From Siphonodentalium dalli (lineage: Eukaryota; Mollusca; Scaphopoda; Gadilida; Siphonodentaliidae), in the NCBI GenBank assembly GCA_032622095.1, contig CP136066.1:95501319-95565318 (forward strand): a stretch of 64,000 nt of DNA. The letters are read 5' to 3'. Both the position numbers and the translations under genes were made by a program. Positions 1 to 64,000 of the stretch are shown here, piece after piece. The notes under the pieces were generated by a model. It searched no databases and was not told the DNA's origin. It was given only the letters and a program-made list of their open reading frames with translations. Numbering within the stretch: the first letter of the stretch is position 1; the number at the start of each line of letters is the position of its first letter.

Positions 1-110
1 GAGTAGTTGTCCCACAGGAAATATCCAGATAATAGGTTTAACCCTTACTATACTAAAGCATATTTGATGAGTAGTTGCCCCACATGAAATGTTCAGATAA
101 TAAGTGCAAC
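1..110. repeat. Two-copy tandem repeat, 68-bp period
   Basis: The words around GTAGTTG..CCCACA..GAAAT..CAGATAATA occur at the window start and again 68 bases later with a few substitutions. The array probably begins before the window. Confidence 0.6.
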
Positions 111-191
111 AAACGACCATATTTATCTGTCGTCTGCTTTTATCATCTTAACATCCCTCCAAAATTCCCGCGAACTCGGCCAATTCGCCCT

Positions 192-432
192 GTCACTAAC
201 TCGCGGCCATGTTGGATCTACCAGGTCCGGTTCCGTGGTTTTAATGCAACGGGTCAAAGTTCTGGAGTAGCATTCCATATATGGAAGTCATGAATAATTC
301 AAATGCTCCATATATGGAAATGCTACTCCAAAACTTTGACCTGTAGCACTAAAACTACGGAATCTGGGCTGGAATAATCTCGAAACCACGGGACGGAGCT
401 GGATTAATCCAATACGGCCGCGACCCAGTGAT
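192..432. mobile_element. Imperfect foldback (MITE-like) element
   Basis: The sequence from TCACTAACTCGCGGCCAT to about 290 is the imperfect reverse complement of about 310-432, which ends ACGGCCGCGACCCAGTGA. The innermost arms (TCCATATATGGA flanks) are nearly perfect and the outer arms are diverged. No coding content is seen. The superfamily is unknown. Confidence 0.6.
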
Positions 433-893
433 CTCGTTTATTCATCGTCGCTGTTGCGTGAATGAGGTGGTATTTTAAGGAATTGATCTATACTTCAGGC
501 AGAGAAGGACGAGTTCGATACGACTATAACCGGACCCTGGATGCGGAAATGGGAGGTAGTTAATGACAATGAACACACCAAGAAAATGGCAGAGGAACTG
601 GCGTTTGCCGCGAGTAGACAAAAACAGCAATAGAAGAGACATTATAGGCTGCGTCGCCTACATGTACGTCCACACACTGGCAAAGTTGTCAGTCAAAATG
701 TCATGCAATTTTTCGCAAATGTCTAAGGTACTCAATCCGATTCGATGGTCCCGATATCATCAGATCCTAGCAGCAACAACATTTTGTTAAATGCCGTTTC
801 AGTTATCAGAATCGATTAATTGCCAAAAATAATGCTAACCATAGTCAACTATAGTATAAAATTGCCTAAAACTTGTTATTTATTAACACTTTT
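433..893. other. Non-coding stretch, nothing recognised
   Basis: Only short open frames without domain features, plus AT-rich sequence near 790-890. No repeat copy from elsewhere in the window was noticed. Confidence 0.4.
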
Positions 894-1222
894 GAGTACC
901 TTCATGGTTTAATCATCTCCTCCTACATATTTCATCCCAGAGATTTGAAACTTCAGAATATTGTTGCCCATATATTGAAGATGTGCAACATGTATTATTT
1001 TTTGACAGAGTTATTAACCATTTTTGACTTAGAAAATTTCAACATTTTTTATAATTTTCTGAATGAGGGTGGGTACCTTCATGGTGTAATCAACTCCTCA
1101 TACAGTTTTGATCGTAGATATTTGAAATTTCAGAGTATTGTTACCCACATATTGGAGATGTGCAACATGTATATGGATGATGGATTTTTTTTTTACACAG
1201 TTATTATCTCTTTTCGATTTAA
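894..1222. repeat. Diverged two-copy tandem duplication, about 177-bp period
   Basis: GAGTACCTTCATGGTTTAAT at 894 and GGGTACCTTCATGGTGTAAT at 1,071 each begin a unit that continues with GTGCAACATGTAT and ends in a T-rich tract followed by a GATTTA/GACTTA word. The units differ at many positions, so the duplication is not recent. Confidence 0.65.
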
Positions 1223-2269
1223 AAAAAAATTTCTTTAACAAAGCGGCATCGACTTCCCACGTTGTCGGGGGACACTGTGGTTGGCTGACCTTTTATTTTT
1301 ATAAATTTGTCGATTTCGCGGTGTTCCGGGAATCTGAACATATCCAGTAAAAGCCATTATGCGTATCAAACATTCAAAAACATATTTATTGATAAATATT
1401 TTTTGTACTCGTTGTATTAGATGTTGAAAATCGACTATAATCAAGATGGTTATTCACGTCGTTTTAGAAACACCAGCGTAGGCATTATTATATTTTCAAA
1501 AATATATATGTTTCATGCACACACTGGTTTCTTCTCAAATCGCTCGGATTAGCTAAACACCGGGAAAATGACAACTTTAGAAAAATAAGGGTATTTTTTC
1601 GTAACGGCATCGGTTTGCCCTACCCGCATCATAGCAATTCACCAGGACCACCAGCATCATAGCAATTCACCAGGACCACAGCATCATATCACATAGCAGG
1701 ACCACTTGACCAGGGCTATGTATACAGGGATTTAATCACTACGTAACATACGCCGTGGTGCTAATTAATGCCTAAAAATTCAACATGGCTTTGAATTTAA
1801 GTGAGCTACTGCCACAGCTGTTTGGGGGAGGAGCATGCAAAATTGGGTAACGTGTGCTCCGACCCGGCCCCTTTGTAAACATATTATACATGTACATTCA
1901 TATGTTTAACGTTTATTATTATGTCTGCGGATTTACAAATAAAATATTTTTAAGTTGTTTGGAGATTAGTTGGCGATGCCTGAAATTATATTCACATTCC
2001 ACTGATTATCATATATCATTCATGTTATATTATTAAAATAAATAAAGGTAATGTGATTGTATTCGTTGTCCGTGTTAATGCTAGACATGTCCATTATAAT
2101 CTATATGATATATCGTTTGTTTAATAGGATTGTGTTTCAATTCCCTCGAAAAATAGTAAGTTACTAATAATTTAAAGATCTTCAAGTGGAGTGATCACAC
2201 GTGATGTCCATTGATACGTTTTTGCCGTAAGCCCTTTCGGCAATCAAGGATTCTGCACATTGCTGTCGC
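1223..2269. other. Non-coding stretch with a short 28-bp tandem repeat and a dispersed-repeat relic
   Basis: GCATCATAGCAATTCACCAG is repeated about every 28 bases from 1,626 to 1,705 (two full copies and one partial). The part around 1,500-1,600 (ATATATATGTTT..CACACA..TTGACAACTTTAG) resembles 51,355-51,445, so both probably belong to one dispersed repeat. No gene is recognised. Confidence 0.45.
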
Positions 2270-2715
2270 TTAAAGGTACTAAATCCGTTCAGACGCTCCT
2301 AATTTACTATTTCTTTGGCTTCGGGGGTAAAAAATATTTGATTCGATTCGAGGAACCCACTATCAAAGCTCAGAGTGATTAGATATCGATGTTTGAAGTT
2401 AGCGATTTCTATTGTTTGTGGGACAGTTCTTGCCGGTCAAACGGACGGTCTTGCAGATAAAGATGGATAACTCTAAAATCAAGTGTTTATTATTACCACT
2501 TGATTTTAGAGTTATCCACCTTTATCTGCAAGACCGTCCGTTTGACCGGCAAGTTCTGTCCCACAAACAATAGAAATCGTAAACTTCAAACATCGATATC
2601 TAATCACTCTGAGCTTTGATGTGTGGGTTCCTCGACTCGAATCAATTTTTTTTTTTACCCCCGAAGCCAAAGAAATAGTAATTTAGGAGCGTCTGATCGG
2701 ATTGAGTACCTTTAA
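2270..2715. mobile_element. Foldback element with TTAA ends
   Basis: Arms of about 210 bp face each other around 2,493 with only scattered mismatches. The arms begin TTAAAGGTACTAAATCCG and end CGGATTGAGTACCTTTAA, so the outermost TTAA copies could be a TTAA target duplication (piggyBac/Kolobok type) or, alternatively, TA duplications. There is no transposase, so it is non-autonomous. Confidence 0.75.
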
Positions 2716-3479
2716 TAAAACATTTTAAATAAACCTATAGGCTCGGCTGTGCATATACATTCCCAGGGGGTGGGTGGCAGTCAAACATTTGTGCTCATAA
2801 GGAGGGGTGAGGTAGTGACCCCAAAACTTGGCCAAAAGCAATTCTTCCCGCAGCTCGAAAATATTGCCTCCATATTTTTGAACTATTTTTGGCCTTAAAA
2901 CTTAGAGATAACGTAAGTTTAACACCAACGCTGCCTTTAGACAGTCAGTATAGATTGTTTCTTATTGTGACATGAGTGGGAGTGCACCCATGGTCACGAC
3001 AAAGCCACATATTTCCACATGCAGTTCTACCAATATTTCATTGTCTTCATTTCAAACCGGGCGGACCAACGGGGAAGACTCCCGAGTAGCCTCTAATTTT
3101 GGTGAAACTGTTCAACAGTTTGATATTTCCTAAATCCATTGAACAACAGTTAGAAATTTCTTTCACAAAATAAGACGAGACTATGTTGTGATACTTGAAC
3201 TTTCCGAGTGATATTTTAGTGTAAAATTGGTATTACCGAAGGAGGTCAAATTCAAGATTCCCCAGAGTTGAGATTTTTTTTCTTTAAGGAGATTTTCATT
3301 TGTATTGGATTCATCATGGTCGGCGTTTGAAGGAGTTCATCACCCACCATGGCACCCCAACCTTTTATCGTTCTTTTCAATGGTTGGAAATTTCAGACCA
3401 ATTACAGGTTGTCACTGCTTTGATATTTTAATTTTCCAACATGTGTTTGCTGTGAAATTCATTGTTTTGGCAGCTACAC
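2716..3479. other. Non-coding stretch, nothing recognised
   Basis: Mixed AT-rich sequence. The short open frame at 3,305-3,526 has no recognisable domain and runs into the motif cluster that follows. Confidence 0.4.
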
Positions 3480-4010
3480 TGCCAAAAATATTTTCTCAAT
3501 TCAGGAAAAAAAAAATCTTGAAATGAGATATTATCTTGGGAGAATAGCTAGAAAAATAAGAAAAACATATTTTCTAGGTCAAGAAATGAAAGGGTGGGAT
3601 AATTTCTTGTCTGAGAAAATTTCTTTAAGAAAACACAGTAATCTTAGTAAGAAAATCCTAGTAAAAAAATCTTAGTATAGATTTTTTTTCTTAATGTAGG
3701 AAAGATTGTTTTTCTCACATAAGTTTATTTTTCTTGAAATAAGATAAGTTTAAGATACTGCGATTATCTTGGGAGAATAGCTAGAAATTTAAGAAAGCTA
3801 TACAATTAATCTAGAACAAGAAATTATATTTTCTACAGTAAGAAATATCGTCAAGATATTTTTTCTTAAGTGATGCCAATTTTTTCTAGAATGAGATTTT
3901 CTCAAGCAGGAAAATAAATCTAAGTGAGGAAAACAAGTTTTCTTAACTAGGAATATTTTCCCCAATTAGGAAAGATATATTAGAAAACAATTCTTAATTA
4001 AGAAAAACAT
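3480..4010. repeat. Cluster of AGAAAATATTTTCT-like words, possible transposon end
   Basis: Short words such as AAGAAAA, TTTTCTT and AAATATTTTCT recur in both orientations for about 530 bp, and TATCTTGGGAGAATAGCTAG occurs twice (about 3,530 and 3,765). The cluster begins just after TACACTGCCAAAAATATTTT. TA followed by CACTG is compatible with the TA-flanked CAC terminus of the large element at 16,871, whose ends carry a similarly built cluster of another word. No matching right end was found. Confidence 0.45.
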
Positions 4011-4126
4011 TTAATTTTAAATTAATATATAATTTCAATTGTGTTTTAAAATATACAATTGACATTTATTCTGAATATAAAAACTTGTAAATATCATTGT
4101 TAAATGTATAATAGAGACAATAAGGG

Positions 4127-4630
4127 GGCTTAAAGGCACGGGAGGCCTTAGTTGTCGAAAATATTCATATTTGTTTCAATCACCGTAAACAGAAAAACAT
4201 TAAAACGCATACAGTTTTGTTCATATAAACATGACCATCGCGTAAACAGCATGCTATCATAAAGACCTACTATATTTTACCTAAGCAGGAGCCTGATTGT
4301 GTTACAGAAGGCAGCACAGTGTTACTGGCTAATCACACACAAATGATATAAATGCTCTTTATTCGTTCCATATCAAAATTCAGCAACAATGAACGCTCTT
4401 TATGTTTACCATCATAATATAAACAAACACCAGGAAAGTACCTTTTTATGCTTTTGTTTACATAAGAATGGTCAAACATATGACAATAACATACTGTTTA
4501 TGCGATATTTCTTATTTGTATACGGACAAAGTCTGTCTGCATTTTAATATTCTTTCTGTTTGTGGCGGTTTTTGACCGGTGGAAATATTTTCACAGCATA
4601 CCCACCGCCAAGGCCTCCCGTACCTTTAAA
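4127..4630. repeat. Dispersed repeat, copy 1 (GCTCTTTAT family)
   Basis: It aligns by eye over about 500 bp with 24,880-25,410. Shared words include CTGATTGTGTTACAG versus CTGCTTGTGTTACAG, CGCTCTTTATGTTTACCAT, CAAAGTCTGTCT, GGTGGTTTTTGACCG and CCCACCGCCAAGGC. Both copies are in the same orientation. No protein is recognised. Confidence 0.65.
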
Positions 4631-5296
4631 CTTTAAATATACAGTCAACAATTTCTCGTTACAGTTATGGGTTTCTAAAATTGCAAGTGGCCAAACAAGA
4701 TACTGTGTACATTCGCGAAATAAAACTATACAAAGTACCTGTATCTTGTTCTGCCTCTTAAAATTGTATAAACCTATATACGCAACAAAAAATATATTGA
4801 TTGCTAATATTACATCCCGACACATGATTTTCAATATATTTATAGAAAGAGTTACCTCAAATCTGTCGGTTGCAAAAATAATATATAACAATTTCTGTTA
4901 TTTGAGTATCCAGTTCAAACGATAGGATAAAAAATCATCACACATGACAAAACAAGCACTGTATGTGCCTTAATAAACATCGTAACCCTGTATTTTTAAA
5001 TGCACATATTCTAGGACGGGTGATGTGTAATAAACACAGAAAGACACTTGTATTAATGGATTTGTTGATACAGCACTTGTGCCATTGAGGAAAGATAGAA
5101 CTCTAGGGTGTGCTGTTCATTCCGTCATTGTGCGCTAGCACTCGTGTCATATCAACAAACCCATAAACAAAATTGTGTAATTCTAAGTATATACAGCATG
5201 GTTTCAATAGCTGTTTCATGAATCATGCAGATTGCAGGTTTACTGTTCAGGTACTAGCCCAAGTCTTTTCGGTATGCAACAGCTTGAGATATCGAA
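4631..5296. other. Non-coding stretch, nothing recognised
   Basis: AT-rich sequence with open frames on both strands that mirror each other and lack domains. Confidence 0.35.
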
Positions 5297-5511
5297 TACA
5301 GTAATGCCCAGAGTATAACGACTCCTTAAACACAGTAGAATTATGGGTAACTTTTCAGGATTTAGTCGGAAATATGGCTTGTTGCCATTCATCAGAAAGC
5401 TCTCTGAGAGCTTTCCGATGAATGGCAACAAGCCATATTTCCAACTAAATCCTGAAAAGTTACCCATAATTCTGCTGTGGTTAAGGAGTTGATTACTTAG
5501 AGCATTACTGC
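5297..5511. mobile_element. Foldback MITE, CAGTAATGCCC family (copy 1)
   Basis: It starts TACAGTAATGCCC and ends GCATTACTG. The arms carry CAGGATTTAGTCGGAAATAT and its complement and meet at CAGAAAGCTCTCTGAGAG. Related copies lie at 32,814-33,035 (full), 58,936-59,081 (about two thirds) and 8,565-8,655 (one arm). A TA target duplication and CAGT terminus fit Tc1/mariner-type MITEs. Confidence 0.8.
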
Positions 5512-6251
5512 AGTTGAAACTGTTTTGGATCGAGTCCTGTCCGGCTACTCTTCTATAACCTCTCAAGATTTTGAAGTGTTGAATGGGTCACCATGAATCG
5601 CTCAATTAAACAATCGCAACGGTGTTGAGTGTTTTGCTTATCGCTCACTATTTACTGCTGTATATAAACAAACGATTGACTCACACAAAGTGTGTTTTGT
5701 GGATAATAACGCATTCATATGAACATTATCCTATACTATTAGTATATTCTTGGGAAACTTTTTGTAAATGTTATTTATAAATTATAACCTATAACGAAGG
5801 CCATCCATTCCTTTAAGTTCCAAAGATATAAGGAGAATCACTGCATTTTAATTGCATACCGCATCCATCGTGGTGCTGTTTTGTGTTCAAGTGACAACCT
5901 TACCATGGTGTTGGAAATTACTGCAGTGTAATACCACAGCATTACCTGGGTAACACCACGTTAGAGATGGTCAATTACTTTAAGTATATGCAGGTTTGAA
6001 ATCATCACGCTTGGGAAAGGCTGCCCTCTATGTTCTTATAAAAAAGCGTCACTTTGACCTAATCTGACGAAATACTGGTAGTGCTACAATCAAGATAACT
6101 TCAACCCACAATTCTGGGCGTAAAGTCCATTATAGAAGAGTATCGGGATGGGACTCGGTCCAAAACAGCATCAACCCAACCGATACCACAAGTTGTGGAC
6201 AGGGAAAACTTGGTCTAAACAGGTACTAGTACATGCATGTATTACAAGCAT
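5512..6251. other. Non-coding stretch, nothing recognised
   Basis: Unremarkable AT-rich DNA with no domain-bearing frame. Confidence 0.35.
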
Positions 6252-6370
6252 TAAGGGGTACACTAAATCCGGCCATTTATGAGACCATCTCCTTGTATAC
6301 TCAACAGAATATATGCAACAAATGAATGTGCTCTATGTCTAAGCCACATTAAGCTCCTTGTACAGATTAC
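6252..6370. repeat. One arm of a TTAA-type foldback repeat
   Basis: GGGGTACACTAAATCCGGCC and CAACAGAATATATGCAACAA match the left arm of the palindrome at 47,515. The opposite arm is absent here, so this is a truncated copy. Confidence 0.6.
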
Positions 6371-6479
6371 TTGGTGATACAGCAGGTTGACAAAGATAAA
6401 GGAACATCAGAATATTTTTATTCTGTGATGGATTTTAAGGCCTGTATGTGTGTACATGTACATGAATCTGATTATATTG

Positions 6480-6850
6480 ACATGCTGCAATAATGTGTCA
6501 CTTGAAGTGATGTGAAACACTCCAATAGGGTGATAAAATATAAATGGAGAATAATCTTGTTAAAAGTAGTACTTTTTACAAACATTATATCCAAATTAAC
6601 AACACACACCATCATTCGTATACATAATTAAATGCAGTAACTATCAAAGGCGAACTCGTTTTCGTTATATTATCGCCGATAGATGCGGCCCGAATCGAGT
6701 AGTAAATATTCACAATTGAGCGTAGTTCAGACAATGTTTTCTATGGAGTATTACGGTTGATTTGCTTTCGATTTTCGGCTATGTTAGTAGAATGCTACCT
6801 TATTCCAGTTGGCATAGCGCCTTGGTACTAACTGATCAGTTTCACGCACC
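6480..6850 (-). repeat. Dispersed repeat, TTAAAGACAT...CACTTTAA family (reverse copy)
   Basis: Read on the minus strand, it matches 34,640-35,030, 44,560-44,850 and 45,035-45,420. Shared marks are the CATAGAAAACATTGTCTGAAC block, the CGGGNCGCA..TATCG block and the terminal GTGTTTCACATCACTT. It has no open frame, so it is a non-autonomous element. Confidence 0.65.
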
Positions 6851-7693
6851 AGAACAAGTGCATAATATATCTTTAAAAGTTCATATCCTTCAGACAAGCT
6901 CAGAAACAAGGCTTGAGACTGATCCATGGGTACTGTTGTGCTTTGTGTAGAGATATGAAACTGGTACACCTCCAAATTCTGGTCAATGTAGTATGAAGTA
7001 CGGTATAACAAAAGGTTATGCATACACTGGATGCCATAGTGCACATTTTCTGAGACTCATACAGGTACATACAGAAGCATACAGGTACATGTATGTTGTA
7101 GAATTGAATTCACTAACTTCACTTGCCAAGATTTTCACCACTAAGTCTGATAAAATGTAGACGTCACTGATCGGTCTCCATCAAGGAAGGAATTGATGTG
7201 TCATTTTTGCCTTTGATGAAGACATTGGTCATCATTTGGTTATATATTAAAGCCTCCCCTTCGCTGCACAGTACTGGATTCAGTGCATACCGTCCATTGG
7301 CATACATATGGTACATGTATATAGCCAGGACTGTCACAAAGCAACAACTCACATTATGTCATGCATGGACGAATACCGATAACATCTAGATTACATGTAT
7401 CCGTTACATGTACAGCCGAATAACATTTGAAATCCTTCCTCATCCAGTCCTGGACAGAATTAATAATATTGGTATCAAGGGTAATCATTATCTGCAAGAA
7501 ACACTCAGGAAACATGATTCTATGATTGGTTGTCAGATATCATGCCTTGAATGAAATGTGTATGTCTCAATCCAGTCAGGCAGCTCCTCCTGTCTGAAAA
7601 ATAAGATTTGAATGCTTGTAATGACATCAGAAAAGCGGAATGACTAATCATGTACATATTATTAAGATGTACGGTCCAAATTAATCACCCGGT
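6851..7693. other. Non-coding stretch, nothing recognised
   Basis: Contains many ACATGTA words, common as a simple background motif through the window. No gene is recognised. Confidence 0.35.

Positions 7694-7727
<34 letters not shown>
7694..7727. repeat. Uninterrupted run of 34 G
   Basis: Thirty-four consecutive G on the plus strand, preceded by CCCGGT and followed by AGAGGGCAG. Such runs can form quadruplexes or triplexes. The assembled length is likely to be unreliable. Confidence 0.9.
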
Positions 7728-7728
<1 letters not shown>

Positions 7729-8162
7729 GAGGGCAGTTATAACAGTAATGTTATCCATTCAAACGCTGCATGTTGGTCAGAATCAGCTACAAATACATAT
7801 ATTTACATACTAAGTGTTGTCATCACTAAAATCCAGCATACTGATTGGTCGGCGCCCACGTGGCTAGTTGCAGTTATTTCTCGGTGAATGTGAATGCGCA
7901 ACGGCTCATAACACCAAGCTCACAACACCATACATACGTCATTGGGTTTGGAAAGACGAACGCGTAATGTTTTGGGAGCATTTGGACTCGCGCAGGATTG
8001 ACTTAATACATCATCTGGTTGCAATATGAAGAGAAATTGTTCCTATTAACTTTTGCCAAGGGTGCTATTGGGTACTTTGGGCTGTTTTTTGTCACGATAC
8101 ACTATTCAATTTAAATACATTTACAAAAGTGGCTTTTTCGCTAAATGTATATAAATATAAGG
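7728..8162. other. Non-coding stretch, nothing recognised
   Basis: No repeat or domain recognised. Confidence 0.35.
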
Positions 8163-8311
8163 ATTAACTGTCATGTGGACTATTTTAATGGAGATGTAAC
8201 CGTGAGGAAAGTGGTCATAACTTGTATGTAAAACCCTTTGGTTTTTACACAAGTTATGTCCACTTACCTCACGGTTACATCTCCATAAAAACAGTCCACA
8301 TGACAGTTAAT
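8163..8311. mobile_element. Short foldback element, about 73-bp arms
   Basis: ATTAACTGTCATGTGGACT at 8,163 is mirrored by AGTCCACATGACAGTTAAT ending at 8,311. The arms match almost throughout and enclose a short spacer at about 8,236. It has no coding capacity. Confidence 0.75.
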
Positions 8312-8564
8312 ACTTATGTACATATACTAGTAGCATATACCGTTGTAACAGGATACTCCCCTTAAATATCTCCCCACTAACAATACCCACATGAATGACT
8401 AAAATAAAAATTTCACTCATTTGATATGTTACTTGAACAAACAAAATTAAATAAAAAACAAACGTAAATCTCATAAAACATCTTTTTCGGGCCATTTCAT
8501 GGTCAAAATGATATCAAAAGGGTGAATTTTCTTTTAGTCAAAGATTGGGGGAATGTCAGGGAAT

Positions 8565-8655
8565 TACAGTAATGCCCAAAGTAAGTGACCACTTAACCTC
8601 AGGATTGTGGGTAATTTTTCAGGATTTATTCAGAAATATGGCTTGTGTGGTCTCA
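8565..8655 (+). mobile_element. Solo arm of the CAGTAATGCCC MITE (copy 2)
   Basis: TACAGTAATGCCCAAAGTA through ATATGGCTTGTG matches the left arm of the full copies. The right arm is missing, so this copy is truncated. Confidence 0.7.
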
Positions 8656-8973
8656 CACCAGAAACTTCTAACACAGCAGTACTAGAAAGGTTACCGCTTC
8701 AACACTGCACCAAAATCGGTTGATATTTATGTAAAATATACGAAGCAGACTAGGTGTTATGTATTGCTCTGCGTACCTATTTTTCCATGTACCTAAAATA
8801 AGTCAAGCCCTGTTCCATGTGTGAGGTATGGCTACATGTATACTCAAAGTAATTGGCCACCTCTTAGTATAGTGCCCCCGTTAATACTGCAGTATTAAAG
8901 ATATATAAAGCACAGTAACCTCCAACACCTCATTATGGTTACTAGTACAGTTTCAACGTTGCATATACCACAG

Positions 8974-9141
8974 TTACACCCCATATGCATGTTGTCATGT
9001 CACACCCCATATGCATGTTGTCATGTTACACCCCATATGCATGTTGTCATGTTACACCCCATATGCATGTTGTCATGTTACACCCCATATGGCATATGCA
9101 TGTTGTCATGTTACACCCCATATGCATGTTGTCATGTTTCG
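8974..9141. repeat. 26-bp minisatellite, about 6.5 copies
   Basis: The unit containing ACACCCCATATGCATG followed by TTGTCATGTT repeats every 26 bases. One unit carries an extra ATGGCAT around 9,088-9,096. Because 78 is divisible by 3, all frames show repeated peptides; these are not evidence of a gene. Confidence 0.85.
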
Positions 9142-10333
9142 CATGCATGAAAATAAAATGCAGTGTTTTTTCCTCCTATCTGTGGAACGGATGGCCTTCG
9201 TTACATGTACATGTATATATTATTCCAAATATAGGACATGGGAACGCTGATAGAAAAATTGTATTGTATATACGGGAGTTAAATGTAGCACATAATGAAC
9301 TTTTAAGTTGCCAACATTGTTTAGGCTGTCAATTTATAAACTCCACCCATCCATGTTGTCAGGCTGCATTGATTGGCATTACACAAACAAGCATGAAAAG
9401 ATAATTTAGTGATTCATCTTATTCATGCATATATAAGTTCATTGAACAAGATCCATGTGGCTGTTTTAATTTTCAACTTTTGGTGTGATATTTGTTGGTG
9501 TATCATAACTGCATGGTGCTCCACAACAGTAATCGACTTGATACCGTGGTGGATATCATATACTGCCCGTATATACTGCGATCATTACCAGGTATCCCCC
9601 CGGAAAACAACTGCGGGACACAACGTACCGGGGGGGTGGGGTGGTACTTAGGCGTAAAAAATTTAAACGTAATTTTTTCCTTATTCATTTAGGGGGGGGG
9701 GGGGGGGGGGGGTTGTCGGAAAAAATTTGCATGTAATATTTTTCCAAATATGTATTTTCAGACTCACAACTTCAATTTTCTCTCATTTTATAGAATATGG
9801 ATTAACCTTAATATCCAAATCATATATACATGAGTAATACAATCCACATAAAACAATTTTGGATAACCACTGTCTTGGTGTACATGTGATATTGACCCCA
9901 TTAACCCTCTTAATAATGCCAACTATGTCAGTGTCTACCAGTCGATTGCAGAATTCTACCCTGCGATCGCTTATCTGGCAAATTTTTACTGCAGAACTAT
10001 CCCATGTATTAAAACAATTTCTCCTCCAATGGTATCAGAAAACAGTTATATGCTGGTATCTCACTCATCTCATTTGCATCTTTTTCAAAGTCGAGGTAAT
10101 GACTAGTTGTCATTTTTTAAAGTGCATACATAGCGTTGCGATCACCAATATACATGTTTGTACATGTCATGACATCACGAGGTACAAATCTGCGTTCTAC
10201 TGTAGACAATGACCATTTTAGTCACAATAATCTAAACTAAGTTAACAAGCACCTTCTCGTGAATTGTATGCTCCGGAGTTTTTTTCGCTTTCCGGTCAAA
10301 CCGAGTTGTTGTCCGGCTGCGGTAGATTTTGAT
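9142..10333. other. Non-coding stretch with a 21-G run
   Basis: The run at 9,692-9,712 is followed by TTGTCGGAAAAAATTT, resembling the start of the G-rich repeat at 46,818. The 117-codon frame at 9,859-10,212 shows no domain. No gene is called. Confidence 0.4.
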
Positions 10334-10490
10334 TTGGGGGGGGGGCGGCGGGCAAATGGTCAGTGGAAAAAAACTGCAGTTTTTGCTGTTTTGGGGGGGG
10401 GATACCCAAACCGAAGAAAACAGTTTTTTCCACCCTGTGTCTGCAGTTTTTTTCCCGCCCCCCCCCCCTGCCCCCCCCCCCCATTTTTAA
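10334..10490. repeat. G/C-run-bounded foldback
   Basis: A G9 run at the left and C9/C12 runs at the right enclose two mirrored blocks (GGAAAAAAACTGCAG, AAACAG and their complements). The layout resembles the G-rich termini of the hAT-like family at 10,969, but the internal sequence differs. Confidence 0.55.
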
Positions 10491-10696
10491 GGTCCATAAT
10501 TTTGAGGATAGCAGTATAAACATGTATTGGTGACAATGTACAAATATTCATCTGCATGGTAGCTATACATGTAGATTATAAACTCACCACTGGTATTTTG
10601 GCGAACAGACTTCCAGTAATATTTCACCTGTCATTTGTTCATTTCCACGTGTCTAGCTAGACAGGACCGACGCTTAGACTAATCATGGGCGAAATC

Positions 10697-10796
10697 NNNN
10701 NNNNNNNNNNNNNNNNNNNNNNNNNNNNNNNNNNNNNNNNNNNNNNNNNNNNNNNNNNNNNNNNNNNNNNNNNNNNNNNNNNNNNNNNNNNNNNNN
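10697..10796. other. Assembly gap of 100 N
   Basis: Exactly 100 unknown bases, the conventional size for a scaffold gap of unknown length. Distances across it should not be trusted. Confidence 0.95.
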
Positions 10797-10863
10797 GGTA
10801 ATTTTTTTAATAGAGAAAATATGGCACAAACTTCACATGAGAAGCTAAAAACAACTATACGTA

Positions 10864-11845
10864 TCTACTATATATTTTGAGAACTCCGTATATATATGTG
10901 TATGTGTGTATATACTTTATAGAATCGAAAACGGCTGTACCGAATTGAGACCAAACTTCCTATCTAAGCAGGGGGGGGGGGGTCTTAAAAAAAATTTCAG
11001 GCACGTATGGCATTTTTTCCCTTTCGATCATTTTTTGTACCCACCCACCCCCACCGCCAAATTTTTTTCCGTTTTCGGCAGTTTTTTCCGACCATTGTTT
11101 GACACCCCCCCTTTTAACACTAAAACAGAGATTTGCGGGGGGAAATTCACTGTAAACAGCTGTATATGAATTTCTGTGCATACTATTTATCATGGATGTT
11201 AACATGGACATGTAAATAGGAATGAGTCATTTTGAGGTCATTCGGCCAAAAAAACATGGCTGCCAGCGGCCATCTTGGATTTCAAAATTTGCAACAAAAT
11301 ACAACACGATAACTGCCTGCAGTCAGTTTACAGTTAGAATTACATTATTTCTCTCATTCAAAGTGGGTTTGAAGCCCAACTCATTGCCAAAACACTTAAA
11401 ACAAGCAGGAATTTTTTTTTTTTAGTTGCGGAAAAAAATTGCTTGTTGGTGGCTTTGACCACCCACCCACCACGGCATACGTGCCGGAATATTTTTGTTC
11501 ACCCCCCCCCTGATCTAAGGGTAAAAGCCACGGGAGTTGTCGTCGGGGCGTTTTGGAGAAGCTCCCAGCATCCTTTCTCCGCTCCCAGTCACAAAAATGA
11601 CCGTCCTTGGCACTGTGCAGTTAATCGCGTTGATAGTTAAAGAGCGTTCGTATCCGCAGTGTCGTTGATAAAGAGCGTATGCGTGTAGTGTCATTCTTAC
11701 GTCTGGGTCCAGACGTGAGCGTGAATGTATCCAGACATGAGCGTGTTGTGTGATTCTTAAGTACTTAGGGCTTCCTAGGAACGAGGGAGATTTTCTTCGG
11801 GTCAGTTTTTCCGCCCGAGGTGATCTTCACCTTGAAACGGGTACC
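10864..11845 (+). mobile_element. Helitron-like fragment split by a nested element
   Basis: TCTACTATATATTTTGAGAA at 10,864, preceded by A, matches the 5' ends of the Helitron copies at 12,596 and 30,164. It continues into TATAGAATCGAAAACGGCTG before the nested insertion at 10,969. The remainder resumes at 11,513. The right-hand limit is approximate because a second, similar 5' segment begins near 11,850. Confidence 0.55.
10969..11512. mobile_element. G-rich hAT-like non-autonomous element (copy 1)
   Basis: It starts CAGGGGGGG, ends CCCCCCTG and is flanked on both sides by ATCTAAG (10,962-10,968 and 11,513-11,519), a 7-bp match that may be an 8-bp duplication with one change. CAGGGG termini and 8-bp duplications are typical of hAT elements. 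The internal sequence (TTTCAGGCACGTATGGCA, ACCGCCAAATTT, ACTGTAAACAGCTGTATATG) recurs at 23,600 and 46,805. An inverted piece of the left end (GGCATACGTGCCGGAAT) lies just inside the right end. There is no transposase. Confidence 0.7.
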
Positions 11846-11849
11846 CACA

Positions 11850-12595
11850 AATGATATATATATGTGTGTGTCCTTTATAGACTCGAACCGATTGAACTCA
11901 AACTTGCTATCTATGTGTACTTTTGTGCGGGAAGTGTCATGGACGGGTTAAATTGTGACCCAGACCTGACCTTGACCTTGAAAATGATCAATTCAAGGTC
12001 AAATCGGGTAAAACTGGCGGATTTCGACGAAATTTGGTATGTGGGGGTACTTTCGGTCGGGGAGTGGCATGGGCCCATTAATTTGCTCGTGCGACGTGAC
12101 CTTGACCTTGAAATCGGGTCATTTCAAGGTCGAACGCAAGAGTATCACGGGATTTCGATAAAAATTAGTGCCTGGGGATACTTTCGTAAGGTGAGTTTCG
12201 TGAGCCTATTCGTTTGCCCGTGCGACGTGACCTTGAACTTGAAATCGGGTCAATTCAAGGTCAAATCGCAAAATTTGATACGTAGTGTTACATTTGTCCA
12301 CTGAGTGTTTTGGGACGGGTCGAGTCGTGACCCCGACCTGACCTTTACCTTCAAAATGATCAATTCGAGGTCAAATCGGATAAAACCGGATGGATTCGAG
12401 GTCAAATCGGGTAAAACCGGATGGATTTCGACGGGTACTTTTGTCGGGTACTTTTGTCCGGGCAGTGTTTTCGACGGGTCAAATCGTGACCCCACCTGAC
12501 CTTGACATTCAAAATGGAGAATTCAAGGTCAAATCGCGCAATTCGCCGAAAAGCAGAGGGGAAACAGCCCGGACGAAGTCGGGTCCACCTGCTAG
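11850..12595 (+). mobile_element. Helitron-like element A
   Basis: It ends with a hairpin (CCC-G-GAC, loop GAA, GTC-GGG) followed seven bases later by CTAG at 12,592, which is the Helitron 3' signature. The next copy starts at the following base. The interior contains diverged tandem blocks with GACCTTGACCTTGAAATCGG and TTCAAGGTCAAATCG. The 5' end is degraded or truncated, beginning in a GATATATATATGTGTGTG tract. There is no Rep/helicase frame, so it is non-autonomous. Confidence 0.7.
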
Positions 12596-13225
12596 TCTTC
12601 TATTATATATTTTGGGAAATCTGTGTGTGTGTGTGTGTGTGTCTGTTCGCGATGGACTCGAAAACGGCCGAGCCGATTTCGATGAAACTTGGTATGTGGG
12701 GGTGCTTTCGGTCTGGGAGTGGCATGTGCCTATTAATTTACCCGTGCGACGTGACCTTGACCTTGAAATCGGGTCATTTCAAGGTCGAACGCACGAGTAT
12801 CACGGGATTTCGATGAAAATTAGTGTCTGGCGTTACTTTCGTATGGGGAGTTTCGTAAGCCTATTCGTTTGCCCGTGCGACGTGACATTGACCTTGAAAT
12901 CGGGTCAATTTAAGGTCAAATCGCGAATTTTGATGGGATTTCGACGAAATTTGATACGTAGGTTACTTTTGTCCACTGAGTGTTTTGGACGGGCCGAGTC
13001 GTGACCCCGACCTGACATTGACCTTCAAAATGATCAATTCGAGGTCAAATCGTGTAAAACCGGATGGATTTCGACGGGTACTTTTGTCCGGGCTGTGTTT
13101 TGGACGGGTCAAATCGTGACCCCATCTGACCTTGACCTTCAAAATTGACAATTCAAAGTCAAATCGCGCAATTCGCCGAAAAGCAGAGGTGAAACAGCCC
13201 GGACGAAGTCGGGTCCACCTGCTAG
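12596..13225 (+). mobile_element. Helitron-like element B, joined to A without a spacer
   Basis: It begins TCTTCTATTATATATTTTGG directly after CTAG of copy A and ends CCACCTGCTAG at 13,225, followed by T. A (GT)n stretch lies near the 5' end, followed by GATGGACTCGAAAACGGCCG and repeated GTGACCTTGACCTTGA blocks. The same 3' hairpin as copy A is present. The open frames across it follow the internal repeats and are not genes. Confidence 0.8.
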
Positions 13226-13789
13226 TATTCTATATATGGCTAATAATATTATCTTGAGGGCGTTACCATTTCTGACTATGGTTTTCTTGTTCCTCAATAT
13301 GACACAAATTCACGTGTTACGAAGAGGTGTGTGATGTGTATATATACAAAGTGCGTGGCAATTAAGTGCAATATTATACGTATAACAGTGGCGGTATTAA
13401 TGCGTTTAATCTTTCTCCAGTGATTAGATGGGGATTTTTATTATATGCTAAGCTATCAAATAGTATAATTTTTGCATCAGATAAAAACCGTTATCCGTCT
13501 AGTGAGATACGATATCTCACTCATATCCATCCGCGTTAAAACTAAAAGCGATTCGGTGCTAGATGAGTTAACATCGCTTCGCCACTGAGTGTTCATGTTG
13601 AAAAAATTGTAATATGTGATCGTTTATATTTTTTGTTAATCATACTATGATGTTAGCCCCTTTATCCCACAACAAATCTATCTGAAAAATGGAACTCTTT
13701 ATATGCACATTACCTCATTACCATGGCTGCGATTGGTGTCCTCAATCAAGATTCCTAACAAAATAAATAACATCATGTGACAGGAGTCC
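13226..13789. other. Non-coding stretch, nothing recognised
   Basis: AT-rich DNA with a short palindromic CGATATCTCACT region near 13,510. No gene is recognised. Confidence 0.35.
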
Positions 13790-14310
13790 ATTGATTAGAT
13801 TGGAATTTATATCCACTGTGGATTTACGGAAGTAATTATTTGTACGCGTTTCGTAGTACTGAAATTCTAGTCTGAGTTTTATACTGTCGATACAGTCGGC
13901 GACAACACCCGGTTACTGGAAAACGATTTTATACAGTTATAACAACAAAGCCAAGCATATGTCAACATATATGCGTCACCTATGATAACTGAAGGTAGTA
14001 TAGGGGCCATGTTCGGTGTAAGTTTATGCGCAGACACCGAAGAATAGCTGTTTGAAAGAAAAAACATGGCTACTCGTTTGCGCTAAATTAGTATGTTCAG
14101 TGTTCAATAACAATAGAGCGTATCCTACCACGGATACCAGGGAAGCAACTTTCGCTTGTTATTTTTCGAGTTTTTTCGAGAAAATAACATAATTCGACTC
14201 ATTCTTCCGGCTTATTTTCTATTTCTCCGCCTCGAATTACGGTACTGCGAAAACGCGTACAAATAATTACTTATGTTTTCTACAGTGTATATTGCTTTCG
14301 GATGTCGCGT
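13790..14310. mobile_element. Element with about 60-bp inverted ends
   Basis: GTAATTATTTGTACGCGTTT near 13,831 is mirrored by AACGCGTACAAATAATTAC near 14,253. Similarity extends outward on both sides (CCACTGTGGATTTACG versus TTCTACAGTGTATATTG). The 360-bp interior has no recognisable frame. Confidence 0.55.
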
Positions 14311-15654
14311 ATAGCCACGACTCGCGACCATGCATCTTTGCCGCCATTATCCATAGCAGTTTATATTGACGTTGGTGAAAAACTTGCTTCAAATGTAATT
14401 TGGGTGCCTCAAAATACATTGTCATTTATACCAAGAAATTGCAGAATTCGTATAATCGATTAAAAAACCGTTGTACTGCGGCCATTTTGAGTTACTAGTT
14501 TGTATTTACCAGCTTGCTAACATTTTTATCTCAACTTTACAAAGTCTTGGATTTACTCGTTGCATGACAAAATAATTTGTTACATCGTACATGTACAGGC
14601 CACGCCCCTCATCCGATCGACACAAAACTTCATATGTATCCTCGGAGTGACCTCTAGATGGCCTGGTACTGAGAATATGAGCATCCTAAACGAGTTTGTA
14701 TATTCCTCAAATGGGCATTCAAGGAACTTTTGACAACGGAATACTCACCGTGAGTAGTTACTAGATTGCAATTTGTATGAATGTTTAGCCTACAAGTTCG
14801 ACAACAGTTTGGTCTTGTTTGTATTTGTCAGATGAATAATGACATAATTATGTCCACGTATGACCAAACATACATCGTGCTGCCCGTGTCTCCTATGACA
14901 AACGAGGGAGATCGTATATTCTCCACTCTACTCACTGAGGGGCTGACATCAGTGCGATGTATTCATAAAGTTATAAATGTTATAGGTATATAACAGTATC
15001 AAACATATGACGAATTCATACTTGTGTTGTGATGATGCGCGTGATGGGATAATTATGTTCTTTGTTTTACCTGTTCATGTTAATTTATGACATGGCAATA
15101 AACTATATATATACTATTTTTGGTTGGATTTTTCTCAATCTCCGTCTCATGATATTTATGTTCTAAAATCCGCTATAATCGACGAATATTGGTCGCCAAC
15201 GACCACATATATATTGCCAACATAGTGTATATCGAACATTTGTGCGTGATATTTAGAACGATTATTCACTGATTGAGAACAAAACCGACATAAACAAACG
15301 GAAAGCGAGCAATAAATTGATGCGGACTGGCCGATCTATAGTTCCTTATGTTATAATCAAAATATCAGGGGTGGTCAGTTGACTTTCCATTCACCATACT
15401 GAAGACCGAAGAATAGTTCACATATCACTATAGATATATTGTGGGAATAAATACTGCAAGACAAGATGTTTAGGACGTCTATAAATATGTGTGTATTGTT
15501 CAGGTCGCGCATAATTCGCAAATGAAGCGGACGCATTGTACGAATAATTGCTTCTCGTCGCAGATGAGGTGAATTTCTGCACTGATGCATCCACCAAAGT
15601 AATATGCTAAGAGGATTACTTCCGACATTACTTCTAAGAAGTTGAACACTGGTA
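14311..15654. other. Non-coding stretch, nothing recognised
   Basis: Contains a phrase beginning AGGCCACGCCCCTCATCC at about 14,598, but no domain-bearing frame and no repeat partner noticed in this window. Confidence 0.35.
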
Positions 15655-16098
15655 TATCAAATCCAGTCGTATAAGTCGGGATTTTTTTTACCCTGTGCCA
15701 ATGCATTCTCTTATATATGCGAGTCGACCATAGGTCGCCTCGCATATATAAGAGAATGCATTGGCCTAACAATTTTTTACAATTTTAATAATTTGTTCTT
15801 GTATTCTTTAACAATTTTATAATTTCACCCATACAGCGCCCCAGACAAACATGAGCAGACGACACTCTTCTATATGCTTCTATATATATGTGTGGGGCTC
15901 CCTGCAGGGTAATGGATGTTTTTTATCTTATGTCCTAAAAATTGTTAGAAACATTTATTTAAAAAAAATGATAAAAACTTGTTAGGCCAATGCATTCTCT
16001 TATATATGCGAGGCGACCTATTGTCGACTCGCATATATCAGAGAATGCATTGGCACAGGGTAACAAATCCCGACTTACGACTGGATTTGGTATGGCCA
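15655..16098. mobile_element. Nested palindrome (two inverted copies of a 70-bp palindrome)
   Basis: CCAATGCATTCTCTTATATA and its complement form a near-perfect hairpin at about 15,698-15,766, and the same hairpin occurs inverted at about 15,991-16,055. Outer flanks also mirror: AAATCCAGTCGTATAAGTCG on the left and CGACTTACGACTGGATTTGG on the right. Related single copies lie at 24,575-24,690 and 32,548-32,665. Confidence 0.75.
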
Positions 16099-16595
16099 GT
16101 CACATATGACACAATTGATTCGAATAATTTAGTGTGCAATGGTTACATATAGATGCATTAGCATATGTCGTTCTGTTAAGAGTGCGTGTCATGATAACAC
16201 AGTTAGCGAAAAGGGCTGGTTCGTCTCGACATGTAGCCCAAAGTTTCCAAATTAAAATTGGATCAGGTTTGACCTTAAAGAAAAATAGCATAACTACAGA
16301 ATGTAGAATCCATGATGACACACATGGGTAATGAATTACAAAAGGTAACAATCAGTACTGATCAAAACGCGTACAGTGTAGACAGTGTTGTACACAAACT
16401 ATCATATTTGGGACAAACCGTTGATCATCTCATTAACAGTTTCAATAGAGTGTCCGATGAGCTGTGTCAATTGCATGGGTAGCAATACACGATTTCCAGC
16501 AATTTTGGCCAACCTGGGGGTACTGTAATTCAAATAAATGCTGAGCCATTATATTTGACATAGGTCCCATCAAGCATGTTTTAATTTCGACATAA
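16099..16595. other. Non-coding stretch, nothing recognised
   Basis: DNA immediately upstream of the truncated LINE. No repeat or gene is recognised. Confidence 0.35.
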
Positions 16596-16870
16596 ATTTT
16601 AGGTGTAATCAAAGGACGAAAAGCTCTTTATTCAATATCTCGTGCGTGTGCAAATAAAGCGCCCCTCCCTCTAAAAACTTCCCTTAAACTGTTTGATAAG
16701 TTAATCAAGCCTATACTTCTATATGGCAGTGAATTATGGGCAAGTGAATTAACAATCAAAAATCACGAACGTTATCCGCGTGAGAAACTTCATATCACAC
16801 ATTGCAAACAAATACTTGGAGTCGGTAAATACGCTTCAAACAATGCAGTCAGAGCCGAATTAGGTAGCTA
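16596..16870 (+). pseudogene. Non-LTR retrotransposon ORF, left part (end of reverse transcriptase region)
   Basis: An open frame of 91 codons plus two bases encodes a segment with KALYSISRACANKAPLPLK, then FDKLIKPILLYGSELWAS and LHITHCKQILGVGKYASNNA. This is the familiar stretch at the end of LINE reverse transcriptases (LIKPILLYGSE.W, then the thumb-like ..C..ILGV). A stop lies just upstream at 16,593, consistent with 5' truncation as is usual for LINE copies. The frame is broken exactly after the first two bases of a Tyr codon, where the large element starts. The same frame resumes at 39,470. The clade is uncertain (CR1/L2-like or another jockey-group element). No stops occur, so the copy looks young. 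Confidence 0.85.
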
Positions 16871-17300
16871 CACACTAAATTCAAAGTTGGTAAATTAACG
16901 ATAAAAGTAGTTAAATTTTACTACTTTAGGTAGTTCGTATTCATCCCGCTACCTTGGGTGGTTAATTTTACTACCTGATGGGTAGGTAAAAAATTAAATA
17001 CCTTTGGTAGTTAAAATAACTACATTCGGTAGTTGAAATAACTACCCCCGGGGGCTATTTTAACTACCCAACGGGAGGCAAATTTTTAACTACTTTGGGT
17101 AGGGGGATGAATACGAACTACCCAGTAGTTAATTTTACTACCCGTGGGTGGTTGGAATTTTAACTACCTACGGGTAGTTAATCTGATAACTACTATTGGT
17201 GGGAAAGTTTTCTACCTAGAATGGTTATTCTAACTATTTTAATTGGTAATTCAAAGGTGTCCCATCTAACCACTCCAAGTAGCTATTTTACCTCTAAAGA
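16871..17300. repeat. Left subterminal repeat cluster of the large element
   Basis: About 20 occurrences of words of the type GGTAGTTAAAAT, ATTTTAACTACC and GGGTAGTTAATTTTACTACC in direct and inverted orientation fill about 400 bp. AACTACCCCCGGGGGCTATT near 17,039 is nearly self-complementary. Similar words occur at the right end. Such clusters are where transposases bind in CACTA-type elements, so that role is inferred. Confidence 0.7.
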
Positions 17301-19202
17301 TAGTAATGACATGTGGACCACAAAATAAGACAATGCAGAAAATAATTTCAATATTTATTAAAAACAAAACATAAATATTTATATATATAGTTCAGAGCAT
17401 TTGTGCTTTTAGCAAATTGCAATACAAGGTTTCTTACCAGGAATAAGTACATTAGCCTGCACAAAACAATGTCAATTTTGTGAAAATCGATGGATTCTAA
17501 TAGTTGAAAATTTGACCCAATGCCAGGGAATCTCATCAGACTTCAAATGTCTTAAAAGGTCACTAAAACTTATTTCATCCAAATTGATTGTTGCAATCTG
17601 ATTTGTCAATTTTTTTAAAACAGCGATAAACTGAAATGGAGTGTCATTTGACCTCAGACGTCTTTAAAAAGCAAAAATGAGCAATAAAGAGCGTTCCTTT
17701 AAACATATGTAGCAACATTGGACAAAAGTAAAACTAGTAATGCATGGTTAATATTTTGGATAGGTGCTGTGGGCATCAAATTATTTATAAATGGGCTACT
17801 AATCAGCAATAAAGAGCTTTATTATATTCTTAAAACATAGATGTAACTTTGTCAGGAGTTATATTTCAGCTGCTGTTTATCCCAGATACTTAATTATTTA
17901 AATGACTTGAAGGGTCGCAAATAACGCATTCTTAACATTAGCACTGATGCTACCCAGCTAAGGTTGTGCATAAAAAATTGCCCTAGGTCAAGTTTTTTTG
18001 GTTGCTCATATTAGAGTGAATCTGTTTTACCAAGAATCAATAAATATATGTATATATAAAAAAAATGGAAGAACTAAGTGCCATAACTCTGGTAGAAAAG
18101 ATATCTGACAATCCCTACTTTTGAACTCAAATGAGATATTGTTGTGAAAGTTTGTTCATGTTATCATGCCAAAGGTCATATATAACATTACAAAACTGAT
18201 ATACTAAGGGCTATAATTCAGGTAAAATAAATCTTCAAACTCAATTGATATATTCATGTGAAAGGTCCGCATAAAAAATTACTGGTCTTTCACTGGGTCT
18301 CAACTTTATTCCAAAAAAATCACGTATTGGGACGTTTTTATCTATTTTAGAGATTTGTATTTGTTCAAACATATTTATATATATATTAAAAAAAATTCAC
18401 TTTGTGGGCTTTGCAATACTAATGGGAGTGCATGAACTAATGGTTGTATTGTTTATATGCAGTTGTGGACTACACAAGAGTCGATAAATAATTCCAAAGA
18501 ACATAACATGTTCATGTTCAAAATATTGTTTTATAGCTTTAACCAATAATAAAAAATACGGAAGCACCCTTCAGACATGATATCAGTCTTCAACCCAGAG
18601 AACATTACGGGCATGGATTAGTATCCCTCGTCACAACTGGGCGGAGCCACTCTCCCGTATCATTCATTACGAGCATCGAGACACCAGGTGCGTGGCATCC
18701 GAAATAGTATTGTAGCCTCTTTCATACCATTTCAGTCGAGTAGAGTCACAACAGCCCTCGCACCTCGCATAGCCATTAGCCAAAAGATAATTTTATAATT
18801 TTGTGTAGTCCACTTGAGGTATCGTTATATGCAGTGAAAGAATATATTAATCACCAAATTTGCCAAAATTGCCTTAGATAATGTTCGGCTTACAAGGAAA
18901 AATACTTGGCATCACCATTTTTTGTATGGGTATCACGTAAATCCACAAAAGCAAAGAGTATAGACAATCATAATTGAGAACGCTCTTGTGTACTGCTTTT
19001 TTAGCCAACAATTGCACATTATTTCATTATATTTAAAATGGATAAAAATAATACCCATATAGTTTGACGAGATACAAGGCTTATTTTTGCTCGAATGTAT
19101 AATTCAGCAAATGGGGGAACTTCGCTAAAGCTCGGTTCCCATTTGGAATTTATTTACTGAATCATACTCGCGAAAATAAACGATGTATCTCATCAACAGT
19201 AT
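17301..19202. other. Interior of the large element, no gene recognised
   Basis: AT-rich DNA. A higher-GC patch at about 18,570-18,790 has short open frames on both strands but no recognisable domain. No nested repeat copy was identified. Confidence 0.35.
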
Positions 19203-19673
19203 TTATGGATATTCTATATTTAACCACTCAATCAACTCATCGATGCGATGCCCGAGAGTGACAACAACTTTCCCCCCTTGTGTCGTCATTCTCTGGGGAT
19301 CAATTCCACCAAGTACAGAATCGCAAACAAGTACTTGTAAGGGCAATTGAACATCATCACCATTATCAAAATGAAACTGTTTCCACATAAATGCGGCCGA
19401 CCTAACCAGCAAGCGAGTCAGATTGTCAGTGATCATCTGACAGGTAGAGAAAACATTCAATACCATATTGGTCAATGACATGGTACCACACGTCATTCGG
19501 AATATGTAGCAATGACTGGCAGTCTAACAAAATGTGTTGTAATTCATGCCAGGAGCATTAATGATATCGTCTAGCTTGTGTGGGTATCGTGCTTTGCTTT
19601 CCCAGTATATACCAAAATCAACAAATAAAATCACAAATGTGGCATCAGATTTCTCCCCAGATGTACCGTTATG
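19203..19673 (-). pseudogene. Coding-like stretch with one in-frame stop, unknown protein
   Basis: On the minus strand one frame stays open for about 157 codons except for a single TAG at 19,524-19,526. The upstream part contains ATFVILFVDFGIYWESKARY. The downstream part contains LLVRSAAFMWKQFHF, then LPLQVLVCDSVLGGID and GHRIDELIEWLN, ending in a TAA. A CATTTCAG/TAG acceptor-like sequence precedes it. The residue composition is that of a folded protein, unlike the neighbouring AT-rich frames. I do not recognise the family; a Tudor-like reading of LFVDFG is too weak to assert. It may be a decayed cargo gene of the large element. Confidence 0.35.
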
Positions 19674-19745
19674 AAACTACTGAAATGTGCCAATATTTGG
19701 TATAAAACAAAACAATGAGTATGAGGCTCTTGGGTTTGGGAGAAA

Positions 19746-19888
19746 AATAATCCATTATGACCTGGGATGTGGGCATAGAAAAATCTTATCTTCGGGGCCA
19801 GCTATTGGGTCCGAACAATCGGTCGAAATATCTTGTCCCTCGGGTGAGATCTTTCCATCCCCACGCCCCAGGTCATGATGGATAATAT
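19746..19888. mobile_element. Short foldback element
   Basis: ATAATCCATTATGACCTGGG at the left is mirrored by CCCCAGGTCATGATGGATAAT at the right, with a non-pairing centre of about 80 bp. The open frame across it is a by-product. Confidence 0.6.
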
Positions 19889-20613
19889 TATTCTGGTCTC
19901 AACTTAACTTCAGCTGAACACGCACTGCGCCCATAATTTTTTGCATTTCTGTTAAAGTTACAAAGAGCATATATAGTTAATGAAAATGTCCCTGGATTCT
20001 AATCACATGTTCACGGCATGCATGTGTTATCAACTGCTACAGATGACCAATCAGCCATGACATGAGGATACACCTGTTGTGTCTTGTCAATACATACGAA
20101 CGAACAAGTTTTCCATGTGTACATCACCTCCATACACATGTGTATAATCAGTTCTAATTAAAATTAGGCTCTAGAATAAGTTACACATAACAGAGTCTTA
20201 ATGAATATAACTATCAGTCAAATAGCCATCGCTATAAATAGCTTCTGCATACAATTCCTGCTGTATAACATCAACTCACAGTGTTACGATGGACAGAATG
20301 CTATCTCCTGTCACTTTCATTTTGGCGATAAGAAAAACGGGTGCTTACTGTTGCAATTCTTGGAAATGCTTAATTCTATTCTCCTTGATGGGTATTATTG
20401 ATCAATTATGGACTCTTCAAGTATACACACATTAGTGTTAAATTAGTTGTTGTAATTACCAAATTTGTGAACACTGTGAAAATAGCAATGTGACTAGATA
20501 TGACATAATGACAGGAAACTTATTATGCTATTTTAGCTATGTGTCGAAAAACTCTGGATTCGATGAAAATCGTCAATTGACTGATTGGCTTCATCACTTT
20601 ACTGTTAAATGTT
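19889..20613. other. Interior of the large element, no gene recognised
   Basis: AT-rich DNA with short frames without domains. Confidence 0.3.
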
Positions 20614-20803
20614 GTAATAAATTCAAAAAGGCGAGGATGATCCTCCAGGGAGGTAATCTCAATCACTTGAATATCCTAATTTTTAGGATATTCAAGTGAT
20701 TGAGATTACCTCCCTGGAGGATCATCCTGACCATTTTTAGGATATTCAAGTGATTGAGATTACCTCCCTGGAGGATCATCCTCGCCTTTTTGAATTTATT
20801 ACC
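20614..20803. repeat. Three-armed near-perfect inverted/direct repeat
   Basis: The left arm runs from GTAATAAATTCAAAAAGGCG to ATCCTA (20,614-20,677). A truncated inverted arm follows at about 20,684-20,730, then a full inverted arm at 20,737-20,803. The arms appear virtually identical. The two right-hand arms are direct repeats of each other separated by GACCATTTTT. Confidence 0.85.
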
Positions 20804-22063
20804 TCATTACTCAATCACATTAAATATGGCCACGAGCATTTCTCTCACCAGTGTCACACCCGTTGACATCAACTTCCCCACACCCAACGTGTCCCTCACT
20901 ATAGTAATCCATGTTGACAACTTACAAAGGGGAACTAAATGCACACGCACAAATCTGGAACACTAAACCTCAGCACAGCACCTCAGCTCGCAAACAAAGA
21001 GAGAGATAGCGCGGATCCTCATTCTCCGCGAACCCTACCACCAGTAGGCACTAACAAGAAGGACTTTAATTAGTCGCCTCCAATTTATGTTAAATGTTGT
21101 GCTTGTCTGATGCTGATGTAAAGATTCTTGGTGGTAATGGAATTCCAAGATATTTTCCTTAGACTCTTTAATGCATACCGGTAGCTTGTTCAATTTATAT
21201 AATTATATAATACACACGCTTCACACATCTCAATGATATACCCGGTAGTGAAATTAATACACAAAATAATAGAAAAAAATCTTCAAGGTGACATGCAGCA
21301 GTTTTTAGAGTGATCTGGGCCACAAATATTAATGTTCCATGATCCCAAAAAGTGGAAACCCGAAGGTTGTGTTTGTGTAACAACCGCACTTTTCAGTTAG
21401 ATGAGAATCCATCCTATATTTTATGAGTTCAAGGAATACTATTTCACAAGCAGCATATTCACGTCGCACAATAGGCCTATAGCACATAGGGGATAGCCCC
21501 AAAATTGTCTATCAGATTTTTAAAATAATTTTGAGACAGGCGGTGAACTCTTCTTTTACTGGTCAAATCCTATCATTGGCTCTGTATCCAATTATAAGAT
21601 ACACTTTGTAAAAGAATAAATACATGTATCACTTGACTTATCATCTTGCTGAAATATGATATGTGTTGGGAGAAATAAACAGCGATTGCTTTAACCTCAA
21701 TCAGTGATGTCACAAAAATTTGGGGAGATAGGTAATGATGTTTTCGGTCAAAATGCAAAACCTATCTCAAAACATTGACATGTTACGCTGCACATCAGCA
21801 GATAAGCGCATTTATAAAATAGCACGATTGCAGGATATGTTGGCTGACCAAATGGGCAACCAATTAAATTCATTATTTTGGCAAATGATGAAACCAGTTG
21901 CATATGTCACCTTTAACTGTAGATTCAAGATCCAAACATTTTCAACGTATTATTCAGGTTTCTAAATGTATGCATTCAATATGTGATTACCTGGTAATTT
22001 CAATTATGTCTAAGAACGTTTCATAATTTTATAGCGAACTGCTTGGTTCAGTAAAACGTTTTT
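20804..22063. other. Interior of the large element, no gene recognised
   Basis: No domain or repeat partner noticed. Confidence 0.3.
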
Positions 22064-22206
22064 AGTTTAGTTGTGGTGGATTGATAGTAACATGGTGTGA
22101 CATTGACGACTTCGGGTTTATGTTCAACCAATTCGCAAAGCAATGAGGTTGAACATACACTAGAAGCGGTCAATGTCATGCCATGTTACCGCCAATCCAC
22201 CACAAT
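22064..22206. mobile_element. Short foldback element
   Basis: TTGTGGTGGATTGATAGTAA is mirrored by TTACCGCCAATCCACCACAA, and the inner words ACATTGACGACTTCGGGTTT and GTTCAACC also have inverted partners. Confidence 0.65.
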
Positions 22207-22335
22207 AGCGTATATGTTCTACCAACAGTCCTGGTCATTCACATTAATTTGGCACTTATTCCGAAGAATGATCAGCAGAAAATGTCAAAATCTCCTATAC
22301 CTCTCTCCAACATAAATGACGTCATGAAAAGGCCA

Positions 22336-22940
22336 TCGAGAGACGATGGAAAGGTCTTGGTTTCCGTTATGTTGATGCTCCAGATGTAAACATAGAATAT
22401 GTTGCGCAACTCTTTGATCAAAGACACGGTTTCTTACTGGGAGCGGAACATTGAATGATTTTTAACCTGGTCACCATGTTAAGAGAATTTCCTGCAGTAC
22501 ATACACATGTACATAAGTGCAAACTGTGCGATGCTGAACCTTTAATTCTTAGTACGAACACCAAACTACACTGACTCAAGCTCAGAATCATTTAGGTGCT
22601 TGTTGTGTTGAACTTCTTCTCTGTACTTCCAATGTAGTTCCAAACATGTTTCCGTTATGTTGATGGCTCCAGATGTAAACATGGGATATGTTGCGCGACT
22701 TTCTTACCAACCAAAGATGTGGTTTCTTACTGGAAGCGGAACATTGTATGACTTTCATCCTAGTCACCATGTTAGAGAATTTCCTGCTATACATACACAT
22801 GTACATGGATGCAACCTGTGGGTATGATGTTGAGCCTTTAATTCTTAGTATGAACATCGAATTACACTACCCGAAGCTCAGAGATCGGGATAATATTCTT
22901 CTCTGTAGTTCCAATGTAGTTCCAAACATGTTCCTACCTG
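22336..22940 (+). pseudogene. Tandemly duplicated, frameshifted coding-like segment, unknown protein
   Basis: Two related blocks (about 22,336-22,620 and 22,636-22,940) share TTTCCGTTATGTTGATG, AACATTGNATGANTTT, GAGAATTTCCTGC and CCTTTAATTCTTAGTA. The first reads RRWKGLGFRYVDAPDV then NIEYVAQLFDQRHGFLLGAEH in one frame. The second gives RYVD, and after a one-base shift APDVNMGYVARLSYQPKMW and TGSGTLYDFHPSHHVREFPA. Conserved peptide similarity despite frameshifts suggests decayed coding DNA rather than chance. I do not recognise the family. It lies inside the large element and might be a remnant of its gene content. Confidence 0.35.
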
Positions 22941-23337
22941 CAAATAAGGGTCAAACGAGATGATGTACATGTACATTAATAAAAGTGTTAATGTAGCTCA
23001 GCTTGGACATGAGATATAATTCTCACAGAACATCATGGAATGATGAAGGTGGAAATTTCCAGTGATGGATTGAAGCGTATACCTTCTGTTAAGCAGATTC
23101 ATATATCACACATTGTTCTAGGCCTTTGCCGACCCATTACAACAGGATTGGGTGCCCAAAATTGGTTATAACCAAACCGTAATATTCAGAATTTGTCATG
23201 TTTTTGTACATTAATTATATTTCGGAAAATGCTCAAAGATGTAATTAAATCTAAAACAGCATTGGACGTAACAATAATCAGTGCCATTGTAGCTACATGT
23301 ACATATAACATTAAATACTAACAGAGCATTATTTTTG

Positions 23338-23603
23338 TAAATATCTGGTGGAATTTCTGAAGATATTTTTGGCATGCCTGCATTATTGATTGGAGTACCT
23401 GTACACAAAAACCGATGTGGCTCTATGTCAGGGTTAATGGAAGAGCTACTGGACATTCGTAAACTAGATGCCAAGATGGTCAAGGGCATAACCCTGGACC
23501 ATTTAGTTTATGAATGTCCGGTAGCGAGTCCAATAAGTTATAACCGACTTAAACAGTTTTATAATATGCAAGGAGAAAGTACATTGATCCAATACATGCA
23601 TAA
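23338..23603 (+). pseudogene. Coding-like stretch cut by a repeat insertion, unknown protein
   Basis: An open frame runs for about 85 codons with SGGISEDIFGMPALLIGVPV, SMSGLMEELLDIRKLDAKMV, GITLDHLVYECPVASPISYN and RLKQFYNMQG. It has protein-like composition and is cut at 23,600 by the G-rich repeat. It could belong with the broken segment at 22,336-22,940 as one decayed gene on the plus strand. No family is recognised; a transposon-derived protein is possible but unproven. Confidence 0.35.
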
Positions 23604-23868
23604 ATTTCAGGCACGTATGGCATTTTTTCCCTTTCGATCATTTTTTGTACCCACCCACCCCCACCGCCAAATTTGTTTCCATTTTCGGCAGTTTTTCCGA
23701 CCATTTTTTGACACCCACCCCCCCCTTTTAACACTAAAACAGAGATTTGCGGGGGGAAATTCACTGTAAACAGCTGTATATGAATTTCTGTGCATACTAT
23801 TTATCATGGATGTTAACATGGACATGTAAATAGGAATGAGTCATTTTTAGGTTATTCCCCCCCCCCCG
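23600..23868. mobile_element. G-rich hAT-like element (copy 2), 8-bp duplication
   Basis: ATACATGC flanks the copy at 23,592-23,599 and 23,869-23,876. The interior matches the copy at 10,969 from AATTTCAGGCACGTATGG to GGAATGAGTCATTTT. The 5' G run is missing and the 3' end is a C run. Confidence 0.7.
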
Positions 23869-23876
23869 ATACATGC

Positions 23877-24574
23877 TGCTTTTTCTGACAAGGAATTGTA
23901 TTACATAAACAAGGGCGTTTATAAGCAATATGCTGATGATTGATATTTCTTGAATAGAGATCCCCGTGGCGTGGGAGTTCGTAGTGCAAACATTGGGAGA
24001 CATGACCATTCTAGATTACAAAATGACGGTAGGGGTAACAATATCATGAATATAACGAAACATATACAATAAATGGTACATGTAATTATTGCTCATTAGA
24101 TAGTAGCACAAATGATGTGAGCTGTTTTTAAAGCTCATTTGGTTGTGATTTAAGGAACGATTTTTAAGTTATGACCATTGAAATTTCGTCAAATATATAT
24201 GCCAAAAAATTATCAACTTTTTTTCAAAATACGTCTATCCTTTTGTGATATTTCTTTTTGCTCATAATAAGTAGACTAATTGGGGTCAGTTAAGTGGATG
24301 TTTCGTTTCATTTATCACAATTTTAACTATCATTGATTGATTTTATAGAATATAGCCATTTTCAAGGAATTTTGACACGAGTTTGACCATTTAAAAACAA
24401 AATTCTGGGCTTTGCCCCATATGCCATACACCTCAGAAATTCTGATGTAGAATAGTACACAGAAATAGAAAATCAAAATAGGAATTTCTCCATCTCCGGG
24501 TGACAGCTACCTCAGCCACAACACGGTCTAATCAGTAAAGATCACTGGCATATGGAGCCTCACATATTATTAAT
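23877..24574. other. Interior of the large element, no gene recognised
   Basis: AT-rich DNA without recognisable features. Confidence 0.3.
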
Positions 24575-24690
24575 TGATATATAAGAGAATGCACTGGCTT
24601 ACAAGGTCATGGTAAATATTGTTAGGCCAATGTATTATCTTGTATTGGCGGGGGAGACTCTTATATAAGAGAATGCATTGGCACAGGATT
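24575..24690. repeat. Copy of the CCAATGCATTCTCTTATAT repeat
   Basis: ATATAAGAGAATGCACTGGC, then GTTAGGCCAATGTATTATCT and ATATAAGAGAATGCATTGGC with ACAGGATTTT at the end. It is an inverted relative of 32,548-32,665 and of the hairpins at 15,698 and 15,991. Confidence 0.65.
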
Positions 24691-24879
24691 TTCCCAACTC
24701 AATATCATCAAATGATAGACCCCCCCCCCTTTACCCTAGATGGGAAGATTCAACAGATCTATCATGTTTGTTGCATAAATTCGCTCCATTGATAGTAGAC
24801 CTTGTCTGTGCAAGAATTTGCTGATGATAATGGGATTTGACATGAAAGTCATCTGATACTCAGTATTATCTGGAGAACA

Positions 24880-25410
24880 TTAAAGGCAAGAGCGGCGTTC
24901 GTTGCAGGAATATTTCTATTTGTTCAAATCGCCATCAACGGAAGGAACACCAAAATACATACAATTCCGCTCATATGCCAAACATAATCAGAGCGTAAAT
25001 ATAACATTGTCGTCAAGACGTACGATGGTGTACAAAAACAAGAACCTGCTTGTGTTACAGCAGTTGTGCTTCTGTTTACACAACACAACGTAATTTATTG
25101 GTTAATCACACAAAAATTATATAAACGCTCTTTATTATTTCCATATCGGGAAAAGAGTAACAAATAACGCTCTTTATGTTTACCATATCCGGATCTAAAC
25201 AAAAGTCAGAAAACGTAACTTTTTTTGCTTCTGTTTAATACATAACAAGGGGAAAACATTTACAATAGCATACTGTTTTTGCCATATTTCTGATTGGGAT
25301 AAGAACAAAGTCTGTCTATATTTTACTATTATTTCTGTTTATGGTGGTTTTTGACCGAGGTGAATATTTGAACAGCAAACCCACCTCCAAGGCCGCCCAT
25401 ATCTTCAACT
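24880..25410. repeat. Dispersed repeat, copy 2 (GCTCTTTAT family)
   Basis: Partner of the copy at 4,127-4,630 in the same orientation. The match runs from CTTGTGTTACAGCAG through GGTGGTTTTTGACCGAGG to CCACCTCCAAGGCCGCCC. Confidence 0.65.
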
Positions 25411-26480
25411 CTTTCTATACCGGTACTTATGTATTTTCCCTAAGTTATGAAAGTATACATTGGAATTTCCTGTTATTAATCTGGAGGTCGGTTCATGAAA
25501 AAATAAGCACATAATAACAGATAATACCGGTACAAAAGAGTTATTTAATTGAAGGACATGTTCACATAATAACTTATAAGTTCCAATAAACCAAAGGTTG
25601 TTTGTTGAACTTATTACCTGTATATTTTCTAATGGAACTACTCGTCAATGAGGATTTAGAATAAAAAGAGTTAAAGCTAGTGATAGTGTGCCTGTCCCAA
25701 TTGTAAAGCATGATAATTAATACTTACTGGATTAAAACTCAAAAATGAATCTCCATAATCTTTTACCAATGGTCTGACCAACTTCTAATGCATACGCTTC
25801 AAGTTAGGGAGAGTGAATTGGTAGTATGAATAAAGCACCTGTGTCCGTTCTCCTGGAAATAACAAATGTCAAAATATTTCACTCTCATCAAAATGTCCCC
25901 TTCAATTCGACACCATATAATTACTACTCTATGAATTTAATATACTATTCACTTTTTTACTATATCCCACTATAAATTCAAAATACTCATTCCCAATTGG
26001 ATGAGGGCATGAGTTTGCCATCTTGACACAATTTCAAGTCATATAATTTCATTGCTGACTGTTTAGAGGTAAGCATGTACCATTTTGCACCCACCTCAAC
26101 TATGTGGGTTCGTTTACCACGCCCTGTAATCGCATATGGATGTGACTGGAGTTGGAAAAAATAGTTAACACCACTGAAAAACGATAAACCTCGTATTTTT
26201 AGAATCAAAAGCTACTTTTGACATCAGTTTACTGGATATTGATGTAGTCATGATTGGGGGTGTAAATATATATTTCAACAAGGTCAAACAAGGGCCGCAA
26301 CTGAGAAAAATGAATGCACAACTCCAGTTGTGTACGGGAATCCCTTAATATCCCCAATATGTGCTATCACCATGCAGAAGGACAAAAACTCTTATTGTTA
26401 GCGCCTGATTTACAAGGTGATACTAGTATGTTCATACAGACAGACTGGTAGATGAATGACAGCCCTTGACTGCATGTATT
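25411..26480. other. Interior of the large element, no gene recognised
   Basis: Short frames only. The minus-strand frame at 25,987-26,208 has no recognisable domain. Confidence 0.3.
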
Positions 26481-26482
26481 AT

Positions 26483-26520
26483 TATATGCCCTGAACGTCC
26501 TTCAGGGGTCGGGGCATAAT
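26483..26520. repeat. Hairpin flanked by TAT..ATA
   Basis: TATGCCCTGAA..TTCAGGGG..GGGGCATA folds into a nested stem. It resembles the terminal hairpin at 29,495-29,525 in layout and may mark the 3' end of another non-autonomous element. Confidence 0.45.
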
Positions 26521-26659
26521 AAATCCACATTCCAGTATACCCATCATTCGCTTCATTAATATGGGTACAGATATTAATATTATATAGATCTGGTTTCTAA
26601 TGGATAGTTGGTCTGAACATGATCAAGGTATTATATACATGTACCGGACTACCGGTACA

Positions 26660-28690
26660 TGTATTTGCCTAATATTAACAGAATTTTTTTTTTCTCGAAC
26701 AAGTACATAAACATACTCAAAATCGGCAAAAATCGGAAAAAGGGAAATTGTTTATTTCCGTGAAATAATTATGGGGAAATTTTATCAAATCATCAATTTA
26801 TGGATTTTCATATAACAAAATCAAATTGACAAATCCTACAAATATCATACATATTTTGTTGTCCTCACTATCATGAATCCAGAACTGAAAACCATTTCAA
26901 GGTTTATTGAGTATTTTTCAAGTTGTGTGCCTCCAAAAACGCGAATTTACCTTATTTCTGAGCCTAAAATTTGAAGAATGAGCCAAATATCATATTTTAT
27001 GGTTAATTATTTAAAAAACTAATGCAAAAGACAGAGATTTTTCCCTGTTTTTGTAATTTCCTCACAAGATAAAACACAAAAGATGATTAATATGTGCACC
27101 TATGGTTAAGAAGAATAAAATATTCTCAAAAAAAATGTGTGTTCCATTGCATGGACTTAGCCAAATTTGCCACTGACACAGAACTCGTGTGATGAAACGC
27201 AATATTTGAGGTCATGTAAATCAATAAATTGATATCCATATGCCCTGCTTTTCTTATTACCTTTTAAGTAATAAGTATACTAGATTGAACAAATTGCAAA
27301 GATATTAACAAACCATTGTTTAAGAAAATCAACTTATGGCCCTTTGAATCCTTGGTCTTAACTTGTTTCCAAAAATGCCATGTTGAGAAATTTTTGTTCA
27401 TTCAAAAAGGTATTTGGGCATAAAGAGAAAAAACAAATGGTGTTTTAGTGCGTAAAATTATTCGAACTTTCCTCCCACAACACTTTAGTTCCTGTTGCGT
27501 TATTAAACAGCTTAATACGTTACTGGACGTTTATTTAGAATGTTATTGCTATGTTGATTAAAAATAATTCCAAAATGACAATTTGACATTTCACTGCCAA
27601 ATTACGACAAAAAGGATTATAGCGCTGTCAATGTATATAAACAAAAAAGTTTTAAGTTACGTATGAAAGAACAATACATGCAGAAGCTGATAATATAATG
27701 TTGTATGATTCAAGATGCTTGATTTTGAAGTTTTTGTTGATATGCTATCCCCTACCCCATGTTTCTGCCATTCAAATTTGTAGTAAATTATCCGAAGTGA
27801 TGAGAGAAATCCAGTGACATTCATTGGTATAACCATTGATATGTTATTTTCTCAACAAAAAACTAATATAAGAAGATAAAATACTTTTACACAATAACTT
27901 TTGTTAATTTTTCTGAATATGCACAAAAACCTTTAAAATATTTACAAAAACGCCCCAAAATAGCATTTTCGGAAAAGAGGCTAGACTAAGAGTTCATGGA
28001 GCCATAATTTAATTTTCTTCACAAATGTATTTAGAAATTCCATCACAATTTGTTCTATCTTGTATTCTTAAAAGGTTACGAGAAAGGCAGAGCATATAGA
28101 TTGTAATTTATTCAGTTACATGACCCCAAATATTGCATTTCATCACACGAGTTCTATGTCAGTGGCAAATTTGGCTAAGTCCATACAATGGAACACACAT
28201 TTTGTTCGAGAATATTTTATTCTTCTTAACCATAGATGCACATAATAATAATTTTTTTTGTTTTATCTAGTGAGGAAAAGCCCTGTATTTTGGGCTCGTT
28301 TTTTTTAGATAATTATTAAACCATAAAATATGACATTTGGCTCATTCTGCTAAATTTAGGCTCCGAAATAAGGTAAATTCCCGTTTTTGAAGTCACACAA
28401 CTCGAAAAATACTCCAAAAATATGGCAATGGTTCTCAGTTCTGTGTTCAGAAAAGTGAGGGTAACAAAATCGGCATGATATTTGTAGGACTTGTGTATTT
28501 GAATTTTTTAAATACGCTAAAAGAAAATCCATAAATGGATGATTTGACCAAAATTTCCCAAATTTATTTAACGAAAATCACCAATTTTCCTTTTTTCCGA
28601 TTTTTGCTGATTTTTAGTATGTTGTTTATGGAGGGTCTATGTACCTATTCCAGCAAAAAAAAAATTCTGTTGCAATTAGTTCTGGGTAAA
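26660..28690. mobile_element. 2-kb diverged palindrome
   Basis: Two arms of about 1 kb face each other around 27,672. Mirrored landmarks include AACAGAATTTTTTTTTTC and GCAAAAAAAAAATTCTG, CAAATTTGCCACTGACACAG and GTCAGTGGCAAATTTGGC, and TAATATGTGCACCTATGG and CCATAGATGCACATAATA. Mismatches and indels are frequent, so the arms are old. No open frame is maintained in either arm. Confidence 0.75.
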
Positions 28691-29118
28691 ACCATAAAGG
28701 CACTGGACTAATATTAGACAAATGTTGTTGAGATACGTCTAAGAAAAAAATGTTTCCGATAATAAATTTCCGGTGATAACAACGATCTAATATCGATAAT
28801 ATATAGAAACATAAGTAATTTGAGTCAAAGATGTATTTTGTAAATGCTCAGGTTAATAGGCTATCTTAAAATCAAAGTTAATAATTTGCTATAAATTCAA
28901 TTTATGACTGGAGCCATAAAATGGCGTAAATTAAATTACGAATTTCCGTGTACAAGACGTAATCAAATTAATTGAGGGATACTGGATTGGTAAATGGCAC
29001 ACACGATCGTTTTAAACATAATGCTGATACGGGGAGAAAACTCAAGCCACTCAGTGACTAGTGACGATACAATCATACAATAACTTAAATGAGTATATGG
29101 GACTAGTATGCATATAAT
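28691..29118. other. Interior of the large element, no gene recognised
   Basis: AT-rich DNA leading into the repeat at 29,119. Confidence 0.3.
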
Positions 29119-29527
29119 ATAACTTTTATAAGTCAAAATAAGTCGAAAATAAGGTGTAATATTACGAAAAACAGTCTGAGCCAATCCCTAGCCGCATCAT
29201 GTAGAGAGGGTATTGTGAGAAGCATGTATACCAAAAATTATTGAAATCGGTTCATATTTGTTAAAGCTATTAAGTCGGACAGAATTTTCTAAGTCAAAAT
29301 AAGTCGAAAAAGAGGCGTAACTTGAAAAAAAAAAGTCGGACCGAACCGCGGAGACATGCGGAGACACCGTCCTAAGGAGATTGCATACAAAAAATTATTG
29401 AAATCGGTTCATAGTTGTTCGAGTTATGAGGTCAGACGGACGGACAGACAAACAGACGGAGTAAGCGTGACGGACAGACGCAGTCAATCCAGTATACCCC
29501 CCATTTTCTTCGAAAGTGGGGGTATAA
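29119..29527 (+). mobile_element. Non-autonomous element with two tandem units, GACGGACAGAC tract and 3' hairpin
   Basis: AAGTCAAAATAAGTCGAAAA begins each of two units (about 29,131 and 29,292), each followed by ATTATTGAAATCGGTTCATA. A (GACGGACA)-like tract follows at 29,436-29,478. The end is a hairpin CCCCCATTTTC..GAAAGTGGGGG followed by TATAATTA. Repeats, then simple sequence, then a terminal hairpin is the layout of DINE-like Helitron derivatives, but the end is not CTAG, so the class is uncertain. Confidence 0.5.
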
Positions 29528-30163
29528 TTACTCGACAACGACAATTTGTATTTTTGCATTTGGGTAAATTTGCCATCCGTAACACTACTTCGTACTCAAC
29601 AGACTTTCAAATAATGGAAAAATTGTTACCTTATTCTCCAACTCAGAGACTATAGAAGCCAACAACAACATTTGTGTACAGTATCCCTTTAAACCTTTAG
29701 TTGCCACCTTATCTCTTAGAATCTTACTGACAGCCTAAAAACTTCTGCTTCATCCTTTGAAGATGTAAGTACCTTGAGGGAATGAAAGAATTAGATATTA
29801 TTTTTTTTACGCAAATGACCTGTGGACAGATGCTCGTAGTCTGTTTATATATAACCATGGATATATGCCAGATATAACCGTACAAAAAAAAATACTGTGC
29901 TTTTGACAGTGTATTTATCCATGGCGTGTGTGACTGTGGTTGGTCGTAATCTAGTGTCCGGTGTTATTGTTTTGAAGGTTTATCATGTTCGACTGATGTT
30001 GTTAGCATGGTAATGGGATTAGCGGTTTCTATGTCTTGTCTGGTCAGATGTTATGTTTGAGCTTTGTCTGAAATTAACAAATTTTTATACTAGAATTTGC
30101 GTAACAGGAGCATGAGGAAATCACATGTTGAGTGCATTTAATGGTTTTTAGAGACCGAATATA
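29528..30163. other. Interior of the large element, no gene recognised
   Basis: No feature supported. Confidence 0.3.
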
Positions 30164-30923
30164 TCTATTATATATTTTGGAAGATCTGTGTGTGTGTGGG
30201 TGTGTGTGTCTGTCTGTCAGTAATCGATGGACTCGAAAATGGCCCAGCCGATTTCGATGAAACTTGGTATGTGGGGGTATTTTCGGGTCAGGACTAACAT
30301 AGGCCTATTAATTTGTCCGTGCGAGGTCAACTTTTCACGTGCCGAGGTCAAATCTGTTTTTACGCCGTTTTGCGCTAATATATTTCAGTTCGGTGCTTAC
30401 AAATCGATTCGAAACAGCGCGAATAATAACATGCCAGTCATAATAATGACACTATGAGAATCTTTCGTGTTTCCTCTTTCCAACGATATATAATATGTAT
30501 GTATCCGTTTTAGTTATCTGCCTCAATTATTAAGAAGAAGTGGTACGATCTTCTATCAGGGTAAAAACAATGCGTAACTTCTATGACGTCGTTAGAGGTC
30601 ATAAAGTTAGATCACGTTAACTCTTCTCCGGCCGATGCATTTGACTGTTTCAGACGTCTTGGCGATATCTCGGGCACCGATGGTAATTTAACTTTACGTT
30701 GAAACTTGATAATTAATGAGCGTGTGTATATGAGGCGCGTTTATATACTTGAGTGGAAATCAAATCGGGTTAAAAGGTCAAATCGGGTAAAACCGGATGG
30801 ATTTCGACGGGTACTTTTGTTCGGGCAGTGTTTTGGACGGGTCAAATCGTGACCCCACTTGACCTTGGCCTTCAAAATAGACAATTCAAGGTCAAAACCG
30901 GACGAAGTCGGGTCACCTTCTAG
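30164..30923 (+). mobile_element. Helitron-like element, single copy
   Basis: It begins TCTATTATATATTTTGGAAG after an A and ends CACCTTCTAG before a T, matching the A/T insertion rule of Helitrons. A (GT)n tract, then GATGGACTCGAAAATGGCCC and AACTTGGTATGTGGGGGTAT, match elements A and B. The 3' part (GGATGGATTTCGACGGGTAC, then a CGGACGAAGTCGG hairpin) also matches. A central part (about 30,340-30,760) is not shared. Confidence 0.8.
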
Positions 30924-31477
30924 TATGATATAGAGATAATGAAATCATATATAATCATATATATATACTGCATCCAATTTGGGTTGATATGGGTGACTTT
31001 CATGTAGTTTTGTGGTTATGAGACCACATGCAGGCCTTGTTATTGGCCCCCTGATTTCTGCTCTGTTGTCTTTAAACTTTTTTATATCTTTTGCAACATG
31101 GGTGCCACCAGGATATCTCCAGATTATAATACCGGGCTGACTATTGCAGATCTCCCCAATGGGTGCAGCTAACCCTCATGGACAAGGGGTTGTATCCCCT
31201 CCCTGACGAGATCAAACCCTGTTTTCCAATGAGATCTAATATTGACAATTTCTCATCATCAGTGATGAATGCAAGACCACCCTCTTGGGACGGGGCATCA
31301 GAGTGGGACGTGGGCTGGTTATGCATGGGTCTTAATCCCACCAACTGCAGTCAAACATCACTCAACATTTAGTTGGAAACTTTATACCAAAAATAGGTTG
31401 AAATTGTGGTCATAGATTTTCCAACAATTTATTAGTGACATACACAGCTGACATACATGTATACATGTATATTCCTT
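30924..31477. other. Interior of the large element, no gene recognised
   Basis: A GC-moderate patch at 31,110-31,370 is open on both strands for about 67-69 codons, without a recognised domain. Confidence 0.3.
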
Positions 31478-31656
31478 TCAAATTGCAAATCGTCTCACTG
31501 CGTGTATAAACCACCGACCCCCCGGAGAGCAACTGACAAACTTGCCCAGATACATGATTCCAGTCACTCTACCTATGACGGGGTTCGAACCAGCTTCGTC
31601 GGCACTGGACAGAGTAAATCACCTGGCACTCTACCGACTGTACCACCGGGAGCCCC
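31478..31656 (-). mobile_element. tRNA-derived SINE
   Basis: On the minus strand, from 31,656, the sequence has an A-box-like TGGTACAGTCGGTAGAGTG and an exact B box GGTTCGAACCCCG about 60 bases later, in the spacing of a tRNA-derived RNA polymerase III promoter. It does not fold as an intact tRNA. A tail (GTTGCTCTCCGG, then GGTCGGTGGTTTATAC) follows, as in composite SINEs. The 3' limit is approximate. Confidence 0.65.
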
Positions 31657-32082
31657 TGAGTTATAATAATGCATAATGTGTTTACGGATGGAACAAGACC
31701 GGAAACTCTGGTATGCATTGACAGGCAAAACCTGTCCTTCCCTATCATTCTGGTCTATCACCATACCAAACCAAATCGGAAATTCGACAACAGACACTTA
31801 TATTGCAAAAACTTTGAACGGACTGAATTTCATAAAGCCGAACAGGGCCCATAACTCTGGTAGGCATCGATGGTCACAACCCATGATATTATGCATATTC
31901 ATTCCCCATTTCTGGTCTGTCACCGTGCCATAGAGCATCAAAATATGACAACCGACTCCCGAGTTACAATGCAAAATGTTTGTATGGTCGGACGGTCAAC
32001 AATATACCGGTACCTGCCAACTAATATCAGGGGATATAATAACCATACATGTATATCTCTGTGTATACCTAACCAAAAACAA
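31657..32082. other. Interior of the large element, no gene recognised
   Basis: Short frames only. The TACATGTATA-type background motif is present. Confidence 0.3.
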
Positions 32083-32171
32083 TTCCCCTCCACCACCCCA
32101 CCTTTGGTGAATAAGACTGAAAAAAAAAAAAATTCCCCTCCACCACCCCACCTCGGTGAATAAGACTGAAG
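32083..32171. repeat. Two-copy tandem repeat, about 46 bp
   Basis: AATTCCCCTCCACCACCCCA then CCT.GGTGAATAAGACTGAA occurs twice, separated by an A-run. Confidence 0.8.
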
Positions 32172-32547
32172 AGTTTTTTGGTCATGTACAAATAATTGTG
32201 GAACCCCTGACTTGTTTACCACTATTTACACTGGCCAGTGTTCTGTCACACACAACACACTCGATATATTAAGGCTACAGTCAGGGAAGGATCCAGGGCT
32301 CTTTTGATACCTGTTACAGGTTTGGGCGCCCAAACTCTGGTGGCCTAAATGTCCCCAAATTGCAAGTGGATAGTTTTATTAAAGCTGAATTTTCTATATT
32401 TTGAAGGAAATCTTCTATTATAATTCAACAATATGCAATGCAAATCATCAATATACAGTTGATATAGAGCCTTTATTTGCTTAATCAAGTGTCCAGTGAG
32501 AAATATTTTAACCCTTTCATGACTGGGGTTTCTTGAAATTTTGCAAA
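32172..32547. other. Interior of the large element, no gene recognised
   Basis: No feature supported. Confidence 0.3.
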
Positions 32548-32665
32548 AATCCTGTGCCAATGCATTCTCTTATATAAATGAGTGTCTCCCATCTAAGGAG
32601 CCTCGAATATAAAAGATAATACATTGGCCTTTATCTTGACCTTGTAAGCCAGTGCATTTTCTTAT
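32548..32665. repeat. Copy of the CCAATGCATTCTCTTATAT repeat (inverted to 24,575)
   Basis: ATCCTGTGCCAATGCATTCT at the left, GATAATACATTGGCC in the middle and CTTGTAAGCCAGTGCATTTT at the right mirror the blocks of 24,575-24,690. Confidence 0.65.
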
Positions 32666-32813
32666 GCGGGATCCTTAATGCTGCACCTAAGGAAGGGGGC
32701 GACCCCCTTCCATACCTACCCCCATCTCAGGCCTACGGCCCTCGGGATATGCCTTCTGCATATCATGGTCCCAAAACAGGTGTCCCCAAAAAATCCCTGG
32801 ATCCATCCCTGGC

Positions 32814-33035
32814 TACAGTAATGCCCTATTAAAGTAATCACCATCTTTAAATAACCAGCAGAATTATGGATAACTTTTCAGGATTTAGTTGGAAATATGG
32901 CTTGTTGCCATTCATCGGAAAGCTTACGGCGAGAGCTTTCCGATGAAAGGCAACAAGCCATATTCCGACTAAATCCTGAACGTTACCCATAATTCTGCTT
33001 TGGTTAAGAGGTTGATTACTTAGGGCATTACTGTA
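32814..33035. mobile_element. Foldback MITE, CAGTAATGCCC family (copy 3)
   Basis: TA, then CAGTAATGCCC at the left and GGGCATTACTG then TA at the right. It has the same arms as copy 1 and meets at AAAGCTTACGGCGAGAGCTTT. This copy shows the TA target duplication most clearly. Confidence 0.85.
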
Positions 33036-33062
33036 TAATGGGGTCTAGGACTATTTGTGACA

Positions 33063-33452
33063 TACCCCGCTGGACAAAACAAGTGTCCATTGGCACCGCG
33101 GTGTATTTGCCGTTCGGCCGCGGTGTCAGAGTTTGTAACTGCAGTTGAGCACCGCGGCCGAACGGCAAGTACGCCGTGGCCCAACAGCAAGTACACTGCG
33201 GCCGAAAGGCAACTACACCGCAGCCGAACGGCATGTACACCGTGGTTAGATTTCTGGTTTGCATCGTCTTTTTTCAGTTTAATGAACGTACACCGCGGTG
33301 TGGCAATTACGCCATGGCCGAACGGCAAGTACACCGCGGCCCAACTGTAGTTAGCCGGTGGAGCCGCGGTGTACTAGTAGTTGCATTTCAGCCACGGTGG
33401 CAACGCTAACTGCACCGCGGTTAGGTGTACACTTGTTTTGTCAAGCAGGGTA
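33063..33452. mobile_element. TA-flanked MITE carrying a CpG-rich minisatellite
   Basis: The inverted ends CCCCGCTGGACAAAACAAGT and ACTTGTTTTGTCAAGCAGGG are each next to TA. Between them, units of about 22 bp with variants of GCCGAACGGCAAGTACACCG recur about nine times. The first unit and the last units are in opposite orientation. It is GC-rich in AT-rich surroundings. The open frames come from the repeats and the low stop density of GC-rich DNA. Confidence 0.75.
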
Positions 33453-34639
33453 TTTTAATGTACCTACATGTACATGCTTTATCATTGTTGTTAGATACAG
33501 GAAACACCTGGAAATACAGTTTGTTTTTCTGATCTGTGTTTACCAATTAAGCATGTTATTGCTCGAGTCTTAATGGTACACAGCAAGAGTTTGCACCAAA
33601 AAAGGATAGTGGAATGGGATTGAAAGGCAGTTAACACAGTTACCGTATTGATGAACGGCTAAAAAAAAACTCAAAAATTTTGAAAAAAAAACATGAGAAA
33701 GGGGGGTGGGCCCCCAAAATTTGAGGATTTTTTTTGCACAAATGGGGTGATGGTTTTCTCGGGGTCTGAATTTTATTTTTTTGGCCCTATATGTGCAATA
33801 TTTTTCCAGACCCCCCTGGTCTGAGGTTATTTTTAGGGTCGGTCGACGTGCGGAAACATGTATCTTTTTTCATTGGCCTAAGTATATATCCACATAGTTT
33901 TTCACAATTTACGTAGATCCGTCCACTGCGCGTTTATATGTTGAAATCAACTGTAAACAATAGAAAGATGGGGAGAGTGTGCACATGCACGTAGCATTGG
34001 AACTGTTTTAATTATCTACTTGGATTAACTGTTATAAAGAATTTTTTTCAACACACAGAAAAAATAGATATGATATGAAGTATAAGATATGAGCTTTGTG
34101 TTCCGCAATGCTGTATAATTTGAATGTTGTGTTGAGTGAACGGCGTGTAAACAATATACTGTAGACACATACTGAGGAAAAATAATTGAAAACAAATTTA
34201 ATCCTTCTTGAAATGTACTTGCAAAGTACAATATTTTGTCCACCTGGCAATTGCACCCAATTTGCCCCAGTACCAGGGACGTGGCAACAGGGTGATTGGG
34301 GGGGGGGAGTATCTTGTTCTCATTGCTTGATTTTCGAACCAGAAATTACAAGTGCCCATTTAGTAGGAAATTTCTATTTTTAGACTAACAGTAGCATATG
34401 TTTCTATGTCATTTTAGCACTGCTGCACGTTTCCAGTACCTGCAAATCATGTATATTGAACTTCCTTCCGTATTCATGTTTCAAAATTAGTTTTTTATCC
34501 AGCCAGAATGCACTTTTGAGATATCAACCCATATATAGAATTTGAGTAGTTTTTAGTACATAATACATGTACCTATGAAAGGGAGAAAAAAAAATATATA
34601 TATATTCAACCTCAATCGTACTAAAATCAATTGTTTTTG
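33453..34639. other. Interior of the large element, no gene recognised
   Basis: Contains GGGACGTGGCAACAGGG plus a G10 run at about 34,267-34,308 and TTCTCATTGCTTGATTTTC at 34,318. Both are shared with 42,615, 43,430-43,490 (inverted) and 54,690-55,240, so this is a dispersed-repeat relic. Confidence 0.4.
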
Positions 34640-35030
34640 TCTTCCATTAAAGACATATTATGGACTTGTTTGGGTGCGTGAAGTGACCAGTTAGTATACT
34701 CAGGCATTACGCCAACCTGGGAAAGGTACCATTCTGCTAACTTTCTACTAAATTTCAAAGAAATCAACGAAACCACTTCATAGAAAATATCGTCTGAACT
34801 ACGATCAACTGTAAATATTTACATCTCGATTCGGGACGCAACTATCGACAATAAAAACATACAAATGATTTCTCCATCGAGAGTCATTGCATTGAATTAA
34901 AATAACAGAATGACGATGTGTGTTGTCAATTTGGATTAATATTCGTAAAAAATAACTATGGTACTTTGAGCAAGATTATTCTCTATTTCTATTTGATCAC
35001 CCAACCGAAGTGTTTCACATCACTTTAATA
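34640..35030 (+). repeat. Dispersed repeat, TTAAAGACAT...CACTTTAA family
   Basis: It begins TTAAAGACATATTATGGACT and ends GTTTCACATCACTTTAA. The TTAAAG/CTTTAA ends suggest a TTAA target preference. It matches 45,035-45,420 across its length, 44,560-44,850 in part, and 6,480-6,850 inverted. Confidence 0.7.
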
Positions 35031-37982
35031 ATCATTCAGATTCTATATACAATGAAGATCTGCATAATTTTTTCACATAAAAGCAGAGAGAAATAGATAT
35101 AACAACATAGAGATAATATATAGAGCATACTAGTATATCGTTAAAGGAGGTGCCACAAATAGATGTGAGCTAAAAAGCTTTTTGTACCAGAAAAATGACT
35201 TTGAAACAGAGTATATCTGCAATATTATGCCATTGTTTTGGCATTCAAATGTGAAAAACTATAACTTCAACAGTATCATTAGGCAGCCCATTATGATAAG
35301 TGACATACCGTTAAGAGCCAAGGAGCTATGCTTTAGATTAATGTTCACTGTATCGTTTGAAAAACGTCCGCTAAAACGTGTCAGTTTTTCTTGGGAGCCA
35401 GTCGCCATATTTCTATTGTAAACACATGTTCATGATGTTGTTGTCATGTCTTAATTCGCAGCAGGTACATGAAAATCGACCATAAAAGCAATTCGATCAT
35501 GCAATCGGGCAAGTTTATGATATGAAATCGATGCTTTCAGTTTATTTAAGTTGTTGGAATTAATTTAGCTGCTTGATTACCCACGATTTATGAAGTTTTG
35601 TGCTGTTTAGAGATGGAAATGTTGATATTTTATTTTTATAATTACCAGTCTATAGTCGAAAGCGAGATTACAAGATGTCGTATTATTACGCAAATCACAT
35701 AAATAGAAAAATTACATGTTTCAGAATATCAGGCCTTCGATTATGAGGCGTGCGATCGCGCTCGCGCACCATAGCACGCCTGAAATTAAATCTTGGCGAG
35801 TAATTAATCACACTCCTCGGCGATATTCGGCGCACGATTGAAAAAGGGTTTATAATAACGATCAACCTTGTTTGCTGGAGAAGACTGACAGACATGCCGT
35901 ATACGACGGAAGTAATTGTTTTAAGTTTTGCGCATGCGCTAGAACATTATTATAGTCAGGTGCGTTTAGCGATGTCGTCGCATTCGTATGTAGGTCTGAG
36001 TAATTCTCGGCTAGATATTGTTACCAACATGACATATTTAAATTAATCCCACCGTGCACCCCATCACCAATGCAACGTAATTTTGGTACCATGATTGTGT
36101 TGCGTTCTAAATGAAGCCGCCCCGATGGGCGGTGAAGATGAATAGAAATTGAAACTTGAGTTCGGGGCAATCAAACATTATTTTTAAAAATATCGATAGA
36201 GTTCACACAACAGGAAACTCTCACGTGGTTACATGGTCTCTGACCGCATTTCATAACAACTTACATCCAACGGAAGCATTACGACGCAATTCGAGAATGG
36301 AGTTTTAATTACTTCAATGTGGAGAATACATGTGTACAAGATGAATCACAATGGTGATAAAATTGATTTAATTTTGAGTCTTCGTTTGTCATTTTATACC
36401 CCCGAAATATCCACCAAAATCACACGGGTTTCAGGTTAGGCGAGTGACCAACCACACTCCTGCATTTTACAGAATCGAAGGCATGGAATATTGTATTATT
36501 CTAAAATCAAATAGCCTACATGTATATAAAAACATATTTATGAATAGGAAAGTACCGTATTCCGACGAAATATGTCATATTTTACGACGGACTCCTTGTG
36601 CGAGTTCACTTCCGGTCAATTCTATTTTGGTGCACTGGGAGAAAAACATTGTGGAGAAAAAAATACGTTTAATAACATTTGAATGTAAATTAATCGAGAA
36701 ATTGTCGGTTATCAGGTACAATCATACCGGTATAGCTTATAACCCATATATATTGATGGGCATAATCAAAAGCTTGATCCCATGCGCGATTGTCTATTCT
36801 GATCGATTTCCATTCGTAATCGTATTCTAGTATTGACGGATGGGTTTGTTTGTAATCATGGCCGCCCCGCCCCCATGGCATGTGTATCGGCTATCGCAAA
36901 ATAATGTTAGGATATTATGGTCTCCCATAACAAGAAAAATAGTTCCTAAGAATGTAAACAATGCAAATGGAGGACATTTTGCCATTATTCAGGATGACAG
37001 TACTATTTTCACAGGCAGGGTATTTGGGAAAGTTCTTGTTTTTCCTCAAAATGATGTCTCCTTGTCTCTAGCCAGATTCTTACAGGACCATTTTGACTGT
37101 TCAGTTTGTTAACCATTGGAACTGGAGAAACGCCGTTTGGGGACATGATTTTTTGTCACTCTACTTGGAAGTAGCCAAGGATATGCCACGATTTCGCATC
37201 TAAAATAAAACAGTGCTTGATAATATTTTTTGGCTTGCAACATTGTCGTGAGCATGCACAATTCAACTACTGGTTACTTCCTTTATCGATAATGGAAATT
37301 TTTCCACTTACGACAGCTGCTTACGATTGAATCGTGGTCGTCTGAACGTTCACCAATTGACTGTTTTAACTTTTAGCCCAATCGTTGAATCGGGCCATTA
37401 TATATCGATCCGTTGTTTACCCAGAACTGTTTATGTACAGTGACTGTGGTTGGACACACAAAATTTTTCTTCTCACATTAATCATTACTAATAAAAAAGA
37501 CACTGACACTTTACTAATAGTAGGCCTAATACTATTATTTTTAGGAAATCTACCTTTCCAATATTCGAGGTACATGTATCACCCATGATCACTTCATAAT
37601 TGGACGTTATATGTCATATTTCCTATAAAAACCTCATGCATATGTGTTCATACGATAGTACAAAAGAAACTTACCATGGGAACGAATGCAATGTCATATT
37701 TTAATCATCTAAATCCAACAGAGAGAAGTTCCGACCGCGTGCATGGTCCGGGCGGATACAAGACATTTCGTACCTGAACGTTTCGTACCATCTGGTACCA
37801 TCTGGTCGTTTCGTAGCGTACTGCCAGAGGCAGAAAGACGTGGAACCTTGCTATTTCCACTGGAGTGACTGGACAGTTATCGAGAAAAGTCCGCCGTTAA
37901 AGTTCGGAATATTTTCAAACAGAGTTTAAACAACGATCACGTGGCATGCAGTTTAACCAATCAGGAATACGAACCGTTTAAC
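35031..37982. other. Interior of the large element, no gene recognised
   Basis: A CpG-rich patch lies at 35,730-35,990. Frames at 36,444-36,830 (128 codons) and 36,840-37,112 are adjacent on the plus strand. The second contains a plausible-looking FGKVLVFPQNDVSLSLARFL, but no domain or splice evidence decides that either is a gene. Confidence 0.3.
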
Positions 37983-39313
37983 ACGAACATGACATTTGGA
38001 ACTTATTCCCGACCCCAAATACCACCAAGAATCACCCCGACCCCACCCACCACCCCAGGGGGTGTTTCTATGTGGTATTTGGGGTGGGCCACCCACTCAT
38101 GCCGTCAAATCGGTCGAAATCCTTGCCGTTCTCGAGAATGGTCCATACCCCATTTTCACCCCTCGGGGTGGCACCCCCGGGGTGATGGTGGGGTCGGGGT
38201 GTTTCTATGTGGTATTTGGGGCCGGCCACCCACCCATGGCGTCAAATCGGTCGAAATCCTTACCGTTCTCGAAAATTGTCCATATCCCAATTTTCACCCC
38301 CTCGGGGTGGCACCCCGGGGGTGATGGGCGGGGGTCGGGGTGTTTCTAGGTGGTATTTGGGCCCGGCCACCCACACATTCCGTCAACTCGGTCGAAATCC
38401 TTACCGTTCTCGAAAATTGTCCATATCCCCATTTTCACCCCCTCGCGGGGGGGGGGGCACACTGGGGGTGATGGGTGGGGGTCGGGGTGTTTCTTGGTGA
38501 TATTTGGGGCCGGCCACCCACCCATGCCGTCAAATCGGTCGAAATCCTTACCGTTCTCGAAAATTGTCCATATCCCAATTTTCACCCCCTCGGGGTGGCA
38601 CCCTCCGGGGTGATGGGTGTGGGGTCGGGGTGTTTCTAGGTGGTATTTGGGGCCGGCCACCCACCCATGCCGTCAACTCGGTCGAAATCCTTACCGTTCT
38701 CGAAAATTGTCCATATCCCCATTTTCACCCCCTCGCGGGGGGGGGGGACACACTGGGGGTGATGGGTGGGGGTCGGGGTGTTTCTTGGTGATATTTGGGG
38801 CCGGCCACCCACCCATGCCGTCAAATCGGTCGAAATCCTTACCGTTCTCGAAAATTGTCCATATCCCAATTTTCACCCCCTCGGGGTGGCACCCTCCGGG
38901 GTGATGGGTGGGGGGTCGGGGTGTTTCTATGTGGTATTTGGGGCCGGCCACCCACCCATGCCGTCAACTCGGTCGAAATCCTTACCGTTCTCGAAAATTG
39001 TCCATATCCCAATTTTCACCCCCTCAGGGTGGCACCCCGGGGTTGATGGGTGGGGGTCGGGGTGTTTCTAGGTGGTATTTGGGGCCGGCCACCCACCCAT
39101 GCCGTCAACTCGGTCGAAATCCTTACCGTTCTCGAAAATTGTCCATATCCCCATTTTCACCCCCTCGGGGTGGCACCCCCGGGGGTGATGGTGGGGGTCG
39201 GGGTGTTTCTTGGTGGTATTTGGGGCCGGCCTCCCACCCATGCCCTGAAATCGGCCGAAAGCCACATTTTTGAAAATAAAGAATAGGGAATAAGTTCCAA
39301 ATGTCATGTTCGT
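37983..39313. mobile_element. TIR-bounded array of about 143-bp tandem repeats
   Basis: The inverted ends ACGAACATGACATTTGGAAC (left) and GTTCCAAATGTCATGTTCGT (right) enclose about nine GC-rich units of 141-148 bp, each with CGGCCACCCACCCATGCCGT, CGAAATCCTTACCGTTCTCG and GGTCGGGGTGTTTCT. Just inside the left end (about 38,013-38,055) a piece of the unit is inverted. Units differ by substitutions and by the length of the C/G tracts. The long overlapping frames on both strands follow the repeat and are not genes. Confidence 0.8.
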
Positions 39314-39469
39314 CCATTTAACTACCTATGTAAGAATCTTTGCTACCTAATCAGTATTTAAAATACCAGCTCCAGGTAGCTAAAATGACTAGGAAAAGTA
39401 GCTAAAAAGACTAGGAGAGTAGTGAAAAAATTTTAACTACCCAAATCTATCTACTTTTTTTTTAGTGTG
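39314..39469. repeat. Right subterminal repeats of the large element
   Basis: TTTAACTACC, TTTGCTACC, GGTAGCTAAAATGACTAGG, AGTAGCTAAAAAGACTAGG and TTTTAACTACCC occur before TTTAGTGTG. They mirror the GTAG/CTAC word cluster at the left end but form a shorter array. Confidence 0.65.
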
Positions 39470-40385
39470 TACCCGTTATATATTGACGCTTTGTGTAGAA
39501 TGGCTTCATATGCGGTTAAAATCTCATCCAGTTGTACCAGTGGCATATTAAATGATGCAATGCGCGAACAGCGCAGCGGGGTAGCTGGGAATTCGATATT
39601 CAAAAGTCTGGAGTCATTTGGCTTGACTATACCCTCCGACATTACTAACAACAAGCCTCTAATTAACAAGCTTCTAAAGTCATTTAAATGCCAGCTCAGA
39701 GAAAATCACACTGAAAATTTCAGAACAAGTATGCGCGATGGTGTTTCAAAAACTGGTAATAATAAATTAAGAACATATCGACTTTTTAAAAGAGATATTG
39801 TCCTAGAACCCTATCTCTTAAATACAGCGTCGCTAGGTGACCGCTCAGCATTTACACGTCTAAGAATAAGTAATCATTCTCTCGCCATTGAAAAGGGTCG
39901 TCACGCCCAACCACCGATTCCTTTAGCCAGAAGATTATGTGTTATGTGTAATGACGAAGCCATCGACGATGAGAGGCATTTCCTAATTGATTGTCCAACA
40001 TTTCTTCCTATACGGAATGAACTCATTAAAATTATGGGTGACAATTTTATCAATTTTCGATTGATGAGTAGATTGGACCAACTCACACATATATTAGCCA
40101 ATGGCACAGCTCAGATATGCTCCCAAATCTGCAACGTAGTCAAGCGGTTATTCGAAGCCAGATCACAGCTAAACTAGACAAATTACGTGTGTTGAATCAT
40201 GTATGATAACTCACTATACAGATAAAAATATACGCAATTAATGAATATATATATATATTATCACTATTATTCAATGTATGTAATGTCAATATATTGTATG
40301 ATGTCACATGATACACTGTTAATATTATTATACATGGCAACCTGTCCCTATAATGGGGCGTCTTTTGCTGAATAAATCTATCTAT
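39470..40385 (+). pseudogene. Non-LTR retrotransposon ORF, C-terminal part, plus 3' tail
   Basis: The frame continues from the left part at the same Tyr codon (YPLYIDALCRMASYAVK) and stays open for about 235 codons to a stop at 40,177. A zinc-binding-like motif C-x2-C-x9-H-x4-C sits in RLCVMCNDEAIDDERHF then LIDCPTF, a hallmark of the C-terminal domain of many invertebrate LINEs. The roughly 200-bp 3' tail ends TTTTGCTGAATAAATCTATC, combining a polyadenylation-like AATAAA with the start of a short tail repeat. Together with 16,596-16,870 this is one 5'-truncated insertion with no stop in about 325 codons. Confidence 0.85.
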
Positions 40386-40689
40386 GTCTGTACCGTAGCT
40401 TCTTTGTATAATTTGTCATTGAGTTATGCCACTTGGTCTGCAGACACAAAACGCTAAATTTTACCCATTTTTTTACTCAAATTGACCATTTTCAACCCCA
40501 AATCAGACCATGACAGAGCGAATGTCAGTAAATAAGCTTCTTCCACCTGATAGAGATATGATAGAGCTGAGAAATATTTGAAATAGAACAAAAGTTATCG
40601 TATCAATTTGAAAAAATGTCTTGCACGCGCAGATGACAGAATTCATGGGAGAGACATCTGGCTATTTTCCTCAACCAATAACACAGAGC

Positions 40690-40977
40690 TGGCCTTCCCT
40701 GAAGGTAGCGGGGTAATGTCGCAAGAGCTATACTCGTCCTTGACCTCAATAAATGGTATACTCGTAGGGCGTGCATCTATAATCTCAAATCGACTCCATT
40801 CCACCCGCATGTGCAATTTGACTTATATATCAAGATGTTCCACCCACATTGGTGTTCTAGAAACCACCAGAAAAAAACCCGTTCATTAGTTGAATATAAC
40901 GTGACTGCAAATTCTGAGGTGAAGGTCGAGTATAGCTCTTGCGACATTACGCCCGGCTCTACCTTCACTGAACACGA
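40690..40977. mobile_element. Foldback element with about 60-bp arms
   Basis: GGTAATGTCGCAAGAGCTAT at the left is mirrored by ATAGCTCTTGCGACATTACG at the right. The outer parts (CTTCCCTGAAGGTAGC versus GCTCTACCTTCACTGAA) also match. The interior of about 165 bp is unpaired. Confidence 0.7.
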
Positions 40978-41349
40978 TGTGGAGATGCATGAAGGAGGGT
41001 TAGGTCCGAATGCATCCCACACGGATGCAGACAGGAGCGCTGATACACCAGTTGTAATTTGTCTATCCGTCTCTACTAGTGTGGCAACCGTCTGAACTCG
41101 CCTGCCCGGTACTTCTCAGTCTACAATCCCAGCGCCGTCCGGTAAAGCACCGGTATCGCATCTGCTATGGTGTCAGCTAGCCTAAAACGCCGAATATATA
41201 TAGCCTTTCAAAGTCTCGAAATCAGCCCCTCCTAGTATTACCCTCTCGTTCTTACCCAACCAAAACTTTGAGCCCGTTATTAAGGTATCAGAAAGGCGGT
41301 TAATTCTTTCACCGATCCCTGTCAATAGGGAATCTGGTGCCAAAATCAT

Positions 41350-41888
41350 GTAAAAATTGAATTCGGAAATAAAAGACGACTCCCAATCATGGGGCAATAT
41401 ATTTCGCAATCCGTTTACCACCACGCCTGACACGAAACTCCAATGGCTACAACATAGAATTAAAACGAGAATCATCTGAAAGAACAAATTTCTGAAAATA
41501 GCAGGCATAAGAGCTGATGATCTATGTAATCGATGCGAAAATACTCAACAAAACATATATATCTCACATTTTCTGGGACTGCCCGCACACAAATCGGTTC
41601 ATAACCGAACTTCAGTCTTGGTTTAAAATAAATAAAGTGTCTATATATATATATATTACCAAACCATGTATGCTGTTTGGCGTTAATCATTGTCAAGTGA
41701 ATTCTATCATTAATTACTTTATACTTGTGCTAAAGCAATATAATTATAGGACTAAATGTGACCCGATTCAACTCTCAATAAAGACATTTCTCGCTGAGTT
41801 GAAATTCAAATATGAAAATGTAATAAGTACAACATGCGATGGCTATACCCTTAGAAAAATGTTATTAATGATAAAACTGACTGACTAG
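41350..41888 (+). pseudogene. Second LINE C-terminal remnant (different lineage)
   Basis: One frame reads DDSQSWGNIFRNPFTTTPDT then KLQWLQHRIKTRII, a stop, and IRADDLCNRCENTQQNIYIS. After a shift of frame it reads ISHIFWDCPHTNRFITELQSW, MLFGVNHCQ and LKQYNYRTKCDPIQLS. The order, a KLQW..R region, a CxxC and then HxFWxCP, is that of the C-terminal region of L1/Tx1-type LINE ORF2 proteins. At least one stop and one frameshift show that it is dead. It is unrelated in sequence to the LINE at 39,470. Confidence 0.7.
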
Positions 41889-42287
41889 CCGATATATCCC
41901 GCAACAATACTAACTCTATACGTGTATAAATCCCGAAGAACACGATTATATTCACAGAGCCTGGAACCCGAGCAATCTCTCACATTAATCGTTTCTTAAC
42001 TCGGTCACCACAAAGCCGAGCACGAACTTGTCTGCGCCAAACTGAAGTCTTTATATAACTGTATAACACGACACTCTTCATTGAGAGCGCGAATGTTGTG
42101 TTACCAAAATGACCAACAGAATAACAACTTTATATTTATCTCTTAACAAAAACTATATGATTCATGTATGCTTTTATTAATGTCGCCAGTGAGAGAGTAA
42201 GCCCAAGTGAAATTCACTGGGAGCATACAAACGTGAGTGCAAGAATATAATATGTCTCAATGTATCGTTATTCTAATGCTTGTGCTT
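41889..42287. other. Non-coding stretch, possible LINE tail
   Basis: AT-rich DNA after the LINE frame; its 3' untranslated part may lie here. Nothing else is recognised. Confidence 0.3.
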
Positions 42288-42290
42288 TTA

Positions 42291-43799
42291 GGGCGCGTAC
42301 ACATGAAGCTGCAAGAAAATATCTGCAAGAAAATATCAGGTACAATTGTACTCTGATATTTTCTTGCTGCAAAGATTACGCCCGTGAGAAAGCGGCGGGT
42401 TAGTTGACGTTGATTGAGCTCAATGTGACTAGTGTTAGTCGTGTCTGTTGAAGTGAATTACTGCGGACAAACAACCTATAGTCCATATCGAATATTCATT
42501 GAGTTATAAAGTGTTATGGAAAATTTCAAATGCCACCAATTTTAACGAGAAAGGAACGCGCCCTCGTCGTTGGAGTATGGATGTGTGTTCAGGGATGCGA
42601 TGAGCTCTGATGTATGTTCTCATTACTTGATATTCCAACCAGTGTAACTAGTTGCACATCTTCCTACTTTTGGTCAAAATTTTGGTTTAGTTCATCTATG
42701 CATCCCCTCTATGCATAGAGTCCAAATTAAAGTAAAACAACTAAATCAAGGCATGTGAGGTACCAAATTATAAAGCATCCCCATACATGCAGAGGGTTTC
42801 CGTTCGGGGGTGTCCACATTGGGAAATTCTAACTGCAGCCCCCCTTGAATCAGAATCAGACCAAACACAAGTTTTCCATAAATTCCATTTGCACCCCCCC
42901 TTGCACCTCAGTGCTCTTATGCCTAATATTAGACCATGGTTCGGCCCGGTGTGCGAAAATTTTGTAATCTGAACAAGAAAATCGCAAAATCCCACAATCT
43001 AGACTAGCCTCAATCATTCCTAGAGTTGGAAATTTCAAACCTGACACCCCACTTAGGTTGGAAATTTTACATCTGATGACAATTCCAATGACAATGTTGA
43101 CCAAATGTATGACAATATTGTTTTCTTAAATTGACTAGCAGTTTTTGACTTTTGACTGGCCACGGGGGAGGGACCAGGACACAAGCTTTCAAAGTGTTGG
43201 AAATTTCCAACCTGTCACCCCCCTGAGGTTGGAAAGTTTCCAACTGATGACCATTTCAGACCAAAATTTTTACCAAAAATAGGAAAATATGCAAATATTG
43301 GTCCAAAAACAATTAATTCCCCCAAGACATTTTTTGAAAATCAAACTACAAGAACATTTTCAACCTATTGTTGGTGTGAAATTTCCAACTAATGTTTTGT
43401 CAGGTATGAAATATTGACCAAAGTTGGGGGGGGGGGGGGTGAGACACCAAGCCCCCCCCCCACCTGTCGCCACGTCACTGTACACACGTATATACGTGTA
43501 TATATAATACATCAGCGGTTCTGACAACCAATATAAAATTGAAATACGTAGTATGTTGAAACAGACGATACTATTGATGGATCATAACTCGAGTGCTTGA
43601 ATTGTTACGATCATATCCCTGCGAGATTAGTTAACGGATACCGATGGCCACCTATCAAGGTGAACACATATCACCAATTGGCGATAAAATATCAGCGCGC
43701 TGCCAACGTCGAATATTTTCCGGTATTATTTATTTAATTGGTCAAGTAAGTCACATGGGGCATACCTGATATTTTCTTGCTGGCCATGTGTACGCGCCC
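42291..43799. mobile_element. PIF/Harbinger-like non-autonomous element, 1.5 kb
   Basis: A perfect 15-bp inverted repeat GGGCGCGTACACATG / CATGTGTACGCGCCC is flanked by TTA on both sides (42,288-42,290 and 43,800-43,802). The GGG start and TTA duplication are Harbinger hallmarks. Just inside the ends GCAAGAAAATATCAGG and its complement recur, including a strong hairpin at about 42,310-42,372. The interior contains GGTTGGAAATTTCAAACCTG-type blocks that recur at 43,200 and 55,140-55,290, plus a G14 run at 43,425. No transposase frame was found. Confidence 0.75.
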
Positions 43800-43959
43800 T
43801 TACGTATGTCTGACTGTCTCATCTTTTTGTGATATATATATTTCCTCAATAAAAAAATATTTTTTTAAAGATTGAGAATAAAATATAAGATCAGATCAGA
43901 TTTCACATTGGAATCCATCGGCACACCCTGGAGCACACAATTAAAAGTGAATTGTTTTG

Positions 43960-44430
43960 AAAATTTAAAGGCATGTCTGGGATCACCTCTAGATGAGAGT
44001 TATTTAATTTGAAAGATTTCGATGAAATCATGGCCACCGACAGTCGTCTTGGATTTTATTGTTTGCATGATTAAATCCTTTGACACACCCTTCAGGTTAT
44101 ATCCCTCCTCCGATAGTCACTAAACTGCATATGGATAAACATTGTGACCTCCACATGACATTGATTTTGTCAAAATTCGTTGAAAACATGGCCAGCAGCA
44201 GCCATCTTTGATTTTAAATTTGAATCCATGGGCGCACTCTGAAACTCGCATTTATCGGACAAATGTTTTTGAATGAATATAATAATACAGGTATGTTTAT
44301 TATCACCTCTAGATGGGAAATATCGAATTTGTATGATTTTTCCATCAAAAACATGGCTGCCGGTAGCCATCTTCGCTTTTATTATTTGCATGACTAAATA
44401 CTTAGTTACTTGCTGCACCAGAAATTTCAT
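43960..44430. repeat. Degenerate tandem repeat, about 140-150 bp units
   Basis: Three diverged blocks each contain CACCTCTAGATG or its relic, TTTGAAAGATTT or similar, ACATGGC(T/C)(G/A)CC and a CATCTT/GTCTTGGATTT word. They occur near 43,985, 44,185 and 44,310. No frame is maintained. Confidence 0.5.
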
Positions 44431-44559
44431 CCAATTGATCCCATACTCCATATGGCTCTTCGAGTTGACCTCTGGTAGTACTTAAACATTTGAACTTTCC
44501 GCATACATTATCGCTCTATTGACTGTATGGCATTATCAATGAGCTACTGTGGTATTTAA

Positions 44560-44850
44560 ACTTTCGTTATATTCGGATGCAGGATAATGGGTGCACGGAA
44601 CTGATAAGATAGTAATCAGGCGCTGTGCCAGCTGGGAGAATGTAGAATTCTACTAACATCGCCGAAAATCTCAACGAAATCCAGCGCACATGATTTCGCC
44701 ATCGAGAGTCATTGAATTTAATTGATATATAAGAATGACGGTGTGTGATGTAATTTGGATTTATATTCGTCAAAATAACTACTTTGAGCAAGATTATTCT
44801 ACATTTCTATTTGTTCACCTTGCCTGAGTGTTTCACATCACTTTAACTTA
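44560..44850 (+). repeat. Dispersed repeat, TTAAAGACAT...CACTTTAA family (internally deleted copy)
   Basis: CGCTGTGCCAGCTGGGAGAA, then GATTTCGCCATCGAGAGTCA and GTGTTTCACATCACTTTAA, match the copy at 45,035 with the middle missing. Confidence 0.6.
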
Positions 44851-45034
44851 GGAAATGTTCACTAAGTTGATGTCAATTCGGACAACACATACACTGAAAA
44901 GTTCACAACTTTTTTGTCATGTATCTTTAACAAATAAAAAAATTAGAAACCATCGACCACATTTAGCGTTTGACCATAATTTTCTCACACGCAATGCACA
45001 ATAAATGCACAATAAATCTACAATGAAGCATGTT

Positions 45035-45420
45035 CGTTTAAAGACATATTATGGTCTTGTTCGGGTCCATAAAATTGATAAGTTAGTAATCAGACGCCAT
45101 GCCAACCTGGAGAATGCAGCATTCTACTAAGTTCACCAAAATTCCTAAAGAAATCGACCATACCACTCCATAGAAAACATTGTCTGAACTATGCTCAATT
45201 GTAAATATTTACATCTCCATTCGGGACGCAACTATCGCCGATTAACTAACACACATGATTTCGCCATTGAGAGTCATTGCATTTAATTAATATATAAGAG
45301 TGACGATATGTGTTGTCAATTTAGATTAACATCCGTAAAATATAACTACTTTGAGCAAGATTATTCTCAATTTTATTGGATCACCTTTTGCCAGAGTGTT
45401 TCATATCACTTTAACTTAAC
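45035..45420 (+). repeat. Dispersed repeat, TTAAAGACAT...CACTTTAA family (full copy)
   Basis: It begins TTTAAAGACATATTATGGTC, passes through CATCTCCATTCGGGACGCAA and ends GTTTCATATCACTTTAA. It aligns along its length with 34,640-35,030. Confidence 0.7.
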
Positions 45421-45421
45421 T

Positions 45422-45748
45422 TACCGAGACATATCGTTGCATTGTCGAACGAAGCAGTTGATAGACGGATTGTCAAAAAGAGCACTAGTCCACACATTAA
45501 CAGAGACATGGTATCCATTATATTCAACAACGACAAGAACGCCTTTCCTCTCACCGCGGGTGGATGGTATTGAACCTCTTGCCCTGTTGGTGCACACTTC
45601 ATTCGACAAGAAACTCAATATCGATAAAACAAATCTAAAAGATGGAGTGCGGTTGATGGCTGTCCTCACAAATCGTAAATTCAGTAGCGTTATGATCAAT
45701 ATTCTTCATTGGGTCATTGGTAATCCTGGGTGGTTCTTACATGTGTAA
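45422..45748 (+). pseudogene. Possible LINE endonuclease remnant
   Basis: An open frame of about 108 codons after the repeat contains VHTLTETWYPL and, further on, LALLVHTSFDKKLN, DGVRLMAVLTNRKFSSVMIN. LTETW followed by a LxLxVxxSF and a later xxVxLxNxKxxxxxxNI block is the order seen in LINE apurinic-type endonucleases. The match is short and the metal-binding residues cannot be confirmed, so this is only a suggestion. Confidence 0.25.
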
Positions 45749-46269
45749 TCGAGTAATTGGGTAATATAATTATAGCGAACATTTATTCAATTGGAAAACA
45801 CTTCAAATCATCGCGTTTCCGCTAATGGGCATTATCGCGACAAGACAGGTATAACAAGGTGCGATATTTAAAATAAAGCATGGCTTGGGTTTAATATGTG
45901 AGTATTTCATATAACGCGACTTTCTCGCATTCTGATTGGCTGATTACTGCTATACTATTTCCGGTAGTTTCATACTGCCCTACTATTGAAGAATAGTCCC
46001 GCTTTCTACTTATAGTAACAAATCATCTTTCTCCACTTCAATATTTTGAATGTGTTTCCTGTCGTCTCCTGAGACCGTTGTGCTAAAATATTGATTCTAC
46101 AAAGATTCATTCTTCGTTAAGGACAGATTTAGAGAAATAAATACTTTAATCATGAAGAGATGATGTTATACTGCCCTCCCATCACCAAAGCAGTGCCGTA
46201 ATTGTAAATGTGAGGCCAGTTTCCAAAATTCGCGGCAAATAAAAATATTACAAAGTCAGACACATGATA
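45749..46269. other. Non-coding stretch, nothing recognised
   Basis: No feature supported. Confidence 0.3.
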
Positions 46270-46400
46270 ATTCGCACCAGTGTTCGATATAATATTATAA
46301 ATAATCATGTATTGTCATTGATATATATGCTAAAATATAGTGGTCCCCAAAGAGCGATAGTCCACGAGCCGCACTATTCCTCCTCACGGACCACTATTTT
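46270..46400. repeat. Dispersed repeat, copy also at 47,400-47,490
   Basis: GTTCGATATAATATTATAAA, then AATAGTGGTCC-like and GGAATAGTCCAC-like words occur at both places in the same order, with small differences. Confidence 0.55.
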
Positions 46401-46804
46401 TTGTCATAGTCAACACAGGCCATGCCTTAATATAATATATGATATATCAAGCGCCTTTCTCGTGTTCTGGTTTGTGCACACTGCTATATACACTATTTTA
46501 CGATAGTACCCCAGTAGGATTCCTACTCGCCTCATTTCGCGCAATCAGATTGCCGCTGAAGACACGGCCAATCTGAAACTTTACCTTTTATGATACTTTT
46601 GGTAAATCATTAGACCTATTGGTGAATTTTAAAGATCTTACAAATGTCCGATCATAACCATATCCAACGTATTTAATAGTCTGTCCGTTTATTTGGCAAG
46701 CGACCTGTCCTAATTCTGTAATGCCAGTGAACATTATTTATAACTTTCGATTTCGTTTTCAACGAAGATTAGATAACTTCTTAATTTTTGCCAAAATGTC
46801 TTCG

Positions 46805-47285
46805 CTAATCAGGGGGTGGGGGGGGGGGGGGGGGGGGGGTCGGAAAAAATGTTCAGGTACGTATGCTGATTTTTACCTTTCGACCCTTGTTGGGACCCAC
46901 CCACCCCCGCGCCGAAATTTGTTTCCGTTTTCGGCAGTTTTTTCCGACCATTTTTGGACACCCACCCCCCCTTTAACACTAAAACAGAGATTTGCGGGGG
47001 GGGGGAATTCACTGTAAACAGCTGTATATGAATTTCTGTGCATACTATTTGTCATGGATGTTAACATTGACATGTAAATAGGAACGATTCATTTTGGGGT
47101 CATTCGGCCAAAAAAAACATGGCTGCCAGCGGCCATCTTGGATTTCAAAATTTGCAACAAAATACAACACGATAACTGCATGCAGTCAGTTTGGCAGTTA
47201 TAATTACATTATTTCTCTTATTCTAAGGTGTTTTAAGCCAAACTCATTGCAAAAACAGTAACACAAACTTGCAGGAAAAAAAATC
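46805..47285. mobile_element. G-rich hAT-like element (copy 3)
   Basis: It starts AATCAGGGGGTGGGGGGG and continues through GTTCAGGTACGTATGCTG, CACTGTAAACAGCTGTATAT and AACATGGCTGCCAGCGGCCA to about GCAGGAAAAAAAATCACG. It is the longest match to 10,969-11,429. The C-run right end is not preserved here. Confidence 0.65.
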
Positions 47286-47500
47286 ACGAAGAGATGCTAT
47301 TAGATGTATACTAAAAACATAATCATGATCCCCTGCCAAATCCAAAGATTGTAAATTTCCAAAATTCACGGTAAATAAAAATGTTGTGGGAATTTACACC
47401 AATGTTCGATATAATATAATAAATAATGCATATTTTGTCGTTGACTATGCCAAAATAGTGGTCCTCGGGGAGGAATAGTCCACTCCACTCGCCTGCGGCT

Positions 47501-47882
47501 CAGGAGGCGAGACATTAAAGGGGTACTGTACACCAAATCCGGCCATATATGGGACCATCTCCTTTTATACGCAACAGCATATATGCAACAAATGAATGAA
47601 TTTGAGCCACGGATTAGTGCAAATTACACTCATGTGCTCAATGAACGACACAAATAACATGGTAATTATAATGAAAATGAGTTTATGACTCCAGTCATAA
47701 ATTCATTTTCATTATAATTACCATGTTGGTTGTATCGTTCAGACGGTAAATGAGTGTATATTGCACTCATTCATGGCTCAAATTCATTAATTTATTGCAT
47801 ATATTCTGTTGAGTATAAAAGGAGATGGTCCCACAAATGACCGGATTTAGTGTACAGTACCCATTTAAGGTCTCGCCTCCTG
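47501..47882. mobile_element. TTAA-flanked foldback nested in a further inverted repeat
   Basis: TTAA at 47,515-47,518 and 47,865-47,868 bounds arms starting AGGGGTACTGTACACCAAAT and ending ATTTAGTGTACAGTACCCAT. The centre is GACTCCAGTC. Outside the TTAA, CAGGAGGCGAGAC and GTCTCGCCTCCTG also pair. Partial relatives are at 6,252 and 50,590-50,737. Confidence 0.75.
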
Positions 47883-48849
47883 AATTCTATTCCCGTTGAA
47901 ATTTATATTGCTGATGAAAATAACAATGATGCACTGCCTGAAATAATATCATATCGACGTCAGTTTGTAAAATTCCTTGTTGATGCCTTATGAAAAGAAA
48001 AAATGTCTATAAATAACTCTTGGTAATTGTAATAGTATTTTACATATTATATGTACATTTGTAAATGACCACTCTCATGATATATACGTTTTTTCCGAAA
48101 AACGCGGTTGAACGATTATTCCCAAGAATGTTCAACGCAATGTCTCTGAACATAACACTACATGCAGGCAATTACATACTATAATCGTGACTCATAGGCC
48201 CCACGTGGCCTGGCCGCCTGCATGGTGCAATATATGACTAGTGTTTATGTAATAAATTTATGTATTGTGCATGATGCACATGTCACGTTAATAAAAGATC
48301 ATCTCTCTCTCTATAGTTCTACTTCAAAATGTGATGTTTACTCACCTTTCCTTATAATTATGCAGCATAATATCGATTTAAACGTGTTGTATAACTTTGT
48401 AAAATGCCCAATGCCGGAGATGAAGATGATAATAACTAATCATGTTTTGAGTAAAAACTATATGCAACCGGTGATTAAAACGAGAAATCGGCCGAAGTAT
48501 CTGCGTAGAAAAGCGATGTTATCATTCGGTAACCACGCCCCATATAAATTGGCGCCATCAATGCCAATGTTGACTATTAATGTACGAAATTCGGTCATAC
48601 AGGTAATCGAATGTTGTTATTCCGACATAATTCATCAGAAAACAGCATTTACAATGCTTTTAAAACTTTTAAAACGCCAAGATTGTCTTTTAGTTACTTC
48701 CACCAAAAATTGCCAAGCTTGTCTTTTAGTCACTTCCACCAAAAATTGCCAAGCTTGGCTTTTATCACACTGCCTAATTGGACTCTTCTGATTTAAATTT
48801 GGCTATTGAACGGCATTCCGCAAACTAATATGGTCTCGGATTCAATGTT
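47883..48849. other. Open frame of 189 codons at 48,222-48,791, otherwise nothing
   Basis: This is the longest plus-strand single frame apart from the LINE and the repeat arrays. Its composition is unremarkable and it ends with a 36-bp tandem duplication (48,685-48,756) that repeats CLLVTSTKNCQA. No domain, signal or splice context is recognised, so I do not call it a gene. Confidence 0.3.
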
Positions 48850-49648
48850 AATGGTGCATCGACATGAGCCAGCAAGAAAATGTCATATCAGGTTTATCCA
48901 GTGTGACTTGGGTGACCAATGGAAACAAATATATGGGAAAATCTCCTATGATATGCTATACCCCCCCCCCCCCCGCCACATTGTCCAAACCATATCCCAA
49001 ACTCTATAAAACTTCATATAGAGTATCGACGGGTACTCCTATTTGCAAAAAAAAAAACATAATAATGTTTGCCACCCACCCCATACTGCACATGCATGTG
49101 CGAATAACATATAACTTAATCGTGTCCGAAAGAACGTGGCCGCCTTCTCATTTCCTCGGGTGAAAGGCCTCTATATATGTACATGCGTGCAAGGACGTTG
49201 CGAAAGGGATCTTTGTTGGGGTGTATCACTCCTCCAACTTTAACGAAAATGTTCATACTTGGCCCAAAATTGATTTGTTATTTTCGAACAAAAAGTAGAT
49301 TTAATTGTTCCTATAATTTGATATTCCAATCACGCGGTATTTAAATGTAGTGTGCAATGGGTTGTTTTTAAACCAAAGATCGTATGTTTCATATGGACAT
49401 CCTCCAACGGAGACGCTCTAGCCACATCTCATACATTGGTTCAATACTCCAATACAGACTTTATATTGTTTGCCTCGCGAAAACCTCATGAACGCCGCAG
49501 CCCGAATGCCTTTTCGATCAAACCTAAATCGGCCATCGGTAATCTGTACAATCAGATATAATCTTTGCAGCAATAAAATTTCAGGTCACATTTTTACCTG
49601 ATATTTTCTGAGACATTTTCATGTCGGCTCATGTGAACGCGCCTTGAT
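48850..49648. mobile_element. Diverged relative of the Harbinger-like element
   Basis: The left end has CGACATGAGCCAGCAAGAAA and ATATCAGG. The right end has ACCTGATATTTTCTGAGACA, then CATGTCGGCTCATGTGAACG and CGCCTT. The arms are similar to those of 42,291-43,799, but the terminal GGGCGCG has decayed on the left. The interior holds a C14 run at 48,961. Confidence 0.5.
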
Positions 49649-50589
49649 CATGGTTTGGTTGGGGGACATTTCATAATGATATGCTGTCAAGTGCTGCTAT
49701 ATTCATCAGATGCCAATATAAAGGAGTTTGCTGATCTTTAAATTTCTACTGCATGACAGGTGTAAAACAGATGAGCTGTCATTCTTGGGAATGTTCAATA
49801 TAAGAAGGGTGTGATGAACTATATATTAAGTGTTAATTCATTGCAATTGTTGCAATGGCGAGGTGTGCACAGACATCAGGAATAGACACTGCTGTGGAAG
49901 AATGGCTAGGATGACAATTATTCCTGCTGGATATGTTTGAATTAAAGTTTAATTTCCAAAATCTCACTGTGTCTTCATTGATGTTTATCTTAAAACTTCA
50001 TTCAACATTGATGCAACCAATTATGTCATTTGGACAATTTACTTCATCTTCGACTCTTAATTTTGGTTGCTTATGATATGATTCATGAATGGGTGGCCCT
50101 CACATGTGCAGGCAAATTACATGCCTCAATTTAAATTTACTGACAGCACTTAAATGGTAGAATAGTCCTCAGAGGTTTGTGATTTCAGGAAATTTTACAT
50201 GTAATTTGCCACATCTTGCAGCATCTTGTGGAATTTAGTTCTATGCCAGCATGCACACTTGAAAAATTAATCACAAAATTATGTGAGAAACACTTGACTG
50301 TTTGCGTACCAACTGTTTCTATCATAATAATTTCAGGACTGTGTAAACAGTAAATAAGTGATAACCGTAAACAAAAAAATTACATGGTCACCGTTTATTT
50401 TCTGTTTACTTGACAACCAACATTATTATGGTAGAAACCATCAAAAATAATGGGTTTTCGTATAATTTAATATTTGACCAATTGGCAAAAAGAACCCATA
50501 ATATAGAAATTTGATAGCCTGTAGTATGCAAGTGATCAGCTGAATTTTTTTTCTGGAAATGGGATCTGGTGGCATCTGTTTCAGACTGT
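49649..50589. other. Non-coding stretch, nothing recognised
   Basis: AT-rich DNA without a supported feature. Confidence 0.3.
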
Positions 50590-50737
50590 CTAAAACCTTT
50601 TTATAATTAGCCCTTTAACATATCAATGGATTGGTAATTATAATGAAAATCAATTCATTCATGTGTTGCATATATTTTGTTGACTATGGATATGGTACAA
50701 TAAATGGGTGGATTTAGTGTACAGTACCCTTAAAGGT
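50590..50737. repeat. Right arm of the TTAA foldback repeat
   Basis: GGTAATTATAATGAAAATCA, TGTTGCATATATTTTGTTGA and GGATTTAGTGTACAGTACCC then TTAAAGG match the right arm at 47,690-47,868. The left arm is missing. Confidence 0.6.
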
Positions 50738-50769
50738 TGCATAAGTATGTTGTATGGCACATTTATCAA

Positions 50770-51118
50770 TAAATTGTGCAAAAAAGGAACTTTTTGGTCA
50801 AAACCTAAATTGGTTTTTATCAAAACCAAAATTGGTTTCATATATAAAACCAGTTTGGGTTTTGATCAAAACCATTGGCGCTTGGTATTTGGTTTTGATC
50901 AAAACCTAATGGTTACATATATGGGACAAAAGTTCAAAACCAATTTTGGTTTTGATCGAAACGAAATATTCATACAATTTGGTTTTGATCAAAACCAATT
51001 TTGGTTTTTATCAAAACTAGTTGGCGCTTGGTATTTGGTTTTGATCAAAACCTAATTTGGTTACATATATGGGACAAAGTTCAAAACCAAATTTGGTATT
51101 TTAAAAAACCAAAACGTT
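50770..51118. repeat. Cluster of GGTTTTGATCAAAACC words
   Basis: The self-complementary word GGTTTTGATCAAAACC and its variants occur about ten times in 350 bp, with two longer direct repeats starting TTGGCGCTTGGTATTTGG and GGTTACATATATGGGACAAA. The cluster ends at CGTTTAAGAGTG. Its build parallels the clusters at 3,480 and 16,871. Confidence 0.7.
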
Positions 51119-51548
51119 TAAGAGTGCACACGAAGCAGTTCCCAAAATATATATGATGCAACAGGCCTGTTCAAAATAATCGTATATATATCATGCGGGG
51201 AAAAAATCATTGTAACAATGTGACTTTCTATTTTTATCCGTTACAAAAAGTTAATCAGCTTTGTGACCCCTCCAAAACAACGTGAATAGCCATCTTTATT
51301 ATAGTTGATTTACAACAATTAATACATTAATACAACCAGTTTTAAACTAGTTTGCAATATATATGTTTGATACACACATTGGCTTTTCCTTGAGATTATC
51401 ACCGCAAAATTGACAACTTTAGAACATAATGGTAGTTTTTCTAATATCGTTCAACGTGTATCTTGAATACTACAATCGCGTACAGCGGGCGCGTATACGG
51501 GCTGACGTGTCCTACTAAAGCCCGACCGCACCCGACCGCACCCGACCG
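51119..51548. other. Non-coding stretch with a relic shared with 1,444-1,610
   Basis: ATATATATGTTTGATACACA and TTGACAACTTTAGAACATAA resemble the first kilobases of the window. Nothing else is seen. Confidence 0.4.
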
Positions 51549-52196
51549 GAAAATCCAAATATCCAAAAAGGCGTCGACCGCGCACCTCCCCTGTCTGGCT
51601 GACCACGGAAATGGACATTATATCATGAAGTGAATATCCATATGCATCCATGGGCGATCGGACAAGTCGCTAGATGCAGCGGAAGTGAATAAATTAACCC
51701 ATATGATACGCTGCTGCCGAATTCGCTATAAATGTACGCAAAAACGCCGAAATTAACACCCGCCGACCGGACCGCCCCAGGGGTCCAAGCGAGATGTAGT
51801 TTGCACTATCGTGTAGAATAGACCCGAATGTACCAAAGTTCCAATCCCCAAGTCGATAGCTCCAGTGGACACGGCACTGTTAACCCCTGACTTGCGGCCG
51901 TTTTCGCCAGGTACGGGAAATCCAAAAAGGCGCCAACCGCACCTCCCCTGACTACCTGACAACGGAAATTATATCATGAAGGAAATACGGCTATTCATCC
52001 ATGCGCGATCGGACAAGTCGCTAGCTGCAGCGGAAGTGAATAAATTAACCCATACGCTGCTGCCGAATTCGCTATAAACGCCGAAATTAACACCCGCCGA
52101 CCACACCGCCCTAATGGGTCCGAGCGTGATGGTGTTTTTACTATCGTGCAGAATAGACCTGAATGTACCAAAGTTCCAACCCCCAAGTCGATAGCA
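51549..52196. repeat. Two-copy tandem duplication, about 350-bp period
   Basis: Each copy contains CGATCGGACAAGTCGCTAG, GCAGCGGAAGTGAATAAATT, CGCCGAAATTAACACCCGCC and CCCAAGTCGATAGC. Copies differ by small indels. It is GC-richer than its flanks. The minus-strand frames that repeat in both copies are probably incidental. Confidence 0.8.
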
Positions 52197-52889
52197 TATC
52201 ATTGTTCAGAATAAAAAATTCTTAAAACAGCATCCAATTAGATTAATTGGGACTATACTATTCTAGTCATTTTTATATCCGATTTCAATGGTATTAGATA
52301 CCCTTTACGGTTTGTGTTACAAGTTTGTGTGGGCCACGAAAATGTTGTTTAAAACAAAATCTTATTGAATCGTCTGCGGCACTAAGTTGACTAACACAAC
52401 TTCACAACTGATGCGTTTCCGCGTCTTCGCTGTGACGAAAACTTCTTATTTGACCATGTTTTGCCAATTTAAGCTCAATATCTGTCTTTTTCTTCCAACT
52501 TCGTTCGAAGTCATTATCACGTTGCTAAAAAAACCATCAATAATATAAATGATATCCTCAATCTATTTACCATGAGCATGGAACTTCATTCTAGTGGAGT
52601 CTTGAACTCTGTCGACAGTAATTCGTGACATTCCAGCCCCGGCTTCATTTGCCGCCAATGCACAGAGTTATGGAAGGCCGCAGCCATGTTGGATTTTTAA
52701 TTAATTTTTTTTTAATTTTATTTTGGACTGCATGTAGGTTTAGTCAATGTCAATTTTATTGTGCTGGTCCAGATGAAGAGTTAAAGTGTGAAATGTGTTA
52801 AATTCATCATCATTCTGCCACTGTGGACTTTTACTGCGAGCCTAGATCTTCGTTGTATACATGCGTTACACCAACTCTATCATGATGGA
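52197..52889. other. Non-coding stretch, nothing recognised
   Basis: No feature supported. Confidence 0.3.
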
Positions 52890-54112
52890 CTTTATGTATA
52901 TACAGGGTTTCGCCACAGGTATGTATACAGGGTTTCGCCACAGGTATTAGGCACAATTTTAATAAAAATCTCGGAAAGGTATCTATCTAATTTTTGATAG
53001 AGGTCAGCATTTTTCTCTACAAAAGCAACATTTTATTTTTGATCGATCTATAATTGTAGCACTATGTGACCAAATAATCATAGTTTTCAAAAAAGTTTGG
53101 TTCGCCGTCGTATTTGAAATTAGTGAACATAGAAAAACATTTAAAGTTGATAAATCAAATTTATTTGGTTGGTACCCAAAACGTTCGTCCAATGAAAAAT
53201 AAAAAAAATCAAACAATCCAACCCCTAAATCACCGAAATATATACTCTAATCATCAAACTAAATAGCCCTATTGTCAAACAGACGTTGTTTCACGAAGGA
53301 CAGCTAATTTGGATGTGGTACTCAACATACATCGAGTTTAATAACGATTTTTGTCTTTTTTTCCCTCGTCAGTTTTACATGATTCTTTTCGCGGGAGGCC
53401 ATTTTGAAAGTGCGAAACAAACTCGGGAAACGCGGCAGTAAATGACTCAAAAATAATATAATTTTACATTGATAAAAAAAAATGTTTTATCTAATTCCTT
53501 ATCTAGTGGGTATTATATATCCACCGCATGATTTTTGTCATTAAGAATGCCGGATATCAATTAAAATCGAGATATTAAAACTAATTTAATAAAGTTCAAG
53601 TTAGTTTCGCTTTCATTTTTGCAAAATGGCCTCCCGCGAAAAGAAATCTGTAAAACTGACGAAAAAAAGGGCATAAATCGTTATTAAACTCGATGTATGT
53701 TGAGTACCACCCACAAATTAGCTGTACTTCATGAAACAACGTCTGTTTAACATAGGGCTATTTAATTTGATGATAATAGTATAGATTTCGGTGATTTAGG
53801 GGTTGAATTATTTGATTTTTTGATTTTTCATTGGACGGACGTTTCGGGTACCAAAAAATAAACTTCATTGACAACTTCGAATAATTTTCTATGCTCACTT
53901 GTTTAAAGTACGACGGAAAACTAAACTTTAACAAAAAATATGATTACTTGGGCACATAATGCTAGAATTCCAGATCAATTTTATAAAAAAATTTGTGAGG
54001 ATGATTTTTTACCTCCTATTTTCACTATCAGCCTTGATACTTACCTTTATATATTTTTATGAATTTTTTTTTTTGCCAAATACCTGTGGGTTTCGCAGTA
54101 TATCGATCTCAA
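52890..54112. mobile_element. 1.2-kb diverged palindrome
   Basis: Arms of about 600 bp face each other around 53,515. Mirrored landmarks are GGGTTTCGCCACAGGTATT / ATACCTGTGGGTTTCGCA, AAACAGACGTTGTTTCACGA / TGAAACAACGTCTGTTTA, and TTCGCGGGAGGCCATTTTG / AAAATGGCCTCCCGCGAAAA. A 25-bp direct duplication (TATACAGGGTTTCGCCACAG) lies at the left tip. No coding frame is shared by the arms. Confidence 0.75.
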
Positions 54113-56397
54113 TAGGTACAGCACCTTGCTTTGGATACAGAGTTTCTCAGTGCTTCGGTCTGAATATATGTTTATGCATTGACTTTAAAAGCATGGACAT
54201 TAATGTATAACATAGTTTCGCGGTTCACTGAACTGAATATGCGTTTATCTCATTGCCTGGTGTACAAAGTTTCGCGGTTCGCTGATCTGAATATGCGCCG
54301 ATACTTTAACTTCACCACGAAAGAACTTGCCCTCTGAGTCGTTATTTCGTGGGAATCCAGATTCAGAATCCGAATCCGATTACGGGGGCGGGGCTAATTC
54401 CTGATTCTAGGTCAGATTTTGAAATCCACATGGTCTCCGATACTATGTTTAATGTTCTCCCAGCGTCAAACATGTATCATTTGTATCCATAAAGTTCATG
54501 TTTTTTGTCATGCGTTTCTTCTATGTGTTTATACATGCACATAATTAGCTGCCAATCCGACTTAATCGCATCTTTTTTCAAGTTAAAGTGTGTTTATTGA
54601 TGAGGGCAAGCATTTCTAACAGCTCTAGGTCTCCTGAATCAAATTCCGAAAATATTGTGGTGAACACACGAAACGTGTCAGTTGTACAGGGACGTGGCTA
54701 CAGGGGCTGGTTGGGGTGTCTCGACCCCCCCCCCCGAACATTGGTACAATTTTCTTAGCTGTGTAGTCATTCACACGTGAGGCAAATCAGGATTCTTTTG
54801 ACTAACTGTTCCAAATAATGATACGAACAGGCCAGCAAAGGCAACAAACAAACCCGATTTTAAATAAATACATATACAAACTTATGACTAACTCGAGGTA
54901 GGGGTGACCGGTGATCTGTATATATGTTCAATTTGTTTTGGTAGTCATGTTGCTTTGTCATTACTAATTATTTATTTTTTCAGTGTAATAACATATGGGA
55001 GAGGGGGGCCCTTAAGTGAGTCAGCACTTGTCCTCCAATCCCAGTGTCTGTACAAACACATGTATGTGTTATATATCATGTGTTATTTAAATTTGACAAA
55101 TATATGAAATATATATGTTTAAACTAAACTTTGGTACATTTCCAGCAGTTGGAAATTTCATGCATGACACAACATTAGTTGGACATTAATTTGACACCGT
55201 ATGTAGGTTGGAATTGTTCTCATTGTTTGATTTTTTCAACCAGTAAAAGTTGGTAGTTTTCCAATCTTAGTGTGTGTCAGGTTGGATATTTCCAAGGTGG
55301 TGCAAATGGAATTCTGCGAACCTGTGAGATTGATGTTTGGTTTAAGGGGGCGGGGTGCAGTTGCCGGGAAATTTGAGGAAACATCTATCCACGTCCCTAG
55401 AACTTGTACATGTACGTGTGGGTACTTAATCAATAAATTGACTGACATTTCCACTATATAGTCCTGAGATCCTAGAATAAGCTTTACATTTGTGTTTGTA
55501 TGATTAGGAGATGCAGTTCACGTGCGATCACAAGGCCACAACATTAGCTTCATGAGCAAAGCTTTATTTTCCAACTAATGTACAATACGTTGGCCAAAAC
55601 ATGCCTGTGTTTCTGCACTATACAGCGACTATTGTGCAAAACTACTGCATTTAACAAAAACAAAACATTTTAAATAATAAATTGCTATAAGACTAGATAG
55701 TATATACGTGTATCTGATAATCCATCGATATCATATAATCCTACTATTTCTTGAATAAGAAGAAACATTATAATAACGAACAAAGCAGAATACAATCATA
55801 TCCATGAAGGTTCACGTGAATTCGGTCAATGGTGACGTATCCGCCGAATTTGAAATCGACATGCGTTCGGGCGGTATTTTATGGATGGAATTATGAAATG
55901 GACATATGAAAGTGACAATGAAATCGATAATGATTTGCTTCGCCATTAACCGAAGTGCTCCCCCAGTGTTACTATCAATAACATTATTATTTGGTTAATT
56001 TCAGTAATATTCCCCCAGTTTACACTCGATAAAACAAACATGTCTCCGCATTTAAAATTCTTTGATATAGATCGTTTATATTCTGCAATAATTTGTACAC
56101 AAGAGACGGATTCTTATGTTTTATTGTGTTTTTAAACTTCGAGGTGGCGAAATCTCGGTTTGTTTACATTACGAACGTTTGAGTCCGTAATCGAAATCAT
56201 GATCTGAATCTGGATTACGACGAAATAACGATTGATTACGATTACGGTATGTTCGTTTACCGATTCTGGTCTGTTCGTTTACCGAACCACGTCGTACGGG
56301 GACTAATCCGTAATCTGAATCTGGATTCTCCCACCAAATAACGACTCTGGTGTACAGAGTTTCGCGGGTGAATTGTTCTCTGAAAGACTCAAATTTG
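54113..56397. other. Repeat relics, no gene recognised
   Basis: TACAGAGTTTCGCGG-like words recur at about 54,140-54,280 and 56,352. GTCGTTATTTCGTGGGAATC at 54,337 is inverted relative to 56,300-56,345. The piece 54,680-55,410 (GGGACGTGGCTACAGGGG, C9 run, GTTGGAAATTTCA) is related to 43,020-43,490 in inverse orientation. No frame with a domain was found. Confidence 0.4.
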
Positions 56398-56830
56398 TCG
56401 CCGATTGCCACCAAACTTATATATAATCATCCCCATAATATGAGGAATCTAATGGCGTGGTTTAAATATGGCAAAAGTCGCGCCGTTCGCGTCAGGGGTG
56501 CACGGAAAGGGGGGGAGCAGATTTTTTTCTTCTGTCGCCGATTGCCACGAAACTTACATATAATCATCCCCATCATATGAAGAATCCAACGGTGTGGTTT
56601 AAATATGTCAAAAATGGCGTCGTTTGAGTCAGGGATGAACGGAAGGGGAGAGGGGCACCAAAATTGATATAACTAATTTTAGCTCCGATTTCCATCAAAT
56701 TGATATATATTCTTCTTCATGATACAAGGAATCTAATTGTGCGATTTAACAACGCCAAATTGTTGTTTTTGGATGAGAGATTGGGAGGGGGTGGGCACTA
56801 AATTTGATAATAAGTCGCCGATTGCCACCA
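56398..56830. repeat. Degenerate tandem repeat, about 131-149 bp units
   Basis: GTCGCCGATTGCCACCAAAC (56,398), GTCGCCGATTGCCACGAAAC (56,533), GCTCCGATTTCCATCAAA (56,681) and GTCGCCGATTGCCACCAC (56,813) head successive units, which also contain CATCCCCAT..ATATGA.GAATC and TGTGGTTTAAATATG blocks. Confidence 0.7.
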
Positions 56831-57560
56831 CACGGATAGTGCACACTCCATATTTGCACATACACATCACCCGTGACAACCCAGCGACTCACTGTATACT
56901 GATACATACATCCATGCACTACATACACAGCAGAGATGCATATACATACCATATAAACCCATGACCACAAGAGCACTTCCTATATACCCACAAGCCGGCC
57001 AATGACTATTCAGCTATACATATACTCCATGTATGCGTCTGTACTTCAACAATAATGGCCGTACATTCATTCCATGCACACCTATATACATTACACATAA
57101 GCATACAACCACACCCCATTTGTCCATACACCCACCCATGATCATACAAGCAACACACGTATAGATATACACACATCCATGACAATAGCCACCCAAGGTA
57201 CACCTGTAAACCCCACACAAGGCTATCTAGTCACTCCATATATACATAAACAACACATCGACGACCATGTATAGCTACTCTCGCTATACCCATGCACCAC
57301 TTCAATTATCATACATCCACTTCATGTATACTTATTCACTTCAAACATGACCATACATCCACTCCTCGTGTACATAAACATCTCATGGACACCCCACACA
57401 TGACCATATAGCCACCTCTTGTATAAATATTCACATCGTTCATGATCATACAATAACTCCCTCTAAACATATTCACCATATGACCACGTATGCAGTCACT
57501 CCCTGGCTGACATTTTGACATACACCATGTATTAAGTTGATCAATAGTGAAGCTAATGGA
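56831..57560. repeat. CA/CAT-rich degenerate simple sequence
   Basis: Dominated by words such as CATACATCCA, CCATGACCAT and TACACAC over about 700 bp, with strong strand asymmetry (A and C on the plus strand). The minus-strand frames rich in Cys, Met, Tyr and Val follow from this composition. Confidence 0.6.
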
Positions 57561-58935
57561 CAAGAGTAGCCACATAATATGGTTCCTCTCAGTTCTGTTT
57601 CGAAGTTTTGCCCATTACCGTTCAAAAATATGACCAGAATCCCAAAAAAACGTTTTGGCAGAATTCCATACTGCATTTTAAAATGAATTTGTCACCGCCA
57701 GAAGGTACTGGGACAACCAGAATAGAACATTTAGTTGTCAGTGGATTATGTAACTAGGTTAATAACATAGTGAGCTACAACCTATGCTACCATTTTCAGA
57801 ACAGCAGAGAATAATGTTCGGGATATATGTGACAAATCAACTTTTTTTTAAACCAAATTGGTTGCCAGTTTGGAAGCCATCTTGAGTAATTTTGCGACCA
57901 TCTTGGCATCCATCCCTTATGAGAAATGTCAACGTACACACTATTAGACAGGTTTGAGATATCACATAACCTATTTTATGTCCGATGGTTACATTAACCA
58001 GCACAAATCTAGCGCATGCGATATGGTTGGAAAACTTATTTCTAGAAATGTCCACTTTTACGAGAGTAATTTGGGTCTATTAAGTAATCCCAATTTGATA
58101 TGGTTTCCATTATTATAACAGTATAAGGTCAACCAATATTCAATATGACTACATTCGCAGAAGATTAACAACGATTTAGTTCTAAATACCAATTGCGTTC
58201 ATGTCCATCTCTTCGAATACCCACCTACCATTCAGCTACAAATTTGTCACGTGATTGTGTATAGTTTGTTGCCATAGAAACCAACCAGTGCCTTAGTTGC
58301 CTAAAAGTTGTCGGATAATAGTTCTGTCACTAGCATGGAATTTTGAGAAGGAAATACCTCTGATCTACCCACATTCTCCTGTCCGGTATACATGATTCTG
58401 TAAAACGAAAGCTGCAATGGGGTTCGTTGCTATGGAAACCCCCAAAACCCCTAAAATTCGTCCGATCTAGTTGCCTACCGAAAATATTTTCAAAAGACCC
58501 GACCAGAAACGTCGGGGCCAAATTTCACAATGTATTCATTAAAATGAACGATTTTACACATATCCGCCCAACTAGAAACTAAATGTGACTAAATTTTTTT
58601 TCATTATAGTTTTTTACATCTGTGTTTTGAGCACGGTAAATTTAAAAACATGGTTATTAAAGACTATGGGGAAATTATCGTATACTTACCACAGTTTTAG
58701 CACCCAAAAGATCGTTATATACCAATGTTATTACCATGCCTCCCTGGTAATTGCCATGGTATTATGGTGATTACCAGAGTTATATCTACGACACAAAATA
58801 CTGTTGTAAATTTACTATGTTTTTGTCATGTCTATTACCATGGCTTCCTTTTAATCAGAGATACCTTGCATAAAACGGGAATTTGGAGAGAACTCTATCG
58901 TACAAAACTGATACCAAAGCTGCATGCATGTTGAT
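57561..58935. other. Non-coding stretch downstream of the receptor exon
   Basis: It lies 3' of the receptor's last exon on that gene's strand, so it may include its 3' untranslated region or intergenic DNA. TTACCATGG-like words recur at 58,690-58,850. No frame with a domain was found. Confidence 0.35.
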
Positions 58936-59081
58936 GAAATATGGATTGTTGCCATTTATCGGAAAGCTCTCACTGAGAGTTTTCCGATGAATGGCAATAA
59001 GCCATATTTCCGACTAAATCCTGAAAAGTTACCCATAAGTTTGATGTGGTTAAGGAATCGATTATTTAGGGCATTACTGTA
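58936..59081. mobile_element. Foldback MITE, CAGTAATGCCC family (copy 4, truncated)
   Basis: It runs from AATATGGATTGTTGCCATTT through ATCGGAAAGCTCTCACTGAG to GGGCATTACTG then TA. The outer part of the left arm is missing. It lies about 70 bp beyond the receptor stop codon, so it may be transcribed within the 3' untranslated region. Confidence 0.8.
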
Positions 59082-59148
59082 CATTCCATAATACATTAAA
59101 TATTGTTGCATTGTTCCTCGACGTTTTGACAGAACACGAGAATGCAGC

Positions 59149-59488
59149 TCAGAGCTTCGTTATTTTGTCCGAATCCAGATCGATCGAATGCACCCTGTCT
59201 GTTATACCGGTGCTCATCTCAGTTCCGGTTTGTATATTATCGGAGTTATGTCTCCTAGGCAATGCAGAGCGAGAGGTCCTGGTGTTTCTCCTCAAAATGA
59301 CTTCCAGAATAAAGCAGACGGCTGCGACTATGGCTGTTCCACCGAATATTAGAAATGGTCCCGCGGCGCTTTTCATCCGTAAGGACGTGGCTCCACTGGT
59401 TGTTTTTCCTCTGGTGCATTCTTTTGTCAAAGGGATCCACTTTTTTGCCCAACGCTGAATTAGCCCAGCCTCTTGCATAGACTTTATG
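59149..59488 (-). CDS. Last coding exon of an ionotropic glutamate receptor-like (iGluR/IR) channel
   Basis: The exon encodes 112 residues. SIKSMQEAGLIQRWAKKW, a short loop and KEC form the end of the S2 ligand-binding lobe, where iGluRs have a xxLQExGxIxxxxxKW motif and a conserved Cys. A hydrophobic helix follows (about residues 42-65, AAGPFLIFGGTAIVAAVCFI, then LEVIL): the M4 segment. RR and a 45-residue basic/polar cytoplasmic tail end at KITKL and a stop at 59,149-59,151. A splice acceptor TATATGTTTCAG precedes the exon, which starts with the third base of a codon; translation upstream of it loses similarity, as expected for an intron. Pore, S1 and most of S2 must lie on earlier exons beyond the window. 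The subtype (kainate-like, delta-like or IR) cannot be decided. Confidence 0.8.
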
Positions 59489-59523
59489 CTGAAACATATA
59501 TTGATACAATCAATCGCAAATCC

Positions 59524-60556
59524 TACATGCATGTAGAACATATCAGTAACTATATAATCCATCTTACATACATGTAGAACATATCAGTAACTATATAATC
59601 CATGTTACATGCATGTAGAACATATCAGTAACTATATAATCCATGTTACATGCATGTAGAACAGATCAGTAACTATATAATCCATCTTACATGCATGCAG
59701 AACATATCAGTAACTATATAATCCATCTTACATGCATGTAGAACATATCAGTAACTATATAATCCATGTTACATGCATGTAGAACAGATCAGTAACTATA
59801 TAATCCATCTTACATGCATGTAGAACATATCAGTAACTATATAATCCATGTTACATGCATGTAGAACAGATCAGTAACTATATAATCCATCTTACATGCA
59901 TGTAGAACATATCAGTAACTATATAATCCATCTTACATGCATGTAGAACAGATCAGTAACTATATAATCCATGGTACATGCATGTAGAACATATCAGTAA
60001 CTATATAATCCATCTTACATGCATGTAGAACAGATCAGTAACTATATAATCCATGTTACATGCATGTAGAACAGATCAGTAACTATATAATCCATCTTAC
60101 ATGCATGTAGAACAGATCAGTAACTATATAATCCATCTTACATGCATGTAGAACATATCAGTAACTATATAATCCATGTTACATGCATGTAGAACATATC
60201 AGTAACTATATAATCCATCTTACATGCATGTAGAACATATCAGTAACTATATAATCCATGTTACATGCATGTAGAACAGGTCAGTAACTATATAATCCAT
60301 CTTACATTCATGTAGAACAGATCAGTAACTATATAATCCATCTTACATGCATGTAGAACATATCAGTAACTATATAATCCATCTTACATGCACGTAGAAC
60401 AGATCAGTAACTATATAATCCATCCTACATGCACGTAGAACAGATCAGTAACTATATAATCCATCTTACATACACGTAGAACATATCAGTAACTATATAA
60501 TCCATCTTACATGCATGTAGAACAGATCAGTAACTATATAATCCATCTTACATACA
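59524..60556. repeat. 41-bp minisatellite, about 25 copies
   Basis: Each 41-bp unit contains ATGTAGAACATATCAGTAAC then TATATAATCCATCTTACATG. Two sites vary between copies in many combinations: ACATATCAG or ACAGATCAG, and CATCTTACA or CATGTTACA. CACGTAG and ACATACACG variants cluster at the right end. The array lies in the presumed intron upstream of the receptor exon. The unit length is not a multiple of three and no frame runs through. Confidence 0.95.
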
Positions 60557-61042
60557 CGCGTGCATAAACAGGCATACAATCCTCAGCCTCACAATAGACC
60601 TAATGACCAGATTCATCATCCCCAGTTTAAAGCAGGTTTAAAGAAATCCCTCGGTTTAAACCACCGTTTGGCAGATACAAGCTGGCAGAATTATGTGACG
60701 GATTCGTCAATTTTTATTTCATCTTTAGGTACAGTCAGACCTATATATATATATATATAGATGAACGCGAGTGTGTCTATATTGTCGAGCGAATTAACAC
60801 TCGTATGCGCTTAATGCGAACCGCGACGTTCTATAAATAGACAGCTGATAACTGTCGCACAATGAACTATTACTGATAAGAATTTTGTTGCCGATTAACT
60901 GCATGGTCGATATCCTAATACAATATTGATGATAGTGATTTGCTCAATGACGACAATGTAACACATCTGCGCAAGCTTTGTGAATTTATTAAGCTAGTAA
61001 ATGGAGAAATGAACTCAGCTAGCCAATGTGTCGAACAAATAA
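60557..61042. other. Unique DNA between the minisatellite and the Helitron array
   Basis: Presumed intron of the receptor gene on the minus strand. An (AT)n tract lies near 60,741. No exon recognised. Confidence 0.4.
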
Positions 61043-61604
61043 TCTCATATATATTTTGAAGACCTCTGTTTGTCTGTATGTCTGTCTGTATGTCTGTCAT
61101 TTATACAAATCTACGATTCTCAACCGATCGGGACGAAACTTGGTACGTGTGTGTAGTTTGACCAGGCGGTCGTCGTTGTCGTATTGGCGAGTCCGTGCGA
61201 CGCCCGTGCAGCGCATGCGCAGACGAGATCTCGGAAACGGGTGGAGATATCGACTTGAAATTTGGTATGTGAATGTATCTTGCCCCGGATACGAATTTTA
61301 TCGGGTCGCCGAGCCCGTGCGACGCCCGTGCAGCGCATGTGCAGACGAGATCTCGGAAACGGGTGGAGCTATCGACTTGAAATTTGGTATGTGAATGTAT
61401 CTTGCCCCGGATACGAATTTTATCGGGCCGCCGAGCCCGTGCGACGCCAGCTTCGCGCATGCGCAGACCAGATCTCGGAAACGGGTAGAGCTATCGACTT
61501 GAAATTTAGTTTTTGAATAGCCCGGACAACGTCGGGCTGGGTAGAGCTATCGACTTGAAATTTGGTTTTTGAATAGCACGGACAACGTCGGGCCCATCGG
61601 CTAG
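61043..61604 (+). mobile_element. Helitron-like copy 1 of a four-copy concatemer
   Basis: TCTCATATATATTTTGAAGA begins after A at 61,042. It carries a (GTCTGTAT)n-like tract and the head GATTCTCAACCGATCGGGAC, then units of about 120 bp with CGTGCGACGCCCGTGCAGCG, GAGATCTCGGAAACGGGTGG and CTTGCCCCGGATACGAATTT. It ends in a hairpin and GGCTAG at 61,604, directly followed by the next TCTCATAT. Confidence 0.85.
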
Positions 61605-62225
61605 TCTCATATATATTTTGAAGATGTTTGTCTGTTTGTCTGTATGTCTGTCTGTCATTTATACAAATCTACGATTCTCGACCGATCGGGACGAAACTTG
61701 GTACGTGTGTGTAGTTTGACCAGGCGGTCGACGTTGTCGTATTGGCGAGCCGTGCGGCGCCCGCTTCGCGCATGCGTAGAGGAGATCTCGGAAACGGGTG
61801 GAGCTATCGACTTTAAATTTGGTATGTGAATTTATCTTGCCACGGATACGAATTTTATCGGGTCGCCGAGCCCGTGCGACGCCAGCTTCGCGCATGCGCA
61901 GACGAGATCTCGGAAACGGGTGGAGCTATCGACTTGAAATTTGCTATGTTAATGTATCTTGCCCGGATACGAATTTTATCGGGTCGCCGAGCCCGTGTGA
62001 CGCCAGCTTCGCGCATGCGCAGACGAGATCTCGGAAACGGGTAGAGCTATCGACTTGAAATTTGCTATGTTAATGTATCTTGCCCGGATACGAATTTTAT
62101 CGGGTCGCCGAGCCCGTGTGACGCCAGCTTCGCGCATGCGCAGACCAGATCTCGGAAACGGGTGGAGCTATCGACTTTAAATTTGGTTTTTGAATAGCCC
62201 GGATAACGTCGGGCTCATCGGCTAG
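61605..62225 (+). mobile_element. Helitron-like copy 2
   Basis: It starts at the base after CTAG of copy 1, with three to four internal units and the same head. It ends with hairpin GCCCGGATAACGTCGGGC and CTCATCGGCTAG. A 4-bp difference (GAAGATGTTTG) distinguishes its head from the other copies. Confidence 0.85.
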
Positions 62226-62761
62226 TCTCATATATATTTTGAAGACCTCTGTTTGTCTGTCTGTCTGTCTGTATGTCTGTCATTTATACAAATCTACGAT
62301 TCTCGACCGATCGGGACGAAACTTGGTACGTGTGTGTAGTTTGACCAGGCGGTCGTTGTTGTCGTATTGGCGACCCCGTGCGACGCCCGTGCAGCGCATG
62401 CGCAGACGAGATCTCGGAAACGGGTGGAGCTATCGACTTGAAATTTGCTATGTGAATGTATCTTGCCCCGGATACGAATTTTATCGGGTCGCCGAGCCCG
62501 TGCGATGCCAGCTTCGCGCATGCGCAGACCAGATCTCGGAAAAGGGTGGAGCCATCGACTTGAAATTTGGTATGTGAATGTATCTTGCCCCGGATACAAA
62601 TTTTATCGGGTCTCCGAGCCCGTGCGACGCCAGCTTCGCGCATGCGCAGACCAGATCTCGGAAACGGGTGGAGCTATCGACTTGAAATTTGGTTTTTGAA
62701 TAGCTATCGGCTTGAAATTTGGTTTTTGAATAGCCCGGACAACGTCGGGCTCATCGGCTAG
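62226..62761 (+). mobile_element. Helitron-like copy 3
   Basis: Same 5' end, (GTCT)n tract and head. It has about three internal units and a duplicated CTTGAAATTTGGTTTTTGAA before the 3' hairpin GCCCGGACAACGTCGGGC and CTAG. Confidence 0.85.
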
Positions 62762-63602
62762 TCTCATATATATTATTTTGAAGACCTCTGTCTGTATGTA
62801 TGTTTGTTTGTCTGTCTGTCTGTCATTAATACAAATCTACGATTCTCGACCGATCGGTAGTTTGACCAGGCGGTCGTCGTTGTCGTATTGACGAGCCCGT
62901 GCGGCGCCCGCTTCGCGCATGCGCAGACGAGATCTCGGAAACGGGTGGAGCTATCGACTTGAAATTTGCTATGTGAATGTATCTTGCCCCGGATGCGAAT
63001 TTTATCGGGTCGCCGATCCCCATGCGACACCAGCTTCGCGCATGCGCAGACGAGATCTCGGAAACGGGTGGAGCTATCGACTTGAAATTTGGTATGTGAA
63101 TGTATCTTGCCCCGGATACGAATTTTATCGGGTCGCCGAGCCCGTGCGACGCCAGCTTCGCGCATGCGCAGACCAGATCTCGGAAACGGGTGTAGCTATC
63201 GACTTGAAATTTGGTTTTTGAATAGCTATCGACTTGAAATTTGATTTTTTGAATTTGGTATGTGAATGTATCTTGCCCCGGATACGAATTTTATCGGGTC
63301 GCCGAGCCCGTTTGACACCAGCTTCGCGCATGCGCAGACCAGATCTCGGAAACGGGTGGAGCTATCGACTTGAAATTTTTAAATTTGCTATGTGAATGTA
63401 TCTTGCTCCGGATACGAATTTTATCGGGTCGCCGAGCCTTCTATGTGAATGTATCTTGCCCCGGATACGAATTTTATCGGGTCGCCGAGCCCGTGCGACG
63501 CCAGCTTCGCGCATGCGCAGACCAGATCTCGGAAACGGGTGGAGCTATCGACTTGAAATTTGGTTTTTGAATAGCCCGGACAACGTCGGGCTCATCGGCT
63601 AG
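62762..63602 (+). mobile_element. Helitron-like copy 4 (last), followed by target T
   Basis: The longest copy, with about five internal units, partly disrupted near 63,215-63,440 by duplicated fragments. The head lacks the GGGACGAAACTTGGTACG block. It ends with the hairpin at 63,574-63,591 and CTAG at 63,602. The next base is T, so the whole array sits between A (61,042) and T (63,603). Confidence 0.85.
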
Positions 63603-64000
63603 TATTATATAATTTGTACAAGAACAGTACCGATAAAGGCATACATATAGTTAATAATATATTTATAACAAGAGATTGCACCACGGGTGCTGGGATTCAC
63701 CCATGGCGAAAATTGAAATATGGGCAGGTCGGAAACCAAATTGTAAAAAACAATGTGATGAGTGAACAAATTACTGGACAATTCTAATGAACGACGGACG
63801 GAAATCTAACATTTTCAGATAAAGAAAGAGGGATAACTCATGAACGAAAAATGTGAGCAACGTTAATGAACCCTCTTTTGAAAACCCTCATGATGCCAAA
63901 CATGCATACCAACTTTCATTGAGATCCGATAACCCATGGTTGAGATATAAGAGAGGCTGGAAGGAAATCCAACATTTTCAGATAAAAAATGGTGATAACC
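63603..64000. other. Start of an unclassified repeat-like stretch
   Basis: From about 63,668 (AACAAGAGATTGCACCACGG) the sequence contains GGACGGAAATCTAACATTTT, partly repeated at about 63,960 as GGAAATCCAACATTTT with CAGATAAA. This is probably a tandem-unit element cut by the window end. No exon recognised. Confidence 0.4.

Follow-up and report, generated by a model that had tools for sequence, protein, structure and literature searches.

The window analysed here—a 64-kb stretch of the Siphonodentalium dalli genome—contains a 22.6-kb insert (positions 16871-39469) with inverted-repeat ends that interrupts a LINE reading frame inside a Tyr codon and carries TA on both sides. The left part of the LINE frame (16602..16868, plus strand, 89 stop-free codons), recognized by frame reading and from uninterrupted relatives, is followed by one copy of the TA target site duplication (16869..16870); the other copy (39470..39471), likewise delimited by flank comparison, precedes the right part (39472..40177, plus strand), which was assigned by frame reading and against a near-identical LINE copy and remains stop-free for 235 codons, counted from the Tyr codon. 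The left flank ends in ...GGTAGCTA, the first bases of the insert are CACACTAAA at 16871, its last bases are TTTAGTGTG at 39469, and the right flank continues as TACCCG. Rejoined over a single TA, the frame reads ...RAELGS-Y-PLYIDALCRM, and both of its parts are free of stops, as a sequence-only reading of this DNA had claimed. An empty LINE site with a single TA, which that reading had suggested looking for, does exist: with a 76-nt joined site as the query, the match crossed the join in 40/40 scored of 147 candidates, at 95-100%. The closest of the 39 other scored LINE copies is near-identical over 719 bp, in keeping with the suggested youth of the LINE. Within the whole 64-kb window, CACACTAAA occurs once and TTTAGTGTG twice, and the only run of N (10697-10796) lies outside the insert. 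Pfam returned no family for any of 5 proteins, made up of the LINE parts plus three long frames, and the window yielded no hit in Rfam or tRNA scans.

The insert is bounded by terminal inverted repeats, CACACTAAATTCAAAGTTGGTAAATT on the left (16871..16896, plus strand) and CACACTAAAAAAAAAGTAGATAGATT in the minus-strand reading on the right (39444..39469), the latter supported by inverted-repeat and genome pattern matches. A 26-nt pattern covering both ends, with up to 2 mismatches allowed, gave 439 matches in the genome, as compared with 3 for the control. Next to the left terminus lies a subterminal array of GTAG/CTAC (GGTAGTTAAAAT-like) repeats (16900..17230), delimited by word counts and by the recurring left end. 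The left 400 bp hold 21 such words, against a mean of 4.2 and a maximum of 12 in 2000 first-order Markov runs, and subterminal arrays of this kind are a feature of CACTA/EnSpm elements; the interior of the insert has 1.5 words per 400 bp. Clusters had been proposed for both ends, and the left one stands, but the 7 words in the right 170 bp (mean 1.8, maximum 7) are reached by shuffles when that cluster is taken alone. The right subterminal and terminal region (39317..39469, plus strand) was defined by homology to the right end of a CACTA locus. Both ends recur in the genome: the left 400 bp at 99-100% in 40/40 scored of 386 candidates, and the right 199 bp at 98-100% in 40/40 scored of 968 candidates.

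To place the insert within its family, we searched the 2.23-Gb host genome for both ends. The two ends recur mostly at the 15-30 kb spacing that the sequence-only reading had suggested searching for: of the 80 left ends on the list, 38 have a known right end as partner (51 right ends are known, from the listing or from the sequences of copies D, E and F), at distances of 14.5-41.7 kb (median, 22.9 kb). Two separate short elements are ruled out, since no listed end pair is wrongly oriented, and the idea of a composite of two elements finds no support, because the two ends move together as an oriented pair. Six further copies, A-F, were the best left-end matches other than the window's own; their left ends are near-identical, and this choice from the top of the left-end list favours young copies. 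All six are co-linear with the window copy and have both ends present, with lengths of 21.1-28.5 kb (D, 28,474; E, 22,191; F, 22,673), and the seven copies differ pairwise by 0.28-0.89% over 10,530 common columns, a set that excludes the satellite (any alignment whose start lies past 21,000 of the element) and whatever aligned at less than 90% identity. The sites of the other copies hold the same unit with its internal repeats, each flanked by its own 2-bp pyrimidine-purine duplication. Exact 2-bp duplications were found in 23/23 independent copies—the window copy, A-F and 16 end pairs from the best-scoring lists, these pairs deriving from 18 rows that all had an exact 2-bp match, with three rows on C3 that share flanks counted once. 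The same 23 copies all have 5'-CA..TG-3' termini (CACACTAAA...TTTAGTGTG), as do most CMC/CMCT elements. The duplicated dinucleotide is TA in 12 copies, CA in 6 and TG in 5; the TA flanks proposed earlier thus hold for the window copy, and the family as a whole duplicates 2 bp without being confined to TA. A TA-only target preference is excluded by the 11/23 copies with CA or TG, and so is membership of Tc1/mariner, whose target duplication is TA only.

Taken together, the oriented pairs, the 2-bp duplications, the co-linear copies and the empty LINE site indicate that the unit moved whole, with its repeats as cargo; the giant transposon proposed in the sequence-only reading is thereby supported. 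A short element that landed in the LINE and then swelled in place to 22.6 kb through nested insertions, never moving as a whole, is an explanation that we reject as extremely improbable: the interior is indeed rich in repeats, and one 530-bp insertion is unique to the window copy among the seven, so that some growth at the site did happen, but 6/6 fetched copies elsewhere are co-linear, diverge by less than 1% and have their own 2-bp duplications. Segmental duplication or misassembly in place of transposition is rejected with the same firmness. Copies on C3 at 55.7 and 57.2 Mb do have common flanks, marking a duplicated tract, and right ends are tandemly repeated on C4; however, 23/23 copies with differing flanks show exact 2-bp duplications at the element boundary, homology to the window begins at the left terminus in 7/7 other left-end loci read, and the insert contains no N. 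The family consists of recently active, very large elements, mostly 15-30 kb long and without a recognizable gene, that move to new sites in one piece, taking older repeats and a satellite array with them.

The interior shows which blocks travelled with the unit and which arrived later. An interspersed repeat at 23602..23857, 96% alike to 10992-11243, occupies the same place in 6/6 other copies (and is longer in D, E and F), which bears out the proposal that old repeats moved as cargo. The same applies to the 2-kb palindrome (26669..28679, arms 76% alike), which is present in A, B and C, partly in D and absent from E and F—that is, in 3/6 copies and part of a fourth, at a substitution divergence below 1%. 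Not all of the interior is cargo: the 530-bp insertion at 32282..32811, absent from 6/6 other copies, has the ends CAGGGAAGGATCCA / TGGATCCATCCCTG and an 8-bp duplication, GCTACAGT, and we take it to be hAT-like from the type of these ends and duplication. A further insertion of about 750 bp (30175..30923) is absent from A-D, while E and F are without the whole block 25454-30923 and allow no verdict there. At 34204..34205, the window copy is without a backbone piece of up to ~2.4 kb that the six other copies carry in whole or in part. The block at 35730..36485 is found in the window copy, A, B and C and is absent from D, E and F, in agreement with the substitution groupings, with F further changed there. 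These groupings (shared substitutions: 11 for DEF, 19 for EF and 7 for AB) are concordant with block presence and absence, although four sites group otherwise than the main tree, and E and F differ at the edges of a missing block near 20.1-21.5 kb. Since the internal blocks vary in step with the substitution groupings, they were evidently gained or lost between transpositions. Finally, a nested unit at 37983..39313 is delimited by a 28-bp perfect inverted repeat and holds a 141-bp tandem array (38059-39260).

We found no recognizable transposase in the scanned parts of the giants, which makes them at most a non-autonomous CMC/CMCT derivative. Six-frame Pfam searches of the window copy, and of two additional segments, one from copy A and one from copy D, gave nothing above cut-off, whereas the same stop-masked method recovers Transposase_21 in locus L073; no DDE transposase of the kind encoded by members of the clade, with C(2)C and H(3-4)H motifs, was recognized in the scanned parts. 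Polinton/Maverick elements, which encode PolB, integrase and capsid proteins and produce 6-bp duplications, are excluded by the lack of any match above cut-off in the window copy and by the 2-bp duplication. A tblastn search with a related 648-aa transposase against the six copies and the window gave no match at E values up to 1. Stop-to-stop frames, measured in five of the 18 stretches fetched from copies A-F, reach at most 205 aa, the longest lying in the satellite; copy E has a 159-aa frame that seems to be part of a LINE, and the frame at 36378 has 3 substituted sites in 450 bp with no codon-position pattern. An autonomous family, its transposase being of an undescribed type or scattered over small exons within the 20-kb backbone, would account for the retention of so long a backbone across copies, introns would mask such a gene in six-frame searches, and the copies' extra segments were scanned in part; the negative Pfam and tblastn results and the short longest frame nevertheless make this alternative unlikely.

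A candidate partner was found in one CACTA-type (Transposase_21) locus on C7 (L075), whose right end is homologous to that of the giant and lacks the satellite. The homology falls into two blocks on either side of the nested satellite unit: 54 bp at 37892..37945 (plus strand) that are 96% alike to the C7 right-end region, and 39317-39469, with 81% over 93 columns and 77% over the last 52 bp, for a total of ~185 bp. The C7 end scores 90 against the right end of the giant, as compared with a maximum of 27 in 500 shuffles and a best score of 59 among 494 random 170-mers from the window, drawn from a range that included the homologous 37892-37945. The giant's left end resembles the C7 end over the last 24-57 bp only; the related ends near the Transposase_21 gene share their first 16 bases with the left end of the giant. 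The gene of the C7/C8 locus matches Transposase_21 with 36.6 bits (cut-off, 28.6), and each of the 12 C7 gene copies has a related end ~5-6 kb away on its 3' side, although these copies form one tract of near-identical sequences and are not independent. In the C7 copies the gene has a stop and a frame break; the copy on C8 is open and is without both ends. Scanning upstream of the locus gave no left end within the 24 kb of C7 examined. Moreover, with every listed row included, none of the 98 transposase places (147 rows) lies within 60 kb of any of the 128 listed giant ends, and a selected subset gave the same result; with ~439 termini in existence, most are unlisted. Eight of the 56 related ends fall outside the C7 tract, and none of the seven checked has a listed transposase within 60 kb. 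Flanks of two copies of a 909-aa Transposase_21 family (~2.5 kb on each side) contained no CACACTA. That the evidence comes from one locus, with 12 non-independent copies, counts against the partner link. On the right-end homology, we regard a Transposase_21-related family as a probable, not proven, partner in trans.

The CMC type assigned from the ends is partly borne out, by these ends, the subterminal repeats and the homologous right end at a Transposase_21 locus, and finds no counterpart in a recognizable transposase within the scanned parts of the giants. The 2-bp duplications (23/23) fall within the 2-5 bp range of CMC/CMCT elements (CACTA-EnSpm, Mirage, Chapaev, Transib and kin). Mobilization by a transposase from a different superfamily, with the CACTA-like ends and the C7 right-end homology being coincidental or secondary, appears unlikely as well. 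The partner link does come from one near-identical tract where no left end was found; against this, the CMCT clade is described with CA..TG ends and duplications of 2-5 bp (PMC12730594), animal CACTA elements show 2-bp duplications (PMC1636069), and the right-end homology extends over ~185 bp. In this latter source, SmTRC1, an animal CACTA/EnSpm (TRC) element of Schistosoma mansoni, has 2-bp direct repeats in 7/14 copies examined, and CACTA elements of other animals show them beside their ends too (PMC1636069). The giants thus resemble animal TRC elements in superfamily and 2-bp repeats, and differ from the 9.2-kb mosquito element in reaching ~23 kb without a recognizable gene (PMC1636069). 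Plant-type CACTA elements, for which 3-bp duplications are described (PMC8978399), do not match the 2 bp seen in 23/23 copies, and this counts against the CACTA reading.

Other systems share features with the giants. The 20.5-kb soybean Tgmt* is alike in size, CACTA-type ends and asymmetric subterminal repeats, but is putatively autonomous, with a 14.6-kb gene, a 3-bp duplication and 13-bp ends (PMC2613891). A 16.5-kb Chenopodium CACTA likewise has a satellite array (171-bp unit, 5.5 kb) near its 3' end but keeps its coding sequence, whereas the giants hold their array in a nested inverted-repeat unit and have no recognizable gene (PMC8978399). Foreign DNA enclosed by inverted repeats is likewise moved in trans in Pack-MULEs and in further giant or cargo-carrying DNA transposons; unlike the giants, Pack-MULEs reach at most 7 kb, enlarged En/Spm elements in a red alga measure 16-20 kb and contain 4-5 ORFs, and Teratorn is larger and contains herpesvirus genes (PMC6431247). 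The fungal EnSpm-like ESTA elements belong to the CMCT clade and show TA duplications as well, but their families carry transposase and TET/JBP genes, and the giants' duplications include CA and TG (PMC12730594).

In our preferred explanation, which we hold to be likely, 16871-39469 is a complete copy of a giant, probably non-autonomous CACTA/CMC-type transposon mobilized in trans. A CACTA-type DDE transposase, most likely from the C7/C8 Transposase_21-related family, would bind the subterminal GGTAGTTAAAAT-like repeats, cut at the CACACTAAA termini and paste the whole unit at YR sites. The right end would once have been contiguous, with a satellite-bearing element inserted there before the present spread.

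Non-autonomous DNA transposons are mostly short, and the surprise lies in the giants' length and spread without genes of their own. We tentatively suggest, short of an even chance, that this gene-less, ~23-kb family of the cut-and-paste type has recently multiplied to probably at least 100 copies (80 distinct left ends are on the list, and the pattern gives 439 termini), and that blocks of kilobase size—among them other transposons, the satellite unit and the palindrome—came and went between jumps. If so, it would have escaped the usual length penalty of DNA transposition, perhaps through dense subterminal binding arrays or a replicative step. According to one review (PMC6431247), the efficacy of DNA transposition falls above 6 kb of cargo; young units of ~15-30 kb with no recognizable genes, exact duplications and less than 1% divergence among the copies read make this ~6-kb limit directly testable. 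Annotation based on transposases will overlook such elements. The giants offer satellite arrays and old repeats a way of reaching new places as large blocks; should the proposed mode of spread be correct, they would ferry satellites, along with other DNA, through the genome.

The giant element, 16871-39469, starts with CACACTAAA, ends with TTTAGTGTG and carries TA on either side. As the sequence-only reading had noticed, it splits a LINE reading frame within a Tyr codon, through which the frame runs on once one TA is counted, and the empty site that this reading proposed to look for exists: LINE relatives without the interruption hold the insertion site with a single TA. The interrupted LINE is indeed young: of 39 other copies scored, the nearest is almost identical to it across 719 bp. 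The sole assembly gap in the window (10697-10796) lies outside the insert. The termini form a perfect inverted repeat of 9 bp, extending imperfectly to ~26 bp. Clusters of GTAG/CTAC words had been reported at both ends; the left subterminal region stands far above shuffles, whereas the right is enriched yet inside the shuffled maximum. Beyond the insert, the window also contains a 41-bp tandem repeat (59520-60553; 25 copies, 95% alike, with many CTAC/GTAG words), a satellite-like array with a ~122-bp unit in several blocks (61188-63575) and two near-perfect palindromes, at 2270-2715 and 47500-47883 (92% and 86% self-complementary), probably of foldback type.

We searched the 2.23-Gb assembly (9 contigs; the window is C6:95501319-95565318) for the ends of the element. 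The left 400 bp recurred at 99-100% identity in 40/40 scored of 386 candidates. For the right 199 bp there were 968 candidates, and the 40 scored all matched at 98-100%. The 26-nt terminus pattern, with at most two mismatches, gave 439 genome matches versus 3 for the control. Among the matches listed, 38 of 80 distinct left ends had a correctly oriented known right end within 60 kb, and none an oppositely oriented one; at least 51 right ends were known, from these matches or from copies D, E and F. Spacing in the 38 pairs was 14.5-41.7 kb (median 22.9 kb)—the sequence-only reading had proposed 15-30 kb—with one right end on contig C3 common to two pairs, and the longest pairings may contain nested or duplicated ends. 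Left ends without a partner are expected, because only part of the ends is among the matches listed. Moreover, six other copies (A-F) were read, three stretches per copy; these were the top six rows of the left-400-bp match list, the window's own left out, a choice that therefore favours young copies. Both ends were present in 6/6 copies, which were 21.1-28.5 kb long, all co-linear with the window copy, and differed pairwise by 0.28-0.89% substitutions over the 10,530 columns common to all seven.

An exact 2-bp duplication flanked 23/23 independent copies (TA in 12, CA in 6, TG in 5), so that the elements target a pyrimidine-purine step. The TA flanks first noticed hold for 12 of the 23, the window copy among them, but TA as the sole target is ruled out by the CA and TG copies. 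On C4 (204952527-204963272), five right ends lie in tandem at 1.9-2.9 kb spacing, with identical flank in the three inside the stretch read; here the end was duplicated locally in tandem together with its flank. On C3, one insertion occurs twice, flanks included, at 55685327-55713667 and 57225813-57265340, in opposite orientation and 1.5 Mb apart, as a segmental duplication; at one of the two places, another left end sharing this flank lies 11.4 kb away.

The proposal that interior repeats travel as cargo was supported by the copies. The repeat at 23602-23857 occupies the same place in 6/6 other copies, and copies A, B and C carry the 2-kb palindrome (arms 76% alike), D has part of it, and E and F lack it; judged by their own divergence, both repeats are old. 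Internal blocks come and go along the copy tree: block 35730-36485 is missing from D, E and F, which share 11 substitutions, and E and F, with 19 substitutions in common, lack 25454-30923 and most of 20078-21561, the edges of the latter differing between them. A and B share 7 substitutions, and conflicting groupings occur at 4 sites. A 530-bp insertion with an 8-bp duplication is confined to the window copy (0/6 others) and is later than the giant; a second, of ~750 bp, is missing in four copies, two being uninformative. Additionally, a backbone segment of at most ~2.4 kb, held in full or in part by the other copies, is missing from the window copy. A 141-bp satellite forms an array (38059-39260) within a unit, 37983-39313, that has a perfect 28-bp inverted repeat at its borders; this unit is apparently a mobile carrier of the satellite that sits inside the giant. 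Copy E contains an open frame of 159 aa (3524-4003 of stretch L022) that, read by eye, resembles the C-terminal part of the reverse transcriptase of a nested LINE.

Six-frame Pfam scans of the insert, and scans of one extra piece each from copies A and D, gave no match above cut-off; the same method recovered Transposase_21, a CACTA-type transposase family, in a control locus. Such genes are numerous in the genome (at least 78 Transposase_21 matches among 122 scored). Related ends, sought with a pattern built to pass over those of the giants themselves, numbered 56 versus 7 for the control, 48 in a single C7 tract (18.9-24.5 Mb) and 8 elsewhere; each of the 12 transposase-gene copies listed there has a related end ~5-6 kb to its 3' side. 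These 12 copies (C7 18.86-24.45 Mb) are near-identical, with an in-frame TAG in each. The end at C7:18854301-18864300 is homologous to the giant's right end across ~185 bp, in blocks that adjoin there and lie 1.37 kb apart in the giant, with the satellite unit in between (score 90 versus a maximum of 27 among 500 shuffles). The candidate partner gene has an open 648-aa frame with a Transposase_21 match on C8, but this C8 copy has lost both ends, no left end of the C7 locus was found in the 24 kb examined, and 0/98 transposase places came within 60 kb of a giant end (128 listed); a Transposase_21-family partner moving the giant is thus probable, though unproven.

The giant resembles the CMCT clade, described with CA..TG ends and 2-5 bp duplications (PMC12730594), in both respects, and its 2-bp duplications are as reported for animal CACTA elements (PMC1636069), unlike the 3 bp of plants (PMC8978399, PMC2613891). 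CACTA elements of 16-20 kb described in plants and a red alga carry genes (PMC2613891, PMC8978399, PMC6431247), in contrast to the giant, with no Pfam match above cut-off; according to a review, DNA transposition falls off above 6 kb of cargo (PMC6431247). No giant non-autonomous CACTA-type family in animals is named in the titles or abstract openings of the open-access literature matches listed, which does not prove absence. The kinds of repeats present suggest an animal host here. Oriented end pairs, co-linear copies and 2-bp duplications bear out the sequence-only reading's giant transposon with cargo: the family is real, young, CACTA-type and cargo-carrying, and probably non-autonomous.
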